Shown here: positions 1 through 64,000 of the stretch, piece by piece | Position numbering within the stretch: position 1 is the first letter of the stretch | How the letters are laid out: each line of letters starts with the position of its first letter | Source of the DNA: Coriobacteriales bacterium OH1046 | Lineage (GTDB): Bacteria; Actinomycetota; Coriobacteriia; Coriobacteriales; Atopobiaceae | Direction of reading: 5' to 3' | NCBI GenBank assembly: GCA_004010535.1 | Contig: RQYE01000002.1 | Location: forward strand, 227,854-291,853 | DNA: 64,000 bases | Notes under the pieces: model-generated | The model's database searches: none | The model's input: only the letters and a program-made list of their open reading frames with translations | What the model was told of the DNA's origin: nothing | Program-made: the position numbers and the translations under genes

Positions 1-402
1 ACCCAGCTCATCAACAAGGTCCTGCTCGACGGCAAGAAGTCCGTCGCCGAGCGCATCGTCTACGGCGCCTTCGATATCGTCGCCGCCAAGACGGGCGAGG
101 ATCCCCTTACCCTGTTCAAGAAGGCCATGGACAACGTGCGTCCCACCGTCGAGCTCAAGCCGCGCCGCGTCGGCGGTGCTACCTACCAGGTCCCCATGGA
201 GGTCAACTCCCGCCGCTCCACCACGCTTGCCATCCGCTGGATGGTCAACTTCAGCCGTGCCCGCAAGGAGAAGACCATGGCCGAGCGCCTGGCCAACGAG
301 ATCATCGATGCCTCCAACGGCGTCGGCGCATCCGTCAAGCGCCGCGAGGACGTCTTCAAGATGGCCGAGGCCAACCGAGCCTTCGCCCACTACCGCTATT
401 AA
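1..402 (+). CDS. rpsG: 30S ribosomal protein S7, 5' end missing
   Basis: The window opens inside this gene, in frame from base 1, leaving 133 residues of about 156. S7 binds the 3' major domain of 16S rRNA and nucleates assembly of the 30S head. The visible part contains the conserved stretches [20 protein letters not shown] and the C-terminal FAHYRY ending. fusA starts 19 bp downstream, the usual str-operon order; rpsL would be expected upstream, outside the window. Confidence 0.97.
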
Positions 403-421
403 GCCCACGAGGTAGCTCAAT

Positions 422-2515
422 ATGGCAAAAATCAAGTACAAGCTCGAGAACCTCCGCAATATCGGCATCATGGCCCATATCGATGCCGGTAAGACGACGA
501 CCACCGAGCGCATCCTCTACTACACCGGCAAGACCCATAAGATCGGCGAGGTCCACGACGGTGCGGCGACCATGGACTGGATGGTCCAGGAGCAGGAGCG
601 CGGCGTGACCATAACCTCCGCAGCCACCACCTGCTTCTGGGGCGATCACGTCATCCAGATCATCGACACCCCGGGCCACGTGGACTTCACGGCCGAGGTC
701 GAGCGCTGCCTGCGCGTCCTCGACGGTGCCGTTGCCGTCTTCGATGCCGTCGCCGGCGTCCAGCCCCAGTCCGAGACCGTGTGGCGCCAAGCCACCAAGT
801 ACAGCGTGCCCCGCATCGCCTTCATCAACAAGTACGACCGCATCGGCGCCGACTTTTTCCGTGCCATCGAGACCATGAAGGACCGCTTGGGGGCCAACGC
901 CATCGCCGCCCAGATACCCATGGGTTCCGAGAACAACTTCTGGGGCCTTATCGACCTCGTCACCATGGAGGCGTGGGATTTCAAGGAAGACGCCAAGGGG
1001 ATGATCTATCCCGAGAAGCTGGATGCCGTCCCCGCCGATTTCGCCGACCTTGCCGCCGAGAAGCGCGAGGAGCTGCTGGATGCAGCCTCGAATTTCTCCG
1101 ATGAGGTCATGGAGGCCGTGCTCTCCGATGAGGAGGTGCCCCTCGACGTGCTCAAGGCCGCCATCCGCACCGGCGTCATATCCGGTGAGATCAACCCCGT
1201 CTTCGTGGGGTCCGCCTATAAGAACAAGGGCATCCAGGAGCTGCTCGACGCCGTCGTCGACTATCTTCCCAGCCCGCTCGACGTGCCCGAGGTCGACGGC
1301 CTCACCCTCAAGGGTGCCGACGACGTCCGCCATGCCGATCCCAAGGAGCCCTTCTCGGCGCTCGCCTTCAAGATCATGACCGACCCGTATGTGGGCAAGC
1401 TCACCTACATCCGCGTCTACTCCGGCCAAGCAGAGGCCGGCAGCTACGTCTACAACTCCACCAAGGACGGCCGCGAGCGCTTGGGGCGTATCCTCGAGAT
1501 GAACGCGAATGACCGCGTCGATCGCGAGGAGTGCTCCGCCGGCGATATCGTCGCGTGCGTGGGCCTCAAGAACACCACCACCGGCGATACCCTCTGCGAT
1601 GAGAAGCACCCCATTATCCTCGAGTCCATCAAGTTCGCCGATCCGGTCATCGACGTCGCCGTCGAGCCCAAGACCAAGGCCGAGCAGGAGAAGATGAGCG
1701 TCGGTCTCGCCAAGCTGGCGGAGGAGGACCCCACCTTCCAGGTCCACACCGATCAGGAGACCGGCCAGACCATCATCGCCGGCATGGGCGAGCTGCACCT
1801 CGAGATCATCGTCGACCGCCTGCGCCGCGAGTTCAAGGTCGAGTGCAACGTGGGCAAGCCCCAGGTCGCCTACCGCGAGACCGCAGGCCGTGCCGTCAAC
1901 CACGTCGAGGGCAAGTTCGTACGCCAGTCCGGCGGTCGCGGCCAGTACGGCCACGCGGTCATCGACATCGAGCCCAACGAGGCCGGCAAGGGTTACGAGT
2001 TCGAGAACGCCATCGTGGGCGGCGTCATCCCCAAGGAGTACATCCCCTCGATCGACAAGGGCATCCAGGAGGCGCTGGAGAGCGGCGTCATCGCGGGCTA
2101 CCCGGTGGTCGATGTCAAGGTCAAGCTCGTCGACGGCTCCTACCACGAGGTCGACTCCTCCGAGGCCGCCTTCAAGATCGCCGGTTCCATGGCCATCAAA
2201 GAGGCCCTGCGCAAGTCCGATCCCGTCCTCCTCGAGCCGATGGAGGCCGTCGAGGTCGAGACCCCCGAGCAGTACATGGGCGATGTCATGGGCAACCTCT
2301 CGAGCCGCCGCGGCAAGATCGAGGGCATGGAGGATCGCCGCGACACCAAGGTCATCAAGGCCAAGGTGCCTTTGGGCGAGATGTTCGGCTATGCGACCGA
2401 TCTCCGCTCCCAGACGCAGGGTCGCGCGAGCTATACCATGCAGTTCGACTGCTACGAGCCGGTTCCCAAGGCAGTCCGAGAAGAGATCGTCGCCAAGCAC
2501 GGCGGCATCGCCTAA
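422..2515 (+). CDS. fusA: Elongation factor G
   Basis: This is the translocation GTPase that moves tRNAs and mRNA through the ribosome and, with RRF, recycles ribosomes. The 697 residues are full length. GTPase motifs are G1 AHIDAGKT at residues 18-25, G3 DTPGH at 82-86 and G4 NKYD at 136-139; domains II to V follow without gaps. It sits 19 bp after rpsG and 48 bp before rpsJ. In many bacteria a tuf gene lies between fusA and rpsJ; here it is absent. The long open frame antisense to it is a GC-rich codon shadow. Confidence 0.99.
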
Positions 2516-2563
2516 GTTGTAGCCCAAGGCGTGGAGACACGCACGATAACGGAGGTTTTGAAA

Positions 2564-2872
2564 GTGTCAAACCAGAAGATCAGGATTCGTCTCAAGGGCT
2601 ATGACCATGAGGTTGTCGATCAGTCCTCGAAGCTCATCGTCGATACCGCCCTCAAGACCGGCGCCCGCGTGTCAGGCCCCATCCCCCTGCCCACCGAGCG
2701 CAACCTCTATACCGTGATCCGCTCGCCGCACAAGTACAAGGATTCCCGCGAGGAGTTCGAGATGCGCACCCATAAGCGTCTCATCGACATCCTCGATCCC
2801 TCCAGCTCCACGGTCGACTCGCTCATGCGCCTCGATCTCCCCGCCGGCGTCGATATCGAGATCAAGCTCTAA
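2564..2872 (+). CDS. rpsJ: 30S ribosomal protein S10
   Basis: S10 is a 30S head protein and, in many bacteria, a NusB partner in antitermination. I use the GTG at 2564, giving 102 residues beginning [17 protein letters not shown]. It has a GGAGG at 2551-2555 with 8-bp spacing and matches the family N-terminus; the in-frame GTG at 2531 adds 11 residues not found in S10. It lies 48 bp after fusA and is closed by a strong terminator, so here S10 belongs to the str transcript rather than leading the S10 operon. Confidence 0.97.
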
Positions 2873-2894
2873 GCTTTCCCGCAGCAGGCAACGC

Positions 2895-2928
2895 AAACGC
2901 CTCCGGCCCTCGGGCCGGGGGCGTTTTT
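2895..2928 (+). terminator. Rho-independent terminator after rpsJ
   Basis: A GC-rich stem (AACGCC..CGGCCC paired with GGGCCGGGGGCGTT) has a short loop and ends in TTTTT. It begins 22 bp after the rpsJ stop and physically separates rpsJ from rplC. Confidence 0.9.
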
Positions 2929-2954
2929 GCAGCGCGGAAGCGTACGCTTCGCAC

Positions 2955-3034
2955 GAACATCCCGGCATGATCGCGAACATCACCGGGGTGATCGCGAACA
3001 TATGTGGTGTGTTCATGAACACGGCGGGATGTTC
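2955..3034 (+). repeat. Family-1 palindromic array, copy A
   Basis: This 80-bp element has GAAC at offsets 0, +20 and +41 (2955, 2975, 2996) and GATC/GTTC at +35, +56 and +76 (2990, 3011, 3031). An extra GAAC at 3017 mirrors a GATC at 2969. Units read GAACATC-N-CCGG-N-ATGATCGC. It lies in the 299-bp gap between rpsJ and the next gene. The same offsets recur at 4092, 5705, 22865 and 38567. I recognise no named repeat here. Confidence 0.85.
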
Positions 3035-3171
3035 GAAAAGAGTGCTTCGCAGGTCCTCGAAAGCGCTGCCTGTGCATCCTCTTGCAGCCCGCCCGCCAGT
3101 TGATAACTGGATGCCAGCTATCCGAAAAACCCGTCTGATACGATTTCCTCCCCATCGAACGAGGAGGTAGG

Positions 3172-4107
3172 ATGCACGCGGTGATCAGCCATTCCAGCGC
3201 GCTGATGTTTCTCGATCAGTGCTCGCGCCTCGTGCCATTTCCTGCGTTCAGGACCCAGGTCGTAGCTTTCGGCGATCCGATCGGGGCATGTGCGCACACG
3301 AAGAGGGAGCTTGCTGCGTTCCACCTTGATCGCTTCAGGCGCATGGGCAGGGATACCGACGTCCTTGTCCCCACGTTCAGGCAGAATAAACGGGTCGCAG
3401 GATATGTCCATCATGCCGCCGGCGGCAAGCTGCCGAAGGGGTCGTTGCTCGATGCGGGCGGGGGCGTGCTCGTGTGCTCGGCTCCGCTCGTGTTCGTGCA
3501 GCTGTGCCGGAGTCTTCCGTTGCTGCGTTGCATCAAGCTGGGCCACTTCATCTGCGGCACGTATTCCAAGGAGCCGAGCGTGCCGAGCGGCGTGGTAGAC
3601 CGGTACCCGCTCGCGGCAAAAGCGGAGCTCGAGGAATTTGTCCGCAAGGCGCATCATCTGCGCGGTTCCCGCAATGCCGCTGCGGCGCTCCCGTGGGTGC
3701 TGGAAGGCGCAGCATCGCCGAAGGAAACCGAGCTCGCCCTGCCGTTTTATCTGCCCGAGCATCTGGGCGGATACGCTTTCATCCCCCCGGAGATGAACTA
3801 TGGGGAGCGGCTCTCCGAGGCAGCTGGGAAGATCGAAGGTTCGGTCAACGCGGCCATCGATGTGTATTGGCCTGGGCAGAAGATCGGGTTCGAATACACG
3901 AGCTATGCCGAGCACGGCGACCCGCATAAAATCGGCGAGGACGAGCGGCGAAAGCTGGCGCTGCAAACCATGGACGTCCGTCTTGAGCTGGTGACCAACC
4001 AGCAACTCATAGATGATAGGCAGCTCATGGCCCTTGCGCAGCTGCTGGCAAACTACGGTGTTCCGAAAGCCGTTTCGGCGGATGCCGAAACGAACATCCC
4101 GGCATGA
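3172..4107 (+). CDS. Orphan PD-(D/E)XK-like (DUF559/AbiEi-C-like) protein
   Basis: A 311-residue protein with GAGGAGG directly before the ATG. Visible blocks are a SAPLVFVQLCRSLPL motif with HFICGTYS (about residues 103-132), HLRGSRNAAAALPW (162-175), SPKETELALPFYLPEHLGGY (182-201) and a C-terminal IDVYWP..KIGFEY..EH..KIGEDERR..L block with D230 and E241. That last block resembles the DUF559/AbiEi C-terminal nuclease-like fold, with D and E in the metal-site positions; a lysine at the third position is not obvious. The family role is unknown. No partner antitoxin, methylase or helicase is adjacent. A paralogue lies at 62737-63645. Array A is upstream, and array B overlaps the last codons. Confidence 0.7.
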   Translation: MHAVISHSSALMFLDQCSRLVPFPAFRTQVVAFGDPIGACAHTKRELAAFHLDRFRRMGRDTDVLVPTFRQNKRVAGYVHHAAGGKLPKGSLLDAGGGVLVCSAPLVFVQLCRSLPLLRCIKLGHFICGTYSKEPSVPSGVVDRYPLAAKAELEEFVRKAHHLRGSRNAAAALPWVLEGAASPKETELALPFYLPEHLGGYAFIPPEMNYGERLSEAAGKIEGSVNAAIDVYWPGQKIGFEYTSYAEHGDPHKIGEDERRKLALQTMDVRLELVTNQQLIDDRQLMALAQLLANYGVPKAVSADAETNIPA

Positions 4108-4171
4108 TCGCGAACATCTCCGGGATGTTCGCGAACACCCCCATGATGTTTGTGTGAGGATCGGGATGTTC
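4092..4171 (+). repeat. Family-1 palindromic array, copy B
   Basis: GAAC at 4092, 4112 and 4133; GTTC or GTTT at 4127, 4148 and 4168. This copy is the most symmetric: every forward half-site has a mirror around 4131.5, and the centre is the perfect palindrome GTTCGCGAAC at 4127-4136. The first 16 bases are coding (the last codons and stop of the nuclease-like gene), so the array abuts its 3' end. Confidence 0.85.
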
Positions 4172-4201
4172 GTGTTGAGCAATACTCTGGCTGCCCGTTC
4201 C

Positions 4202-4801
4202 TTACCAGCTCACGCCCTCCCACAGCGAGAAGAGATAGCTCTCGTCGAGCATGATGCCGCCTTCGCGGATGCTGGGCTCGGCGACGATGATCTCGAGCGC
4301 ATTGCCCTCATCGACCTGGATGGCTGAGACGTAGAACATGTTGGGGCGATCGTACTCGTCGTCGAAGCGGTACCAGCCCCAGAGCACCTCGTGGCCGTTG
4401 ACGGTCGTGCACATGAGCCCGCTCGTCTCGATGTCGGTGTAACGGCTGCCGAAGAGGCGGCTTCCCACGATATTGTCGGTATCGAGCTGGTAGAGAAGGT
4501 ATTTCTCGGCATCGTCGGAGGCGTAGGCGATGTCCACGCTGCCGCGCGCCCACAAACAGCCGATGCGCTCCTCGGCAACAGACGCGTCATCGGCAAGCGG
4601 CTCGTATTTGGCGGTTTCGAGCCAGTCGGGCAGACCCACCGTCACGTGCGGAGCCTCATCATCGTGCCACGGGACGATGATGACCGAGTCCTGAGCGGCG
4701 AGGTCGATCTCGATGGCGTTGGGCGACATGCCATCCCCGCAGGCGGCGAGCGGCAAACAGGCGAGAAGGGCTAGGGCGAGATAAAGCAGGCGCTTACGCA
4801 T
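4202..4801 (-). CDS. Hypothetical lipoprotein
   Basis: From the ATG at 4801 the protein has 199 residues: a lipoprotein signal MRKRLLYLALALLACLPLAAC with the lipobox cysteine at residue 21, then a soluble extracytoplasmic domain. The 27-bp longer open frame would put charged and polar residues ahead of the signal, so I use the internal start, preceded by a GGGAG-type ribosome site. I do not recognise the domain. It is convergent with the nuclease-like gene, and array B lies in the gap. Confidence 0.7.
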   Translation of the reverse strand: MRKRLLYLALALLACLPLAACGDGMSPNAIEIDLAAQDSVIIVPWHDDEAPHVTVGLPDWLETAKYEPLADDASVAEERIGCLWARGSVDIAYASDDAEKYLLYQLDTDNIVGSRLFGSRYTDIETSGLMCTTVNGHEVLWGWYRFDDEYDRPNMFYVSAIQVDEGNALEIIVAEPSIREGGIMLDESYLFSLWEGVSW

Positions 4802-4869
4802 GGATGCTCCCAACGGAGACGGTAACACAGCCAGTGTACGCCATCATAGATTGGTGAAAGCTCCGAGAC

Positions 4870-5088
4870 CTAGAGCCCTTCGAGCAGCTCCGAGAGCGTC
4901 AGGCCGAGGCTGGAGGCGATTTTCCTGAGCAGGTTGATGGTGGGAGCATGTTTGCCCTGCTCGATGGATGCGTAATACGTCCGATCGATGCCGGCCTGAT
5001 AGGCGAACTTCTCTTGGCTCAAGCTCGTCCGTTCAAGTCGGAGCGACTTGATGCGCTTCCCCAACGCTTGCTGAAAGACCTCGTCCAT
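4870..5088 (-). CDS. XRE-family HTH regulator (small)
   Basis: A 72-residue DNA-binding protein made almost entirely of a Cro/C1-type helix-turn-helix: ALGKRIKSLRLER, SQEKFAYQAGIDRTYYASIEQGKHAPTINLLRKIASSLG. Its size and layout resemble small autoregulators such as restriction-modification controller proteins, but no methylase or nuclease pair is beside it. The longer open frame to 5541 runs antisense through the next lipoprotein gene and is rejected. No clear Shine-Dalgarno precedes the ATG. It is divergent from the lipoprotein gene at 5185, with a palindrome at 5123 between them. Confidence 0.75.
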   Translation of the reverse strand: MDEVFQQALGKRIKSLRLERTSLSQEKFAYQAGIDRTYYASIEQGKHAPTINLLRKIASSLGLTLSELLEGL

Positions 5089-5122
5089 ACGGCGAAGTCT
5101 AAATACGCCTGCATTTTTGACA

Positions 5123-5138
5123 ACGGTACATATACCGT
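5123..5138. promoter_or_regulatory. Palindromic operator candidate between divergent genes
   Basis: ACGGTA-CATA-TACCGT, a perfect 6-bp inverted repeat with a 4-bp spacer, in an AT-rich stretch (GATATATACTTATC follows). It lies 35 bp upstream of the XRE start and 47 bp upstream of the lipoprotein start, where an autoregulator of both would bind. Confidence 0.5.
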
Positions 5139-5184
5139 AGTGATATATACTTATCAAACAGAGACGATGAAGGGATGATGACCG

Positions 5185-5646
5185 ATGAAGAAGTTCGATA
5201 GACTCCCGATTATGCTCGTTGTCCTTGCTTTGACGTTTGGAATAGCGGGTTGCAGCGATCGGGCAAACAACAGGCAAGATGAGCCGGCGGCCGTTGTCGA
5301 GCAAACCGATCCCAAGCTCGCACCGGAACCCGGATCCGATCCAGAACCAGTAGCTGCTGGGGAACGCGATGAAACATACATCCGCCCCGAGTTTCAAGAG
5401 TTCATCGATGCCTATTTGGATTTCTATCGCGAGTATGCAGAGTTCATGAAGTACTACGAAGAGCATCCTACTGATACTGATGTCCTGCTGAGGCTGGCCG
5501 ACATGATCGATCGTGAGGCAGATATGGTCCGTGTGGCTCACGAGTGGGAGGAAGATGACCTTACGAATGCCGAAGCAGCACTGCTCATTGAGGCGGAAGC
5601 CGAGATGCTCAGGATTACTGCTGATCTTATGGAAACATTGGACTAG
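5185..5646 (+). CDS. Hypothetical acidic lipoprotein
   Basis: 153 residues. A signal peptide ends in the lipobox IAGC (cysteine 23), followed by a Glu/Pro-rich linker (about 30-55) and an acidic helical domain rich in Glu, Asp and Tyr. An AAGGGATG site precedes the ATG. No domain recognised. It is divergently transcribed from the small XRE gene, so the two probably form one regulatory unit. Codon use is less GC-biased than in the flanking ribosomal genes, consistent with an acquired segment. Confidence 0.7.
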   Translation: MKKFDRLPIMLVVLALTFGIAGCSDRANNRQDEPAAVVEQTDPKLAPEPGSDPEPVAAGERDETYIRPEFQEFIDAYLDFYREYAEFMKYYEEHPTDTDVLLRLADMIDREADMVRVAHEWEEDDLTNAEAALLIEAEAEMLRITADLMETLD

Positions 5647-5704
5647 CTCTGCAATAACAGGGCTATTCCCCCTGCGCCGTGCGGGCTGGCAAGATATCCG
5701 TTAC

Positions 5705-5784
5705 AAACATCCCGGTATGATCGTGAACATCCTCTGGATGATCGTGAACATCCTCGGGATGTTCGCATTTCCCTAGGGATGATT
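5705..5784 (+). repeat. Family-1 palindromic array, copy C
   Basis: AAAC/GAAC at 5705, 5725 and 5746, with GATC, GTTC and GATT at 5740, 5761 and 5781: the same offsets as the other copies but more decayed at the outer sites. It is the third copy within 2.8 kb and sits 58 bp after the lipoprotein stop, in the 355-bp gap before rplC. Confidence 0.8.
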
Positions 5785-5860
5785 GTGGACCAGCTATTCT
5801 CAAGACACAAAACCCCGCACCAACCAAAAATCTCGAGGATACGCGCGGCTACGTGTGTTA

Positions 5861-6001
5861 ATCTAGTAAAGCTGCTCGCTCAGGGTGGGTCGTCCAGCTC
5901 TGCCACGGGCGCGCAGCACACCCGACGGATGTGGTCCGCTGGGAGCGTGCGGTAAGGGACCGCACGTAAAGGCCCATGACCACCGAAGGAAAGGACCAGG
6001 G
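5861..6001 (+). promoter_or_regulatory. Candidate promoter and structured leader of the rplC operon
   Basis: The terminator after rpsJ and the intervening genes mean rplC needs its own promoter. TAATCT at 5861-5866 is a possible -10; no good -35 is visible. The following 140 bases are GC-rich and hold a perfect 8-bp hairpin, CGTGCGGT at 5946-5953 and ACCGCACG at 5959-5966 with loop AAGGG, then GGAAAGGACC before the ATG. A ribosomal-protein-binding leader is possible but is not identified by motif. Confidence 0.4.
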
Positions 6002-6622
6002 ATGGTCAACACGATTCTCGGCCGCAAGCTGGGGATGACGCAGGTCTGGGACGAGAACGACAACGTCGTGCCCGTCACCGTCATCCAAGCCGGCCCCTGC
6101 ACGGTCTCGCAGGTGAAGACCAAAGCGACCGACGGCTACGACGCCGTCCAGATCGGTTTTGGCGAGATCAAACCCAAGCGCGTCAACAAGCCTCTCGCGG
6201 GCCACTTCAAGGCCCAGGGCGTCGAGCCCCTGCGCTACCTCCGCGAGGTGCGCGTCGAGAACGCCGAGGAGTACAAGCCCGGCGACCAGGTCACCGTGGA
6301 GATCTTCGCCGAGACCAAGGCGGTCGACGTCACCGGCACGTCCAAGGGCAAGGGCTTCCAGGGCACCATCAAGCGCTGGAATTTCTCCCGCGGCCCCATG
6401 ACGCACGGCTCCCGCAACCAGCGCCGTCCGGGTTCCATCGGCCAGTGCGCCTATCCCGCCCGCGTCCGCAAGGGCCTCCACATGGCCGGCCACATGGGCA
6501 ATGAGCGCGTTACCGTGAAGAACCTCAAGCTCGTGCGCGTCGATGCCGAGCAGAACCTCCTGCTCGTCAAGGGCGCCGTCCCCGGTGGCAAGAACGCCCT
6601 CGTCCAAGTCCATATGGCTTAA
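6002..6622 (+). CDS. rplC: 50S ribosomal protein L3
   Basis: L3 is an early assembly protein near the peptidyl transferase centre. I choose the ATG at 6002 (206 residues, starting [15 protein letters not shown]), because the longer frame from 5885 adds 39 residues of leader sequence. [22 protein letters not shown] is the conserved loop that reaches the catalytic site. First gene of a tight run: rplD starts 13 bp downstream. Confidence 0.97.
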
Positions 6623-6635
6623 AGGAGGGTAAGCA

Positions 6636-7262
6636 ATGGCACAGTATGAGATCAAGAACGTGGACGGCAAGAAGGCCGGATCCGCCGATCTTGCCGATGC
6701 CGTCTTCGGCATCGAGCCCAATATCCCCGTCATCCACCAGGTGATCGTCTGCCAAGACGCCTCCCTGCGTCAGGGCACCCACTCAACCAAGAACCGCCAC
6801 GAGGTCTCCGGCGGCGGCAGGAAGCCCTATCGCCAGAAGGGCACCGGCCGTGCCCGCCAGGGTTCCATCCGTGCCGGCCAGTGGACCGGCGGTGGCGCCA
6901 TCTTCGGCCCCCTGCCCCATAGCCACGCCAAGCGCATCAACAACAAGATGGTCAAGCTCGCCATGCGCTCCGTGCTCTCCGGCAAGGTCCGCGACGAGGA
7001 GCTCCATCTCATCGACAGCCTCGAGTTCGCCAAGCCCTCCACCAAGGAGGCCAAGGCCGTCCTCGAGGCCCTCGGTATCTCGGGTAAGCGCGTGACCTTG
7101 GTCGTTGCCGACGACGACATCAACACCTACCTGTCGTTCCGCAACCTTCCCAAGGTTTCCATCTTCGGCGTCTCCGAGGTCACCGCCCGCTTCCTCATCG
7201 ACAACGGCGCCCTCGTCATGTGCGCTGCTGTCGCCAAGCAGCTCGAGGAGGTGCTCGCATAA
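6636..7262 (+). CDS. rplD: 50S ribosomal protein L4
   Basis: 208 residues. L4 lines the nascent-peptide exit tunnel; the extended loop GGGRKPYRQKGTGRARQGSIR with GGGAIFGP is present. In enterobacteria L4 also represses its own operon; whether it does so here is unknown. An AAAGGAGGG site precedes the ATG. Its stop overlaps the rplW start by one base (TAATG), so the two are translationally coupled. Confidence 0.97.
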   Translation: MAQYEIKNVDGKKAGSADLADAVFGIEPNIPVIHQVIVCQDASLRQGTHSTKNRHEVSGGGRKPYRQKGTGRARQGSIRAGQWTGGGAIFGPLPHSHAKRINNKMVKLAMRSVLSGKVRDEELHLIDSLEFAKPSTKEAKAVLEALGISGKRVTLVVADDDINTYLSFRNLPKVSIFGVSEVTARFLIDNGALVMCAAVAKQLEEVLA

Positions 7263-7567
7263 TGAACTCCGCCTACAGCGTCATCATCCGCCCCATCGTC
7301 TCCGAGCGTTCCTATGACCTCATGGAGCAGGGAAAGTACACGTTCGAGGTCGCCAAGACCGCGGCTAAGGAGGAGATCGCCGAGGCTGTCGAGAAGCTCT
7401 TCGGCGTCCATGTCGTGAAGGTCAATACCATGTCGGTCAAGGGCAAGCACAAGCGCGTCCGCTACCAGACCATGGGCACCACCCGTTCGTGGAAGAAGGC
7501 TATCGTCACCCTCGCGGCTGGCGAGAGCATCGAGATCTTCGGCAACCAGCAGGTGGCCGCAGAGTAG
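7262..7567 (+). CDS. rplW: 50S ribosomal protein L23
   Basis: 101 residues from the ATG overlapping the rplD stop. L23 sits at the tunnel exit and docks trigger factor and SRP. The N-terminal IIRPIVSERSYDLMEQGKYTF signature and the VNTMSVKGKHKRVRYQTMG loop are present. A 143-bp gap with no gene follows before rplB, longer than the other gaps in this operon; I see no terminator or clear motif in it. Confidence 0.97.
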   Translation: MNSAYSVIIRPIVSERSYDLMEQGKYTFEVAKTAAKEEIAEAVEKLFGVHVVKVNTMSVKGKHKRVRYQTMGTTRSWKKAIVTLAAGESIEIFGNQQVAAE

Positions 7568-7710
7568 GTGATCCGCCCGCGCTCCGTGCGAACGGGGCTC
7601 GGGCATCTATGCCGCGCACTATGGATACGCGCGGTACCGTGGTAGTTCCGGTGTCGTCTCGCCACACCTTCGAGCGAGATGGCCAACGGAGAACAGAAGG
7701 GATTTGAGTA

Positions 7711-8553
7711 ATGGCAGTGAAGCACCTCAAGCCAACGAGCCCCGGCCGTCGTTGGCAGACGGTCTCCGATTTCGCGGAGATCACGACGGACAAGCCCGAG
7801 AAGTCGCTTCTCGAGCCCCTGCCCAAGAAGGCGGGCCGCAACAACAACGGCCGCATCACCACCCGTCACCAGGGCGGCGGCCACAAGCGCCAGTACCGCA
7901 AGATCGATTTCAAGCGCACCCATGATGACGTCCCGGCCAAGGTCGCTACCATCGAGTACGACCCCAACCGCAGCGCCCGCATCGCGCTCCTGCACTACGC
8001 AGACGGTTTCAAGGCCTATATCCTCGCTCCCGAGGGTCTCAAGGTCGGCGATACCCTCTACTCCGGCGCCTCCGGTGTCGACATCAAGCCCGGCAATGCC
8101 ATGCCCCTCTCCGAGATCCCCGTCGGCACCCTCGTGCACGCCGTGGAGTTCCAGCCCGGCAAGGGAGCGGCCCTCGCGCGTTCCGCCGGCACCTCGGTCC
8201 AGCTCATGGGCAAGGACAACGGCTATGCCGTCCTGCGCCTCCCCAGCTCCGAGCTCCGCCGCATCCTGCTCACCTGCCGTGCAACGGTGGGCGAGGTAGG
8301 CAATGCCGATCACGCCAACATCGTCGTCGGCAAGGCCGGGCGCAGCCGCTGGGCAGGCGTCCGCCCCACCGTCCGCGGCACGGTCATGAACCCGGTCGAC
8401 CACCCGCATGGCGGCGGCGAGGGCAAGAACCACACCTCCGGCCGTCCTTCCGTCACCCCGTGGGGCATCCCGACCAAGGGCAAGAAGACCCGCGATCCCA
8501 AGAAGGCGTCCAACCACCTCATCATCCGTCGTCGTAAGACGAAGACCAAGTAG
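7711..8553 (+). CDS. rplB: 50S ribosomal protein L2
   Basis: 280 residues, the usual L2 length. L2 binds domain IV of 23S rRNA, is needed for subunit association and lies close to the peptidyl transferase centre. [22 protein letters not shown] and the catalytic-region loop [13 protein letters not shown] are intact, as is the RRRKTKTK tail. rpsS starts 30 bp downstream. Confidence 0.98.
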
Positions 8554-8583
8554 TCGGAACACGAGTGAGTGGAGAAAGATAGC

Positions 8584-8844
8584 ATGAGCAGAAGTCTCAA
8601 GAAGGGCCCGTTCGTGGAGACTCGCCTCCTCGCGCGTGTCACCGCACAGAACGAGGCCGGCACCAAGGGGGTCATCAAGACCTGGTCGCGTTCCTCGACC
8701 ATCTATCCCGAGATGGTCGGCCACACCATCGCCGTCCACGACGGCCGCAAGCATGTTCCCGTATACGTTACCGAGTCCATGGTCGGTCACAAGCTGGGCG
8801 AGTTCGCACCCACCCGCACCTTCCGCGGCCACAAGGCGAAGTAG
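8584..8844 (+). CDS. rpsS: 30S ribosomal protein S19
   Basis: 86 residues from [12 protein letters not shown]; the upstream in-frame start at 8569 would add five residues and lacks support. S19 forms the 30S head with S13 and contacts the A-site tRNA region. The C-terminal [17 protein letters not shown] is canonical. Confidence 0.97.
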
Positions 8845-8858
8845 GGAGGTAGATCCGC

Positions 8859-9209
8859 ATGGCAAACAGCAATGAGGTCAAGGCCACAGCCAAATACGTG
8901 CGCACAGCCCCGCGCAAGGCCCGCATGGTCGTCGATATGATCCGCAACAAGTCCGTCGCCCAGGCGCTCGAGATCCTCCAATTCTCCAACCGTGCCGTCG
9001 CGGGCGACGTCGCCAAGGTCGTGCGTTCCGCAGTCGCCAACGCCGAGAACAACAACGGCATGCGCGGCGAGAACCTCGTCATCAAGGCCTGCTTCGTGGA
9101 CGAAGGCCCAACGCTGAAGCGCATCCGTCCCCGCGCGAAGGGTTCCGCGAGCCGCATCAACAAGCGTATGAGCCACATCACCGTCATCGTCGCACCGAAG
9201 GAGGCGTAA
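8859..9209 (+). CDS. rplV: 50S ribosomal protein L22
   Basis: 116 residues. L22 contacts all six 23S domains and its beta-hairpin forms the tunnel constriction with L4; the hairpin GPTLKRIRPRAKGSASRINKR is present, the region where macrolide-resistance changes arise in other species. GGGAGG precedes the ATG; rpsC starts 7 bp after the stop. Confidence 0.97.
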   Translation: MANSNEVKATAKYVRTAPRKARMVVDMIRNKSVAQALEILQFSNRAVAGDVAKVVRSAVANAENNNGMRGENLVIKACFVDEGPTLKRIRPRAKGSASRINKRMSHITVIVAPKEA

Positions 9210-9216
9210 AGAAGCT

Positions 9217-9930
9217 ATGGGCCAGAAGGTACATCCTACCGGTTTCCGCCTCGGCACCACCGAGAACTGGCGTTCCCGCTGGTACGCCGAGAACAAGAAG
9301 TATGCCGCCAGAGTCGGCTCCGATCTCGCCATCCGCGCATTCCTCGAGAAGCGCCTCAGCAACGCCGCGCTCTCCCGCGTCGAGATCGACCGTGCCGGCG
9401 ACAAGATCACCGTCAGCATCTACACCGCCCGCCCCGGCGTCGTCATCGGCAAGAAGGGCGCCGAGATCGACACCCTCCGCTCCGACTTGGAGAAGGTCGC
9501 CGGTGTCGAGAGGGGTATGGTTGCCGTGGACGTCATCGAGGTCAAGCGCCCCGAGCTCGACGCCACGCTCGTCGCCCGCTCCATCGCCGATCAGCTCGAG
9601 GGTCGCATCGCCTTCCGCCGTGCCATGCGCAAGGCAGTGCAGACCGCCCGCAAGTCCGGCGCCAAGGGCATCCGCATCCAGTGCTCCGGTCGCTTGAACG
9701 GCGCCGAGATGGGCCGTCGCGAGTGGTACCGCGAGGGTCGCGTACCCCTGCACACGCTGCGTGCCGTCATCGATTACGGCGAGGCCGTCGCCTCCACCAC
9801 CATGGGCGCCTGCGGCGTCAAGGTGTGGATCTACCACGGCGAGAAGCTCCCCGGCCAGGCTGCCCCCAAGCCCGCGCTCGAGGGCTCCGCGCGTCCCCGC
9901 CGCCCGCGTAACGAGAGGAGGGGCCGCTAA
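9217..9930 (+). CDS. rpsC: 30S ribosomal protein S3
   Basis: 237 residues with the KH domain ([13 protein letters not shown]) and the C-terminal S3 domain ([23 protein letters not shown]). S3 lines the mRNA entry channel and has helicase activity there. It ends in a basic Arg/Pro tail. The stop overlaps the rplP start by one base. Confidence 0.98.
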
Positions 9931-10355
9931 TGCTCGCACCCAAACGCGTTCTGCACCGTAAGGTCCAGCGTGGCTCCATGAAGGGTCAGGCAAAAGGCAA
10001 CACCGTGCTGCATCATGGCAGCTACGGCATCCAAGCCCTCGAGGCCCACTGGATCACCAACCGCCAGATCGAGGCATGCCGTATCGCCATGACGCGTTAT
10101 ATGAAGCGTGGCGGTAAGGTCTGGATCACCATCTTCCCGGACAAGCCCATCACCAAGAAGCCCGCCGAGACCCGCATGGGCTCCGGTAAGGGTAATCCCG
10201 AGGAGTGGGTGGCCGTCGTCAAGCCCGGCCGCATCATGTTCGAGATCGATGGCGTGTCCGATGAGGTTGCTCGCGAGGCCCTCCGTCTTGCCCAGCACAA
10301 GCTTCCCATCAAGACCAAGATCGTCTCCCGCGCCGATCAGGACGGGGAGGAGTAA
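9930..10355 (+). CDS. rplP: 50S ribosomal protein L16
   Basis: 141 residues starting [16 protein letters not shown]16 organises the A-site region of 23S rRNA. The conserved [12 protein letters not shown] and the MGSGKG(N)P segment around the arginine hydroxylated in some bacteria are present. It overlaps the rpsC stop and is two bases from rpmC. Confidence 0.97.
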
Positions 10356-10357
10356 CC

Positions 10358-10573
10358 ATGAAATATGCTGAGATCGCCAAGCTCACCGATGATGAGCTGG
10401 CCAAGAAGCTGGAGGAGGGCCGCGCGGAGCTGTTCAACCTCCGTTTCCAGATGGCCACGAGCCAGCTTGATAACACGGCCCGCGTGAAGATCGTCAAACG
10501 CGATATCGCGCGCGTCCAGACCGAGATGCGTACCCGTCAGATCGCAGCGGATAAAGCCGCTGCCCAAGAATAG
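10358..10573 (+). CDS. rpmC: 50S ribosomal protein L29
   Basis: 71 residues forming the expected helical hairpin ([31 protein letters not shown]). L29 lies near the exit tunnel beside L23. A GGGGAGGAG site inside the rplP end serves it. Confidence 0.96.
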
Positions 10574-10590
10574 AGCCGGGAGAGATTGAC

Positions 10591-10857
10591 ATGGCTGAAA
10601 ACGAGACCAGGAACGCTCGAAAGGTCCGCACCGGCGTCGTCGTCTCCCTCTCCGGCGACAAGACGATCACGGTCGAGATCACCTATCGAAAGCGTCACCC
10701 CAAGTACAGCAAGATGATGACTATCCGCAAGAAGCTCCACGCGCATGACGAGAAAAACGATGCCGGTCTCGGCGATACCGTCCGTGTCATGGAGACCCGT
10801 CCGCTTTCGAAGACCAAGCGCTGGCGTTTGGCTGAGATCGTGGAACGCGCCAAGTAA
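10591..10857 (+). CDS. rpsQ: 30S ribosomal protein S17
   Basis: 88 residues. Primary 16S-binding protein of the 30S body with an OB fold; [21 protein letters not shown] and the [13 protein letters not shown] loop are typical. 14 bp separate it from rplN, with AAAGGAGGAG before that start. Confidence 0.96.
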
Positions 10858-10871
10858 AGGAGGAGTGCCCC

Positions 10872-11240
10872 ATGATTCAGATGGAGACCATGCTCAATGT
10901 GGCCGACAACAGCGGCGCGAGGCGCGTGAAGTGCATCAAGGTCATCGGCGGCTCCAAGCGCCGGTATGCCGGCCTCGGCGACGTGATCATCTGCGCCGTC
11001 CAAGAGGCAACGCCCGGTGCCGCCGTCAAGAAGGGCGATATCGTGCGCTGCGTCATCGTGCGCACCGCCAAGGAGTCCCGTCGCAAGGACGGCAGCTACA
11101 TCAAGTTCGATCAGAACGCCTGCGTGCTGGTCAACAAGGATGGCGAGCCCCGCGGCACCCGCATCTTCGGGCCCGTCGCCCGCGAGCTGCGCGACCGCAA
11201 GTACATGAAGATCGTCTCGCTCGCGCCCGAGACGCTGTAG
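10872..11240 (+). CDS. rplN: 50S ribosomal protein L14
   Basis: 122 residues starting [22 protein letters not shown], the canonical N-terminus. L14 forms an intersubunit bridge and binds the ribosomal silencing factor in other bacteria. Followed at 14 bp by rplX. Confidence 0.98.
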
Positions 11241-11254
11241 GAGGAGACGAGATT

Positions 11255-11569
11255 ATGCCTAAGATGAACGTCAAGAAGGGCGATACCGTCGAGGTCCTCT
11301 CCGGCAAGGACAAGGGCAAGCAGGGTCTGGTCCTGCGCGCCTTCCCCGAGGAGGGCAGGGTCCTCGTCGAGGGCGTGGCCATGGTCAAGAAGGCCACGCG
11401 CCCCAATCAGGTGAACCAGCAGGGGGGTATCGTCGAGCAGCCTGCCAAGATCGACGTCTCGAACGTCATGCTCGTGTGCCCGACGTGCGGCGAGGCCACC
11501 CGTGTCGGCCACAGCGGCGTCGGCACCGACAAGAAGCGCGTCTGCAAGAAGTGCGGTGCCGAGTTTTAA
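11255..11569 (+). CDS. rplX: 50S ribosomal protein L24
   Basis: 104 residues. L24 initiates 50S assembly; the KOW motif [19 protein letters not shown] is at the N-terminus. The C-terminus holds CPTC and CKKC pairs, a zinc-ribbon-like tail found in many L24 proteins. In most bacteria rplE and the rest of the spc operon follow; here a terminator hairpin and an inverted-repeat element follow instead, so this is the end of the ribosomal run in this window. Confidence 0.97.
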
Positions 11570-11598
11570 ACCCGCCCGTCTCCGATGCAGTTCCGACC

Positions 11599-11622
11599 GG
11601 CCCCGCCTCGCGCGGGGCCTTT
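11599..11622 (+). terminator. Terminator hairpin after rplX
   Basis: GGCCCCG, a 7-base loop, CGGGGCC, then TTT. It begins 30 bp after the rplX stop. The T tract is short. A second hairpin, CCCATGCG at 11686-11693 with CGCATGGG at 11703-11710, follows without a T tract. Confidence 0.7.
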
Positions 11623-11740
11623 GACATGGAAGGGCCCACCCGCCCCCGCTGTTTGGATAAGGTGCGGGTTCGCGAGCCTCCCGAACCCATGCGGCAACCC
11701 AGCGCATGGGAAGGCGGTTCTGCCCGGGCCATGCCCCGCT

Positions 11741-11932
11741 GTCACATGAAATCGTTCAGATGGCGAAATGTCACGCTTTTCTGCTGAATTCGGGTCTCGA
11801 ATCGCTATCAAGCGGAAAGAGCACTCCTGTCTCGGCAGGCCAGAGCCTTAGAAATGCGACCCCGCTTTTATCGATGCCTCAAATCAGCAGAAAACCGTGA
11901 TACTTCGCCATCCGGGCAAATGTACGTGATAC
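11741..11932. repeat. Large inverted-repeat element, family 4, copy 1
   Basis: A roughly 190-bp noncoding element. The left arm (about 11741-11803, GATGGCGAAATGTCACG, TTTTCTGCTGA, TCGAAT) pairs with the right arm (about 11850-11932, read backward GATGGCGAAGTATCACG, TTTTCTGCTGA, ATCGAT). A second, diverged copy lies at 16866-17046, with the same arm order and the same right-arm block AAATGCGAC-N-CCG-N-TTTT. It occupies most of the 438-bp gap between rplX and the transporter. Confidence 0.7.
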
Positions 11933-12007
11933 TGGGCCGCATGTTCGTCCCGGCATAGAGTCCGGCCTTGTCCGCGTGCGGACGGGGACAGGGGAGGGGA
12001 GCTTGCG

Positions 12008-13264
12008 TTACAGGCCCATCGCCTGCAGGATGAACATCAGGACCGTGAAGATGATCACGGCGATGACGATGCACCATGTGAGCGCGTTCCATATGCGGCC
12101 GTTGGCGTAGACGCCCATAATGTGTTTGTCGCTCGCGATGCCGATCATGAACACGAGTAGCACGGGCAACAGCAGGCCGTTGATGACCTGCGCTATCATC
12201 ATGATGCCGAAGAGGTCGACATCGGGGATGATGACGATGCCCGCTGAGATCACGACGATGGCCGTGATGAGGATGCGGTACGTGGGCGCTTCGGACCAGG
12301 TCCGGTCGCTGCCCCGTTCCCAGCCGAAAGCCTCGCAGATGGCGTTGGCGGTGATGCCGGGCAGCACGCAGGCAGCGAGGAAGGACGCGCCAGCGAGACC
12401 CGCACCGAAAAGGATCTCCGCATAGTCGCCTGCAAGGGGTGCCAAAGCGCGTGCGGCGTCCTCGGCTCCCTCCACATTGACGCCGGCACCGTGGAGCACG
12501 GCCCCTGTGGTGAGGATGATGAACCAGCTGATGGCGCTTGCCACCACGGCACCCGTCACGGTATCAATGCGCTGGTAGGGCAGGTCCTCCTCGCGGGCGT
12601 TCTTCTCGACCACGTTGGATTGGGCGAGGAAGATCATCCAGGGCGCGATGGTGGTGCCCACGTTGGCCACGAGCAGCGAGAAGTACCGGGGATCCTCCGT
12701 GAAGCGCGGGATCAGGGTCGCGTGGAGCGCGGCGCCCCAATCGGGGCCGACGAGCACGCCCGCGATGACATAGGTCACGAAGATGCAGCTTATGGCGAGC
12801 AGGATCTTCTCGATGCGCCGATACGAGCCGCTCATGGCGAGCAGCCAGATGGCGAAGGCGGCTATGGGGATGGAGAGGTAGGCGGGCACGCCGAAGAGCC
12901 CGAGCGCAGAGGCGATCCCGGCGAACTCGGAAAGGGTGACGGTGGTGTTCGAGACGAGCAGGGCGAGCATGGCGAGAGCCGACAGCCTCACCCCGAACTG
13001 CTCGCGTATGAGCGACGCGAAGCCCTTGCCCGTGACGCAGCCCATGCGCGCCGCCGTTTCTTGGGCGACGATGAGCAGAAAGCACATGACGGGCACCGTC
13101 CACAGCTGCGCGAATCCGAAAAGCGCGCCCGCATTGGAGTAGGTGGCCACGCCGCCCGCGTCGGCACCGGCGAGCGCGGCGACCATGCCCGGGCCCATAG
13201 CCGCTAGGACGCGGCGGAGCGTGAGCTTGGGACGGGCTGTCGGTTCTCCTTTTCCTCCTGCCAT
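12008..13264 (-). CDS. Nramp-related magnesium transporter (NRMT type)
   Basis: A 418-residue membrane protein with about 11 helices of the Nramp/SLC11 fold. Classical Mn/Fe transporters coordinate metal with DPGN in helix 1 and MPH in helix 6. Here helix 1 reads D35-A-G-G38 and helix 6 reads GTTIAPW (203-209), so the methionine that selects transition metals is alanine. Those changes match the magnesium-transporting Nramp-related clade described from Eggerthella lenta, so I predict Mg2+ uptake rather than Mn2+. Its start is 2 bp from the stop of the MgtE-N/CBS gene, implying one operon and a joint job. Confidence 0.8.
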   Translation of the reverse strand: MAGGKGEPTARPKLTLRRVLAAMGPGMVAALAGADAGGVATYSNAGALFGFAQLWTVPVMCFLLIVAQETAARMGCVTGKGFASLIREQFGVRLSALAMLALLVSNTTVTLSEFAGIASALGLFGVPAYLSIPIAAFAIWLLAMSGSYRRIEKILLAISCIFVTYVIAGVLVGPDWGAALHATLIPRFTEDPRYFSLLVANVGTTIAPWMIFLAQSNVVEKNAREEDLPYQRIDTVTGAVVASAISWFIILTTGAVLHGAGVNVEGAEDAARALAPLAGDYAEILFGAGLAGASFLAACVLPGITANAICEAFGWERGSDRTWSEAPTYRILITAIVVISAGIVIIPDVDLFGIMMIAQVINGLLLPVLLVFMIGIASDKHIMGVYANGRIWNALTWCIVIAVIIFTVLMFILQAMGL

Positions 13265-13266
13265 GG

Positions 13267-15114
13267 CTACACCAGGATGATGCCGGGACCGGTGATGGTT
13301 GCCGCTACGAGCGCGAAGGTCGCCAAGGCTATGCCCATCGCCACGAGCGAGAGGACGTATCCCGACGTCTCCTCGTTGCGGCGGTCCCGATAGCGGAGGA
13401 TCGCGAGATAGATGGGGCTGAGGACGAACGACGCGATGGTTGAGATCGCCGCCCCGCTGAATCCGGCGAGCAGGGCGCGCACAAGCTCCGCGCCGTCCGC
13501 ATCGGCGAAGACGACGGAGTTGAACCCTGATACGATGAGGAAGACGATGGCACCGAAGATCACCCCCAAGCCGATCGATTTGATGGCGAAGCCCAGCATG
13601 GAGGGGGAGTCCTCGTCATCGGAATCGTTCTCGAGGAAGAAGTTGGTCACATAGCTCACGGAGTCATCGGCGAGGATGAGCGCGATCGGGAGGGCGGAGC
13701 TGGCGAGGAGGGTGTTCACGAGCGGCACGCTCCCGCCCGAGACGCCCGCCATGATGGCCACGCCCACGATCCAGAAGAAGAACCACAGCTCGCGGCGGAG
13801 AAGCCAGAGCAGGCTGTGACTGCCCTCGCCGGTGCTGCTGTTGGAGCGACCCGCACCGGCGATCTGCAGGTCCTCGGCGTGCTCCTCCTCCAGGACATCG
13901 AGGGCATCGTCGACGGTCACGATACCGAGCAGCTTGCCCTCGTCGTCCACAACGGGCAGGGCGAGCAGGTTGTACTTAGATATGGACTCGGCGACGTCCT
14001 CCTGGTCGTCCTCGGGGCTGGCCGTCACGAGGTCGACGGCGGCGATATCGGCGAGCCGTGCGGAGGGCTCGTTCACCAGCAGCGCGTTGAGGGTCACGGC
14101 ACCGGAGAGCCGCCCGTCCTCATCGACGAGGTAGAGGTAGCGGACGGTCTCGAAGCTCTCCTCGAGTCCCCGGAGGCGCTCGACGGCGTCGGCAACGCTG
14201 CCGGCCTCGGGAAGGCTCACGGCCTCGGAGGTCATGATGCGGCCCGCCGTCCCGTCGCGGTAGCCGAGCAGCTGGCGTATGGCGGCGGCGTCCTCGACGC
14301 CCATGATGCGCAGGAGCTTCTCGGCCTTCTCGTACGAGAGCTCGCCCACGAGATCGGCGGCGTCGTCAGGATCCATGGCGGAGAGCATGCGGGACGCCTC
14401 GGCCTCGGAGAGATCGCCCATGATCTCGGCGGCCTTGTCCTCCTCGAGCTCCGCCATCGCATCCGCGCGCTGCTCGTCGTCGAGTTGGGCGAATACCCGG
14501 CCGCGCAGACGCGGGTCGAGCTGCTCGATGATGTCCGCGACATCCGCCGGGTGCATGTCATCGAGGGTTTTGTGCGAGACCGAGAGCTTGACGTTGGAGA
14601 GGTCGCGTTCCACGAGGTCCATGTAGCTCCACGCGATGATGCGCTCGGGGATGGGCTTGCCGAAGACGCGGCCGATCCTGGTGGCGATCCTCTCCAATGC
14701 GGGCGAGATCGAACGCAGGATGCCGCGAGCGCCCACCTCGGCGCCGAGCAGGCGGAGCTGCGTGGAGCTGGTATCGGAGAGCTTGAGGTCGTTCACGCGC
14801 ACGACGCGCATGCCGCGCGTATCGACGATCTGCTTGTTCAGAATGTCGCGGGCGAGCAGGACCTCGTCGGGTTGCAGGTACGAGAAGCGGACGTCGGTGG
14901 CCACGACCCCGAGGCGGATTTCATCCTCGCCGAAGGATTCGACGTATTTGCGCCAGCTGATCATGAACGGGGTCTTGCCGGGACCCGTGAATGCGAGACT
15001 CGTCACGCGGGGGAAGACCTCGCCTGTGGCGATGCCGAGGTCGGAAACGGCCCCGAGCTTCTCGCCCGAGGCATCGAGTACGGGATTTCCCAGAAGTTGG
15101 GAGAGGTAGATCAT
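13267..15114 (-). CDS. PRC-barrel / MgtE-N / CBS membrane protein
   Basis: 615 residues. In order: two PRC-barrel-like segments (about 1-80 and 92-160), an MgtE N-terminal superhelical domain (about 186-288, DMHPADVADIIEQLDP), a CBS pair (about 293-412) and a C-terminal membrane region from residue 444 with four or five helices. In MgtE channels the N and CBS domains sense cytoplasmic Mg2+ and gate the pore. The membrane part here (GVSGGSVPLVNTLLASSALP) does not look like the MgtE pore to me, so it may be a distinct channel or a regulator of the adjacent Nramp-type transporter. AAGGAG precedes the ATG. Confidence 0.75.
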   Translation of the reverse strand: MIYLSQLLGNPVLDASGEKLGAVSDLGIATGEVFPRVTSLAFTGPGKTPFMISWRKYVESFGEDEIRLGVVATDVRFSYLQPDEVLLARDILNKQIVDTRGMRVVRVNDLKLSDTSSTQLRLLGAEVGARGILRSISPALERIATRIGRVFGKPIPERIIAWSYMDLVERDLSNVKLSVSHKTLDDMHPADVADIIEQLDPRLRGRVFAQLDDEQRADAMAELEEDKAAEIMGDLSEAEASRMLSAMDPDDAADLVGELSYEKAEKLLRIMGVEDAAAIRQLLGYRDGTAGRIMTSEAVSLPEAGSVADAVERLRGLEESFETVRYLYLVDEDGRLSGAVTLNALLVNEPSARLADIAAVDLVTASPEDDQEDVAESISKYNLLALPVVDDEGKLLGIVTVDDALDVLEEEHAEDLQIAGAGRSNSSTGEGSHSLLWLLRRELWFFFWIVGVAIMAGVSGGSVPLVNTLLASSALPIALILADDSVSYVTNFFLENDSDDEDSPSMLGFAIKSIGLGVIFGAIVFLIVSGFNSVVFADADGAELVRALLAGFSGAAISTIASFVLSPIYLAILRYRDRRNEETSGYVLSLVAMGIALATFALVAATITGPGIILV

Positions 15115-15263
15115 GCGTGCTCCTTACGGTTGCACCCCTCACAGCGCCGGAGAGAGCACGCTGCGAGGGGCTATCGACTGTGAGGTCGGGGTTTCATCAA
15201 GAGCCCTTCTCTTGGACAACAGGAGCGGCGTGATGAGGATGCCGCATGCATCTAGGGATTGTA
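15115..15263 (-). promoter_or_regulatory. Promoter and hairpin leader of the magnesium operon
   Basis: On the minus strand a TACAAT -10 (15258-15263) is followed by about 140 untranslated bases. Just before the ribosome site is a 12-bp stem, CCCCTCGCAGCG with CGCTGTGAGGGG, at 15135-15170, with a 12-base loop. I do not see the M-box (ykoK) consensus. Its place before a magnesium operon makes a regulatory role plausible. Confidence 0.4.
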
Positions 15264-15291
15264 CAACAAATAGTGCGGATTCGAGGTGGAG

Positions 15292-15322
15292 AAAAAGCCC
15301 CGCAGCTTCTTGAGCTGCGGGG
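15292..15322 (-). terminator. Rho-independent terminator after lemA
   Basis: Read on the minus strand: an 11-bp stem GCCCCGCAGCT, loop CAAGA, AGCTGCGGGGC, then TTTTT. It begins 30 bp after the lemA stop. Confidence 0.9.
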
Positions 15323-15351
15323 CCGGTTGGGAAGCTGCTGCGTGGGGGAGC

Positions 15352-15903
15352 TTAGAACCTGACGGAGGGAGCCTCGCGGATAGCGTCGTTGGCGGCCTCG
15401 AAACCATGACGGGTCTTGAACGCGCCGCCTGCGACGATGTTGCCCGGGAAGGTCTCGATGGCGTTGTTGTAGGCGAGCACGCAGTCGTTGAAGCTCATAC
15501 GGGCGTAGCTGATCTTGTTCTCGGTGTCGGTGAGGTCGGACTGGAGCTGCTGGAAGTTGAGGTTGGCCTTGAGCTCGGGGTAGTTCTCGGCAACGGCGAA
15601 CAGGTGCCCGAGCGCGTTGGTTATGGCGTTGGAGGCATCCATCTTGGCCTCGGCGGTGGCGGCGGTGACGTAGTTCGAGCGGGCGGCGGTGACGGCCTCG
15701 AGGGTGGAGGACTCGTGGGCGGCATAGCCCTTGACGACCTCGACCAGATTGGGGATGAGGTCGTTGCGGCGCTGGAGTTGGGTCTCGATGGTCTCCCATG
15801 CGTTGTCGCAGCGGTTCTCCTTCTCGATGATGCCGTTGCGGATGCTGATGTACCAGAAGGCGCAGATAACGACGAGCGCGATCAGGATAAGTGCGATAAC
15901 CAT
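15352..15903 (-). CDS. lemA: LemA family protein
   Basis: 183 residues from the ATG at 15903, which has AAGGGATTC upstream; the longer frame would add 56 residues before the membrane segment. One N-terminal helix (about 4-24) is followed by a long cytoplasmic or external helical bundle with the family signature NRCDNAWETIETQLQRRNDLIPNLVEVVKGY. Biochemical function of LemA proteins is not settled. It is a single gene with its own terminator, upstream of but not coupled to the magnesium operon. Confidence 0.9.
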   Translation of the reverse strand: MVIALILIALVVICAFWYISIRNGIIEKENRCDNAWETIETQLQRRNDLIPNLVEVVKGYAAHESSTLEAVTAARSNYVTAATAEAKMDASNAITNALGHLFAVAENYPELKANLNFQQLQSDLTDTENKISYARMSFNDCVLAYNNAIETFPGNIVAGGAFKTRHGFEAANDAIREAPSVRF

Positions 15904-16058
15904 GTTGAATCCCTTCGACGGGCAGGGCGTGTCCCCCTGCTCTGCATTCGAGTATACCCGTGTTACGGCGAAATTTACAGGATGAGGTTGCTGCGGGGCA
16001 GGGACCGGGATGATGCGCTCGATGGCGGTGACTGCACGGCTACCAGAGGCATTGCCGC

Positions 16059-16138
16059 GGTGACAAGTCATTTGTCACGCCTGTCACCGGGGAGCATGGC
16101 GTGACAAATGACCTGTCCCCTTGTCACCCCCCTTGTCA
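16059..16138. repeat. GTGACAA...TTGTCAC dispersed repeat, copy 1
   Basis: Nested inverted repeats of GTGACAA and TTGTCAC: 16059-16077, 16100-16126 and a further TTGTCAC at 16132-16138. The block GTGACAA-N2-GACCTG-N-C-N-CCTTGTCAC recurs at 34033-34059. Both copies are within about 100 bp of a tRNA gene. No coding capacity. Confidence 0.5.
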
Positions 16139-16220
16139 CGTGCGGGCGCAGCGAAAGAGCTTCGAATCCCCGCGAGCGCTATGCACATGGGAACGCCCCG
16201 TTGCGGGGGCGCGTGCGATC

Positions 16221-16314
<94 letters not shown>

Positions 16315-16374
16315 GGAGACGATGTGCTCTATCCTAGCATACAGATGAATGGCGGCAGCGGATGAAGGCGGCAT

Positions 16375-16842
16375 ATGACTGCAGATGACGGGCATTTCAT
16401 GGAGCAGGCCCTCGAGGAGGCGCGCGTCGCTGCCGAGGAGGGGGAGGTCCCCATCGGCGCGGTGGTCATCTACGAAGGCGACGTGATCGCGCGCGCCCAC
16501 AACCGGCGCGAGGGCGATGCCGATCCCTCCGCCCACGCGGAGTTCTCCGCACTGCTCGAGGCGGCACGCGTCCTCGGCCGCTGGCGCCTTGCCGGCTGCA
16601 CGGTCTATGTCACGCTGGAACCCTGCCTCATGTGCGCTGGACTCATGGTGAACGCACGCATCGACCGCTGCGTGTACGGGGCCTCCGATCCCAAGGGCGG
16701 GGCGCTCGGCACACTCTACGACGTGAGCGCGGATCCGCGCCTCAACCATGCCTTCGCGGTGACCCCCGGTGTCCGCGCGTGCGAATCGGCAGACCTGCTC
16801 CGCTCGTTCTTCCGTTCCCGTCGGGAGGCGCGTGGCACGTAA
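16375..16842 (+). CDS. tadA: tRNA-specific adenosine deaminase
   Basis: Converts A34 to inosine in the anticodon of tRNA-Arg(ACG). The 155 residues carry the zinc deaminase motifs HAE at 54-56 (catalytic E56) and PCLMC at 83-87 (zinc ligands C84 and C87), and the C-terminal substrate-loop region GALGTLYDV. It starts 60 bp past the divergent tRNA-Ser gene, and a large inverted-repeat element begins about 20 bp after its stop. Confidence 0.93.
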   Translation: MTADDGHFMEQALEEARVAAEEGEVPIGAVVIYEGDVIARAHNRREGDADPSAHAEFSALLEAARVLGRWRLAGCTVYVTLEPCLMCAGLMVNARIDRCVYGASDPKGGALGTLYDVSADPRLNHAFAVTPGVRACESADLLRSFFRSRREARGT

Positions 16843-16865
16843 ACCCTGCGCGGTTCACAGGAAAA

Positions 16866-17046
16866 CGTCCTGCTGGCGATTTTATCCGCTTTTCAGGAGA
16901 ATTTGAGCCTCGCATCTCCATCGAGGAACTACGAGGCCGATGCCGATGCAGGTCAGAGGCTTGAAAATGCGACTCCGGTTTTCTCGATACCCAAAATCGG
17001 CAAAAAAGCGCATTTTTTCGCCAGCTGGGCAATTCGACGTGACACC
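16866..17046. repeat. Large inverted-repeat element, family 4, copy 2
   Basis: About 180 bp. The left arm (CTGGCGATTTTATCCGCTTTT, 16873-16893, continuing to about 16915) pairs with the right arm, which reads GAAAATGCGAC, CCGGTTTT, TCGATACC, GCAAAAAAGCGC, TTCGCCAGCTGGGCAA, ACGTGACAC. The right arm aligns block by block with that of copy 1 at 11741-11932. It takes up most of the 276-bp gap between tadA and the small open frame at 17119. Confidence 0.7.
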
Positions 17047-17118
17047 TAGCGGAGAAGCAGCCTGCGGCGTGGAAGATGCGATACCATAGGGGCAGCGTAT
17101 TCCGTCGATTGGCTGGCT

Positions 17119-17310
17119 ATGGTGGATCCTATCGTTCTTGCAGATGTCGCCGCGCTCGTCCCCGCTGGAGACGCAACCGACCTCACCCTTCCCGCCGCCA
17201 TCGCGGGAGCGGGCATCGGCGTCATCGTCGTCGCCCTATTCGCTCGCCGACGCGGCAGGGAGGATGGCCGCGGCCATGCTTCCAAGCGGAAGGGAGAACG
17301 CAGCGAGTAG
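17119..17310 (+). CDS. Possible small single-pass membrane protein
   Basis: 63 residues: a short N-terminus with LVPAGDATDLTLP, one hydrophobic helix AAIAGAGIGVIVVALFA, then RRRGREDGRGHASKRKGERSE. The helix plus basic tail resembles the end of a surface protein or a small inner-membrane peptide, but no LPxTG is present. The ribosome site is weak and no homologue is recognised, so this may not be a gene. Confidence 0.35.
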   Translation: MVDPIVLADVAALVPAGDATDLTLPAAIAGAGIGVIVVALFARRRGREDGRGHASKRKGERSE

Positions 17311-17369
17311 CGTGTGCCGGGTAACGCCGGTACGGTGCGGGACGCGCGCAGGGCGCTACCGCCGTGCGG

Positions 17370-18902
17370 CTATGCGAGTCCCGGGCCGTAAGTCCTCACG
17401 GCGTCGTTGAAGATATCGCCGTCGGCGCGGCTGGGCACGAAAAGGTCGCCCTCATGCTGGCGCGTCTCGTCTCCCTTGGCGAGCAGGCACACGAGCGCCG
17501 GGCGTCCGCAGGCATAGGCCAGCTCCACGGCGCGGCCGATGGCCTCCTCGCGATCGGGGATGATCTCGTAGTCCACGCCTTCCGGGGTGTTCGCAGCCAT
17601 CTCGGCGCAGATATCGGCGACATCCTCGTGGGCGGGGTCCTCCTCGGTATAGACGAGAAGGTCGCACCATGTGGCTGCTTCCTGCGGCAGCTCCACACGC
17701 CGCTCCAGGGCCTTGTCGCCGGGACAGCCGAATACGGCAGCTATCCAGAAGCCCGGGAACTCTTCCTTCATGGATGAGAAGAACCTCTGGTAGGAGAGCT
17801 TGTTGTGGGCATAGTCCACGATGGCGGTGATGCGGCGGTCGGGGGTGAAGAGGAGCTCCATGCGCCCCGGCACCCGCACGTAGAAGAAGCGCTCGATGAT
17901 GCGCTCGCGGGCGATGCCGACCGCCTCGCAGATGGCGATGGCGGCGAGTGCGTTCTCGATGTTGAAGAGTCCCGGCATGGGGATGGTCACACGCCCTTCC
18001 CAGCTGGGCGTGTGCGCCATGAACCCCACGAGGCCGAACTCGTGGATGATATCGGAGGCCCATATGTCGGCGGTGTCGCTCTTGGCTGAGAAGGTCAGGA
18101 CGCGCTCGCAGCGCCGGGCCCGGTCGAGGATGATGCCGGCATGGTCGCAGTCGAGGTTGACCACGGCCGTGCGGGTTTGGTCGAAGATCCTGAGCTTGCT
18201 CTCGAAATAATCCCCGAAATCCGGGTGCTCGATGGCCGAGATGTGGTCGCGGCCGATGTTCAGGAAGCAGCCCACGTCGATGCCGAGGCCGACCACCCGA
18301 CCGTACTTGAGACCCTGGCTCGAGACCTCCATGATCATGTGGTCGAGGCCGGAGTCGGCGGCGTTGGCGAGGTGGCGCCATAGGTCGGGTGCCTCGGGCG
18401 TGGTGTTGCGGCTCTCGAAACCCTCGACGCCATCGAAGGTCTCGATGGAGCCCATGATGCCCGCATGCTCGTAGGCCTCGTCGCCATCGAGAATGGAGCG
18501 CAGCATATAGGCCACGGTGGACTTGCCCTTGGTGCCCGTGATGCCGAGCACGTTGAGCCGCCGGTCGGGATGGCCCCAGCAGATGGGGGAGACCATGCCC
18601 ATCGCGCGGCGCACGTCGGAGACGATGAGCGAGGGCGTGCCGGGTGCACGTGCAGCGAGCTCGTCGGCGAGATCTGCTCCGCACAGGTAGGCGATGCAGC
18701 CCTTCTCGAGCGCGGTTTCGAGGAACTCTGCGCGGAACGCCCGCCCCTTGCAGATGAAGAGGTGGCTCGCGGCCGCCGCGCGCGAGTCGCAGTCGGCGCC
18801 CGTGATGGGTGCAGCAAGCGCATCGTGCGTGCAGCTGACCGTCCTGACGAGGAGTTTCTCGGCGTCGAGCACGTCGATGACGTGTGAAAGCGTCGTTTCC
18901 AT
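17370..18902 (-). CDS. murE: UDP-MurNAc-tripeptide synthetase (MurE-like)
   Basis: Adds the third amino acid of the peptidoglycan stem peptide. 510 residues: N-terminal UDP-binding domain, ATP-binding central domain (GTKGKST, 123-129) with the carbamoylated-lysine region, and the Mur ligase C-terminal domain. The residue-3 selection motif, DNPR in diaminopimelate enzymes, reads E421-D-P-A424, so the arginine that holds meso-DAP is missing; a diamino acid such as lysine or ornithine is more likely. It stands alone rather than in a dcw cluster, so it could be a second MurE-like enzyme. Confidence 0.85.
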   Translation of the reverse strand: METTLSHVIDVLDAEKLLVRTVSCTHDALAAPITGADCDSRAAAASHLFICKGRAFRAEFLETALEKGCIAYLCGADLADELAARAPGTPSLIVSDVRRAMGMVSPICWGHPDRRLNVLGITGTKGKSTVAYMLRSILDGDEAYEHAGIMGSIETFDGVEGFESRNTTPEAPDLWRHLANAADSGLDHMIMEVSSQGLKYGRVVGLGIDVGCFLNIGRDHISAIEHPDFGDYFESKLRIFDQTRTAVVNLDCDHAGIILDRARRCERVLTFSAKSDTADIWASDIIHEFGLVGFMAHTPSWEGRVTIPMPGLFNIENALAAIAICEAVGIARERIIERFFYVRVPGRMELLFTPDRRITAIVDYAHNKLSYQRFFSSMKEEFPGFWIAAVFGCPGDKALERRVELPQEAATWCDLLVYTEEDPAHEDVADICAEMAANTPEGVDYEIIPDREEAIGRAVELAYACGRPALVCLLAKGDETRQHEGDLFVPSRADGDIFNDAVRTYGPGLA

Positions 18903-18966
18903 GGCTCCAGTATACCCCCATGCGCTCCTTGCTCCGGCGCTTCTGTGCTACACTTCCAAACTGCAC

Positions 18967-19038
18967 GGGCGATTGGCGCAGCGGGAGCGCAGGTGCCTTA
19001 CAAGCACAAGGTCACAAGTTCGAATCTTGTATCGCCCA
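18967..19038 (+). tRNA. tRNA-Val (UAC)
   Basis: 72 nt with acceptor GGGCGAT/ATCGCCC, discriminator A, anticodon loop CTTACAA (anticodon TAC) and T loop GTTCGAATC. The anticodon stem has four clean pairs, with a G-A opposition at its outer end. CCA is not encoded. Confidence 0.9.
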
Positions 19039-19052
19039 CCATGATCCCCTCA

Positions 19053-19076
19053 GGCTGCCGATCGGGCGGCCTTTTT
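19053..19076 (+). terminator. Terminator after tRNA-Val
   Basis: GGCTGCC, a 5-base loop region, GGCGGCC (one G-T pair), then TTTTT; 15 bp after the tRNA 3' end. Confidence 0.85.
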
Positions 19077-19120
19077 AACATCGCCCGCCTTGATGCGGCC
19101 CAAGTGCGGGGCCGATCTAT

Positions 19121-19178
19121 CTGCAGAGGCGCTTCCAGACGGAAACAGGCTCGTTTCCGTCTGGAAGCGCCTCTGCAG
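19121..19178. repeat. Perfect 26-bp inverted repeat with 6-base loop
   Basis: Left arm 19121-19146 (CTGCAGAGGCGC...GGAAAC) is the exact reverse complement of right arm 19153-19178; the loop is AGGCTC. There is no T tract on either side, and the normal tRNA terminator already lies upstream, so a simple terminator is unlikely. It sits between tRNA-Val and mfd. Confidence 0.9.
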
Positions 19179-19295
19179 CGCTGCGCTCCGAGGGATGCGA
19201 TCCCCGCTCCGCTACAATAGTCTCCATAAGGAAGACCGCATCACCCGCGAGCACGCTGCTCGCGGGCGTTACGTCATGAGAACAGGACCTTTCGC

Positions 19296-22200
19296 ATGAT
19301 CATCAACCGCGTGGCCGACCAGCTCCTCGGCATACCCGAGCTCAGTCCCCTCATGCGTGCCTTGGACGCCGGCGAGGACGCGAGCCTGTCCATAGCCCAG
19401 AGCGCACGCCAGCTCATGCTCGCGGCGCTTTGGGCGAGAAACTCGCGCCCGACCGTCATGATCGTGTCGGGTGAGGAGGCGGCAGACCGTGCCGCGCGCG
19501 CCCTCGCGGCGTGGCTCGGCCCCCAGAACGTGAACCGCTTCCCCGAGCGCCGCGATCGCCCATGGTCGGAGGCCGAGCCGGATGATGCGGCGATCGCCGC
19601 ACGCTGCCGGGCCCTCTCCCGCCTTGCTGCGGGCGAGGGCTGCGTCGTCGTCGCGAGCGCCCGTGCGCTCCTGCGCCGCGTCCCGCCGGTGGGCAGCGGC
19701 TACTTCGCAGGAAGCACCTTCGCGGTCGGCGACGAGGTTCCCTTCGAGGATATGGGAGCGCTGCTCGTGGGCATGGGGTACACCGATGCCGGCGCGGTCG
19801 ATGCGCCCGGCAGCTTCCGCATCCACGGCGATGCGGTCGACGTCTTCCCCGCGCAGGCAAGCTCGCCGGTGCGCATCGAGTTCTTCGGAGACGAGATCGA
19901 CCGCGTGCGCCGCATGGTCCCCTCCACCGGCCAGACCATCGGCGAGCTCCGGCAGGTCGAGATCGTGCCGTGCCGCGAGATGGCGTTCACCGACGAGACC
20001 GTCGCGCGGGCCACGCGCGTGCTCTACAACGCGGCCCAGGAATCGGCCGAGATCGCAGCCGATCTGGAGCTCATCGCCCAGCGTGCCGCCAATCCTGCGC
20101 TCGAGCGCTATCTTGCCGCCCTCTACGGCGCGACCGCCTCGCCTCTGGAGCACCTCTCCGCAAGCACGCTGGTCGTGCTCGCCGAGCCCCGCGCGCTGTT
20201 CGACGATTGCGCGCGTGCTTTCGAGGAGATCGAGGCCTCCGCCCGCGCGGCCCGCATCGATCCCGAAGGGCTCTATACCGCACCGCGCGAGCTCGACTTC
20301 GGGAGCAGGCAGCGCCTGTCGTTCTCCTCACTCATGCGCGCGGGCGTGGAGCTCACCGCCAAGATCGATGTGCGCCAGCCGAGCATCGCCGGCGCGGATA
20401 CCAAGCTGTTGGGGCGCGTGCGCCAGCTCATCGCCGACCGCTGCGCCGTGCTCTTCGCCGTGCCCGACCGCTGCGCGCGCGAGGCCCTCGAGCTGCGCTT
20501 CTCCGATGAGAACATCCCTTTCATGGAGGCGCTGGGCGTGCATGGCGAGCACGGGGAGCTCGAGCCGGGCATGGTCACCTTCTTCGATGCCCCGGTTCCG
20601 GCGGGCATCGTGTTCCCCGAGGCGCGCCTCGCGGTCCTGTCGGTCTCCGATCTCGCTGCCCGCAGCGCCAAACGCCATCGTACGGGCAGGCGCGTCGATC
20701 CCACAAGCGTGACCTTCCCCTTCAAGCCCGGAGATTACGTGGTCCATGCTACGCATGGTATCGCGCTCTTCGCCGACATCGTGCGTCAGGAGGTCGCAGG
20801 CCGCGAGCGCGACTACTTCCTGCTGGAGTACGCCGAGGGCGACAAGCTCTATGTGCCGCTCGAGCAGGTCGACCGTATCACACGCTATATCGGTCCCGAT
20901 GGCAGCGCTCCGCGCCTCACGCGTCTCAACACCGCCGATTGGACGCGGGCTTCGGGCAAGGCGCGTGCAAGTGCGCAGAAGCTCGCATTCGACCTCGTGG
21001 ACCTCTACACGCGCCGCTCGTCGGTCGCCGGCTATGCCTTCGCGCCCGACACGCGGGCGCAGGAGGAGATGGAGGCGAGCTTCGGCTACGATCTCACGCC
21101 CGATCAGCTATCCGCCTTGGCGGATATCAAGGTCGACATGGAGTCAGAACGCCCTATGGACCGTCTGCTCTGCGGAGATGTGGGCTTCGGCAAGACCGAG
21201 GTGGCCCTGCGTGCCGCCTTCAAGTGCTGCCAGGATTCCAAGCAGGTCATGGTGCTCTGCCCTACGACCATCCTCGCCGAGCAGCACTTCCAGACCTTCT
21301 TCGAGCGCTTCACGCCTTTCAGATTGCGCGTGGCCGTGCTCTCGCGCTTCGTCACGCCCGCCCGCCAGCGTGCTGCCCTCGCGGGTTTCGCCACGGGCGA
21401 CATCGACGTGCTCATCGGCACGCACCGCCTGCTCTCCTCGGATGTCAACCCCTACGATCTGGGTCTGGTCATCATCGATGAGGAGCAGCGTTTCGGCGTG
21501 GGCCACAAGGAGCAGCTCAAGAACATGCGCGAGCAGGTCGACGTGCTCACGCTCTCCGCGACGCCCATCCCGCGCACCATGCAGATGGCCGTCTCGGGCG
21601 TGCGCGACATGTCGCTCATCATGACGCCGCCGCCCGGGCGCCTTCCCGTGAAGGTCGTGGTGGGGGAGTACGATCCCGACATCGTATCCGCCGCCATCCG
21701 CGAGGAGCTGGCGCGCAAGGGCCAGGTCTACTACGTGTCCAACCGCGTGACCACCATCGACGAGGCGGTTGGGCGGGTGTTGGAGGCGGCGCCCGAGGCC
21801 CGTATCGGCGTGGCGCATGGCCAGATGAGCCCGCGCGAGGCCGAGGATGTGATGATGCGCTTCCAAGGGCACGAGATCGACGTGCTCGTGGCCACGACCA
21901 TCATCGAGAGCGGCATCGACAACCCCGTCACCAACACGCTCATCATCGAGGATGCGCAGCGTTTGGGCCTGGCGCAGCTCTACCAGCTCAAAGGCCGTGT
22001 GGGACGTGGGCACGAGCAGGCCTATGCCTATTTCATGTTCCCGCCCGAGCTGCCGCTCACGCCCGAGGCGATCGAGCGCCTGACCGCCATCAACGAGTAC
22101 CAGGATCTGGGGAGCGGCATGCGCATCGCCCTGCGCGACCTCGAGATCCGCGGTGCGGGCTCGCTCATGGGAGCCGAGCAGCACGGCAACCTCTCGGGCG

Positions 22201-22718
22201 TGGGCTTCGACCTCTTCACGCAGATGCTCGGCGAGGCGGTTGCCGAGGCGCGCGGCGAGACGCGCGAGGTGGAGCCGCCCGAGGTCACCATCAACCTGCC
22301 CGCCGATGTCTTCCTCGCCGAGGAATACCTGCCCGAGATCGACAAGCGCGTGCTGATGTACCGCCGCCTTGCCGCTGCGACCGAGCTCGGCGAGGTCGAC
22401 GCGATCGAGCGGGAGTGCGCGGACGGTTGGGGAACGCTCCCCTTGGCCGGGCGCAACCTCTTCGACCGGGTCCGCGTGCGCATCCGCGCACAGCGTCTGG
22501 GCTGCACGTCCGTGTCGCTCGCGAACGGGCGCCTCGTCTACCAGGGGCTGCTCGATGTGCCCAAGACCGCTGCATTCAAGATCAAGCAGAAAGGCGGTCT
22601 GGTCTTCCCCAAGACGGGCAAGGTCACGATGCCCTTCAAGCGCACGCAGGAGGAGATCATGCCCGCCGCGCTCGGCCTGCTCGAGGAGATCGGCGGCGAT
22701 GACGAGGCGGAGGAATAG
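19296..22718 (+). CDS. mfd: Transcription-repair coupling factor
   Basis: 1140 residues. Mfd pushes stalled RNA polymerase off DNA lesions and recruits UvrA. Domains in order: UvrB-like N-terminal region (about 1-450), RNA-polymerase-interaction CarD-like domain (about 475-560, PFKPGDYVVHATHGIALF), SF2 translocase with Walker A GDVGFGKTEVA and Walker B DEEQRFGVGHKE, then the TRCF C-terminal domain. A TACAAT at 19213-19218 could be the -10. The large antisense frames inside it are shadows. Confidence 0.98.
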   Translation: MIINRVADQLLGIPELSPLMRALDAGEDASLSIAQSARQLMLAALWARNSRPTVMIVSGEEAADRAARALAAWLGPQNVNRFPERRDRPWSEAEPDDAAIAARCRALSRLAAGEGCVVVASARALLRRVPPVGSGYFAGSTFAVGDEVPFEDMGALLVGMGYTDAGAVDAPGSFRIHGDAVDVFPAQASSPVRIEFFGDEIDRVRRMVPSTGQTIGELRQVEIVPCREMAFTDETVARATRVLYNAAQESAEIAADLELIAQRAANPALERYLAALYGATASPLEHLSASTLVVLAEPRALFDDCARAFEEIEASARAARIDPEGLYTAPRELDFGSRQRLSFSSLMRAGVELTAKIDVRQPSIAGADTKLLGRVRQLIADRCAVLFAVPDRCAREALELRFSDENIPFMEALGVHGEHGELEPGMVTFFDAPVPAGIVFPEARLAVLSVSDLAARSAKRHRTGRRVDPTSVTFPFKPGDYVVHATHGIALFADIVRQEVAGRERDYFLLEYAEGDKLYVPLEQVDRITRYIGPDGSAPRLTRLNTADWTRASGKARASAQKLAFDLVDLYTRRSSVAGYAFAPDTRAQEEMEASFGYDLTPDQLSALADIKVDMESERPMDRLLCGDVGFGKTEVALRAAFKCCQDSKQVMVLCPTTILAEQHFQTFFERFTPFRLRVAVLSRFVTPARQRAALAGFATGDIDVLIGTHRLLSSDVNPYDLGLVIIDEEQRFGVGHKEQLKNMREQVDVLTLSATPIPRTMQMAVSGVRDMSLIMTPPPGRLPVKVVVGEYDPDIVSAAIREELARKGQVYYVSNRVTTIDEAVGRVLEAAPEARIGVAHGQMSPREAEDVMMRFQGHEIDVLVATTIIESGIDNPVTNTLIIEDAQRLGLAQLYQLKGRVGRGHEQAYAYFMFPPELPLTPEAIERLTAINEYQDLGSGMRIALRDLEIRGAGSLMGAEQHGNLSGVGFDLFTQMLGEAVAEARGETREVEPPEVTINLPADVFLAEEYLPEIDKRVLMYRRLAAATELGEVDAIERECADGWGTLPLAGRNLFDRVRVRIRAQRLGCTSVSLANGRLVYQGLLDVPKTAAFKIKQKGGLVFPKTGKVTMPFKRTQEEIMPAALGLLEEIGGDDEAEE

Positions 22719-22864
22719 CATCCGCATAGTAGAGACAGCACGTTTCATGTGGTCAGGGGCAGCGGTTCGGCGCGCACGATGGTGAGCCGACAGGGGCAGC
22801 TCACGCACCGTGCTTTATCACAGCTCGGTGAGCCCCTTCCGCATGACTGTCCCGACGTGATCGC

Positions 22865-22944
22865 GAACATCCCCGTATGGATGCGATCATCCTCGGGATG
22901 TTCGTGAACATCCCGGTGATGTTCGTGTTGTGTCTGGGATGTTC
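22865..22944 (+). repeat. Family-1 palindromic array, copy D
   Basis: GAAC, GATC, GAAC at 22865, 22885, 22906 and GTTC at 22900, 22921, 22941: all three right-hand half-sites are intact and the central GTTCGTGAAC is at 22900-22909. It starts 146 bp after the mfd stop, in the 417-bp gap before the Amadori-sugar operon. The rest of that gap holds the AT-rich promoter region. Confidence 0.85.
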
Positions 22945-23053
22945 GTGCAGAAGGAGCTCCCCGGGCCCCTTCGTGCCGCTGAAACCCTGTCGTGTCAAAG
23001 CATCCACAGGCAGGTCTCCTATACGTTATGAGGATATCAAAATAATACTAAAC

Positions 23054-23078
23054 GTATATAACGACTATGATATATTAC
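23054..23078 (+). promoter_or_regulatory. AT-rich promoter/operator before the first deglycase gene
   Basis: GTATATAAC, 7 bases, ATATATTAC, a near-palindrome in the only AT-rich stretch of this gap, 58 bp upstream of the start codon. The nine-mer GTATATAAC recurs at 24218-24226 in the second intergenic region of the same operon. A GntR/UTRA regulator encoded at the operon end is the natural candidate to bind it. Confidence 0.4.
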
Positions 23079-23135
23079 TGTTGAGCTTGCATGCGGGCGG
23101 CATGCATTCCGCAGCCGAGAAACGGGGAGGATGAC

Positions 23136-24116
23136 ATGAAGATCCAAGAAGAGGTTGCCCAGGTTATCGGAAAGGTTCTGAAAGGCCATGAGATCGAGCG
23201 TGTCGCGTGGGTGGCTGCCGGCGGATCGAACGGCGGTCACTGGCCGGCACATTACTTCATGGAGCACGAGAGCAGGCGTATCGCCACCGAGCTGTACACG
23301 AGTGCGGAATTTGCCTATGCCCCGCCGGCCTATGTCGACGAGCATACGCTCGCCGTTGTCACCTCCATGCGCGGAACGACCGAGACTTGCGCAGCCGCCC
23401 GTGTCGCCAAGGATCTCGGCGCGGCGACCATAGCCCTCTACGTCGACGACTCCGAGCTTACCCAGATTGCCGATTTCAAAATCAAGTATGAGTCCGTAGC
23501 CTTGGACGAGAGCCGCACCGAGCGCGTGAACTCGAGCATCGCCCTGCAGCTCGCCATGGCTCTCGTGAACCAGACGGAGGGCTATGCCAACTACGACAAG
23601 GCCATGGCCGCCTTCGATGCCGTGGACGTTATCTACCGCAAGGCTGTTGCCTATGCGCAGCCTCTGGCAACCGTTTGGGCCGAGCGGATGGCCTCGCAGA
23701 AGACCATCTACGTCATGGGCTCCGGCCCGGCCTATGGCGCCGCGTACATCTTCTCCATCTGCAACATCGAGGAGATGCTCCAGCTCGATTCGCCCACCAT
23801 CAACAGCTGCGAGTTCTTCCACGGACCCTTCGAGGTCGTGGATAAGGCGAAGCCGATCTTCCTCATCATGGGCATCGGTCGCACAAGACCGTGCGACGAA
23901 CGCGCGCTCGCGTTCCTTGAACGCTACGCTGGCGAGAACCTCTATGTCCTCGACGGTAAGGAGCTGGGTTTGAACGACTTGCCCGATGACATATCCGAGT
24001 ACTTCAACCATGTGATCTTCACGCCGATCCTCAATAACGTATACATGCGTGCCCTCTCGAAGGCTATAAGCAAGGACTATATGACCAGGCGCTATATGTG
24101 GAAGGTCGCGTATTGA
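23136..24116 (+). CDS. SIS-domain sugar-amine deglycase (FrlB/GfrE/GfrF-like), first copy
   Basis: 326 residues from the ATG at 23136 with GGGGAGG upstream; the frame upstream to 23091 lacks a site. Two SIS domains; the block CEFFHGPFEVVDKAKP and the ending TRRYMWKVAY match the fructoselysine/glucoselysine 6-phosphate deglycase family, which splits the phosphorylated Amadori product into glucose 6-phosphate and the amino acid. A second deglycase sits at 26972 with a mannose-family PTS between them, the gene content of the gfr operon of Salmonella. Which of the two takes which substrate cannot be read from sequence. Confidence 0.8.
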   Translation: MKIQEEVAQVIGKVLKGHEIERVAWVAAGGSNGGHWPAHYFMEHESRRIATELYTSAEFAYAPPAYVDEHTLAVVTSMRGTTETCAAARVAKDLGAATIALYVDDSELTQIADFKIKYESVALDESRTERVNSSIALQLAMALVNQTEGYANYDKAMAAFDAVDVIYRKAVAYAQPLATVWAERMASQKTIYVMGSGPAYGAAYIFSICNIEEMLQLDSPTINSCEFFHGPFEVVDKAKPIFLIMGIGRTRPCDERALAFLERYAGENLYVLDGKELGLNDLPDDISEYFNHVIFTPILNNVYMRALSKAISKDYMTRRYMWKVAY

Positions 24117-24191
24117 CGCGCGACGGAGCCCCATACCCCCGCACATGCACCGGGTGAACCGCTCATCGGCAAAATCAGTCCACTCATGTCA

Positions 24192-24229
24192 TATGTTATA
24201 GACTACTATAATAACTAGTATATAACATA
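24192..24229 (+). promoter_or_regulatory. Internal promoter with inverted repeat before the PTS genes
   Basis: TATGTTATA at 24192-24200 and its reverse complement TATAACATA at 24221-24229 bracket a perfect TATAAT (24207-24212). The arrangement suits a repressor that covers the -10. It shares TATATAAC with the site at 23054. The gap (24117-24274) holds no gene. Confidence 0.5.
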
Positions 24230-24274
24230 CATGATGACTTGCACTTTGGAATAGAAGAGGGAGGAAAAAGATAG

Positions 24275-25201
24275 ATGAACCAGATAATCCTCGCGTCACA
24301 CGGAGGTTTGTCGAAAGGGGCGCTCGACACGGTTCGCATGATCGTGGGAGAGATTCCCAACGTGCATGCCATCTCGCTCGAACGTGACGATACGGAGCCC
24401 CTGAGCACGGAGGCCGAGGCGATCATGTCCGCCTTCTCCTCAGATGATGCGGTCTATGTGCTCACGGATATGCTCGGATCGAGCGTGAACAACTCCATGG
24501 TCGAACTTATGGCGGCGCATGAGCATGTGACGGTGATCGCCGGCATGAACATGCCGCTCATCCTCACGCTCGCGCTGAAGGACGAGCCGCTCTCCGCTCA
24601 AGACGTTCGCGAACTCATCGCCGAGGGGCGTCGGGGCATCGTCGATTGCGCGCACCCGTCGGACGAAGCCGCGCCCGCGTCCAAGCCCGCTGTCGCCGCT
24701 GCGGCGAGCAGGGGAGGACAAGCCAAGATCGTCCTCTCGAGATTGGATTACCGCCTGCTCCACGGGCAGGTCGTCTTCTCCTGGGTCAGCAAGGTCGGGG
24801 CAGAGCGCATCATCGTCGTCGATAACGATGCTGCGCAGGATGAGGTCAAAAAGAGCGCGCTCAAGCTGGCCAAGCCCGCCGGCGTGCGCTTGAACATCTT
24901 CACGGTCGGCAAGGCTCTCGAGAAGATGGAGAAGCTCAACACCTTGGGCGAGAAGGTCATGTTCGTCTTCGGCAACACCGCCGAGATGCTGGAATTCTAC
25001 AGGACCTGCCCGATCGGCACTATCAATCTGGGTGCAACCGCCAACCACGATGGTGCCCGCCAGATCGGGGGCAAGGACAGCTCCGTCTTCCTCGACGAGG
25101 CGCAACGGGCAGATATCAACGCCCTCATGGATCTCGGTATCCAACTCTATGTGCAGCAGACCCCCGCATATGCGCGAGTCAATGTGAGCGATCGGCTCTA
25201 G
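24275..25201 (+). CDS. Mannose-family PTS EIIA-EIIB fusion
   Basis: 308 residues. EIIA domain (1-127) with phosphorylated His9 in ASHGGLSKG; an Ala/Pro linker (about 128-148); EIIB domain with phosphorylated His163 in RLDYRLLHGQV. It relays phosphate from HPr to the incoming sugar. In most mannose-family systems with this content A and B are separate, so the fusion resembles ManX of the mannose system. EIIC starts 33 bp later. Given the flanking deglycases, the substrate is probably fructoselysine or glucoselysine. Confidence 0.9.
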   Translation: MNQIILASHGGLSKGALDTVRMIVGEIPNVHAISLERDDTEPLSTEAEAIMSAFSSDDAVYVLTDMLGSSVNNSMVELMAAHEHVTVIAGMNMPLILTLALKDEPLSAQDVRELIAEGRRGIVDCAHPSDEAAPASKPAVAAAASRGGQAKIVLSRLDYRLLHGQVVFSWVSKVGAERIIVVDNDAAQDEVKKSALKLAKPAGVRLNIFTVGKALEKMEKLNTLGEKVMFVFGNTAEMLEFYRTCPIGTINLGATANHDGARQIGGKDSSVFLDEAQRADINALMDLGIQLYVQQTPAYARVNVSDRL

Positions 25202-25234
25202 GGTGGATCGCTTGTCCATCGAAAGGAGTGTTTC

Positions 25235-26029
25235 ATGAGCATGTTCGTCAATGCGCTGCTTGTCGGGCTGGTCAGCGTGTTCTGTATGCTCGATTCCCGT
25301 CTGCTCGGCCGCCTGAACTTCGAGCAACCGCTTGTGGGCGCGACCTTGGTCGGCATCGTCCTCGGCGATCCGATGACGGGCCTTGCCGTCGGTGCCGCTA
25401 CCGAGATGGTAAGCATGGGCCTCGTGCAGGTCGGTGCCGCCGTGCCTGCGGACATGGTCCTCGGCGGTATCATCGCCTCGGCCTTTGCCTGCCTGACAGG
25501 GGCGTCCGCCGAGACGGCGATGACGATCGCCGTACCCGTGGCCGTGCTCGGCCAGCTTCTGGGTATCGTCTTCCGTTCCGTGATCGCCGTGCTCACCCAC
25601 ATTGCCGACAGGGAGATCGAGGAGGGCGATTTCAGGACCGCGTACAGCATGCACATCGTCGTGGGCACCATCCTGTACTCCCTCATGTACTTCATCCCCA
25701 CGTTCCTTGCCGTCTATGTGGGTACCGATCTTGTGCAGTCAGTCGTCGACCTCATTCCCGAATGGCTCTCCGCAGGCCTGAACGTCTCGACCAAGCTCCT
25801 TACCGCCTACGGTTTGGCGCTGCTCATCTCCCTGTCGCTCAAGAAGGGCATGGCGGCCTTCCTCTTCCTCGGATTCCTGCTCGCCTCCTACTTGGGCCTC
25901 TCGGTTATTGCGGTCTCTGCCTTGGGCGTTGTCCTTGCAGTAGTCCTCATGGACCTTAAATTCGGCAAAGGCGGCGCAGCTTTGGCCACCGCAGATCCTG
26001 ACTACGATCCGCTCGAAGATGACGAGTAA
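25235..26029 (+). CDS. Mannose-family PTS EIIC
   Basis: 264 residues, a polytopic membrane protein and one half of the translocation channel. The family signature lies in GATLVGIVLGDPMTGLAVGAATEMVSMGLVQVGAAVPAD. A short acidic tail (DPDYDPLEDDE) ends in the cytoplasm. GAAAGGAG precedes the ATG. EIID follows after 13 bp. Confidence 0.92.
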   Translation: MSMFVNALLVGLVSVFCMLDSRLLGRLNFEQPLVGATLVGIVLGDPMTGLAVGAATEMVSMGLVQVGAAVPADMVLGGIIASAFACLTGASAETAMTIAVPVAVLGQLLGIVFRSVIAVLTHIADREIEEGDFRTAYSMHIVVGTILYSLMYFIPTFLAVYVGTDLVQSVVDLIPEWLSAGLNVSTKLLTAYGLALLISLSLKKGMAAFLFLGFLLASYLGLSVIAVSALGVVLAVVLMDLKFGKGGAALATADPDYDPLEDDE

Positions 26030-26042
26030 GGAGGAGCGCATC

Positions 26043-26873
26043 ATGACCCATACCAAGAACGACTCACTCAACAAGAAGATCAGCCAATTCTTCTGGCGCA
26101 GCTGGGCTATTCAGGATTCATGGAATTACGAACGCCAGATGAACATGGGCTTCCTCTATGGAATCGTGCCCACGCTCGACCGCTGCTATCCCGATGAGTC
26201 CGATCCCGTGCAGCTCGAACGTAAGAAGGAAGCATACCGCCGTCACATGGCGTTCTACAACTGCACCCCTCAGACGAGCGCGTTCGTGCTGGGGTTGGCA
26301 TCGTCTATGGAGGAGGAGCTTGCCGAGACCCCCGATGCCTTCGATCCCGCCACCATCAATGCCATCAAGACCTCCCTCATGGGGCCGCTCTCCGGCATCG
26401 GCGATTCCTTCTTCCAGGGTACCATCCGCGTCATAGCCTTCGGCCTCGGCGTTTCCTTGGCGCAGCAGGGTTCGATCATGGGCCCCGTGCTCGCGATGAT
26501 CATCTCCATCATCCCTTCGGTACTCGTCACGTGGTTCGGTGCCAAGTTGGGTTACCAAGGTGGGCGCGAATACCTCGAGAAGATGCAGAGCGGCGACCTC
26601 ATGGACAGGGTCATGTACATCTGCGGTGTTGTGGGACTCATGGCGATCGGCGGCATGGTCGCAACGCTTATCGGCGCGACGACCCCGCTGACCTTCTCCG
26701 GCGGCTCCGTCGTGATCCAGAGCATCTTGGACACCATCCTTCCTCAGATGATCCCCTTGGCACTTACCGGAGCCATGTACGTGCTGATCAAGAGGAACGT
26801 AGGGTCGGGCTTGCTGCTTGCGCTCAGCATCTTCGGCGGCATAGCGCTCTCCGCTTTCGGCATCCTCGTGTAG
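26043..26873 (+). CDS. Mannose-family PTS EIID
   Basis: 276 residues from the ATG at 26043, which has AAGGAGGAG upstream; the 26019 frame start overlaps EIIC. EIID pairs with EIIC in the membrane. The family blocks are RSWAIQDSWNYERQMNMGF at the N-terminus and KTSLMGPLSGIGDSFFQGTIR in the middle, with C-terminal hydrophobic helices. The next gene, the second deglycase, starts 98 bp later. Confidence 0.92.
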   Translation: MTHTKNDSLNKKISQFFWRSWAIQDSWNYERQMNMGFLYGIVPTLDRCYPDESDPVQLERKKEAYRRHMAFYNCTPQTSAFVLGLASSMEEELAETPDAFDPATINAIKTSLMGPLSGIGDSFFQGTIRVIAFGLGVSLAQQGSIMGPVLAMIISIIPSVLVTWFGAKLGYQGGREYLEKMQSGDLMDRVMYICGVVGLMAIGGMVATLIGATTPLTFSGGSVVIQSILDTILPQMIPLALTGAMYVLIKRNVGSGLLLALSIFGGIALSAFGILV

Positions 26874-26971
26874 TCGTTTCTGCCGGTGCCGGTTCGGGGT
26901 TCGCCGCAACCTAACCGGCTCCGGCGTGATGTTACCTGCGTGTGGTCCCTCAACGAAAGGAATTGGAAACC

Positions 26972-27955
26972 ATGTACGAGATCGACCTTAACCAGCCCAA
27001 GCAGATCGTGTCCGCCGTGCTCGCAGACCACGCCATCGATTCCGTCGCCTTCGTCGGCTGCGGCGCCTCGATGTCCGAGCTCTACCCGGCCAAGTACTTC
27101 TTGGCCAACAACAGCAAGACGCTGAACGTCCAGATCTTCACCTCCAACGAGTTCAACTGCGACACGCCGGCTTGGCTCGGCCCCAACACGTTCGTGGTGA
27201 CCTGCTCCCTTGGCGGAGGCACCCCCGAGACCGTGGAAGCCAACAAGACTGCCAAGGCTGCGGGCGCCCCGGTCGTAGCTATCACCCATGTCGCCGGCTC
27301 GCCGCTCACCGAGGGCGTCGATCACGTGATCATCCATGGCTTCGAGGCGAACTACGCTGCGAAGATCGAGAAGATGGGCTATGCGCTGGCCCTTGCCGTC
27401 GAGCTCCTGCAACAGCTCGAGGGCACCGAGCTGTACGACGACATGGTCGCCGGCCTCGGCAGGATCTACGAGCTTTCCGAAGATGCTGCCGCACACGCCG
27501 GGAAGGCGGCATGCGCGTTCGCGCAAGCCTACAAGGATGAGCAGCTCATCTACCTTATGGGTTCGGGTGCGAGTGCGAAGGTCGCCTACTCCACCGCCCT
27601 GTTCCTCTTCTCCGAGATGCAATGGATCGACTCTGCGGCCTATAACACGGGAGAGTATTTCCATGGTCCCTTCGAGCTCACGGAGAAGGACAAGCCCTAC
27701 CTCCTGTTCATGAGCGATGGCGCCACCCGTCCGATGGATGCCCGCGCCCTCACCTTCCTGCAGCGCTTCGATGCAAAGGCCGCTGTCATCGATGCCAAGG
27801 ACTACGGCCTGTCCGGGGCCGTTTCCGCCGGTGTCGCCACCTACTTCAACCCCTTCGTCCATACTGCGGTCATGCGCGTCTTCGCCGAGCAGCTTGCCGA
27901 GGCCCGTCAGCATCCGCTCACGCTCCGCCGCTACATGTGGAAGCTCTCCTACTGA
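26972..27955 (+). CDS. SIS-domain sugar-amine deglycase (FrlB/GfrE/GfrF-like), second copy
   Basis: 327 residues. Shares NTGEYFHGPFELTEKDKP and the ending HPLTLRRYMWKLSY with FrlB-type fructoselysine 6-phosphate deglycases, and the HGPFE region with the first copy at 23136; elsewhere the two have diverged, consistent with different substrates. The 252-bp gap to the regulator gene has no gene and no obvious terminator. Confidence 0.82.
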   Translation: MYEIDLNQPKQIVSAVLADHAIDSVAFVGCGASMSELYPAKYFLANNSKTLNVQIFTSNEFNCDTPAWLGPNTFVVTCSLGGGTPETVEANKTAKAAGAPVVAITHVAGSPLTEGVDHVIIHGFEANYAAKIEKMGYALALAVELLQQLEGTELYDDMVAGLGRIYELSEDAAAHAGKAACAFAQAYKDEQLIYLMGSGASAKVAYSTALFLFSEMQWIDSAAYNTGEYFHGPFELTEKDKPYLLFMSDGATRPMDARALTFLQRFDAKAAVIDAKDYGLSGAVSAGVATYFNPFVHTAVMRVFAEQLAEARQHPLTLRRYMWKLSY

Positions 27956-28207
27956 TCGCAGGATGGCAAGAGCAGCTGGGGGGCGGGTCGCCGATGCGGC
28001 CCGCTCCTTGTCATCGCGGGGGTCGCAGCGATGCGGGAAGGTACCGGGCTCGGCCAGCCGGCAGCGGATATCCGTATCGGCGAACTTGTGGATGTGGTGG
28101 CACTTTCCGCATCTGGAGAGGACGATTCCGTTCCAACGGATACCATGTATGTGACCTGACCGATGTCTGCTACGATGCGCACGGAGTTGCCCATCAAGGA
28201 GGTTCGA

Positions 28208-28930
28208 ATGAACGGGTCCGCAGGAGCGCCGCTCTACCAGCAGATCTACGATGATCTCAAGGCTGCGATCAAGAACGGTACCTACCGGCAGGGCGATAAG
28301 ATTCCCTCCGAGGCAGAGCTCAGCCAGAGCTACGAGGTGAGCCGCATCACGGTCCGCCGTGCGGTCGAAGACCTGTGCTTCGACGGATACCTTATCAAGA
28401 AGCAGGGCAGGGGCACGTTCGTAGGAACGCGCCGCCTGAGCAGCCGTCTTGTCCAGACGCGCAAGACGCGTGCATTCAGCGAGATGTGCGCCGAGATCGG
28501 CGCCAAGCCGGGAGCGTACGTGGTCGATCGCCAGATCGTGCCGGCACGTCCCGACGAGCTGGACTTCTTCGGGCTCTCGGAGGGCGCGCTACTGCTCTGG
28601 GTGCGCCGCATCCGTACTGCGGACGATCTCCCCATCAGCGATGAACGCGTGCTCATCCCCTACGAGTGGGCACCGCAGCTCCTCTCAGCAGACCTCGAGG
28701 ACAGGTCGATGTTCGAGGCGGTCGGCGCGTGCTTGGGGCGCCGTCCCGTCACGAGCAGGGAATGGACGATCAACGCTACGGGGGCGACCACCGAGCAGGC
28801 GTCCCTTCTCCAGACCAGTGCCGGCCACCCCCTGATCTACTCCGAGACGTACTTCGTCGATAAGGATGACCAGCCTGTCTATATCGGGCGCGACTATTTC
28901 GTGGGCGGACGCTACGAGATGAGCCGGTAG
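28208..28930 (+). CDS. GntR/HutC-family regulator (FrlR/GfrR position)
   Basis: 240 residues from the ATG at 28208, preceded by AAGGAGG. An N-terminal winged HTH (PLYQQIYDDLKAAIKNGTYRQGDKIPSEAELSQSYEVSRITVRRAVEDL) is followed by a UTRA effector domain (about 85-235). In frl operons this type of repressor senses the phosphorylated Amadori product. Its likely sites are the AT-rich repeats at 23054 and 24192. Confidence 0.88.
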   Translation: MNGSAGAPLYQQIYDDLKAAIKNGTYRQGDKIPSEAELSQSYEVSRITVRRAVEDLCFDGYLIKKQGRGTFVGTRRLSSRLVQTRKTRAFSEMCAEIGAKPGAYVVDRQIVPARPDELDFFGLSEGALLLWVRRIRTADDLPISDERVLIPYEWAPQLLSADLEDRSMFEAVGACLGRRPVTSREWTINATGATTEQASLLQTSAGHPLIYSETYFVDKDDQPVYIGRDYFVGGRYEMSR

Positions 28931-29034
28931 GGGCAGCCGTCCGGCTCCTCGTACGAGTCTCTACGCGTGAGAAGATAGTTATTGCCATTACATCCACTAT
29001 TCATACGCGGTACAATTGCGTTGAGGTGATTATC

Positions 29035-29346
29035 ATGCAGAAAAGCGCAACGCTCAATCTCCGCGTCGATCCCGAGGTCAAGTCATCGGCCGAGACGGTG
29101 CTCTCGCAGTTGGGACTCTCGATGTCCACGGCGGTGGATATGTTCTTGCGGCAGGTCTCCCTCACGGGGGGCATCCCCTTCAAGGTGTCGCTTCCCGAGG
29201 CACCGCGCCAGCTCGATGTGAACCGGATGACCGATGCGGAGCTGAGGAGCGCGATTATCGAAGGCTACCGTGATGCAATCGCGGGCGATTCCCTTGATGC
29301 GGCAACCGTCTTCTCGTCGATGCGCGAGGAGCTTTTCGATGAGTAG
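29035..29346 (+). CDS. RelB/DinJ-family antitoxin
   Basis: 103 residues with a ribbon-helix-helix N-terminus (KSATLNLRVDPEVKSSAETVLSQLGLSMSTAVDMFLRQV), which binds the operon's own promoter, and an acidic C-terminus that would wrap the toxin. I use ATG 29035 (GAGGTGATT upstream) rather than the in-frame GTG 29026. Its last 8 bases overlap the toxin gene. Confidence 0.88.
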   Translation: MQKSATLNLRVDPEVKSSAETVLSQLGLSMSTAVDMFLRQVSLTGGIPFKVSLPEAPRQLDVNRMTDAELRSAIIEGYRDAIAGDSLDAATVFSSMREELFDE

Positions 29347-29680
29347 CTATGCTGTCGAGATAACACGACGTGCCTCGCAACAGCTCAGAGATCTCGTCGC
29401 ATTCATCCGCGATGATTGCGACATGCCGCAGGCTGCTGTACGGATCTTCGACAATCTGTCTGCAAAGATCCAAGGCCTCTCAAGTATGCCTAAACGGTTT
29501 CGCATCGTCGATATCGATCCGCTGGCATCTGCAGGTGTGAGGAGGATGAATGTCCGGAAACATTCAGTGTTCTATCTAGTGGATGATGAAAGGTTGAAAG
29601 TCGTTGTTTTTGCGATCTTTTATGGGAGCCCGACCGCGCAGAGGCTACAAGGCGCATTACGTAGGACGAGCCTTCCATAG
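29339..29680 (+). CDS. RelE/ParE-family toxin
   Basis: 113 residues, starting inside the antitoxin end, which gives coupled translation. The fold pattern is RelE/ParE: AVEITRRASQQLRDLVAFI, IQGLSSMPKRFRIVD, GVRRMNVRKHSVFYLVDDERLKVVVFAIFY. In RelE enzymes mRNA is cut in the ribosomal A site; in ParE the target is gyrase; the sequence alone does not decide. Codon use is less GC-rich than its neighbours, typical of a mobile module. Confidence 0.85.
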   Translation: MSSYAVEITRRASQQLRDLVAFIRDDCDMPQAAVRIFDNLSAKIQGLSSMPKRFRIVDIDPLASAGVRRMNVRKHSVFYLVDDERLKVVVFAIFYGSPTAQRLQGALRRTSLP

Positions 29681-29744
29681 CGGCTTACTCGGTCGCATCG
29701 GCTGCCCATAGCGCAACGAGCAGAGGAAATAGAGGGAGATTACC

Positions 29745-30758
29745 ATGCCAGACACATCCATCACCGTAGGGACCGCGCCCAAGCTCCGTTGGGGCGTGCT
29801 CGGCTGCGGCGTCATCGCCAACGAGATGGCGCAGGCGCTCCAGCTCCAAGGCCGCATCATCGATGGCGTCGCCAACCGCACGCACGACAAGGCCGTCGCG
29901 TATGCCGCTAAATACGGCATCCCCAAGGTCTACGACGAGATCGACGACCTCTTCGCCGACCCTGCTATCGATGCGGTCTACATCACCACGCCGCATAACA
30001 CCCACATCACCTACCTGCGCCGTGCGCTTGCCGCCGGCAAGCATGTCATGTGCGAGAAGGCCATCACCCTGAACTCCGACGAGCTCGCCGAGGCCATCGC
30101 GCTCGCCCGCGAGAACGGCGTCGTGCTCATGGACGCCTGCACCGAGCTGCACATGCCGCTCTACAAGGAGCTCGTCCGCCGCATGCGTGCGGGCGACTTC
30201 GGCGCCGTCAACCTCATCCAGGAGAATTTCGGCAGCTTCAAGGAGTACGACGAGCGCAACCGCTTCTTCAATCCCAATCTCGCCGGCGGCGCCATGCTCG
30301 ATATCGGCATCTATGCGCTCACGCTCATGCGCCTGTTCATGGAGAGCGCTCCCTGCGAGCGGCTCTCGATGATGAATCCCGCGCCCACCGGCGTCGACAT
30401 GACGAGCGGTCTCTTGCTGCGCAACGCCGAGGGCCAGCTGGGCGTCATCTCGCTGTCGCTCCATTCCAAACAGCCCAAACGAGCGGTCGTGAGCTGCGAC
30501 AAGGCCTATATCGAGATCATGGAGTACCCGCGCGCCGACGAGGCCGCCATCGTGTGGACCGAGAGCGGCGATACCGAGACCGTGCGCGCAGGGGAGCGCC
30601 GGCTCGCGCTCTGCTACGTGCTCGCCGATCTCGAGGCCGCCGTTGCGGGCGATGAGGAGGCCCGCGCGCAGATGGACGTCACCGTGGACGTGATGCGCAT
30701 GATGACCGACTTCCGCCGCGACTGGAACTTCTACTATCCCGAGGAGCTCGGCAGATAG
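29745..30758 (+). CDS. Gfo/Idh/MocA-family oxidoreductase
   Basis: 337 residues. Rossmann NAD(P) site near the N-terminus (GVLGCGVIANEMA), the sugar-dehydrogenase motif CEKAITLN (usual EKP is EKA) and a C-terminal beta-sheet substrate domain. Such enzymes oxidise or reduce sugars, inositols or dihydrodiols; the substrate here is not evident. It stands alone between the toxin gene and a terminator hairpin. Confidence 0.85.
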   Translation: MPDTSITVGTAPKLRWGVLGCGVIANEMAQALQLQGRIIDGVANRTHDKAVAYAAKYGIPKVYDEIDDLFADPAIDAVYITTPHNTHITYLRRALAAGKHVMCEKAITLNSDELAEAIALARENGVVLMDACTELHMPLYKELVRRMRAGDFGAVNLIQENFGSFKEYDERNRFFNPNLAGGAMLDIGIYALTLMRLFMESAPCERLSMMNPAPTGVDMTSGLLLRNAEGQLGVISLSLHSKQPKRAVVSCDKAYIEIMEYPRADEAAIVWTESGDTETVRAGERRLALCYVLADLEAAVAGDEEARAQMDVTVDVMRMMTDFRRDWNFYYPEELGR

Positions 30759-30781
30759 CCGAGGGTGCCGATCTATCGGAT

Positions 30782-30812
30782 AGATCCGCATGCCGTTCGG
30801 GCATGCGGATCT
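30782..30812 (+). terminator. Hairpin terminator after the oxidoreductase
   Basis: A perfect 13-bp stem (AGATCCGCATGCC with GGCATGCGGATCT) and 5-base loop, followed by CCCTTCCC rather than a clean T run; 24 bp after the stop. Confidence 0.65.
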
Positions 30813-30868
30813 CCCTTCCCGACCTTGTGCAGTCTTGCCCTTCATCTGACCGCTCGATCCCATTATAT

Positions 30869-30897
30869 AGAACATATGTTCTAATCTGTGCTATAAT
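30869..30897 (+). promoter_or_regulatory. LexA-type SOS box overlapping a promoter
   Basis: AGAACATATGTTCT (30869-30882) is a perfect 14-bp palindrome that fits the Gram-positive LexA box GAAC-N4-GTTC. TATAAT lies at 30892-30897, so the palindrome covers the -35 region. The gene downstream is the ORF6N-mazG reading frame. Confidence 0.7.
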
Positions 30898-31016
30898 CGA
30901 GTGTATCGACCAGCTTAGGTTGGCACGTACCCAATCGTGTCCTAATCCTTCCGGGGACAGCCGCTCGCCCACCGAAGGGGGCTGCCCTGGATACCGCTCT
31001 CATCTCCAGCGACGCA

Positions 31017-31481
31017 TTGAAGGACGGGGCCTACGTTATCCGCAGGGTTCGGATCATGCTGGATTTCGACCTGGCGGAGATCTATGGGTATGCAACGAAG
31101 GATTTCAACCGACAGGTCAAGAACAATATCGAGAAGTTAGACGAGGATTTCCGTTTCCAACTTACGCGCGCGGAGTTCGGGGAAATCGTGAGGTGCAAAA
31201 TTTCCACCTCACGGGTCACCAGCATGTTTGCAGATCAGTCAGGTGGTACGCGCCATCTTCCCCATGCCTTCACCGGGCAGGGCATCTCTATGCTCATGAC
31301 GGTGCTGCACGGAGAACTCGCGACGCGCCAGAGTAAGGCGCTCATCCGTCTCTTCAAGCAGATGAAGGACCACATCGTTTCGATCCGCCTGCCGCTCGAT
31401 CCTGCAATCGTCTCCACCTTACGAGCCCCTGCGTTTGAAGTAGGATATCAAGGGAACACGCGGCGGAAGAGGGGAGAGACG
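31017..31481 (+). pseudogene. ORF6N-domain gene remnant, reading into mazG
   Basis: 155 codons open from a TTG at 31017, possibly from a CTG at 30987 that has AAGGGGG upstream. It contains an ORF6N domain: YVIRRVRIMLDFDLAEIYGYATKDFNRQVKNN, EDFRFQLTRAEF, GISMLMTVLHGE. ORF6N is a DNA-binding domain of phage and island antirepressors. No stop occurs before the mazG ATG, in the same frame, so either the gene lost its C-terminus and stop or a 447-residue fusion is made. The start codon is not standard, which supports decay. Confidence 0.6.
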
Positions 31482-32360
31482 ATGGCCGATACCATGCTGG
31501 GGGATCTGTGTGCCAGAATCGATGCCGAGACGGGTGCACGCACAGGCGCGCCGACCACCCACCCCGAGTTCGACCGGCTCGTGCGTACCATCTGGCGCCT
31601 CCGCCAGCCGGACGGCTGCCCGTGGGACAGGGCCCAGACGCACCTCTCGATCACCAAGAACATGATCGAGGAGGCCTACGAGGCGGTCGATGCCATGGCG
31701 GCGCAGGATGCCCCCCATACCCTCGAAGAGCTCGGCGACGTGCTCGAGCAGATCCTGCTCCACGCCCAGATCGGCGCAGATGACGGCGAGTACGATATCG
31801 ATGACGTATGCCGCAGCCTCAACGAGAAGCTCGTGCGCCGCCATCCCCACATCTTCGGCGATCCGGCTGCCTACGGTGCCGTGGGCAGCGCGGGCGAGGT
31901 CCTCGACATCTGGGACGAGGTCAAGAAGGCGGAGCGTGCGGAGGGCTTCGGGCCCCAGGGTCTGCTCGACTCCATCCCGCGCTCGTTCCCCGCGCTCATG
32001 CAGTGCCAGAAGCTCTCGCACCGCGCAGCCAAGGCGGGTTTCGAGTGGGATTCCGTGGATGAGGTGTGGAGCCAATTCGCAAGCGAGAGAGCAGAGTTCG
32101 AGGCTGAGGCACCGGGTAGCCGCGCGCGCATGCTCGAGTTCGGCGATATGCTGTTCGCGCTGGTCAACGTCGCTCGGCACGAGGGCTTCGATGCCGAGGA
32201 GGCCCTCGCGGCGTCGAACGCGAAGTTCCGCTGCCGCTGGAGCGCCATGGAGCAGCTTGCGGCCGAAGAGGGCGCGGGCATCGGTTCCTGCTCCACTGCG
32301 GAGCTGAACATTCTGTGGAATCGTGCGAAGGAGCGGGAATCGGGTCCCGCTGCATCTTGA
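31482..32360 (+). CDS. mazG: MazG nucleoside triphosphate pyrophosphohydrolase
   Basis: 292 residues from the ATG at 31482, with GGGGAGAG upstream. Two MazG-type all-alpha modules; the first has WDRAQTHLSITKNMIEEAYEAVDAM and ELGDVLEQILLHAQI with the metal-binding Glu and Asp residues. It hydrolyses NTPs to NMP and PPi, clearing aberrant nucleotides and in E. coli lowering ppGpp. The same frame is open upstream through an ORF6N domain behind an SOS box, so mazG may be SOS-responsive here. Confidence 0.9.
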   Translation: MADTMLGDLCARIDAETGARTGAPTTHPEFDRLVRTIWRLRQPDGCPWDRAQTHLSITKNMIEEAYEAVDAMAAQDAPHTLEELGDVLEQILLHAQIGADDGEYDIDDVCRSLNEKLVRRHPHIFGDPAAYGAVGSAGEVLDIWDEVKKAERAEGFGPQGLLDSIPRSFPALMQCQKLSHRAAKAGFEWDSVDEVWSQFASERAEFEAEAPGSRARMLEFGDMLFALVNVARHEGFDAEEALAASNAKFRCRWSAMEQLAAEEGAGIGSCSTAELNILWNRAKERESGPAAS

Positions 32361-32421
32361 TGGGATCGTTCCGTGGTATAACTGTAGGTAGCCGGAACCA
32401 CCCTTAAGACGAAGCAGAGGC

Positions 32422-32892
32422 ATGAGCACGGATCAGCCTACGACAACCCGCGCATCATCCGCCGCTCCTGCACGCGGCGAGCGCGCACGCGCCACGACGA
32501 GCGCGGGGAAGGCCAAGCGACCGCGCGATCCGGAATCCAGGCGTAGGCTCATCAAGGTGCTCGCCTTGGTCGTGGTCGCCTTCGCCATGCTCTATCGTCC
32601 CGCCCGCGGCCTCTATATAGCCTGGCGCACCGGCTATACGCTCGAGTCGCGCCGCGAGGCGCTTGCCGAGGAGAACAGGGAACTCGAGGAGGAAGTCGAG
32701 CAGCTGATGACGCGCGAGGGCATCGAGGATGCAGCTCGCAAGCACGGCTACGTCATGCCCGGGGAGACGAGCGTCAAAGTCGAGGGCCTCGAGGAGGAGC
32801 CCGCCCCAGAGCCTGCCGATGAGACCGCGCAGGACCTTCCCTGGTATATCCATGTGGGCGATCTGTTCTTCTTCTACGGAGAAGACGCGTGA
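32422..32892 (+). CDS. DivIC/FtsB-like septum protein
   Basis: 156 residues: basic Ser/Thr-rich cytoplasmic N-terminus (1-44), one membrane helix (about 45-63), an extracytoplasmic coiled coil (ESRREALAEENRELEEEVEQLMTREGIEDAARKHGYVMPGE, the FtsB/DivIC signature) and an acidic tail. It would join FtsL and FtsQ/DivIB at the septum. Its stop overlaps the ppx start by four bases. Confidence 0.82.
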   Translation: MSTDQPTTTRASSAAPARGERARATTSAGKAKRPRDPESRRRLIKVLALVVVAFAMLYRPARGLYIAWRTGYTLESRREALAEENRELEEEVEQLMTREGIEDAARKHGYVMPGETSVKVEGLEEEPAPEPADETAQDLPWYIHVGDLFFFYGEDA

Positions 32893-33881
32893 GCCGCGTC
32901 GCCTCGATCGATATCGGCACCTTCACCATGCGCCTTGCCATCGCCGACGTGGCCGACGGCCGCGTACGATCCATGCGGAAGCAATCCACCATCGTCGACC
33001 TCGGACAGGATGTCGACGCGAGCGGCATGCTGGCGCTCGACGCCATGCAGCGCGCCTTCCTCTGCGCCCGTGCCTATGCGCAGATGGCCAAGGAAGCGGG
33101 GTGCGTCGCGCTCTGCTGCACGCTCACGAGCGCCGCGCGCGATGCCGGCAACTCGGATGAGCTCATGGCCGCATTGGCCTCGCTCGGCATCAGCCCGCAG
33201 GTCATTCCCGGCGAGATCGAGGGCGCGCTCACCTTCCTCGGCGTTGCGCAGGACTTCCCCAGCACGCCCATCCTCGTCGCCGATAACGGCGGCGGGTCGA
33301 CCGAGCTGGCCTTGGGCCGGCTCGAGGGCCGCGCGCTCGATCTCAGGTGGGTGAGGTCGGTCGATGTCGGTTGCCGCCGCATGACCGATCGGTTCTTCTC
33401 GGATGATGGGCCCGCCGGGGAAGGAGCCCTGGCCGCTGCGCATGCGTTCGCCCATGATGGGTTCGCGGCGGCTCTCGAGACGATGCCGCGCGATCTTGCC
33501 CCCGAGCGCTTGGTCGTGTGCGGCGGAACCGCGACGAGCCTTGTCGCCATGGCAGCCCGCTTGGAACCGTATGACCCCGCATTCGTGCACCTGCACGGGC
33601 TTTCGCTTGCCGAGATCGAGAAGCTTGAGCGCGAGCTGGCGGCGCTTCCCGTAGGGGAACGCGGCAAGCTCGTCGGCCTTCAGGAGCAGCGCGCTCCGGT
33701 CATCCTCGGCGGGGCGGTCGCGGTGTCGGAGCTTTTGTCGGCAGCGGGCTTCCCATCCGCGCAAGCCAGCGAGAGCGACCTGCTCTTCGGCCTATCCATC
33801 GCGTGCGATGCCGCTGCCGAGGATACCATCTCCCCGGTCATTTGGAAGCCCGTCCTCTCGCGTTTGGCCGAAGAGGGATAA
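32889..33881 (+). CDS. ppx: Exopolyphosphatase / pppGpp phosphohydrolase
   Basis: 330 residues from a GTG that overlaps the divIC stop (GTGA). ASKHA-fold ATPase motifs: phosphate-1 ASIDIGTFTMRLAIADV and phosphate-2 ADNGGGSTELALG. The family cleaves terminal phosphate from polyphosphate or pppGpp. It resembles the short actinobacterial Ppx/GppA form, without the C-terminal HD domain of the E. coli enzymes. Confidence 0.88.
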   Translation: MSRVASIDIGTFTMRLAIADVADGRVRSMRKQSTIVDLGQDVDASGMLALDAMQRAFLCARAYAQMAKEAGCVALCCTLTSAARDAGNSDELMAALASLGISPQVIPGEIEGALTFLGVAQDFPSTPILVADNGGGSTELALGRLEGRALDLRWVRSVDVGCRRMTDRFFSDDGPAGEGALAAAHAFAHDGFAAALETMPRDLAPERLVVCGGTATSLVAMAARLEPYDPAFVHLHGLSLAEIEKLERELAALPVGERGKLVGLQEQRAPVILGGAVAVSELLSAAGFPSAQASESDLLFGLSIACDAAAEDTISPVIWKPVLSRLAEEG

Positions 33882-33898
33882 AATTGGAGCTGCCCTGT

Positions 33899-33983
33899 GG
33901 GGGCGTGGCGGAATTGGCATACGCAGGAGACTTAAAATCTCTCGCCGCAAGGATTGTGGGTTCGAGTCCCACCGCCCCTACCA
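33899..33983 (+). tRNA. tRNA-Leu (UAA)
   Basis: 85 nt including an encoded CCA. Acceptor GGGGGCG/CGCCCCT with a terminal G-T pair, discriminator A, anticodon loop with TAA (GACTTAAAATC), a variable arm of class II type and T loop GTTCGAGTCC. It begins 18 bp after ppx. Confidence 0.93.
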
Positions 33984-34032
33984 GCTGTTCTCCTCGATTC
34001 CCGCTTCCAATAGTGTCGGGAAGTGTCGCAGC

Positions 34033-34059
34033 GTGACAAGCGACCTGGCACCTTGTCAC
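34033..34059. repeat. GTGACAA...TTGTCAC dispersed repeat, copy 2
   Basis: GTGACAA-GC-GACCTG-GCA-CCTTGTCAC, matching the core of the block at 16100-16126. It lies 50 bp after tRNA-Leu. Confidence 0.45.
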
Positions 34060-34106
34060 GGGTACAGCTGCGGCCCGGTCGCGTTCCTCGCCGTTACCAG
34101 GTTGTT

Positions 34107-34144
34107 ATGAGCAAATCTTCCTACAACTCCGATCTGCTCATAGG
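34107..34144. repeat. Family-3 repeat, solo arm
   Basis: ATGAGCAAATCTTCCTACAACTCC through TGCTCATAGG. It differs from the arms of the inverted repeat at 53386-53528 at only two or three bases and has its own terminal ATGAGCA/TGCTCAT pair. It is found upstream of rnr. Confidence 0.7.
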
Positions 34145-34240
34145 TACCCCTCAGCCCTCGTCGGATATAAGGCCGACCGCAGTCCGCAGGGCTGGGGTAT
34201 ATCATGGAAGAAGGCAGCCCCGACAGCGACAGGTACCCCG

Positions 34241-36238
34241 ATGGCACGAAAACGCCCGGCTCCACCGAAAAAGAAGCACCGGAAAAAACCCCGCCAGCTG
34301 CTGACGGGGACGATGCGCGTGATCCGCGCGGGCCAAGCCAGCGTGGAGACGCCCGAGGGCATCTTCCGCGTGGGCCGCAACGGCATGCATGAGGCCATGC
34401 ACGGAGATACGGTCGAGATCTCGATCTCGACCTTCCGAGGCGAGAAGCTCGCGTGTGTGCAGCATGTCGTGACGCGCGCAACCACGAGCTTCCTCGGACG
34501 CTACGAGCTCGCCGACCCGCTGGGCGTGATCGTGCCGCTCGATGGCAGGATCAGCCACGACTTCTTCGTGCCGTCCGATGACCCTGCGCCCGGACGGCTC
34601 GGTGTCGCCGCAGGCGACATCGTGGTTGCACGCATCGTCGAGTATCCCACGCGCAAGAGCGCGGCTGTGGCGACGATCGAACGCCGTGTGGGCGCCGGAT
34701 CCGAGCTCGACGTACCGCTCGAGGCGCTCATCGCGAGCTACGGTCTGCCCACGGAGTTCTCACCCGCCGCGCTCGCCCAAGCGGAGACCCTCTCGCTCGA
34801 TGTCGAGCAGGCCCTTGCGGCAGAGCCGGATCGCGAAGATCTCCGAGACCTCCTTGCCGTCACGGTTGATCCTGCGGATGCGCGCGACTACGACGATGCC
34901 GTGGGCGCCGTGCGCTGTGCGGATGGCTACGAGCTCTGGGTGCATATCGCCGACGTCTCGGCCTATGTGGCGTGGAACGATGCCATCGACAACGAGGCCA
35001 AGCAGCGCGCCTGCTCGGTCTACCTCGTCGACCGCGTGCTGCCGATGCTGCCCGTGCAGCTCTCGAACGAGCTGTGCTCGCTGAAGCCCCATGAGGACCG
35101 CCTCGCCATGAGCGTGCATATGCGTCTCGACCGAAGCGGCCGGATCGTCGATGCTAAGGCCATGAGCTCGGCCGTCCGCTCATCCGCACGCCTCTCCTAC
35201 GATGAGGTCGATGCCATGCTGTGCGGCGAGCGGCCCGCTCCCACGCGCGAGATCGGCGAGGCGATCTCCGTGCTCGACGAGATCCGCTCCCTTCGGGAGC
35301 ACCTGCGCGTCCAGCGCGGATCGATCGATTTCGAGACCGTCGAGGCCAAGGTCATCCTCGATGAGGACGGCATGCCGACCGGCGTGTCCGTGCGCACGAG
35401 GACCCCTGCCACAAGCCTCATCGAGGAGGCCATGCTCGCCGCCAACGAGAGCGTGGCCGGGCTGCTTGCCGCCGCAGATGTCCCGAGCGCCTTCCGCGTC
35501 CACGAGTTCCCGTCCCCCGATGACCTCAAAACGACCATCCTGCCCCTGCGTGAGCTGGGCCTCATCCAAGGGGAGGAGGCTGCGGGGCTCGCGGCGGGCG
35601 ATCCCTTCGCCATCCAGGCGGTGCTCGAGCGCGCCAAGGGCACTCCGGGAGGCGAGCTGGCGTCCGCGCTGCTTCTCCGTGCGCAGAAGCGTGCCATCTA
35701 CCTGCCGCGCAACGAGGGCCATTATGCGCTGGCCGCACCCGCATACTGCCACTTCACCGCGCCTATCCGCCGCTATCCCGACCTCATCGTCCACCGCAGC
35801 CTCAAGGCGCTTTTACGCGGGCAACTCGGCTCGCGCGAGCAGGCCGAGATCCAAAAACAACTCTCTCAGATCTGCCGCAGCTGTTCTGACCAGGAGCGCG
35901 TGGCCGACGCAGCCGCCCGCGATTCGCAGGACATCAAGATGGCCGAGTTCTATAAGCCCCGCATCGGCGCGTCCTTCTCGGGCGTGGTGAGCGGATGCAC
36001 GGGCTACGGCCTCTTCGTCACGCTCGATGGTACGCATGCCGAGGGGCTCCTGCCCATCCGCGCGCTCGGAGACGAGTGGTTCGACTACGACGAGGCGCGC
36101 CTTACGCTCACAAGCACGGCAACAGGTGCCGTGTGGAGGCTCGGAAAACGCATCGCCGTCAAAGTGGAAGGCGTCGACATCGCACGGGGGCGTATCGACT
36201 TCGCGCTAGCGCATGGCGAGCCGCAGGGGCATAATTGA
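34241..36238 (+). CDS. rnr: Ribonuclease R/II family exoribonuclease
   Basis: 665 residues, shorter than the 813-residue E. coli RNase R. A basic N-terminus (RKRPAPPKKKHRKKPRQ), one or two cold-shock domains, the catalytic RNB domain with DPADARDYDDAVGA (metal-binding aspartates) and SVYLVDRVLPMLP, and a C-terminal S1 domain (FSGVVSGCTGYGLFVTLDGTHAEGLLP). It degrades structured RNA 3' to 5' and, with SmpB and tmRNA, non-stop mRNA; smpB is two genes downstream. Confidence 0.95.
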   Translation: MARKRPAPPKKKHRKKPRQLLTGTMRVIRAGQASVETPEGIFRVGRNGMHEAMHGDTVEISISTFRGEKLACVQHVVTRATTSFLGRYELADPLGVIVPLDGRISHDFFVPSDDPAPGRLGVAAGDIVVARIVEYPTRKSAAVATIERRVGAGSELDVPLEALIASYGLPTEFSPAALAQAETLSLDVEQALAAEPDREDLRDLLAVTVDPADARDYDDAVGAVRCADGYELWVHIADVSAYVAWNDAIDNEAKQRACSVYLVDRVLPMLPVQLSNELCSLKPHEDRLAMSVHMRLDRSGRIVDAKAMSSAVRSSARLSYDEVDAMLCGERPAPTREIGEAISVLDEIRSLREHLRVQRGSIDFETVEAKVILDEDGMPTGVSVRTRTPATSLIEEAMLAANESVAGLLAAADVPSAFRVHEFPSPDDLKTTILPLRELGLIQGEEAAGLAAGDPFAIQAVLERAKGTPGGELASALLLRAQKRAIYLPRNEGHYALAAPAYCHFTAPIRRYPDLIVHRSLKALLRGQLGSREQAEIQKQLSQICRSCSDQERVADAAARDSQDIKMAEFYKPRIGASFSGVVSGCTGYGLFVTLDGTHAEGLLPIRALGDEWFDYDEARLTLTSTATGAVWRLGKRIAVKVEGVDIARGRIDFALAHGEPQGHN

Positions 36239-36275
36239 TTCCCACAGATGCGGGACTGCCCGTACGAGGAGAGCT

Positions 36276-37112
36276 ATGAGCCAGACCAACATGACAGACG
36301 AGATCCTGCGCGCCGAGGGATATCTCATGCAGGATCACGACGAGCAGGCCATCGAGCTGCTCTCCCGCCTCGCCGAGGACGCGGAGGAGTACGTCGACCG
36401 CAACTGTCCCACCACGGAGTCACTCCAGTGGTTCGCGTTCCCGACCCTCTTCGACCGCCTCGCCTATCGCCGTGTCGAGGGCGATCCGCGCGAGCTCCGC
36501 GATATCGGCGAGCCGCTCGACCGCCTCTACAGCGATCTGGCGCTTGCCGCCGTCAAGATCGGCGACTACGAGACGGCCATCGAGTCCTTGAAGCAGGCCA
36601 TCCGTTGGAACCCCATGGATTGCGGCGCCCGTCTCGATCTGGCAGACCTCTTCCGCATCGCGGGGGATTCCCAAGAATACCTCGCCCTCACCTTCACGGT
36701 GTTCGAACGCGCAAGCGATGCACGCCATCTTGCCCGCGCCTTCCTCACCTTCGCGGACTACTTCGTGGTCTGCGAGAAGCCCAAGACGGCTGCAGCTGCG
36801 CTGCGTGCCGCCCGCAAGCTCGACGTGGATGATTCCGCGCTTGCAGCCGCTCTCGACCAAGCAGCGGGCACCGGACGCGATCCCGATTCCGTGACGGATG
36901 CCGAGGCGGCGGAGCTCCTCGCCGCCGAGGGCCTGCCCGACGGCGCCAACGCCGAGATCGCCATCTGCCTGCTCATGTGCGCATCGGATGCCGCCTCTGC
37001 CGGTGAGCGCGATCTCGCGACCGCGCTCACCCTGCGCGCACGCGATCTTGTGGGCGAGCCCGCCGCCATGGCCTTGCTCGAGCTTATCCGCAGCTCGGAG
37101 GCAGGTGAGTAA
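36276..37112 (+). CDS. TPR-repeat protein
   Basis: 278 residues from ATG 36276 (CGAGGAGAG upstream). Helical throughout, with TPR-like units around YSDLALAAVKIGDYETAIESLKQAIRWNPMDCGARLDLADLFRIAGD (about 85-130). No signal peptide or enzyme motif, so probably a cytoplasmic scaffold. It lies between rnr and smpB in one transcript, 1 bp from smpB, which hints at a link to RNA quality control, but the function is unknown. Confidence 0.8.
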   Translation: MSQTNMTDEILRAEGYLMQDHDEQAIELLSRLAEDAEEYVDRNCPTTESLQWFAFPTLFDRLAYRRVEGDPRELRDIGEPLDRLYSDLALAAVKIGDYETAIESLKQAIRWNPMDCGARLDLADLFRIAGDSQEYLALTFTVFERASDARHLARAFLTFADYFVVCEKPKTAAAALRAARKLDVDDSALAAALDQAAGTGRDPDSVTDAEAAELLAAEGLPDGANAEIAICLLMCASDAASAGERDLATALTLRARDLVGEPAAMALLELIRSSEAGE

Positions 37113-37113
37113 G

Positions 37114-37599
37114 ATGGCCCAAAAAGATGCCAAGGGCGGCCGCAATATCCGCGTCATCGCCAAGAACCGCTCGGCACGCCACGAGTATTTCATCGACGAG
37201 ACCTTCGAGGCGGGGCTGGTGCTCACCGGTACCGAGGTGCGCAGCCTCCGTGAGCGCGCCTGCCAGATCACCGACGCGTTCTGCCTCATACGCGGCCGCG
37301 AGGCATGGCTGCACGGCGTCCACATCCACCCTTACAGCCACGGTACCGTATGGAATGTCGATCCAGACCGCAAGCGCAAGCTCCTGCTCCACAAGAGCCA
37401 GATCGACTATCTCGACAGCAAGCTCCGCGCCAAAGGCGTGGCGCTCGTGCCGCTCGAGCTGTTTTTCGATGAGCATAACCGGGTGAAGCTCACCATCGGC
37501 CTCGGTCGCGGCAAGAAGCTTTACGATAAGCGCGACGATATGGCGCGTCGCGATACCGATCGCGAGATCCAACGTGCGTTGAAGGAGCGCAACCGCTAG
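37114..37599 (+). CDS. smpB: SsrA-binding protein SmpB
   Basis: 161 residues. Carries tmRNA into stalled ribosomes for trans-translation. OB-fold blocks NRSARHEYFIDETFEAGLVLTGTEVRSLR, AWLHGVHIHPYSHG and the C-terminal GLGRGKKLYDKRDDMARRDTDREIQRALK, whose basic tail enters the mRNA channel. GGAGG inside the preceding gene serves it. No tmRNA gene is visible nearby. Confidence 0.97.
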   Translation: MAQKDAKGGRNIRVIAKNRSARHEYFIDETFEAGLVLTGTEVRSLRERACQITDAFCLIRGREAWLHGVHIHPYSHGTVWNVDPDRKRKLLLHKSQIDYLDSKLRAKGVALVPLELFFDEHNRVKLTIGLGRGKKLYDKRDDMARRDTDREIQRALKERNR

Positions 37600-37633
37600 G
37601 GGAGCGGGGGCGCTTGGAATGGAGAGGAATACC

Positions 37634-38140
37634 ATGGATGCATCTGCGCTGTACAAGATCACGAGCGGGCTCTACGTGGTCTCGACCCAGGACGGGGATA
37701 CCGTGAGCGCCTGCCTCATTAACACAGGCCTGCAGCTGACGAACACCCCCTTCCAGATCCAGGTGGTCGTCAACAAGGAGAACTACACCGAGGGGGTGCT
37801 CGAGCGTTCGGGCCATTTCGCCCTCACGCTCGTCTCCGAGAAGGCCGACATGCCCTATATCGGCCGCTTCGGCTTCCGCAGCTCGCGCGACTTCGCCAAG
37901 TTCGACGGCGTATCCGTGGAGCATACGGTGTTGGGCGATCCCTACACGCCCGACAACGCCGTCGCGGTGATCGCCTGCAAGGTCGTGCAGATGCTCGATG
38001 TGGGCACCCACATGCTCTTCGTGGGCGAGGCCGTCGATGCCGCGTCCCTCTCGGACGATCCCCAGATGAGTTACAGCTATTACCACACGGTGCTCAAGGG
38101 CAAGACGCCGCCCAAGGCTTCTTCGTACATTCCGGAATAG
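37634..38140 (+). CDS. Flavin reductase-like FMN protein (Hrb N-domain type)
   Basis: 168 residues; I prefer ATG 37634, which has GAGAGG upstream. A flavin-reductase split-barrel domain: ALYKITSGLYVVSTQDGDTVSACLINTGLQLTNTPFQIQVVVNKENYT, LERSGHFALTLVSEKADMPYIGRFGFRSS. This matches the N-terminal half of the high-molecular-weight rubredoxin of clostridia, which passes electrons to flavodiiron NO/O2 reductases. A separate rubredoxin gene lies 146 bp downstream, so the two halves appear split. Confidence 0.82.
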   Translation: MDASALYKITSGLYVVSTQDGDTVSACLINTGLQLTNTPFQIQVVVNKENYTEGVLERSGHFALTLVSEKADMPYIGRFGFRSSRDFAKFDGVSVEHTVLGDPYTPDNAVAVIACKVVQMLDVGTHMLFVGEAVDAASLSDDPQMSYSYYHTVLKGKTPPKASSYIPE

Positions 38141-38286
38141 AGGCGGACAAGCTACCGTTCGGCGGTTTTTCGATACCTTGCACCAAGATCGTCATGTATC
38201 ACAGCGGGAGTTTTGGGTATCTATGAGAATAGAAATAACGGACGGCTTCTTATCGTTCAGAAGCCACGGATAAGGGGGTGTCTCCA

Positions 38287-38430
38287 ATGGGCTCAGAAAA
38301 GGAAACGTACACGTTCCGTTGTACCGTGTGCGGATGGGAATATGAGAGTGATTCCCCCGAGCTCCCCGAAGATTTCGTCTGCGAAGTATGCGGCGTCGGC
38401 CCTGATATGTTCGAGCTGGTTGAGGAGTAA
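38287..38430 (+). CDS. Rubredoxin-like protein
   Basis: 47 residues, too short for most gene callers. Two knuckles, CTVCGWEYE and CEVCGVGPDMFE, give the four iron-binding cysteines. The proline usual in the second knuckle (CPxCG) is glutamate. AAGGGGGTG precedes the ATG by 8 bp. With the flavin reductase upstream it probably forms an electron path to an oxygen- or NO-reducing flavodiiron protein elsewhere in the genome. The frame differs from the upstream gene (146-bp gap), so this is not simple readthrough. Confidence 0.9.
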   Translation: MGSEKETYTFRCTVCGWEYESDSPELPEDFVCEVCGVGPDMFELVEE

Positions 38431-38503
38431 TACGGTCGCTAAGCTCCACCGTGTACGAACAATTCAATAGGTGCCACGAACTGGCACGCAAGCAAGAAAC
38501 ACG

Positions 38504-38535
38504 AGCCCCGGAAACCTGAGAAGCCCGGGGCTTTT
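38504..38535 (+). terminator. Rho-independent terminator after rubredoxin
   Basis: AGCCCCGG, a loop, CCGGGGCT, then TTTT. A smaller hairpin GTGCCA-CGAAC-TGGCAC precedes it at 38471-38487. Confidence 0.85.
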
Positions 38536-38566
38536 GCTGTGGGCGGAGATTACCAGCTGCGATCGC

Positions 38567-38646
38567 GAACATCCCAGCCAACACACGAACATACCGAGGA
38601 TGATCGTGAACATCCCGGGGATGTTCGTATGGGAGTTGGGATGTTC
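38567..38646 (+). repeat. Family-1 palindromic array, copy E
   Basis: GAAC at 38567, 38587 and 38608; GATC, GTTC and GTTC at 38602, 38623 and 38643. The same six offsets as copies A to D. It lies 32 bp after the rubredoxin terminator and 82 bp before rph. Confidence 0.85.
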
Positions 38647-38727
38647 GTGCAGGGGATCGGGCAGCCACGGGATCAGGCCGTTGCGGTAGGATAGGAGCGC
38701 TGAACCTGCTTTCCGAGAGGACCGCAT

Positions 38728-39456
38728 ATGCCCGATTCCACCCGTTCCTTTGGGCGCGCCGACGATCAGATGCGCCCCGTCACCTTGACGCGCGATGTCA
38801 TGAAGAACGCCGACGGCTCGTGCTTGGCCGAATTCGGCGATACCCGCGTGCTCTGCACCGCGACCATCGAGGAGGGCGTTCCCTTGTGGCGCAGGGCTGC
38901 GCATGCCGGCTGGGTCACGGCGGAATACGCCATGCTCCCTGCCTCCACCGCGCGCCGCACCCCGCGCGAGCAGCGGGGCCGCAAGGGCCGCTCGATGGAG
39001 ATCGAGCGCCTGATCGGCCGCTCGCTCAGGGCGGTCACGGATATGGCGCTTCTCGGCGACCATACGGTCACCATCGATTGCGACGTCATCCAAGCCGATG
39101 GCGGCACCCGTACCGCCTCAATCACCGGCGCATGGGTCGCGCTCCATGAAGCCCTCATGCGCGCGGTCGAGACCGATCGCATCACGCGCCTCCCGCTGAC
39201 CGATCAGGTGGCTGCCATCTCGATGGGCTTGGTCGGCGGCGTGCCGCTGCTCGACCTCGACTATCATGAGGACAGCGCAGCCGACGTCGATATGAACCTC
39301 GTCGCCGCTCCGGGTGGCCGTATCGTGGAGATCCAGGGAACCGGCGAGCGCATGAGCTTCTCGCGCGCAGAGCTCGATGCCCTGCTCGACATGGGTGAGA
39401 AGGCCATCGAGCAGCTGCTCGAGCTCCAGAACGACGTGACCGGCTTCCAAGCGTGA
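38728..39456 (+). CDS. rph: Ribonuclease PH
   Basis: 242 residues. A phosphorolytic 3'-5' exoribonuclease that trims tRNA 3' ends. RNase PH signatures: VTAEYAMLPASTARRTPREQRGRKGRSMEIERLIGRSLRAV and DCDVIQADGGTRTASITGAWVAL; the C-terminal EIQGTGERMSFSRAEL is complete, unlike the frameshifted gene in some E. coli strains. rdgB follows at 15 bp, a common pairing. Confidence 0.97.
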   Translation: MPDSTRSFGRADDQMRPVTLTRDVMKNADGSCLAEFGDTRVLCTATIEEGVPLWRRAAHAGWVTAEYAMLPASTARRTPREQRGRKGRSMEIERLIGRSLRAVTDMALLGDHTVTIDCDVIQADGGTRTASITGAWVALHEALMRAVETDRITRLPLTDQVAAISMGLVGGVPLLDLDYHEDSAADVDMNLVAAPGGRIVEIQGTGERMSFSRAELDALLDMGEKAIEQLLELQNDVTGFQA

Positions 39457-39471
39457 CGGGGGAAACAGACC

Positions 39472-40104
39472 ATGGCCTATCTCGACATATCGACGCTCGA
39501 TCCGGCGAAGACCATCGTGGTCTCCACGGGCAATGCCCATAAGGTGGTGGAGATCGAGGCCATCCTCGGCGAGGCCTTGCCCGGAATGCGCTTCGTCGCC
39601 TTGGGGGAATTGGGCGATTTTCCCGATCCCGTGGAGGACGGCGCGACCTTCTCCGACAATGCCCTCATCAAGGCCCGCTATGCGCTCGAGGTCACGGGGC
39701 TCTCGATGGCGGTCGCGGATGATTCCGGCCTATGCGTTGATGCGCTCGGCGGCGCTCCCGGCGTATGGTCCGCGCGCTGGGCGGGCGTCCACGGCGATGA
39801 CGCCGCCAACAACGAGAAGCTGATGCGGGAGATGGCCGGCGTTCGCGAGTCCGAGCGCACCGCACGCTTTCACTCGTCGGTGGTGTTCGCCTACGCCGAT
39901 GGGAGTCAGCTCACGGGGGACGGCGACTGCGAGGGGCGTATCGGTTATGCGCCTGTCGGCACGCACGGCTTCGGCTATGATCCGCTGTTCCTTCCCGACG
40001 ATGCACCCGGTCGCACCATGGCGCAGCTCGAGCTCGCCGAGAAGAACACGATCTCTCATCGCTATCACGCGCTGATCGATCTGGCGGCAAAGCTTGAAGG
40101 ATAA
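39472..40104 (+). CDS. rdgB: dITP/XTP pyrophosphatase
   Basis: 210 residues. Hydrolyses ITP, dITP and XTP to keep deaminated purines out of nucleic acid. HAM1 motifs: VVSTGNAHKVVEIEAIL near the N-terminus, ADDSGLCVDALGGAPGVWSARWAG and GYDPLFLPDD, ending with EKNTISHRYHAL. Cotranscribed with rph. The 239-bp gap after it holds the nagB promoter and no gene. Confidence 0.96.
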   Translation: MAYLDISTLDPAKTIVVSTGNAHKVVEIEAILGEALPGMRFVALGELGDFPDPVEDGATFSDNALIKARYALEVTGLSMAVADDSGLCVDALGGAPGVWSARWAGVHGDDAANNEKLMREMAGVRESERTARFHSSVVFAYADGSQLTGDGDCEGRIGYAPVGTHGFGYDPLFLPDDAPGRTMAQLELAEKNTISHRYHALIDLAAKLEG

Positions 40105-40294
40105 CCGCGGCGGGGATTTTCCGGAGGGAAAACAGTTGGATGATATCGCGGATGGCGAACCCGCAACATCCGCATCTTGATGACCTGCACTATGATGCTC
40201 AGGTTGATGGGCACGCTTTTGCGATCCGGATGATCGTATCTAGAGCCGTGGCGCAGGATTTTGCTTATCGTTCGTGCTACATGCAGCGAACCAC

Positions 40295-40300
40295 TATAAT
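40295..40300 (+). promoter_or_regulatory. nagB promoter -10
   Basis: A perfect TATAAT 44 bp upstream of the nagB start codon. A -35 at correct spacing is not obvious (TCGTGC), so an activator may be needed. AAGGGGG supplies the ribosome site. Confidence 0.5.
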
Positions 40301-40343
40301 TTGAGAATATCGGGAAGGTTGTTCATCTGATAAGGGGGAATCC

Positions 40344-41069
40344 ATGGAGCTTATCCGCGCCAAGGACTACGCAGACATGAGCCGCAAGGCTGCAAACATC
40401 ATCTTCGCGCAGGTCGTGCTGAATCCCAAAAGTGTTCTGGGACTTGCGACCGGCGATACGCCCCTGGGCACGTATGCCCAGCTCATCGAGAAGCAGAAGG
40501 CGGGTGACTGCAGCTTTGCGCAGTGCTCCTCGTACAATCTCGACGAGTACGTGGGTCTTTCCGCCGATCATCCGCAGAGCTACCACTACTTCATGCGCAC
40601 GAACTTCTTCGATGCGGTCGACATCGATGCCGCCAACACCCACGTGCCCGATGGTGCGGCGGCAGATGTGGAGGCGGCCTGCACGGAGTACGACCGCATG
40701 GTAGCGGCGGCGGGCTATCCCGATCTGCAGCTCCTCGGCATCGGCCGCAACGGCCACATCGGTTTCAACGAGCCCGGCGATACCTTCCCGCGCGGCACGC
40801 ACGTGGTCGATCTCACCGAGAGCACCATCGAGGCGAACAGCCGCCTCTTCGACAGCATCGATGAGGTGCCGCGCCAGGCGATCTCGATGGGCATCCAGAC
40901 CATCATGTCCGCGCATCGCATCCTCATCCTTGCGAGCGGCGAGCAGAAGGCCCAGGCCGTGCACGATATGGTCCTCGGTCCCATCACGCCGCAGGTTCCC
41001 GCGTCGATCCTGCAGCTGCATCCCGCCTGCACCGTCATCGCCGACGAGGCCGCCCTCGCGCTTTGCTGA
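40344..41069 (+). CDS. nagB: Glucosamine-6-phosphate deaminase
   Basis: 241 residues. Converts glucosamine 6-phosphate to fructose 6-phosphate and ammonia. Motifs: LGLATGDTPLGTYAQL (phosphate loop), LDEYVGL with the catalytic Asp, and LGIGRNGHIGFNEPG. It matches the short Gram-positive form without the E. coli allosteric C-terminus. No nagA or NagR gene is next to it. Confidence 0.96.
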   Translation: MELIRAKDYADMSRKAANIIFAQVVLNPKSVLGLATGDTPLGTYAQLIEKQKAGDCSFAQCSSYNLDEYVGLSADHPQSYHYFMRTNFFDAVDIDAANTHVPDGAAADVEAACTEYDRMVAAAGYPDLQLLGIGRNGHIGFNEPGDTFPRGTHVVDLTESTIEANSRLFDSIDEVPRQAISMGIQTIMSAHRILILASGEQKAQAVHDMVLGPITPQVPASILQLHPACTVIADEAALALC

Positions 41070-41103
41070 TGGGAGGGGCATCCCCTCTCCGCTACGTTAC
41101 AGG

Positions 41104-41229
41104 TGCGGTAATCGCGATCCCCGCACTTTTCGATGTCGAGGAAAACTGCGGTGATCGTACATGCGCAGGTAGAAGGCGTGCTGCTTTACACCGATAGAAG
41201 CGGATTCTGCGGTGATCGCGAATACCGCA
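41104..41229. repeat. Family-2 palindrome array, copy 1
   Basis: Three 21-22-bp palindromes of the type TGCGGTNWTCG/CGAWNACCGCA at 41104-41125, 41147-41167 and 41208-41229, spaced 43 and 61 bp. The same spacing (42, 62, 42) occurs at 62556-62723. It lies 35 bp after the nagB stop in the 342-bp gap before veg. Confidence 0.75.
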
Positions 41230-41234
41230 GTTCC

Positions 41235-41269
41235 AAGGGGACGGCTCCGGTGCAAGGAGCCGCCCCCTT
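41235..41269 (+). terminator. Hairpin between nagB and veg
   Basis: AAGGGG-A-CGGCTCC, 7-base loop, GGAGCCG-C-CCCCTT: a strong stem with only a short pyrimidine tail (CTTC). A terminator of weak type, readable on either strand. Confidence 0.5.
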
Positions 41270-41348
41270 CGATCAACCGGGCAAGAAGAGGTCGCTGCCG
41301 ACTTGCGGTTTATCCGTGCAGCCCTTGAATTCGACTGTCCGAGGATAG

Positions 41349-41371
41349 TAGCATGTCACCTCGTGACATGC
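41349..41371 (+). promoter_or_regulatory. Perfect palindrome in the veg leader
   Basis: AGCATGTCAC, CTC, GTGACATGCT: 10-bp arms with a 3-base spacer, 40 bp before the veg start. It could be an operator dimer site or an RNA hairpin. Confidence 0.5.
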
Positions 41372-41411
41372 TTGCTTCGCCGTGCGCGTACGGTGCTCTG
41401 GGAGGTTGTTC

Positions 41412-41753
41412 ATGGAAAACGAGATTCCGCCTGTCAACAGGGTCGATACCATCCGCGATGAGCTGATGGCGCTCCAGGGGGGGCGTCTCAAGGTGCATGC
41501 CAACATGGGACGCTCCCGCATCGTCGAGCGCACCGGCACCCTCGTGATGGCGCATCCTTCGCTGTTCGTCGTCGAGGTCGAGGAACGCCGTGGACGCAAG
41601 TCGCGCCAATCCTACCAGTATGTCGACGTGCTCACGGGTACGGTCGAGCTCTACGACACCGATTCCGGCGAGCGCATCCTCGACTTCAGTCCCGCCGATG
41701 AGCAGGACGATGACGGGTACTCCTCCTCCGACGAGTTCGGCGACAAGGATTAA
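41412..41753 (+). CDS. veg: Veg family protein
   Basis: 113 residues from ATG 41412 (GGGAGG upstream); the 41382 frame start is rejected. The Veg/DUF1021 signature is ALQGGRLKVHANMGRSRIVERTGTLVMAHPSLFVVEVEE. In Bacillus, Veg promotes biofilm formation through SinR; its molecular role elsewhere is unclear. It lies 9 bp before ispE, the neighbourhood also seen in Bacillus. An acidic Ser/Asp-rich tail is added here. Confidence 0.88.
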   Translation: MENEIPPVNRVDTIRDELMALQGGRLKVHANMGRSRIVERTGTLVMAHPSLFVVEVEERRGRKSRQSYQYVDVLTGTVELYDTDSGERILDFSPADEQDDDGYSSSDEFGDKD

Positions 41754-41762
41754 GGTCCGCAT

Positions 41763-42650
41763 ATGGCGTGCCCTTCCCTTCCGGACAGGATCGCGTTGCG
41801 CGCTCCGGCGAAGGTGAACCTGCACCTCGGCGTCTATCCCGGACGTGATAGCCGGGGCTATCATCGCGTGGATTCCGTCATGATCGCCCTCGAGCTCGCG
41901 GACGAGGTATCCGTCTCGCGTGCGGAGACCGCAGGCGTCTCCTTCTCTCTCCCTCTCGGCATCGATATCGAGAAGACCGCAGCTTACAAGGCCATCTGCG
42001 CCTTCGAGGCAGCCTTCACCCCGTGGTGCAGCTATCACGCCGATATCACGCGCCGCATCCCGAGCGCTGCGGGCCTTGGCAGCTCGTCAACCGATGCGGC
42101 CGCCGTCCTCCGTGCGATGGCCGAGCTCGACGGCATTCCCACAAACGATCCGCTCCTCATCAAGATCGCCCGCGCGCTCGGTGCCGATGCGGCCTTCTTC
42201 CTCCAGCCAAATCCCGCCCTGTTCGTTGGCTCGGGCGACATCCATAGCCGCTCGTTCCCGCAGCTGCGCATGCCAATCGTCCTGGTCAAGCCCGAGGCGG
42301 GCGTCTCAACAGCCGAGGCCTACGGCGCCTTCGACGAGGATCCCGCATCTCCACCGGCACCTGGAACCATGGTGCAGGCCCTGCTCGACTCCGATATCCC
42401 GGCGATCGCCGCGAGCCTTTACAACAATCTGTCTCCCGCCGCCGTGAGGCTCGCACCCGAGACAGGGGAGTGCGTGGCGTGGCTGCGCGGACAGGAAGGC
42501 GTGCTCGGTGCCCAGGTCACGGGCTCGGGTTCCTGCTCGTTCGCCATCTGCGCAAGCGACGAGGCGGCGGCGCGCATCGCAAGCGCAAGCCCGTGGTGGG
42601 CCTGCGCCACGCGCACCCGCGTCTCGGACGGGCGCAGCTCCAACGGGTAG
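41763..42650 (+). CDS. ispE: 4-diphosphocytidyl-2-C-methyl-D-erythritol kinase
   Basis: 295 residues. The fourth-step kinase of the MEP isoprenoid pathway. GHMP motifs: APAKVNLHLGVYPGRDSRGYHRVDSVM and the ATP loop PSAAGLGSSSTDAAAVLRAM; the C-terminal GSGSCSFAI is motif 3 with a serine/cysteine variation. It converges on psuG, with only 1 bp between stops. Confidence 0.95.
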   Translation: MACPSLPDRIALRAPAKVNLHLGVYPGRDSRGYHRVDSVMIALELADEVSVSRAETAGVSFSLPLGIDIEKTAAYKAICAFEAAFTPWCSYHADITRRIPSAAGLGSSSTDAAAVLRAMAELDGIPTNDPLLIKIARALGADAAFFLQPNPALFVGSGDIHSRSFPQLRMPIVLVKPEAGVSTAEAYGAFDEDPASPPAPGTMVQALLDSDIPAIAASLYNNLSPAAVRLAPETGECVAWLRGQEGVLGAQVTGSGSCSFAICASDEAAARIASASPWWACATRTRVSDGRSSNG

Positions 42651-42651
42651 G

Positions 42652-43572
42652 CTACAGCTTCGCCAACTCCGCAGCCACGCGTGCGCCGAGGGCGACGTTG
42701 TTGTAGACGAGGCGGATGTTGGATGCGAGCGAGTCGCCGCCGGTGATCTCGGCGACCTTCGCGAGGAGGAACGGCGTGGTGTCCTTGCCGTGGATGCCCT
42801 GTGCATCAGCCTCGGCGATCGCGGCGTCGATCGCGGCGTCGATCGCGGCCTTATCCATGGCATATTCCTCGGGGATGGGGTTGCCCACCAGCATGCCGCC
42901 GGCAAGGCCGAGCCTCCGCTTGGTACGGAAGATCCTAGCGACCTCTGCGGGCGCGTCGACGCGGCAGTCCACGCCGAAGCCGCTCTCACGCGAATAGAAT
43001 GCGGGCAGCTCGTCGGTGCCGTAGCCGAGCACCGGCACGCCCTTGGTCTCGAGGTATTCGAGTGTGAGACCGAGGTCGAGGATGGCCTTGGCGCCGGCGC
43101 AGACGACCAGGACGGGGGTTGCGGCAAGCTCCTCGAGGTCTGCGGAGATGTCCATGGTCTTCTCGGCACCGCGGTGCACGCCGCCCAAGCCGCCCGTGGC
43201 GAAGACCTCGATGCCGGCGTGCGCTGCGATGATCATGGTGGCCGCCACCGTGGTGGCACCATCCTCGCCGCGTGCGACGATGACGGGCAGGTCGCGGCGG
43301 CTCACCTTGGCGACTTCCCGGCCACGCTTGCCCAGATAGTCGATCTCCTCGGGTGCAAGACCTGCACGCAGGCGTCCGCCGATGATGGCAACCGTCGCCG
43401 GGACCGCGCCGTTCTCGCGCACGATCCGCTCGACCTCGAGCGCCGTCTGCACGTTCTCGGGGTAGGGCATGCCGTGGGAGATGATGGTCGATTCGAGTGC
43501 GACCACGGGCTTTCCCGTTGCCAAGGCGTCGGCAACCTCGGGTGTGAGGTTGAGATATTCGCAGAGATCCAT
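42652..43572 (-). CDS. psuG: Pseudouridine-5'-phosphate glycosidase
   Basis: 306 residues. Splits pseudouridine 5'-phosphate into uracil and ribose 5-phosphate (reversible C-C bond cleavage). Signatures: VALESTIISHGMPYPEN, ATVAIIGGRLRAGL, FATGGLGGVHRGAE and GNPIPEEYAM. A codon-level tandem repeat, GATCGCGGC-GTC, at 42816-42849 gives AAIDAAIDAAI. It follows psuK by 45 bp in one operon. Confidence 0.96.
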   Translation of the reverse strand: MDLCEYLNLTPEVADALATGKPVVALESTIISHGMPYPENVQTALEVERIVRENGAVPATVAIIGGRLRAGLAPEEIDYLGKRGREVAKVSRRDLPVIVARGEDGATTVAATMIIAAHAGIEVFATGGLGGVHRGAEKTMDISADLEELAATPVLVVCAGAKAILDLGLTLEYLETKGVPVLGYGTDELPAFYSRESGFGVDCRVDAPAEVARIFRTKRRLGLAGGMLVGNPIPEEYAMDKAAIDAAIDAAIAEADAQGIHGKDTTPFLLAKVAEITGGDSLASNIRLVYNNVALGARVAAELAKL

Positions 43573-43617
43573 GGAAAACGTCTCCTTCCGCTCTAGTGCA
43601 TTCCGTGCTCCCCTGCA

Positions 43618-44580
43618 TTATAGACGGGCGATGCCGTCCATCCGCGCACGAAGCGTTTCCACGCGCATATGCGGCGAAACGGTCTCGGTGCTCTCAACGC
43701 AGATCGCCGCAGCGGCAAGCCCCGCATACCCGCTCTGGACCACGTCCATCCCCTCGAGATGGGCCCATGCCAGCGCCGCCATCATGGCGTCGCCCGCTCC
43801 CGTGGTGTTTGCAACCTCGACCGGACCCTGTGCGAGCCTGACCTGCGCGCCCTTATCCGCGCACAGCAGCCCCTCGGCGCCGAGCGAGATGAACACGTGC
43901 TCGACGCCGGCATCGAGCAGGCGCTCGGCGGCGAGGGATGGATCTGGTGAACCCGTGAGGATCTCGGCTTCCCAGCGGTTCGGTTTCAGCGTGTGGATGC
44001 CTGAGAGGTTGCCGATCAGCCGGGGAGCCTTGGCTTGGGAGATGGGATCGCAGAACACGGGCACCTCGAGCGCGTCTGCAAGCCATGCGAGCGTGGCGGC
44101 GGGCAGATTGGTATCGATGAAGCAGACGGCTGCGGCGTTCATGACCGGAAGACGGCTCTCAAGCAGCTCGGGCGTGAGCATCTCGAGGATGGCCATGTCG
44201 TTGATGGCGAGGCGCATCTCGCCTGCCTCGTCCATGATGAACAGGTACGTTGATGTACGCTGGCCCTCGACGGCTAGGGCATGGTCGAGGCCGATACCGG
44301 CCCTGCGGCAGATGCGGGCGAGCTCAGCGCCGTTCTCATCGTCGCCGAATGCGCTGATAAGCTCGACCTTCTCGCCCAAGAGCGCGAGGTTGTGGGCTAT
44401 GTTGCGCCCTACGCCGCCGGCCGAGAGGCTTACCTGACCGGGATTGGAGTCGAACTCGACAAGCGGTGCGAGGGCCTTACCGGCGATGTCGATGTTGGCA
44501 CCGCCCACGACGACGACCGAGCGCGGCATACCGTGCTGTCCAGACGCCTCCACGATCCCCTCCGTCCATCGGAAATGCAT
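43618..44580 (-). CDS. psuK: Pseudouridine kinase (PfkB family)
   Basis: 320 residues from 44580; an internal ATG at 44529 (MPRSVVVVGGANIDIAG) is equally possible. PfkB signatures: GGVGRNIAHNLALLG near the N-terminus and NTTGAGDAMMAALAWA near the C-terminus (catalytic Asp of GAGD). It phosphorylates pseudouridine for PsuG. Divergent from the deoB operon across an 83-bp gap, so the two operons probably share regulation. Confidence 0.92.
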   Translation of the reverse strand: MHFRWTEGIVEASGQHGMPRSVVVVGGANIDIAGKALAPLVEFDSNPGQVSLSAGGVGRNIAHNLALLGEKVELISAFGDDENGAELARICRRAGIGLDHALAVEGQRTSTYLFIMDEAGEMRLAINDMAILEMLTPELLESRLPVMNAAAVCFIDTNLPAATLAWLADALEVPVFCDPISQAKAPRLIGNLSGIHTLKPNRWEAEILTGSPDPSLAAERLLDAGVEHVFISLGAEGLLCADKGAQVRLAQGPVEVANTTGAGDAMMAALAWAHLEGMDVVQSGYAGLAAAAICVESTETVSPHMRVETLRARMDGIARL

Positions 44581-44663
44581 AAACTCCCGCTATTCACGTA
44601 TCATAATAAATGGCAGGCGGTTCGACTGCGTATATCGTTTCCATGGGGGAGGAGGCTTCATCG

Positions 44664-45854
44664 ATGGCAAAACGCGTTTTCGCGATCGTCCTCGACAGCT
44701 TCGGCATCGGCGAGATGCCCGATGCCCCCGATTACGGCGACGAGGGTTCCAATACCCTCTGCGCCTGCGCGACCACGCCCTACCTCGCTATTCCGCATCT
44801 CACCGAGCTGGGCCTTCTGAATATCGAGGGCGCGCTCGATTCGGTCTACGATGTCGATCTGGCACCTATCGCGGCGCCCAGCGGCGCGTTCGCGCGCATG
44901 GCCGAGGCCTCGAAGGGAAAGGATACCACGGTGGGCCATTGGGAGATGGCGGGCGTCGTCTCCCCCGAGCTCTTCCCGACCTACCCTAACGGTTTCCCGC
45001 CCGAGGTCATCGATGAGTTCTCGCGCCAGACGGGTCGGGGCGTGCTCTGCAACAAGCCCTACTCGGGCACCGAGGTCATCCGCGACTTCGGCCGCGCTCA
45101 TCTTGAGACGGGCGATCTCATCGTCTACACCTCGGCAGACTCCGTATTCCAGATCGCGGCGCACGAGCGCCTGGTGCCGCCCGAGGAGCTCTACCGCTGC
45201 TGCCGCCTCGCGCGCGCCATCCTCACCGGCACGCACGGTGTCGCCCGCGTCATCGCCCGCCCGTTCGCGGGGGAGTGGCCTGCTTTCGAGCGCACGGCGA
45301 ACCGCCATGATTTCTCCCTCGAGCCTACGGGAGCCACCATGCTCGACGCCATCGAGGATGCCGGCATGGAGGTGCTCTCCGTGGGCAAGATCTACGATAT
45401 CTTCGCGCATCGCGGGGTGACCGATCACATCCTCACCTCCGATAACGCCGACGGCATCGAGAAGACCATCGCGTGGATGGACCGCGACTTCGAGGGCCTC
45501 TGCTTCACCAACCTCGTCGATACCGACTCGGTCTTCGGCCACCGCAACGATGCGGAGGGCTATGCGAAGGCCATCGCCTCCTTCGATGCCAAGCTGCCCG
45601 AGATGTTCGCGCGTATGCGCGAGGATGACCTGCTCATGATCACGGCCGATCACGGCTGCGACCCCGTCACGCCGTCTACCGACCATAGTCGCGAGTACGT
45701 CTTCTGGCTTACATGCGGCACGCGCGTCAGGGCGGGGGCCGATCTGGGAACCCTGCCCACGTTCGCCGATATGTCCGCTACCATACTCGAGTATCTGGGC
45801 CTTCCACCCCTTGCGCATGGCACGTCGCATCTATCTGAGATCCTGGAGGTTTAG
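44664..45854 (+). CDS. deoB: Phosphopentomutase
   Basis: 396 residues from ATG 44664, with GGGGGAGGAGG upstream. Interconverts (deoxy)ribose 1- and 5-phosphate. Alkaline-phosphatase-superfamily motifs: VLDSFGIGEMPDAPDYGDEGSNTL and the C-terminal TADHGCDPVTPSTDHSREYV metal site. First gene of the nucleoside operon, 3 bp from deoD. Confidence 0.97.
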   Translation: MAKRVFAIVLDSFGIGEMPDAPDYGDEGSNTLCACATTPYLAIPHLTELGLLNIEGALDSVYDVDLAPIAAPSGAFARMAEASKGKDTTVGHWEMAGVVSPELFPTYPNGFPPEVIDEFSRQTGRGVLCNKPYSGTEVIRDFGRAHLETGDLIVYTSADSVFQIAAHERLVPPEELYRCCRLARAILTGTHGVARVIARPFAGEWPAFERTANRHDFSLEPTGATMLDAIEDAGMEVLSVGKIYDIFAHRGVTDHILTSDNADGIEKTIAWMDRDFEGLCFTNLVDTDSVFGHRNDAEGYAKAIASFDAKLPEMFARMREDDLLMITADHGCDPVTPSTDHSREYVFWLTCGTRVRAGADLGTLPTFADMSATILEYLGLPPLAHGTSHLSEILEV

Positions 45855-45857
45855 CAG

Positions 45858-46586
45858 ATGTCCCCTATTCCCACCCCGCACAATGCCGCTCAGAGCGGCC
45901 AGATCGCCAAGGCGGTGCTCATGCCGGGCGATCCCCTGCGCGCCAAGGTCGTCGCCGAGCGTTACCTCGAGGATGTGCGTCAGTTCAACTCGGTGCGCAA
46001 CATGCTCGGCTACACGGGCGTGTACCAAGGCCGGGAGATCTCGGTCATGGGCAGCGGCATGGGCATGCCCTCCATCGGCATCTACGCCCATGAGCTGTAC
46101 GCCTTCTATGGTGTCGATGCCATCATCCGTATCGGCTCCGCCGGCGGCCTGGATGAGCGGACGCGCCTGCGCGACCTCGTGATCGCCCAAGGGGCCTGCA
46201 CCGATTCCAATTTCGCCGCCATGTACCGCCTACCGGGCACCTTCGCACCTATCGCCGATTACGGGCTGCTCTCCACGGCCGTCAGGATCGCCGCCGAACG
46301 GGGTGTCAGCACCCTCGTGGGCAACGTCCTCTCGTCCGATCACTTCTACCATGCCGCAGCCGATGCAGACGCCTCCGCACAATGGCGGGGCATGGGCGTG
46401 CTCGCCATCGAGATGGAGTCCGCCGCGCTCTACCTGATCGCCGCCGAGCTCGAGAAGAAGGCGCTCGGCATGTTCACGATCTCGGATCTCATCCATGCCG
46501 AGGGGGCCCTGAGCGCGGAAGAGCGCGAGACGAGCTTTGATGATATGATGCAGGTAGCACTCGCAACCGCCATCTCGTGCGTCTAG
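45858..46586 (+). CDS. deoD: Purine nucleoside phosphorylase, DeoD type
   Basis: 242 residues. Phosphorolysis of purine (deoxy)nucleosides to base and pentose 1-phosphate. Signature segments: PGDPLRAKVVAERYLEDV, GMGMPSIGIYAHELYAFYGVDAIIRIGSAGG and the EMESAALY active-site motif near the C-terminus with ISD. The hexameric DeoD class rather than the trimeric PunA class. Confidence 0.95.
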   Translation: MSPIPTPHNAAQSGQIAKAVLMPGDPLRAKVVAERYLEDVRQFNSVRNMLGYTGVYQGREISVMGSGMGMPSIGIYAHELYAFYGVDAIIRIGSAGGLDERTRLRDLVIAQGACTDSNFAAMYRLPGTFAPIADYGLLSTAVRIAAERGVSTLVGNVLSSDHFYHAAADADASAQWRGMGVLAIEMESAALYLIAAELEKKALGMFTISDLIHAEGALSAEERETSFDDMMQVALATAISCV

Positions 46587-46693
46587 GCGCACGGGGCGGT
46601 GCGGGATCGATGGCGGGTAGCCATCATGATCCAAGGTACTATTCCAATGGGAAAGGGACCGTTGGAACGAATACAGGGAAGGAAGTATCGAAC

Positions 46694-47770
46694 ATGGAAA
46701 AGTTAACGCGCCGCTCGTTCCTCGGTGTTGCAGGTGCTGCAGCACTGACGCTCGCCGCCTGCGATGGCGGCACCCCCGCCGATGGCGGCGACCAGCCCGA
46801 TGACGGTGCCGAAGGCGACGGTGCCGAGGCTGCAGCCAAAGTCATCATGGTCACCGACACCGGTGGCGTCAACGACCAATCCTTCAACGAGCTCTCGTGG
46901 GCCGGCATGCAGCAGCTCGGCACCGACCTCGGCTGGGACGTGTCCTATCTCGAGTCCAAGCAGGATGCCGACTACATGACCAACCTCGACAAAGCTGTCG
47001 ACGCGGGCGCCCAGCTCATCTGGGGCGTCGGCTTCGCCATGGGTGCTGCGGTCAACGAGGCCGCCCTCGCCAACCCCGATGTCCAGTTCGCCATCATCGA
47101 CTCCACCAACGACAACGGTGCCCCCAATCTCACCGGCGTCACCTTCAAGCAGGAGGAATGCTCCTTCGCCGTCGGCTATGTCGCGGCCCGTATGACCACC
47201 TCCGGCAAGGTCGGTTTCGTCGGCGGCATCGACTCCGAGATCATGCAGTCCTTCGAGCAGGGCTACTATGCGGGCATCGAGTATGCCAACAAGGAGCAGG
47301 GCCTCTCCGTCACCTACCAGGGCCAGTGGGCCGAGTCCTTCGGCGATGCCGCCAAGGGCAAGGCCATCGCCCAGTCCCAGATCGCCGACGGCTGCGATGT
47401 CCTCTACCATGCTGCCGGTGGCACCGGCACCGGCATGATCGAGGCGTGCGCCGAGGCTGGCGTCTGGGCGATCGGCGTCGACCAGGATCAGAGCCATCTC
47501 GCTCCCGAGACGGTCATCACCTCCGCCCTCAAGCGCGTCGACCAGGCCATCTACCAGATCTCCCCGCAGCTGATCGACGGCAGCCTTGCCGGCGGCTCCA
47601 ACATCGTCCTCGGCGCTGCCGAGGATGCCGTGGGCATCGCGCCCACGCATGACCTGCTTCCCGATGAGGTCTACCAGGGTGCCCTCGCCGTCATCGACAA
47701 GATCAAGGCCGGTGAGATCACCGTTCCCAAGAACGCCGACGAGCTCGCCACCTACAAGGCCGGCCTCTAA
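46694..47770 (+). CDS. BMP-family nucleoside-binding lipoprotein
   Basis: 358 residues from ATG 46694. The signal is KLTRRSFLGVAGAAALTLAAC, both twin-arginine-like and with a lipobox (cysteine 23), so it is probably exported by Tat and lipid-anchored. The mature part is the BmpA/PnrA fold: VIMVTDTGGVNDQSFNELSWAGMQQL and FVGGIDSEIMQSFEQGYYAG. It captures nucleosides for the ABC transporter downstream. Other binding-protein families are unlikely given this signature. Confidence 0.94.
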   Translation: MEKLTRRSFLGVAGAAALTLAACDGGTPADGGDQPDDGAEGDGAEAAAKVIMVTDTGGVNDQSFNELSWAGMQQLGTDLGWDVSYLESKQDADYMTNLDKAVDAGAQLIWGVGFAMGAAVNEAALANPDVQFAIIDSTNDNGAPNLTGVTFKQEECSFAVGYVAARMTTSGKVGFVGGIDSEIMQSFEQGYYAGIEYANKEQGLSVTYQGQWAESFGDAAKGKAIAQSQIADGCDVLYHAAGGTGTGMIEACAEAGVWAIGVDQDQSHLAPETVITSALKRVDQAIYQISPQLIDGSLAGGSNIVLGAAEDAVGIAPTHDLLPDEVYQGALAVIDKIKAGEITVPKNADELATYKAGL

Positions 47771-47823
47771 GCCGCCACGCTCGCCTAGAAACAAGCCCTC
47801 TCCGGGGGTTCCGGGAACATTCG

Positions 47824-47850
47824 GGGAGCGTCCCGCGCGGGCGCTCCCTT
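47824..47850 (+). terminator. Attenuating hairpin after the binding-protein gene
   Basis: GGGAGCG and CGCTCCC enclose an inner CCCG-CG-CGGG, ending in TTACC. The weak tail would let part of the transcripts continue, giving more binding protein than transporter, as is common in such operons. Confidence 0.6.
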
Positions 47851-47890
47851 ACCATAAAGCGGTCGATCATTTCCAATGGGGGAGGTGTGC

Positions 47891-49420
47891 GTGGAAGTCA
47901 GCCCTGAGTACGCGGTGCAGATGCACGGCATCGTCAAGCGCTTCGGCTCGTTCACGGCGCTCGATCATGTGGATCTCAACGTGCGGAAGCAGACCGTGCA
48001 CGCGATCCTCGGCGAGAACGGTGCGGGCAAGAGCACGCTCATGAACATCCTCTACGGCCTGTACCAGGCCGACGAGGGCGCGATCTGCCTGGATGGCGAG
48101 GAGGTCGGCATCGCGACGCCCACCGATGCCATCAGGCATGGCATCGGCATGGTCCACCAGCATTTCATGCTGGTCGAGAATTTCACCGTGACCGAGAACA
48201 TCGTGCTGGGCGACGAGGTCTGCGGTGCGGCCGGCGTGCTCGACATGAAGCGGGCCCGCGAGGAGGTCGTCAAGATCGTCGAGGAGTACGGCTTCGAGGT
48301 CGATCCCGACGCCAAGATCGAGGACATCTCGGTGGGCATGCAGCAGCGCGTCGAGATCCTGAAAGCGCTCTACCGCGGTGCCGACACGCTCATCCTCGAC
48401 GAGCCCACGGCGGTCCTCACCCCGCAGGAGATCGAGAAACTCATCGAGATCATGCACGACCTCGTAGGCAAGGGCAAGACGATCATCATCATCACCCACA
48501 AGCTCAAGGAGATCCTCTCCTCCGCCGACGAGTGCTCCATCATCCGTCGCGGCGTCTCCATGGGCACCGTCGACGTATCCAAGACCACCGAGACCGAGCT
48601 CGCATCCAAGATGGTCGGCCGCAACGTCAGCCTGACCGTCGAGAAGACGCCCGCGCATCCCGGCGACGTGATCCTCTCGATCAGGGGCCTCTCGGTCAAG
48701 GACGAGCGCGGCATCGAGCAGGTCCGCGGCCTCGACCTCGATGTGCGCGCCGGCGAGATCGTGGGCATCGCCGGCATCGACGGCAACGGGCAGAAGGAGC
48801 TCGTCAGCGCCATCTGCAACCTGGCGAGGTCGGAGTCGGGCACCATCGAGGTCGATGGCAGGGAGATCCAGAACACCAACCCACGCACCTCGCTCGATAA
48901 CGCCGTGGCCGTCATCCCCTCCGACCGTCATCGCTGGGGCCTCGTGCTCCCCTTCACCGTGGGGGAGAACCTGGTCCTCGAGCGCCACGGCGAGGAGCGG
49001 TTCGGCAAGGGCCTCACGCTCGATTACACGCAGGTGAACGCATTCGCCCACGAGCTCATCGAGCAGTTCGACATCCGTCCCGCCGGCTGCGAGGAGCACG
49101 TCGCATCCGGGCTCTCGGGAGGTAACCAGCAGAAGGTCATCATCGCGCGCGAGGTCTCCGCCTCGCCCAGGGTGCTCGTGGCCTTCCAGCCCACCCGGGG
49201 TCTCGATGTCGGCGCCATCGAGTTCGTGCACAAGGCCCTGCTCTCGGTGCGCGACGGCGGCGCTGCGGTCCTGCTCGTCTCGTTCGAGCTCGACGAGGTC
49301 ATGGACCTGTCCGATACCATCGCCGTCATCTATCACGGCAAGATCGTGGGCGAGTTCGCCCAAGGTACGGTCGATGAAGGGCAGATCGGCCTGCTCATGG
49401 CAGGAGGTGGTGCCAAGTGA
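47891..49420 (+). CDS. Nucleoside ABC transporter ATPase (two ABC domains)
   Basis: 509 residues from GTG 47891, placed by GGGGGAGG at 47878-47885; an in-frame ATG at 47876 overlaps that site. Tandem ABC domains: the first has Walker A GENGAGKSTLM and a variant signature SVGMQQRVEILKAL; the second has a degenerate Walker A (GIDGNGQKEL), LSGGNQQKVIIAREV and a Walker B region reading VLVAFQPTRGLD. One competent and one degenerate half is normal in the NupO/RbsA type. Its stop overlaps the permease start (GTGA). Confidence 0.94.
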   Translation: MEVSPEYAVQMHGIVKRFGSFTALDHVDLNVRKQTVHAILGENGAGKSTLMNILYGLYQADEGAICLDGEEVGIATPTDAIRHGIGMVHQHFMLVENFTVTENIVLGDEVCGAAGVLDMKRAREEVVKIVEEYGFEVDPDAKIEDISVGMQQRVEILKALYRGADTLILDEPTAVLTPQEIEKLIEIMHDLVGKGKTIIIITHKLKEILSSADECSIIRRGVSMGTVDVSKTTETELASKMVGRNVSLTVEKTPAHPGDVILSIRGLSVKDERGIEQVRGLDLDVRAGEIVGIAGIDGNGQKELVSAICNLARSESGTIEVDGREIQNTNPRTSLDNAVAVIPSDRHRWGLVLPFTVGENLVLERHGEERFGKGLTLDYTQVNAFAHELIEQFDIRPAGCEEHVASGLSGGNQQKVIIAREVSASPRVLVAFQPTRGLDVGAIEFVHKALLSVRDGGAAVLLVSFELDEVMDLSDTIAVIYHGKIVGEFAQGTVDEGQIGLLMAGGGAK

Positions 49421-50631
49421 ATACCCTCATCAGGTTTTTGAGGAAGCCCATCGCATCGGCCATCGTGGCCGTCGCCGTCGGCTTCGCCGTGGCGGCGGTC
49501 GTGCTCGCCGTTGCGGGCTTCGCGCCCGGCCGGTCCTTCGCAGCGCTCTTCCAAGGCGCGCTCGGCAGGCCCAAGTACATCGCCAACGTCATCATCAAGG
49601 CAACGCCCATCCTGCTCACGGGCGTGGCGGTCGCCTTCGCATACCAGACCGGCCTCTTCAACATCGGTGCCGAGGGCCAATACATCGCCGGCACCATCGT
49701 CGCCACCATCGTGGGCGTCACCTTCGATTTCCCCGCGCCCATCCAGATCCTGCTCGTGATCGTCTCGGGTGCTTTGGCGGGCGCGCTCCTAGGGGCGTTC
49801 ATCGGCTTCTTGAAGGCCCGGTTCGGCATCCACGAGGTCATAACCTCCATCATGACCAATTGGATCATGCTCTACCTCTGCAACTTCATCGTGAGCACCG
49901 ATGCCTTCCACAAGACCAATTCCACGAGCGCCATCCCCATCAACCCGAGCGGCTACACGATGGTGCTCCCCAATTGGAAGCGCTCCGAGGCCGGCATCGA
50001 GTTTCTGAACAACATCCCCTGGCTCAAAGACGTGCTCCTCAAGACCGATCTCAACTTCGGTTTTTTGATCGCGGTGGCCGTGGCCATCCTCGCGGGCATC
50101 CTGCTTGCCCGCACCGAGCTCGGCTACGAGCTGCGCGCGGTGGGTCACAACAGGGATGCTGCGCACTTCGCCGGCATCAACGTCGAGAAGAACATCATCC
50201 TCGCGATGCTCATCTCGGGTACGTTCTGCGGTCTGGCCGGCGTGCTCAATATCACGGGTATCTCGCCGCATACCATCACGACCATCGCGGCCATGGAGGG
50301 CTACGGCTTCAACGGCCTGTCGGTCGCCTTCATCGCGGGCTGCTCCACGGTGGGCTGCATCCCTGCGAGCCTGCTCTTCGCGGGCCTCATCTATGGCGGC
50401 ATGACCGTGCAGCAGGTCATGGGTGCACCCTCCGATATCATCAGCATCATGATCGGCACCATCGTCTTCTTCACGGCGCTTCCGGGTGTGATGCCGCTTC
50501 TGGCCGACGTGATCGAGCGGCGCACGGCATCGGCGGGGGATCCGCCCGCACCTCATACCGAGGTGCCGCCCGAGCTGCCCGCACAGGATCGGGCCGTCCG
50601 GGTCGATAACGGGAAAGGCGGGGAGGAGTAG
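49417..50631 (+). CDS. Nucleoside ABC transporter permease 1
   Basis: 404 residues from a GTG overlapping the ATPase stop. NupP/YufP-like: N-terminal helix, then LLTGVAVAFAYQTGLFNIGAEGQYIAGTI and the coupling-helix region GYELRAVGHNRDAAHFAGINVEKNI. About nine or ten helices, with a Pro/Glu-rich cytoplasmic tail. Pairs with permease 2. Confidence 0.94.
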   Translation: MNTLIRFLRKPIASAIVAVAVGFAVAAVVLAVAGFAPGRSFAALFQGALGRPKYIANVIIKATPILLTGVAVAFAYQTGLFNIGAEGQYIAGTIVATIVGVTFDFPAPIQILLVIVSGALAGALLGAFIGFLKARFGIHEVITSIMTNWIMLYLCNFIVSTDAFHKTNSTSAIPINPSGYTMVLPNWKRSEAGIEFLNNIPWLKDVLLKTDLNFGFLIAVAVAILAGILLARTELGYELRAVGHNRDAAHFAGINVEKNIILAMLISGTFCGLAGVLNITGISPHTITTIAAMEGYGFNGLSVAFIAGCSTVGCIPASLLFAGLIYGGMTVQQVMGAPSDIISIMIGTIVFFTALPGVMPLLADVIERRTASAGDPPAPHTEVPPELPAQDRAVRVDNGKGGEE

Positions 50632-50633
50632 CC

Positions 50634-51554
50634 ATGCTGAACGACGCGATTCTTCTCGTGGGCATCACCCTCATGTATTCCACCCCGCTCGTGTTCGGTG
50701 CGCTCGGCGGCGTCATCTCCGAGCGTTCCGGCGTCGTCAACATCGGCATCGAGGGCATGATGGTCATCGGTGCCATCTCTGCGGCTTCCGCGAGCTACTT
50801 CACGCAGAATCCCTGGATCGCCTTCCTGGTCGCCGGCCTCTGCGGTGCGGCCGTGGCCGCGCTCCATGCGCTCGCCTCGGTCACCTTCTCGGCCAACCAG
50901 ACGGTCTCGGGCGTGGCCATCAACCTGCTGGCCCCCGGCATCGCGCTCTTCGCATGCCGCAGCTTCTTCGATGGCGCGGCCATGACGCCCATCGTCCCGA
51001 AGCTCCCGAAGATCTTCGGCGACAATGCTTTCGCGGGCACCATCTGGGCCAACCTCAACTTGAACGTCACCACGGTCATCGCCCTCGCCCTCGCACTCGC
51101 GTTGTGGTTCGTGCTCTACAAGACCAAGTGGGGCCTGCGCGTGCGCGCCGTGGGCGAGCACCCCGCAGCCGCCGACACCTTGGGCATCGATGTCTATAGG
51201 ACCCGCTTTATCTGCGTGCTCATCTCGGGCATGTTCGCAGGTTTCGGCGGCGCCTCGATGACCACGGCGATCATCTCGCAGTTCACCCAGACGGCCATCT
51301 CGGGTCACGGCTTCATCGCCATGGCTGCGGTCATCTTCGGAAAGTGGACGCCCCAAGGCGCTTATGGCGCATGCCTGCTCTTCGGCTGCACGCAGGCGCT
51401 CGTCGTCCTGCTCGGCGGAGGCAACATCGTCGTCCCGAGCCAGATCCTGGCGATGCTGCCGTACTTCATGACCATCATCGTGCTCGTGCTCTTCGTGGGA
51501 CGTTCGGTCGCACCCAAGGCGGATGGCGTCCCCTACATCAAAGGAAGCCGCTAG
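50634..51554 (+). CDS. Nucleoside ABC transporter permease 2
   Basis: 306 residues. NupQ/YufQ-like: GGVISERSGVVNIGIEGMMVIGAI at the N-terminus and the coupling segment WGLRVRAVGEHPAAADTLGIDVYRTR. It starts 2 bp after permease 1 and ends 10 bp before cdd, so import and catabolism are co-expressed. Confidence 0.94.
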   Translation: MLNDAILLVGITLMYSTPLVFGALGGVISERSGVVNIGIEGMMVIGAISAASASYFTQNPWIAFLVAGLCGAAVAALHALASVTFSANQTVSGVAINLLAPGIALFACRSFFDGAAMTPIVPKLPKIFGDNAFAGTIWANLNLNVTTVIALALALALWFVLYKTKWGLRVRAVGEHPAAADTLGIDVYRTRFICVLISGMFAGFGGASMTTAIISQFTQTAISGHGFIAMAAVIFGKWTPQGAYGACLLFGCTQALVVLLGGGNIVVPSQILAMLPYFMTIIVLVLFVGRSVAPKADGVPYIKGSR

Positions 51555-51564
51555 AGAGGTTGCC

Positions 51565-51978
51565 ATGGACGATAAGCAGCTGGTGGCGCTCGCGTACGAG
51601 GCACGCGAGCGTGCCTATGCGCCCTACTCGCACTTCTCCGTGGGGGCGGCGCTCCTCGACGTAGAAGGCCGTGCGTGGCAGGGCTGCAACATCGAGAATG
51701 CCGCGTTCGGCCCTTCTGTCTGCGCCGAGCGCACGGCCTTCTTCAAGGCGGTGAGCGAGGGGGCGCGCGATTTCGCGGCCATCGCCGTGCTGGGCGGTCC
51801 CGCAGGAGGTGAGATCGACCCCTACACCGCGCCGTGCGGCGTATGCCGTCAGGTCATGCGCGAGTTCTGCAACGTCGACCGCTTCCGCATCATCCTCGCC
51901 GCCTCGCGCGATGAGTTCCGCTCCCATACGCTTGGCGAGCTGCTGCCCGCAAGCTTCGGTCCCGAGAACCTGGCTTAG
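51565..51978 (+). CDS. cdd: Cytidine deaminase
   Basis: 137 residues from ATG 51565. Zinc motifs C53-A-E55 and P90-C91-GV-C94, the three-cysteine layout of the small homotetrameric class. Converts (deoxy)cytidine to (deoxy)uridine so that the phosphorylase next door can use it. Confidence 0.96.
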   Translation: MDDKQLVALAYEARERAYAPYSHFSVGAALLDVEGRAWQGCNIENAAFGPSVCAERTAFFKAVSEGARDFAAIAVLGGPAGGEIDPYTAPCGVCRQVMREFCNVDRFRIILAASRDEFRSHTLGELLPASFGPENLA

Positions 51979-52048
51979 ACGTATCCTGCCGGGCGGCCCA
52001 TCTCCCATCGGTTCGGGTCGCCCCGCACCGCTCAAGGAGGCGGCGACT

Positions 52049-53371
52049 ATGCGCATGTACGACATCATCGAGAGGAAGCGCGACGGCTTCGCGCTGAGCG
52101 ACGAGGAGATCGATTTCTTCGTCACCGGGTACGTGGCGGGCGACATCCCCGACTACCAAGCATCGGCACTGTTCATGGCCATCTTCTTCCAAGGCATGGA
52201 TGCCCGTGAGACGGCGCACCTCACCATGGCTATGGCGCGATCCGGCGATATGCTCGACCTCTCGTCCATCCCCGGTATCAAGGTCGATAAGCATTCCACG
52301 GGCGGCGTGGGCGACAAGACCACGCTCGTAGCGGTGCCGCTCGCGATCTCGCTCGGCGTGCCCGTGGCCAAGATCAGCGGACGCGGCCTCGGCCATACGG
52401 GCGGGACCATCGACAAGATGGAGGCCATCCCCGGCCTTGCGGTCGCACCCAGCCGTGAGCGCTTCCTAGAGATCGCGCGCACGGTGGGCGGCGTGGTCGT
52501 GGGGCAGTCGGGCAACCTCGATCCTGCGGACAAGAAATTCTATGCCTTGCGCGATGTCACGGCGACGGTCGACAGCATGCCGCTCATAGCCTCGAGCGTC
52601 ATGAGCAAGAAGATCGCTGCGGGCGCGGATCGGATCCTTCTCGAGGTCACCTGTGGGAATGGCGCGTTCATGAAGTCGGTCGACGACGCCATCGAGCTCT
52701 CGCGCCAGATGGTCGAGATCGGCGAGAACGTGGGGCGTACCACGGTCGCCCTCATCACCGATATGGGGGTGCCGCTCGGCGCGTGCATCGGGAATGCGCT
52801 CGAGATACGCGAGGTCTGCGATGTGCTGCAGGGGAGGGGGCCTGCGGATGTGACCGAGGTCTGCCTCGAGCTCGCCGCCAACATGGCCGAGCTCGGTGGG
52901 AAGGGCACGCTCGACGCATGCCGCACTGCCGTGAGAGAGCAGATCGGCACCGGTGCCGCCTACGCCAAGTTCTGCGAGATGGTCGGGGCTTTGGGCGGCG
53001 ATGCCGCAGCGCTTGCCGACCCCACGCTGCTTCCGCAGCCTGCCTGCTCGCGTGCGGTCCACGCACCGCGTGGCGGTTTCATCTACGCGATGGACACCGA
53101 GCGTGTGGGCACGTCATCGGTCGTGCTCGGCGCGGGCCGTGCCAAGAAGGAGGACGGCATCGATTATGCCGCCGGCATCGTGCTCGCCAAGAAGACGGGC
53201 GATGCGGTGGGGGAGGGCGATACGCTTGCCACGCTCTATGCAGCGAGCGAGGCCCTTCTCGACGACGGCGCGCGCATGCTGCTCAGCGCCTACGATATCC
53301 GCGATGAGAGGCCCGAGCCGCGCTGCCACTTCTACGCGCGCGTCTCCCGTGACGGTGTCGAATACCTCTGA
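52049..53371 (+). CDS. pdp: Pyrimidine-nucleoside (thymidine) phosphorylase
   Basis: 440 residues from ATG 52049, with AAGGAGG upstream; the frame open from 51809 overlaps cdd. The family signature is SGRGLGHTGGTIDKME, preceded by DKHSTGGVGDKTTL, which binds phosphate. It releases uracil or thymine and pentose 1-phosphate, which DeoB then isomerises. Bacterial Pdp and DeoA are hard to tell apart; the length fits either. Confidence 0.94.
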   Translation: MRMYDIIERKRDGFALSDEEIDFFVTGYVAGDIPDYQASALFMAIFFQGMDARETAHLTMAMARSGDMLDLSSIPGIKVDKHSTGGVGDKTTLVAVPLAISLGVPVAKISGRGLGHTGGTIDKMEAIPGLAVAPSRERFLEIARTVGGVVVGQSGNLDPADKKFYALRDVTATVDSMPLIASSVMSKKIAAGADRILLEVTCGNGAFMKSVDDAIELSRQMVEIGENVGRTTVALITDMGVPLGACIGNALEIREVCDVLQGRGPADVTEVCLELAANMAELGGKGTLDACRTAVREQIGTGAAYAKFCEMVGALGGDAAALADPTLLPQPACSRAVHAPRGGFIYAMDTERVGTSSVVLGAGRAKKEDGIDYAAGIVLAKKTGDAVGEGDTLATLYAASEALLDDGARMLLSAYDIRDERPEPRCHFYARVSRDGVEYL

Positions 53372-53385
53372 TCAGCGGCCGAAGA

Positions 53386-53528
53386 CCTATGAGCAATTCG
53401 GAGTTGTAGGAAGATTTATGCGCAGATAGCGCCGGATCGCCCAAAATCGCGTGTAAAAGGCCTGTTGATAACGAGCGGCGGCCGAAGCCGCTCCGCAGAT
53501 CTTCCCACAACTCCGAATTGCTCATAGG
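53386..53528. repeat. 143-bp element with 30-bp inverted arms, family 3
   Basis: Left arm 53386-53415 (CCTATGAGCAATTCGGAGTT...AGAT) and right arm 53499-53528 are reverse complements with one mismatch, enclosing 83 bp that hold a smaller hairpin GAGCGGC...GCCGCTC at 53473-53493. A solo arm is found at 34107-34144. No coding frame inside. It begins 14 bp after the pdp stop. Confidence 0.8.
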
Positions 53529-53570
53529 TGCCTCCTAGGGCGCACCTCCGTAGGCAGGAAATGTTACATG

Positions 53571-53621
53571 TATAATTATTCTAAGAATTATTGTATTACT
53601 GCATAATAAATGGAGTATGAT
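53571..53621 (+). promoter_or_regulatory. argG promoter region, possible ArgR boxes
   Basis: The only AT-rich stretch nearby. TTGTAT (53591-53596) and TATGAT (53616-53621), 19 bp apart, or TATAAT at 53571-53576, can serve as promoter elements. The palindromic core ATTCTAAGAAT and the TGCATAATAAAT segment resemble ARG boxes loosely. ArgR control is an inference from the arginine genes downstream. Confidence 0.4.
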
Positions 53622-53659
53622 CCGAATCTACGAAAAAGAACCTATGAAAGGTGCATTTT

Positions 53660-54886
53660 ATGGCAAAGGAGAAGGTCGTTCTCGCTTATTCGGGCGGTCT
53701 CGATACGTCGGTCATCGTGAAGTGGCTCCAAGTCGAGCGCAACATGGATGTCATCGCCATCTGCGGAAACGTGGGCCAGGATGAGCGCGATCTCGGTCCC
53801 ATCAAGCAGAAGGCCCTCGACATGGGCGCCATCGTGTCCGAGGCCATCGATATGCGCGAGGAGTACGCCGAGAAGATCCTGTCCAAGGCCATCTGGGCCA
53901 ACGGCAAGTACGAGGGGATCTACCCGCTGCTCTCCGCCCTGTCCCGGCCGCTCATCTCCAAGCATCTCGTCGATATCGCTCACGAATACGGTGCGACCTA
54001 CGTAGCCCACGGCTGCACCGGGAAGGGCAACGACCAAGTGCGCTTCGAGACGTCCATCCAGGCGCTCGACCCCACGCTCAAACTCATCGCGCCCGTGCGC
54101 GAGTGGGATCTCGCCACACGCGATTCCGAGATGGAATGGGCGGCAGCCCATGGCGTTCCCGTGCCCACCACCCATAAGAAACCCTACTCGATCGACGACA
54201 ACCTCTGGGGCCGTGCCATCGAGTGCGGCGTGCTCGAAGACACGTGGAATACGCCCCCCGCCGACATCTGGACGATGACCGCCAATCCCGAGGATTGCCC
54301 CGCCGATCCCGAGACCGTCATCATCGGCTTCAAGGGCGGCATCCCCTGCTCCGTCAACGGCATCGAGATGGGCCTTCTCGACGTCATCCTCGAAGCCAAC
54401 GAGATCGCCGGCAGGAACGGCTACGGACGCATCGACATGATCGAGGACCGCGTCGTGGGCATCAAGAGCCGCGAATGCTACGAATGCCCGGGTGCCCTGC
54501 TGCTGCTCACCGCTCACCAAGCTCTCGAGATGCTCTGCCTCGACGCCGAGACCCTCAAGCAGAAGGCCAAGCTCGACGTGGAATGGGCGTCGCTCGTCTA
54601 CCGCGGCCTGTGGTTCTCGCAGAACCGTCTTGCCATCGACGCGTACAACGCGTACACGCAGCAGTTCGTCAGCGGAGAGGTGCGCATCAAGCTCTGCAAG
54701 GGCGGCATCTTCGTGGACGGGCTGCGCTCCGAGTACAGCCTCTACGACTACAACCTGGCAACCTATGACGAGGGCGATACCTTCGACCACAGCGCCTCGC
54801 GCGGTTTCATCGAGCTCCACAGCCTTCCCTCGCGCACGTGGTCACGTATCCAAGGTCCGGGCTCGGGGTTGCAGCCCATCAGCTAG
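53660..54886 (+). CDS. argG: Argininosuccinate synthase
   Basis: 408 residues from ATG 53660 with GAAAGGTG 6 bp upstream; a GTG at 53651 is in frame. Condenses citrulline and aspartate using ATP. The PP-loop LAYSGGLDTSVIVKWL is at the N-terminus, and YVAHGCTGKGNDQVRFE and the C-terminal EYSLYDYNLATYDEGDTFDHSASRGFI match the family. argH follows in the same direction. Confidence 0.97.
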   Translation: MAKEKVVLAYSGGLDTSVIVKWLQVERNMDVIAICGNVGQDERDLGPIKQKALDMGAIVSEAIDMREEYAEKILSKAIWANGKYEGIYPLLSALSRPLISKHLVDIAHEYGATYVAHGCTGKGNDQVRFETSIQALDPTLKLIAPVREWDLATRDSEMEWAAAHGVPVPTTHKKPYSIDDNLWGRAIECGVLEDTWNTPPADIWTMTANPEDCPADPETVIIGFKGGIPCSVNGIEMGLLDVILEANEIAGRNGYGRIDMIEDRVVGIKSRECYECPGALLLLTAHQALEMLCLDAETLKQKAKLDVEWASLVYRGLWFSQNRLAIDAYNAYTQQFVSGEVRIKLCKGGIFVDGLRSEYSLYDYNLATYDEGDTFDHSASRGFIELHSLPSRTWSRIQGPGSGLQPIS

Positions 54887-54985
54887 AGCGGGGCACCCCA
54901 AGCTGCCCGGCATGCGGTAGGATTGCATCGTACACGTCGGCGCGTGCGACCCCCGTGCGTGCCGTTTTCCTATACGGAGGTCCCC

Positions 54986-56371
54986 ATGGCGCTCTGGTCA
55001 GGCAGGTTCGAGGAGAACACCAGCAACTTCGCCCTCACGTGGGGCGCGTCGCTCGAGACCGACAAGGCCATGGCGGAGCATGACATCGCCGGCTCGCTCG
55101 CCCATGCCCGCATGCTCTCCGAACAAGGCATCATCTCCGAGGAGGATTTTTCCGCCATCGAAGCGGGACTCGACCGCATCCTCGGGCAGATCCAGAACGG
55201 CACCTTCGCCTGGGACGGCGCCGACGAGGATATCCATATGGCCGTCGAGCGCGCGCTCATAGCCGATATCGGTCCTGCGGGGGCGCGCCTGCATACGGGC
55301 CGTTCGCGCAACGATCAGGTTGCGACCGATATCCGTCTGCTCGCCAAGGAGCTCGCGGACGATCTGCTCTCCGAGAATCGCGCCCTGCGCGATGTCCTGC
55401 TCGATACGGCGGAGAAGCATGTGGATGCGGTGATGCCCGGTTACACGCACCTGCAGCATGCGCAACCCGTGCTCCTCTCGCATCATCTGCTGGCCTACTT
55501 CTGGATGCTCACGCGCGATCACACGCGGCTCGCCGCCGCCTACGATGCGGCCGACGAGAACCCGCTGGGTGCGGCGGCGCTTGCCGGCACGAGCTATCCG
55601 CTCGATCGCGAGCGCACGACCGAGCTCCTCGATTTCTCGGCAACGATCCCCAATTCGCTCGATGCGGTGTCCGACCGCGATTACCTGCTCGATCTCGAAT
55701 ATGCCTGCGCGGTCTCGATGATGCACCTCTCGCGCCTCTGCGAGGAGATCGTGCTGTGGTCGTCGAGCGAGTTCGGCTTCATCACGCTGTCCGATGCGTG
55801 GTCGACGGGCTCGTCCATCATGCCCCAGAAGAAGAACCCCGACTTCGCCGAGCTCACGCGCGGCAAGACCGGACGCGTGGTGGGCGATCTCGTGAGCCTG
55901 CTCGTCACCTGCAAGGGCCTTCCGCTCGCCTACAACAAGGATCTGCAGGAGTGCAAGGAGGGCGCCCTCGATGCCGCCGACACGCTGCTCGATTGCTATG
56001 TGGTGATGAAGGGCATGCTCGCCACGATGAGCGTGCACAGGGACCGCATGGCCGCAGCTGCCCGCGCGGGCTTCACCGCCGCGACCGACGTGGCCGATTA
56101 CCTCGCCAAGAAGGGGATGCCCTTCCGGGAGGCGCATGCCGTGGTGGGCCAGCTCGTGCTTTCGTGCGAGAAGCGCGGCTGCGGGCTCGAGGATCTTTCG
56201 CTCGACGACCTCCGCGCTGCAAGCGGGCTCTTCGAGGCCGATATCCTCGGCACGCTCGATCCGGAGAGCATCGCGAACGCCCGCACGACCTACGGCGGCA
56301 CTGCGCTCGACGCCGTGCTCATCCAGCTGGAGGAGGCCCGCGAGGTGCTCGAGGCGGACTACCTGTGGTGA
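54986..56371 (+). CDS. argH: Argininosuccinate lyase
   Basis: 461 residues from ATG 54986 (ACGGAGG upstream). Final arginine-synthesis step, releasing fumarate. Family signature GSSIMPQKKNPDFAEL, plus RLHTGRSRNDQVATDIRL near residue 110. It may instead run in reverse order with a deiminase pathway, but argG alongside favours biosynthesis. 99 bp separate it from argG. Confidence 0.97.
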   Translation: MALWSGRFEENTSNFALTWGASLETDKAMAEHDIAGSLAHARMLSEQGIISEEDFSAIEAGLDRILGQIQNGTFAWDGADEDIHMAVERALIADIGPAGARLHTGRSRNDQVATDIRLLAKELADDLLSENRALRDVLLDTAEKHVDAVMPGYTHLQHAQPVLLSHHLLAYFWMLTRDHTRLAAAYDAADENPLGAAALAGTSYPLDRERTTELLDFSATIPNSLDAVSDRDYLLDLEYACAVSMMHLSRLCEEIVLWSSSEFGFITLSDAWSTGSSIMPQKKNPDFAELTRGKTGRVVGDLVSLLVTCKGLPLAYNKDLQECKEGALDAADTLLDCYVVMKGMLATMSVHRDRMAAAARAGFTAATDVADYLAKKGMPFREAHAVVGQLVLSCEKRGCGLEDLSLDDLRAASGLFEADILGTLDPESIANARTTYGGTALDAVLIQLEEAREVLEADYLW

Positions 56372-56405
56372 GGCGCGCGGGTTCCCCCGCCGCGCAGGGC
56401 CCGGC

Positions 56406-57329
56406 CTACGAGCTCCTGAAGCCCTTGCCGATGATCTCGGAGCTGCTCACTATGGTCATGAACGCGCCCGGTTGCGTGGCATGCACGAAATTGCGCAGCT
56501 GCGCCGCCTCATGGCGGTTGAGCACCGAGATGATGACCTCGTAGCGCCTGCCCGAGAACCCGCCGCGCTCGTCGCGCAGCGTCGCCGTGCGATGGAGTCC
56601 CCTCACGATGAAATCCATGATGGGATCGGGGTAGTCGGCCAGGATGGTGACCACCTTGCTCGTGTTGACGCTCTCGATGAACTGGTCCACCACGAGCGCC
56701 TTCGCTATGAGGCCGAGGATGCAGTAGAGGCCCGTGCGCGGGCCGTAGAGCACAGCCGCCCAGCCCACGATGCCCATGTCGCAGAGCAGGAGCGCCTTGC
56801 CGATCTCGAGCGAGGTGTGGCGGCGCAGGATCATCGCGAGGATATCGGTGCCGCCCGTGGAGGCGCCGATGTTGAAGATGAGCGCGCTGCCGATGGAGGG
56901 CATCATGACCGCGAAGACGAGCTCGAGGAGCGTGTCGCCTGTGAGCGGCGCGGCAAGCGGGACCAGCCATTCGAAGAGGCTCACGTACGCCGAGAGCGCG
57001 AACGACGAGAACACCGTCCAGCCGATGGAGCGCTTATCGAGGAAGATGAAGCCGAGCACCACGAGCGCGGTGTTCACGATCCACATGATGGCGCCCACGG
57101 GAAGGCCCGGATTCAGGGTCGAGAGGATGATCGCGAGGCCCGACGTGCCTCCGAGCGCGAAGTGGTTGGGCTCCTTGAAGAGCACGATCCCCAGGGCGGT
57201 GAGGACGAGGCCGACATTGAGCAGCAGGAAGAACTGCAGCTTGCCGGGTTTCTCGCGCCGTCTCGACAGGCGGGAGCCCGTCTCGATCTCCGTATCGCTC
57301 AACGAGCCCGAATAGGTATGCACAGGCAT
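56406..57329 (-). CDS. YitT-family membrane protein (DUF161-DUF2179)
   Basis: 307 residues from ATG 57329; longer starts to 57452 are possible but lack ribosome sites. About five or six membrane helices (GGTSGLAIILSTLNPGLPVGAIMWIVNT, GASTGGTDILAMILRRHTSLEIGKAL) followed by the cytoplasmic DUF2179 domain (YEVIISVLNRHEAAQLRNFVHATQPGAFMTIVSSSEIIGKGF). Function of YitT proteins is not established. Convergent with argH, divergent from purB. Confidence 0.85.
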   Translation of the reverse strand: MPVHTYSGSLSDTEIETGSRLSRRREKPGKLQFFLLLNVGLVLTALGIVLFKEPNHFALGGTSGLAIILSTLNPGLPVGAIMWIVNTALVVLGFIFLDKRSIGWTVFSSFALSAYVSLFEWLVPLAAPLTGDTLLELVFAVMMPSIGSALIFNIGASTGGTDILAMILRRHTSLEIGKALLLCDMGIVGWAAVLYGPRTGLYCILGLIAKALVVDQFIESVNTSKVVTILADYPDPIMDFIVRGLHRTATLRDERGGFSGRRYEVIISVLNRHEAAQLRNFVHATQPGAFMTIVSSSEIIGKGFRSS

Positions 57330-57494
57330 CGCCCCGCACAGCTCGAATACCGGAAGGAACGTAACCAGCATAGCGCATCGCGCACAGGGTATCGGCGCGT
57401 CGGATCGGATGTTTGTCGGGGCTTCGTGCGCAGGAGGTCCCGCCCTTCCCAACGCGTTAGAATAGGATGGTCAATCCACGCGAAAGGAACCCGC

Positions 57495-58841
57495 ATGATC
57501 GATCGCTATACCGGTGCGGAGATGGGCTGCATCTTCTCGCTCGAGAACAAGTACGCCATCTGGCAGGAGATCGAGGTGCTCGCCTGCGAGGCGCAGGCCG
57601 AGCTCGGCGAGATCGGCATAACGCCGGAGGAGGCCGCGTGGATCCGCGCCCATGCCGCGTTCGACAAGGACGAGGTCGATGCCATCGAGGCAGTCACGAA
57701 CCACGACGTCATCGCCTTCCTCACCGATATGGGCTCCCGCATCGATGCCGACGTCCCCGCCGGCCAGCCCAAGCCGAGCCGCTGGGTGCACTACGGCATG
57801 ACCTCGACCGACCTCGGCGATACGGCCCTGTGCTACCAGATCGTCCAAGCATGCGACATCCTCATCCGCCGCACCCGCGCCTGCGCCGAGATCGCGAAGC
57901 GCCGCGCCTATCAGGAGCGCGGCACCCTCTGCGTGGGCCGCACCCACGGCATCCACGCCGAGCCCATGACCTTCGGCATGAAGTTCGCGAGCTGGGCTTG
58001 GGAGCTCAAGCGCGATTACGACCGCCTCGTGGACGCCCGCGCCAACGTATCCTACGGCGCCATCTCGGGTGCGGTGGGGACCTACTCCTCCATCGATCCC
58101 TTCGTCGAGGAGTACGTCTGCAGCCACCTCGGCCTCGCGCACGACCCGCTCTCCACGCAGGTCATCTCCCGCGACCACCACGCCTACCTCGCCGGCGTGC
58201 TCGCCACGACGGCGGCCACCTGCGAGCGCATCGCCACCGAGATGCGCGCCCTGCAGAAGACCGATACCCTCGAAGCCGAGGAGCCGTTCAAGGAGGGCCA
58301 GAAGGGCAGCTCCGCCATGCCCCACAAGCGCAACCCCATCACCTGCGAGAAGATCTGCGGCCTCGCGCGCGTGGTCAAGGCCAACGCGCAGGTCGCCTTC
58401 GACAACGTGGCGTTATGGCACGAGCGCGACATCAGCCACTCCTCGGCCGAGCGCGTCGCGCAGGCCGACAGCTTCATCGCCCTCGACCACATGCTCTCCA
58501 AGCTCGAGTTCCTGCTCGACGGCATGGTGCTCTACCCTGACCGGATGATGGCCAACCTCAACAAGACCCGCGGCATGCTCTTCTCGTCGAAGGTCCTGCT
58601 CGCGCTCGTCGATACCGGCATTTCGCGCGAGGATGCCTATCAGGTCGTGCAGCGGAACGCGATGGCCGTCTGGTCCGATATCCAGCGGGGCATTCCGGGG
58701 CCGACGTTCCGCGAGCGCCTCGAGGACGATGCCGCCTGCACGCTCGATGCCGACCAGCTCGATGCCATCTTCGACCCGTACAGCTTCCTCAGCCGCTCGG
58801 ACATCATGTTCGATCGCCTCGGGGCCTTGAGCTTCGCATGA
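57495..58841 (+). CDS. purB: Adenylosuccinate lyase
   Basis: 448 residues from ATG 57495, with GAAAGGAAC upstream. Two fumarate-releasing steps of purine synthesis. Fumarase/lyase signature GSSAMPHKRNPITCEKI (about residue 275), with HYGMTSTDLGDTA and GRTHGIHAEPMTFG earlier. The frame is open for another 1.36 kb upstream, but that part overlaps argH and is antisense to the YitT gene, so it is a shadow. Confidence 0.97.
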   Translation: MIDRYTGAEMGCIFSLENKYAIWQEIEVLACEAQAELGEIGITPEEAAWIRAHAAFDKDEVDAIEAVTNHDVIAFLTDMGSRIDADVPAGQPKPSRWVHYGMTSTDLGDTALCYQIVQACDILIRRTRACAEIAKRRAYQERGTLCVGRTHGIHAEPMTFGMKFASWAWELKRDYDRLVDARANVSYGAISGAVGTYSSIDPFVEEYVCSHLGLAHDPLSTQVISRDHHAYLAGVLATTAATCERIATEMRALQKTDTLEAEEPFKEGQKGSSAMPHKRNPITCEKICGLARVVKANAQVAFDNVALWHERDISHSSAERVAQADSFIALDHMLSKLEFLLDGMVLYPDRMMANLNKTRGMLFSSKVLLALVDTGISREDAYQVVQRNAMAVWSDIQRGIPGPTFRERLEDDAACTLDADQLDAIFDPYSFLSRSDIMFDRLGALSFA

Positions 58842-58861
58842 GCGCGCGGGAGGGGAGGACC

Positions 58862-58945
58862 ATGGCCGGACGCGGCTTCCAGAGGCGCGGGATCTGCCTG
58901 CAGCCCATCCGCGCCGGGCTTGCCGATGCGGGGACGGTGTCCTAG
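58862..58945 (+). CDS. 27-residue upstream open frame
   Basis: ATG 58862 follows a very strong GGGAGGGGAGG. The frame (MAGRGFQRRGICLQPIRAG...) stops at 58943-58945, one base before the ATG of the Tat lipoprotein, which has no good ribosome site of its own. It may serve as a translation-coupling leader. Not in recognised families. Confidence 0.35.
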   Translation: MAGRGFQRRGICLQPIRAGLADAGTVS

Positions 58946-58946
58946 C

Positions 58947-60179
58947 ATGGCGGCTTGGGACATCACACGCCGTTCCTTCCTCAAGGGCGGCGTTGCGGCC
59001 GGCGTTGCCGCCGCAGCCGTGACGCTGCTGCCCGGCTGCGCCAATCCCGCAAGCTCCTCCAACGCCACGCCCGACCCCACGGTCATTCCCGAGGAGGATG
59101 GCGTCGATGCGCTCGAGACCTACGAGTACCAGGATCTCGGGCTCACTCCCGGCGACACCTTCGAGCTGCCGCTCGGCAACGTCCTGCTGCCCTCCGAGGG
59201 CAATTGGATCCCCGTCATGACGGCGGGTGCGGCGGCCATGCCCATGGTCAAGGCGTCGGTCCTCTCGCTCGCGTCGGGCACGCTCATGGAGGTGGTCCCC
59301 CAGCCGCTCACCGTCTCGCCCACCAACGTCATCTACGACGTGCGCTGCAGCGCCGATGCGTTCGCTTGGGTCGAGCTCGATATGATCACCCGTGCGTGGT
59401 CGCTGTACGGGGCGCGCTTCTCGGCGGGCTCGCTCATGGGCGCGACCCTGCTGCTGGCCCAAGGCGACAAGGACTGGGACCCGCCCGCGTTCTGCTGCTC
59501 CGGGCAGCGCGTGCTCTGGCAGGTCCAGCCGTCGCTTTCGGGCGGCAAGACCGCCGAGCATTCCTTCTGCTACCTCTGGAACGTGGGCAGGAGCGATGCC
59601 CAGGCCGTGGTCGAATCCCCCGGACGCTTCGCCACCGGACCCACACCCAGCGGCACCGCCATCACCCTCACGCCGCGCGTGCGCGCCGACGAGGGCGTCT
59701 ACTACGGCGTCACCTGCTATTCGCTCGGCGATGATCTCGCGACCATCATCGATCAGCTCGTCATGCCCGAGAGCGTGCGCCCGATGGCCGCCTCCCGCGT
59801 GGGCGACCGGTTCGTCGTCTCGGTCGAGGCCTCCTACGATTCGGGCGGGCTCCTCGGCGGTATGGGGACCTTCATCACGGGCGATGACGGCAAGATCACC
59901 TGCTTCTGGCGCGAGCCCGCCGAGGGCGCCTGCGGCAGCGGCGACCTCTTCATCATCAAGAGCCGCGCATCCTACTTCGCCTTGGACGTGGGCACGCGCA
60001 CCTACGGCTTCCTCCCCGCCATCGACCGCTCGGTCGATTACGGCGAGTTCCCGGCACGCGCCGGCGAGTTCGGCGATTCCTTCGTGACCTATGCGACCGT
60101 CAAGGACGAGAAGACGGGCTATCCTTCCAAGGTGGTCGCACGCACGTTCGTCCTGCAGACGGGTAATCGATCTTCATAA
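58947..60179 (+). CDS. Tat-exported lipoprotein, unknown function
   Basis: 410 residues. Signal TRRSFLKGGVAAGVAAAAVTLLPGC combines a twin-arginine motif (R8-R9) and a lipobox (cysteine 31). The mature part has beta-rich repeats (SVLSLASGTLMEV, FAWVELDMITRAWSLYGA, FLPAIDRSVDYGEFP), suggesting a propeller-like or sheet-rich extracellular domain. I do not recognise the family. It lies just before the two-component genes, so it could be an input or target of that system. Confidence 0.72.
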   Translation: MAAWDITRRSFLKGGVAAGVAAAAVTLLPGCANPASSSNATPDPTVIPEEDGVDALETYEYQDLGLTPGDTFELPLGNVLLPSEGNWIPVMTAGAAAMPMVKASVLSLASGTLMEVVPQPLTVSPTNVIYDVRCSADAFAWVELDMITRAWSLYGARFSAGSLMGATLLLAQGDKDWDPPAFCCSGQRVLWQVQPSLSGGKTAEHSFCYLWNVGRSDAQAVVESPGRFATGPTPSGTAITLTPRVRADEGVYYGVTCYSLGDDLATIIDQLVMPESVRPMAASRVGDRFVVSVEASYDSGGLLGGMGTFITGDDGKITCFWREPAEGACGSGDLFIIKSRASYFALDVGTRTYGFLPAIDRSVDYGEFPARAGEFGDSFVTYATVKDEKTGYPSKVVARTFVLQTGNRSS

Positions 60180-60257
60180 CTGGGGTAGACTATCCATAGG
60201 TATGGCGCATGCAGATGAGGGGCATACGCCCCCGCACGTGTAAAGAAGGAGGCCTGA

Positions 60258-60977
60258 ATGGCTTCAGATGAGAAGAAGATCCTGCTGGTCGAAGATGAGA
60301 AGACCATCCGCGACGCCGTTGCGGCCTACCTCGAGCGCGAAGGCTACATCGTGCGCGGCGTGGGCGATGGCCAGAGCGCGGTCGAGGAGTTCGAGAAGCA
60401 CAGCTTCGATCTGGTCATCCTCGACCTCATGCTGCCCAAGCTGTCGGGCGAGCGCGTCTGCCGCTCCATTCGCGAGACCTCGAACGTCCCCATCATCATG
60501 CTGACCGCGAAGGGCGAGGTGGAGGATCGCATCATCGGCCTCGAGCTCGGCGCGGACGATTACCTCATCAAGCCCTTCTCACCCCGCGAGCTCGTGGCCC
60601 GCGTGCGCGCCCTGCTGCGCCGCGCCCACGCCGAGAGCGAGCCGGCACTCGAGGTGCTCGACTTCCGCGACCTCGTGATCGATATCTCTGGCCATAAGAT
60701 CATGGTCGAAGGTTCCGAAGTCGATCTCACGGCTTCCGAGTTCAAGCTGCTCACCACGCTCGCACGCTATCCGGGCCGCGTCTACACGCGCATGGAGCTC
60801 GTCGAGAAGGTCCTCGGCTACGACTTCGAGGGCTACGAGCGCACCATCGATTCCCATGTCAAGAACCTCCGTGCCAAGCTGGGCGACGATCCGCGCAATC
60901 CGCGCTGGCTCTACACCGTCCACGGCGTGGGGTATCGTTTCGAGGCTCCCGAGAAGTCGGGCGCAGCCGCCGAGTAA
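60258..60977 (+). CDS. OmpR-family response regulator
   Basis: 239 residues. Receiver domain with phospho-acceptor D56 (LVILDLMLPKLSG), acidic pocket E12/D13 and Lys in IIMLTAKGE, then a winged-helix DNA-binding domain (LTASEFKLLTTLARYPGRVYTRMELVEKVLGYDFEGYERTIDSHVKNLRAKLGDDP). AAGGAGG lies upstream. The sensor kinase gene starts 9 bp after its stop. Confidence 0.95.
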   Translation: MASDEKKILLVEDEKTIRDAVAAYLEREGYIVRGVGDGQSAVEEFEKHSFDLVILDLMLPKLSGERVCRSIRETSNVPIIMLTAKGEVEDRIIGLELGADDYLIKPFSPRELVARVRALLRRAHAESEPALEVLDFRDLVIDISGHKIMVEGSEVDLTASEFKLLTTLARYPGRVYTRMELVEKVLGYDFEGYERTIDSHVKNLRAKLGDDPRNPRWLYTVHGVGYRFEAPEKSGAAAE

Positions 60978-60986
60978 GGCGCTGCC

Positions 60987-62537
60987 GTGCCTGCGGGCTT
61001 CTCCACAGATACCGATTCCGACGCAGCGGAGATCGGGGGATTCCCCGTCTCCGCGCGCGGCTCGTACAACACTATCAAACCCGCTCCCAAATCCACGTGG
61101 CGCTATTCCACGCGCCTGACCCTGTCGTTCGCCATGGCGGCGGTCATGACGGCGGCGATTCTCGTCATGATGCTCTCCTTCGTGTGGGATGACCAGTTCC
61201 AAACCTACACGCGCGAGAATATGCAGCGCATAGCCGAGTCGACGGCGGATGCCGTGTCGCGCCGCTACGTCGAGGCTGAGGCGTGGACGCCCGAGGTCAT
61301 CTCGGCAGCCTCCGCCGCATCGTCCATCTCGGACGATATCGGCGTCCAGCTCATCGATGCCAGCGGAAAGATCCTCTACGACGATACCTGGGCCATCACG
61401 AACCGCATCACGGGCCTTGGCCGGGGCGAGGACCATCATCAGCCCAACTCCGAGGTCTCGCTCATGCCCACGAGCTCGGATGCGATCGTCTCCGCAGATG
61501 TGCTCGACGCTAACGGCGAGGTCGTAGGGGCGGTCCGCCTCTGGGCTTTCGGCTCCGAGACGCTTCTCACCAAGAGCGATGCGGCATTCCGTGCCAACTC
61601 CTATCGTGCCATCCTCTGGGCGGCGGTCGTGGCCATCGCGCTCGCCTGCCTTATCGGCTGGATCGTCTCGCGTGCCCTCACCAAGCCCCTCAAGCGCATC
61701 ACCTCCACGGCAGCCCAGATCCGCAACGGTGACCTCACCGCGCGCACCGGCCTGTCCGGCGACGATGAGATCGGCCGTCTCGGCGAGACCTTCGACGAGA
61801 TGGCGACCTCGCTCGAGCGCGATATCAAGCTGGAGCACCGCCTCACCTCCGATGTCGCCCACGAGCTGCGTACCCCGCTCATGGCCATGCAGGCAACGGT
61901 CGAGGCCATGCAGGATGGCGTCCTCCCCGCCGATGATGAGCATTTCGAGACCGTTGCCACGGAGGTCAGGCGCCTTTCCAAGCTGGTCGACGCCATGCTG
62001 CACCTCTCGCGCATCGAGAACGGCACCAACGAGCTCGAGACCGAGCGGACCGACTTGATCTACATGGTATCCAGCCTCGTATCGACGCAGCATCAGCTCT
62101 TCCACGCGAAGGGCCTGCACTTGCGCTTCTCCGATGAGACGCGCGATGGCGAGCTCTATGCCGATGTCAACCCCGACATGATCAGCGAGGCCGTCGTCAA
62201 CCTGCTCTCCAACGCCATGCGCTACACCAAGGAGGATGGCTGGGTCGTGGTGACGGTCTCCTCAGAGCGCCAGGAGGCGCTCATCTCGGTCAAGGATACC
62301 GGTATCGGCATCGCGAGCGAGGACATCCCGCGCACCTTCTCGCGTTTCTGGCGCTCGGATGCCAGCCGAGAGCTTGAATCGGGCGGTCTGGGCGTGGGCC
62401 TCTCGCTCACCAAGGAGATCATCGAGCGTCACAACGGCACCATCGCCGTGGAGTCCGAGCTCGGCAAGGGCACCACGTTCACGTTGCGCATCCCCCTCAA
62501 CCGCAGGCGCAGGCAAAGCCGCGAGCGCGAGAAGTAG
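60987..62537 (+). CDS. Sensor histidine kinase
   Basis: 516 residues from a GTG. N-terminal cytoplasmic tail, helix 1 (about 42-67), extracytoplasmic sensor region (68-206), helix 2 (207-227), HAMP (228-280), HisKA with phospho-acceptor H292 in TSDVAHELRTPLMAMQ, then HATPase_c with N, G1 (DTGIGIASEDIP) and G2 (GGLGVGLSLTKEI) boxes. Partner of the regulator upstream. The signal is unknown. Confidence 0.94.
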   Translation: MPAGFSTDTDSDAAEIGGFPVSARGSYNTIKPAPKSTWRYSTRLTLSFAMAAVMTAAILVMMLSFVWDDQFQTYTRENMQRIAESTADAVSRRYVEAEAWTPEVISAASAASSISDDIGVQLIDASGKILYDDTWAITNRITGLGRGEDHHQPNSEVSLMPTSSDAIVSADVLDANGEVVGAVRLWAFGSETLLTKSDAAFRANSYRAILWAAVVAIALACLIGWIVSRALTKPLKRITSTAAQIRNGDLTARTGLSGDDEIGRLGETFDEMATSLERDIKLEHRLTSDVAHELRTPLMAMQATVEAMQDGVLPADDEHFETVATEVRRLSKLVDAMLHLSRIENGTNELETERTDLIYMVSSLVSTQHQLFHAKGLHLRFSDETRDGELYADVNPDMISEAVVNLLSNAMRYTKEDGWVVVTVSSERQEALISVKDTGIGIASEDIPRTFSRFWRSDASRELESGGLGVGLSLTKEIIERHNGTIAVESELGKGTTFTLRIPLNRRRRQSREREK

Positions 62538-62555
62538 GCCCCCCTGCCGTTCGAA

Positions 62556-62723
62556 CGCGGTATCCGCGATCACCGCAACCCTGAAGGTTCCGGATCCTGC
62601 GGTATTCGCGAATACCGCAATCCCGATCCCTGCCGACGGGAGTCGCCACGCCTCCTACCTGCGCCTCTACGAACACCGCAATTTTCCTTGCCGCCGGAAA
62701 CTGCGGTGTTCGCGATCACCGCA
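62556..62723. repeat. Family-2 palindrome array, copy 2
   Basis: Four 21-22-bp palindromes at 62556-62577, 62598-62619, 62660-62680 and 62702-62723, spaced 42, 62 and 42 bp. The one at 62598 is a perfect palindrome of TGCGGTATTCG and its complement. The array fills the 199-bp gap between the kinase gene and the nuclease-like gene and abuts the 3' end of the latter. Confidence 0.8.
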
Positions 62724-62736
62724 GTTTCAAAAAGTG

Positions 62737-63645
62737 CTACAGGATGCGCGGGACCCCGTACTCGTCGAGCATCCGCGCAAGGATGTCCATCTGTCTCCTA
62801 TCCTCGATCTGCTCGTTGGTGACGAGCTCTATGTGGATCCCCTTCTTATGCAACACAAGGGCGCGCCGCTCATCTTCTCCGATCTTCTTGGCCTCGCTGT
62901 GCTCGGCGTAGCTGTTGTACTCGAAGCCAATCTTCCAATCCGGCCAATATACGTCGATCTTCACATTGAGTGAGCCTTCAATGGCCCGCTCATCTTTGTC
63001 GAGGGGTATCTTGTAGTTCATCATGGGTGGAACGAAGCCATAGCCGTCCATGCGGGCTGGCAGGTAGAAGGGAAGCGCTAGATTCGTTTCCTGTGGTGAT
63101 GCCGATCCGCCATGGATCCAGGGAAGCGCGGTTGCAGCCTTACGCGAGCCGCGCAGGTGCTTGGCTTGGACCACGAAGCCATCGAGCTCTTCAGGTGTTG
63201 TCAGGGGGCGCCGCTTCACCGTACCGCTCTTTGCGCTGGATTCTAGAGAATACGTGCCGCATATGAAGCAGCCGAGCTTGATGCAGCGGTCGAGTGGGGC
63301 GTTACGGCAAATTTGCACAAAAGCTAGCGGTGCAGAACAGATCAGCACTCCTGTGCCGGCATCAAGCAGGGAGCCTTCCGGTAATATACCGCCGACGCCG
63401 TGCAGTTTGATACCTTTGGGATTGTGGAGATGGGAGTAGGAAGGGATGAGGATGTCGAGCGGCATGCCGGGCCGTTCAAAGCGGCCGAGGTCGAACGAAG
63501 CAAGCTGGTGTTTCGTGCACGCCCAGCGCGTAAGCCCGCCTTGGTCGAATTTCTCGAGCTTTATCCTGTAGCCAGGCGGTGGAACCAATCGAGAGCATTT
63601 GTCGAGAAATGAAAGAGCGCTTTTATGGCAGACGATGGCTTGCAT
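62737..63645 (-). CDS. Orphan PD-(D/E)XK-like (DUF559/AbiEi-C-like) protein, paralogue 2
   Basis: 302 residues from the ATG at 63645, with GAAAGGAAACCGGAG upstream; the longer frame to 63687 is rejected. Same blocks as the protein at 3172-4107: SALSFLDKCSRLVP, ICSAPLAFVQICR with CFICGTYS, HLRGSRKAATALPW, SPQETNLALPFYLP and the C-terminal IDVYWP..KIGFEYNSYAEH..KIGEDERR block (D231, E242). Roughly half of the residues are shared. Function unknown; the fold suggests nucleic-acid cutting or binding. No partner gene is adjacent. Family-2 palindromes lie directly 3' of it. Confidence 0.7.
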   Translation of the reverse strand: MQAIVCHKSALSFLDKCSRLVPPPGYRIKLEKFDQGGLTRWACTKHQLASFDLGRFERPGMPLDILIPSYSHLHNPKGIKLHGVGGILPEGSLLDAGTGVLICSAPLAFVQICRNAPLDRCIKLGCFICGTYSLESSAKSGTVKRRPLTTPEELDGFVVQAKHLRGSRKAATALPWIHGGSASPQETNLALPFYLPARMDGYGFVPPMMNYKIPLDKDERAIEGSLNVKIDVYWPDWKIGFEYNSYAEHSEAKKIGEDERRALVLHKKGIHIELVTNEQIEDRRQMDILARMLDEYGVPRIL

Positions 63646-63840
63646 GCTCCGGTTTCCTTTCGCACGGTGGAGAGAAGACCATAGCAAGCGTCTTTGTCTG
63701 ATGGTTTGCCATGAGCGTGCACGTACCTGTCACGAAGCTGCGCACATGTTACGGAACCTCAGCTAGATGGTATGATCCGAGATATTTGCCGGAATTGCTT
63801 TGAATCGAACCCACCCAGACCTTCACGGAAACAACTGAGA

Positions 63841-63854
63841 TGCGGTATTCGCGA
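63841..63854 (+). repeat. Truncated family-2 palindrome at an IS junction
   Basis: TGCGGTATTCGCGA matches the first 14 bases of the perfect palindrome at 62598. The expected continuation ATACCGCA is missing, and the insertion-sequence left end starts instead. The rest of the 255-bp gap before it (63646-63840) shows no gene. Confidence 0.6.
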
Positions 63855-64000
63855 AGGGGCTTGCCTAGTTTAGGGGCGTTCTAAGGGCTAAACTAGGCAT
63901 ATGAGCAGCAGAAAGAGGCCGAAGAACAAGTACGTCACGAAATCGCACCTCTCGGAGCGCAAGTTCAGGGAGCTGCTCCGGCTGTTCTGCGCGGACGTCA
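63855..64000 (+). mobile_element. Insertion sequence, left end (IS1595-like), cut by window edge
   Basis: Starts near 63855 with AGGGGCTTGCCTAG. An 11-bp inverted repeat, GCCTAGTTTAG at 63863-63873 and CTAAACTAGGC at 63888-63898, forms a hairpin directly before the transposase ATG. The right end lies beyond the window, so target duplications cannot be checked. Confidence 0.6.
63901..64000 (+). CDS. Transposase, N-terminal fragment (IS1595/ISXO2-like)
   Basis: 33 residues visible: SSRKRPKNKYVTKSHLSERK followed by FRELLRLFCADV. The SHLSERKFRELLRLFC stretch matches the zinc-free N-terminal start of IS1595-type transposases seen in Coriobacteriia. The gene runs off the window end. The only ribosome-site-like AAGGG (63883-63887) lies in the loop of the upstream hairpin. 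Confidence 0.65.
   Translation, partial: MSSRKRPKNKYVTKSHLSERKFRELLRLFCADV

What the first reader, a model, noticed from the sequence alone, without database searches (positions are those of the whole stretch)
2955..38646. Five 80-bp palindromic arrays with invariant helically phased half-sites
At 2955, 4092, 5705, 22865 and 38567 the sequence carries GAAC at offsets 0, +20, +41 and GTTC/GATC at +35, +56, +76. 23 of the 30 half-sites are exact and most others differ by one base, while offsets never shift. Spacing of 20-21 bp is two helical turns, and the offsets are mirror-symmetric (centre GTTCGCGAAC in copy B). Conserved spacing with drifting sequence between sites points to a multimeric DNA-binding protein rather than to a simple hairpin. 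All copies are intergenic and mostly just 3' of genes. I know no named element with this layout.
Basis: seen in the sequence. Interest (0 to 1): 0.85.

Follow-up and report, generated by a model that had tools for sequence, protein, structure and literature searches.

The report
Nuclease genes with private palindrome arrays
Five 80-base mirror-image DNA arrays in a bacterium belong to a scattered repeat family whose copies sit on both sides of one gene for a predicted DNA-cutting protein, and about half of the tested relatives of that gene have their own, mostly differently spelled, repeats on both sides, which suggests a kind of gene that likely recognises and may spread its private palindromes.

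Summary
The genome holds 17 arrays and a sister assembly 22. Spacing is nearly invariant: a gap-tolerant scan put 76 of 77 half-site pairs 20, 21 or 41 bp apart. The half-site is really the 9-mer GAACATCCC.

The arrays are not free-standing. Arrays 1 and 2 flank gene 3172-4107, with the same layout in the sister assembly. Its 311-aa protein has no Pfam hit; the predicted model has a Vsr/homing-endonuclease-like C-terminal half and, more weakly, an AbiEi-like N-terminal half. Its paralog at 62737-63687 carries a different array family. Across the bacterial family 35 of 66 tested homolog loci have related repeats on both sides, against 1 of 141 control genes. Of six such repeats tested, three have near-full-length copies elsewhere in their own genome and one has partial copies. 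Two further arrays of other sequence share a 20/41-42/20 dyad layout.

This works like a REPtron (RAYT gene plus REPs), but the enzyme is unrelated and the genome's RAYT gene is flanked by another repeat. Binding, cutting and mobility are inferred, not shown.

The parts
2955..3034 (.). Family-1 array 1, upstream of gene 3172-4107 and 3' of rpsJ
3172..4107 (+). Gene for a 311-aa protein, predicted AbiEi-like N-terminal half plus Vsr/homing-endonuclease-like C-terminal half; proposed partner of family 1
   Evidence: flanked by family-1 arrays on both sides
4092..4171 (.). Family-1 array 2; overlaps the 3' end of gene 3172-4107
5705..5784 (.). Family-1 array 3, the most degenerate of the five (3 mismatches to the spaced pattern)
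22840..22864 (.). Degenerate extra unit just upstream of array 4
   Evidence: family D3 (81% over 36 bases)
22865..22944 (.). Family-1 array 4
38567..38646 (.). Family-1 array 5, downstream of a terminator-like hairpin; no array at the matching site of G002 or G003
41104..41232 (.). Family-2 array copy (two dyads 104 bp apart)
62547..62730 (.). Family-2 array at the 3' end of gene 62737-63687 (dyads 42 and 104 bp apart)
62737..63687 (-). Paralog of gene 3172-4107 (56% identity), proposed partner of family 2; its start codon is uncertain
63841..63855 (.). Fragment of a family-2 unit on the other side of gene 62737-63687, close to the contig end
   Evidence: 15 identical bases, E 0.1, so weak on its own
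34111..34148 (.). Family-3 repeat; the same family lies on both sides of another homolog in G001 (L244)
53385..53532 (.). Family-3 repeats, two inverted copies

Best explanation
The arrays are dispersed copies of a palindromic repeat that flanks gene 3172-4107 on both sides, and that gene's protein, predicted to join an AbiEi-like DNA-binding half to a Vsr-type nuclease half, likely binds the phased half-sites as a multimer and likely spreads or keeps the repeat in the genome. Shown: the repeats, their fixed 20/21-bp lattice, their two-sided linkage to this gene in two assemblies, two-sided repeats (mostly of other sequence) at about half of the tested relatives of the gene, and copies elsewhere in the same genome for four of six such repeats, three of them near full length. 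Inferred from a predicted fold and conserved residues: DNA binding by the N-terminal half and cutting by the C-terminal half. Untested: that a cut at or beside an array, followed by repair, copies the array, which would make the scattered arrays passengers of the gene, as REPs are thought to be of RAYT genes.
Confidence: 0.5

Rival explanations
1. The arrays are operators: the protein regulates its own gene through the flanking arrays, as AbiEi antitoxins are known to do on inverted repeats (recalled), and the scattered copies are a regulon or decoys; no mobility is involved.
Against: Array 2 lies at the 3' end of the gene. Of 37 arrays classed, 12 lie between convergent genes and only 3 between divergent ones (15 tandem, 5 with one neighbour called, 2 overlapping a called frame). 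It does not explain a nuclease half with conserved residues.
Confidence: 0.2
2. The arrays are miniature repeats spread by another enzyme, for example the RAYT transposase, and their linkage to gene 3172-4107 is coincidence or capture.
For: Every one of the five genus genomes searched has RAYT-type genes, and the arrays look like mosaic extragenic palindromes.
Against: The RAYT loci of G000 (L096) and G001 (L097) carry a different flanking repeat and no GAACATCCC array; G003 has six RAYT-type genes and no array. Coincidence does not explain 35 of 66 against 1 of 141.
Confidence: 0.1
3. The arrays are binding sites of a chromosome-organising or regulatory protein unrelated to the nuclease-like gene.
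For: Fixed helical phasing and conserved half-sites.
Against: Narrow distribution: of 60 genomes searched, own included, only G000, G001 and G002 match, and only three assemblies in a collection with one genome for each of 84,980 species (own genome possibly left out). Does not explain the gene linkage.
Confidence: 0.07
4. The arrays act as RNA hairpins, such as terminators or 3'-end protectors.
For: Palindromic, often at gene 3' ends or between convergent genes.
Against: Arrays 1 and 5 follow ordinary terminator-like hairpins (sequence). Pairing of the variable arms is close to that of shuffled halves at most positions, and at central positions 29, 30 and 33 the two halves pair less than shuffled halves. 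No Rfam match apart from tRNAs.
Confidence: 0.05

Closest known systems
REPtron: RAYT (Y1 tyrosine transposase) gene flanked by REP palindromes (PMC3733652, passages and section 16 read)
   Same: Gene-specific extragenic palindromes on the flanks of a gene plus dispersed copies; several repeat families each with its own gene; places mostly between tandem or convergent genes.
   Different: The enzyme is predicted to be an AbiEi-Vsr-type protein, not a Y1 transposase; the 80-bp array with a 20/21-bp lattice has no GTAG or CGTC end tag; this genome's RAYT gene has other repeats.
Vsr / EDxHD-type homing endonucleases such as I-Bth0305I
   Same: Predicted fold of the C-terminal half and matching conserved acidic and histidine residues (the motif name is recalled).
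   Different: Free-standing gene between palindromic arrays, with an added N-terminal half; not seen inside an intron.
AbiEi antitoxins of type IV toxin-antitoxin systems
   Different: A nuclease-like half is fused on; a toxin partner was not looked for; repeats lie on both sides of the gene.
MITE with its parent insertion sequence
   Same: Short dispersed copies plus a gene-bearing unit with related ends.
   Different: No consistent target-site duplication; the flanking copies may be direct or inverted; the array is internally repeated.

Membership tests
REP/RAYT (REPtron) | Repeats flank a Y1 tyrosine transposase gene | tested here: not met
   RAYT loci L096 (G000) and L097 (G001) lack GAACATCCC arrays and are flanked by another repeat
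REP/RAYT (REPtron) | GTAG or CGTC tag at one end of the palindrome | tested here: not met
   The ends of the 37 arrays printed are mostly YAC-GAACATCCC / GGGATGTTC-GTG; tags as defined in PMC3733652 (search listing and passages)
REP/RAYT (REPtron) | Intergenic, mostly between tandem or convergent genes | tested here: met
   15 tandem, 12 convergent, 3 divergent, 5 with one neighbour called, 2 overlapping a called frame, of 37
Vsr / EDxHD-type nuclease | PD-(D/E)XK Vsr-like fold | tested here: met
Vsr / EDxHD-type nuclease | Conserved catalytic-type residues | tested here: met
   E185, D230, E241, H248, D257 invariant over 23 members; that they are the catalytic ones is inferred
Vsr / EDxHD-type nuclease | Cuts DNA | not testable with these tools
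   Needs an assay
AbiEi antitoxin | AbiEi fold in the N-terminal half | tested here: inconclusive
AbiEi antitoxin | Partner toxin gene (AbiEii) | not tested
   No toxin search was made; of the neighbours only 4870-5541 (HTH) and 5185-5646 (DUF6591) got Pfam names
MITE | Target-site duplication | tested here: inconclusive
   Best direct repeat near the ends averages 3.81 against 3.25 (sd 0.23) for shuffled flanks, without a common length or place; one array (L033) has GATAC on both sides
Described RNA families (Rfam) | Match at gathering score | tested here: not met
   Only three tRNAs in the window

The most novel reading that the evidence does not exclude
A new class of selfish genetic system: a many-membered family of AbiEi-Vsr-type nucleases, in nearly every genome searched of this bacterial family, in which each gene recognises a private, helically phased palindromic array and spreads both itself and gene-less arrays, independently of RAYT transposases.
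Probability: 0.4. Interest if true: 0.9.

Novelty: new variant of a known kind. Interest (0 to 1): 0.8.

Why it matters
Extragenic palindromes are common in bacteria, and the gene-linked class found in the literature here is tied to one enzyme family (RAYT). An unrelated, predicted nuclease family with many copies per genome (matches in 114 of 121 genomes of the bacterial family, own included) is here linked to diverse palindromic repeats. That would give an uncharacterised protein family a substrate, supply dozens of natural protein-DNA pairs for testing specificity, and help explain why intergenic regions of these genomes are mosaics of several palindromic repeat families.

Tried and rejected
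RAYT as the mover: the RAYT loci have other repeats. Phage origin: no phage-record match to array 4 with its flanks and no viral-contig match to the pattern. RNA family: no Rfam hit but tRNAs. Target-site duplication and outward extension of the palindrome: no consistent signal. A long transposon with half-arrays as widely spaced ends: the half-array scan of G000-G004 showed paired halves 33 or 54 bp apart (start to start) or single halves of arrays whose other half is degenerate, no widely separated pair recognised. A motif CTACCTGCG shared by several repeat families: exact in 5 of 15 families (8 hits in 3,958 bp against 0.19 expected), but not in family 1, and in the unguided 9-mer search the best shared word (8 of 15 families) did not exceed random window DNA (up to 10); a lead only. 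Defence-system library: one weak hit among 23 members. Literature: searches on Coriobacteria with REP terms (2 papers), DUF559/palindromic repeats/REP (19,828 loose matches, 15 listed), MTES_1575 (4), RAYT/REPIN with endonuclease and non-autonomous (6), AbiEi with inverted repeats and endonuclease (3), REP sequences with RAYT (7), EDxHD with Vsr (3): listings and abstract starts only, and none of those listed was seen to describe this link; many subscription papers are not in that library. Of PMC3733652 I read passages and section 16. Notebook slips, recounted: RAYT 8 of 12 (note: 9) and homologs 16 of 29 (note: 15); phylum sample 3 of 20 (note: 21); G004 dyads at 0, 20, 62, 82 (note: 61, 81); and 'none in G000/G001' for one search should read one weak match in G000, none in G001.
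Full report
Observation. In the whole genome G000 (2.38 Mb, 19 contigs) the spaced pattern with up to 3 mismatches gives 14 arrays and the reversed control none. A half-array scan adds three (C5:1049, C12:116212 and a short form at C1:546813), 17 in all; the sister assembly G001 has 22, one of them short; G002 has one (plus a lone 3-mismatch half match); G003 and G004 none. Of 60 genomes searched, own included, only G000, G001 and G002 match. In a collection with one genome for each of 84,980 species, matches fall in three assemblies: JAKPQM (Actinomycetes MAG), CAMOLV (Coriobacteriales MAG) and Atopobiaceae UBA1367 (the window's own genome may be left out there).

Anatomy. The conserved half-site is GAACATCCC. 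An array is half-site, 11-base variable arm usually ending YRC, two 19-bp palindromes joined by RY, arm, half-site. A scan allowing gaps of 3 to 33 bases found 77 half-site pairs in G000 and G001: 44 at 20 bp, 12 at 21, 20 at 41 and 1 at 17. In ten equal-length G000/G001 ortholog pairs the arms differ at 69 of 220 positions and other positions at 58 of 580; flanks of twelve pairs show 195 substitutions over 1,304 aligned columns with 74 indels. These pairs were chosen for equal length and include an inverted one, so searches are the unbiased test. Two ortholog pairs differ by exactly one inner unit, in opposite directions. One G001 array is a perfect 80-bp palindrome (C39). One array looks inverted in place (L010 against L028: 24 differences as aligned, 10 reversed).

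Turnover. Twelve of the 17 G000 arrays have an array at the matching place in G001; for the other five no matching place was searched. At site 38567 G002 and G003 have none. Of ten G001-only arrays, nine were tested against G000: two align across the junction and both G000 sites keep part of an outer half-site; the others align on one side or not clearly. The tenth, L029, has no array at its G000 counterpart near window 16050-16161, but the surroundings differ too. About a dozen loci embed the array in a mosaic of other palindromic repeats.

Generality. The paralog 62737-63687 has a family-2 array at its 3' end, and its G001 counterpart has that array on both sides with the same 42 and 104 bp dyad spacing. 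Family 3 of the window lies on both sides of a homolog in G001 (L244). A repeat with GACTGTACAGTC lies on both sides of homolog L155 in G000, and a flank with such repeats matches more than ten G000 places, one of them beside L155 (C1:324089). With one test (blastn between the two flanks of up to 500 bp, E at most 1e-4), 25 of 43 homolog loci in G000-G006 are flanked (three more had too little flank; six or more homologs of G002 and G004 listed were not fetched) and 11 of 25 in a second set (one more had too little flank; two repeat loci of the first, so 10 of 23 new). Together 35 of 66, some of them orthologs of one another. Controls: 0 of 58 window genes and 1 of 83 genes beside arrays or homologs. 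RAYT genes give 8 of 12. In a phylum-wide PF18741 sample 3 of 20 testable loci are flanked, one by 239-bp repeats at 85% (L202). The seven close homologs (L135, L136, L137, L138, L142, L143, L144) each have an array or repeat just 3' of the gene, five of them on both sides.

Dispersal. Of six flank repeats tested in G000-G004 and G006, L147 (G003), L152 (G006) and L144 (G002) recur near full length at 3, 7 and 3 other places of their genome, L137 (G004) in part, and L145 and L146 not away from the gene (in G006 40 of 50 candidates were scored). G000 gave one weak match and G001 none; relatives of the L147 repeat also occur in G002 and G004. Homologs occur in 114 of 121 genomes of the family, own included.

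Geometry. In G002, next to homolog L138, dyads CCACTTCGCGAAGTGG lie at 0, 20, 61 and 81; in G004 between rpsJ and rplC, dyads TTCGCGAA lie at 0, 20, 62 and 82. Both spans equal the 80-bp family-1 array, whose own dyad positions run near 0, 20, 41, 61 and 81.

Mechanism. Geometry, linkage and predicted fold point to a multimer of the AbiEi-Vsr-type protein on its own array. Cutting and copying are inferred. The nearest known arrangement is the REPtron; PMC3733652 (passages and section 16) describes gene-specific palindromes around RAYT genes and places between tandem or convergent genes much like these. Membership fails on the enzyme, the end tags and the RAYT's own flanks, so the claim is that it works like a REPtron, not that it is one.

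Limits. All assemblies seen with family 1 and named are metagenome assemblies; G001 has 6% contamination, G002 and G004 are 68% complete. Nearly half of the tested homologs lack detectable flanking repeat pairs. No consistent target-site duplication was found. Dependence of array copying on the gene is untested.

Noticed in passing
window 16099-16140 and 34027-34061: Copies of the repeat (TTGTCACG type) that flanks the genome's RAYT gene (G000:C12:120707-121033), a REP family different from the arrays.
   Followed up: partly
window 2531-6622: rpsJ and rplC, usually neighbours (recalled), are separated by about 3 kb holding several genes and three arrays; the content of this gap differs between genus members.
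   Followed up: partly
L010:1501-1580 against L028:2060-2139: The array appears inverted relative to conserved flanks between two species (24 differences as aligned, 10 when reversed).
   Followed up: no
L001, L006, L013 against L039: The three clustered arrays share one left arm in G000 and another in G001, as if arms are homogenised within each genome.
   Followed up: no
flanking repeats of L137, L142, L144, L146, L147: A central motif CTACCTGCG(C/G) recurs in repeat families of different sequence.
   Followed up: partly
L202 (G060:C19:242690-245869): A homolog in another family of the phylum is flanked by 239-bp inverted repeats at 85% identity.
   Followed up: no
L205 and L207 (G000): Two sites without an array keep part of an outer half-site, suggesting loss with a footprint.
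   Followed up: partly
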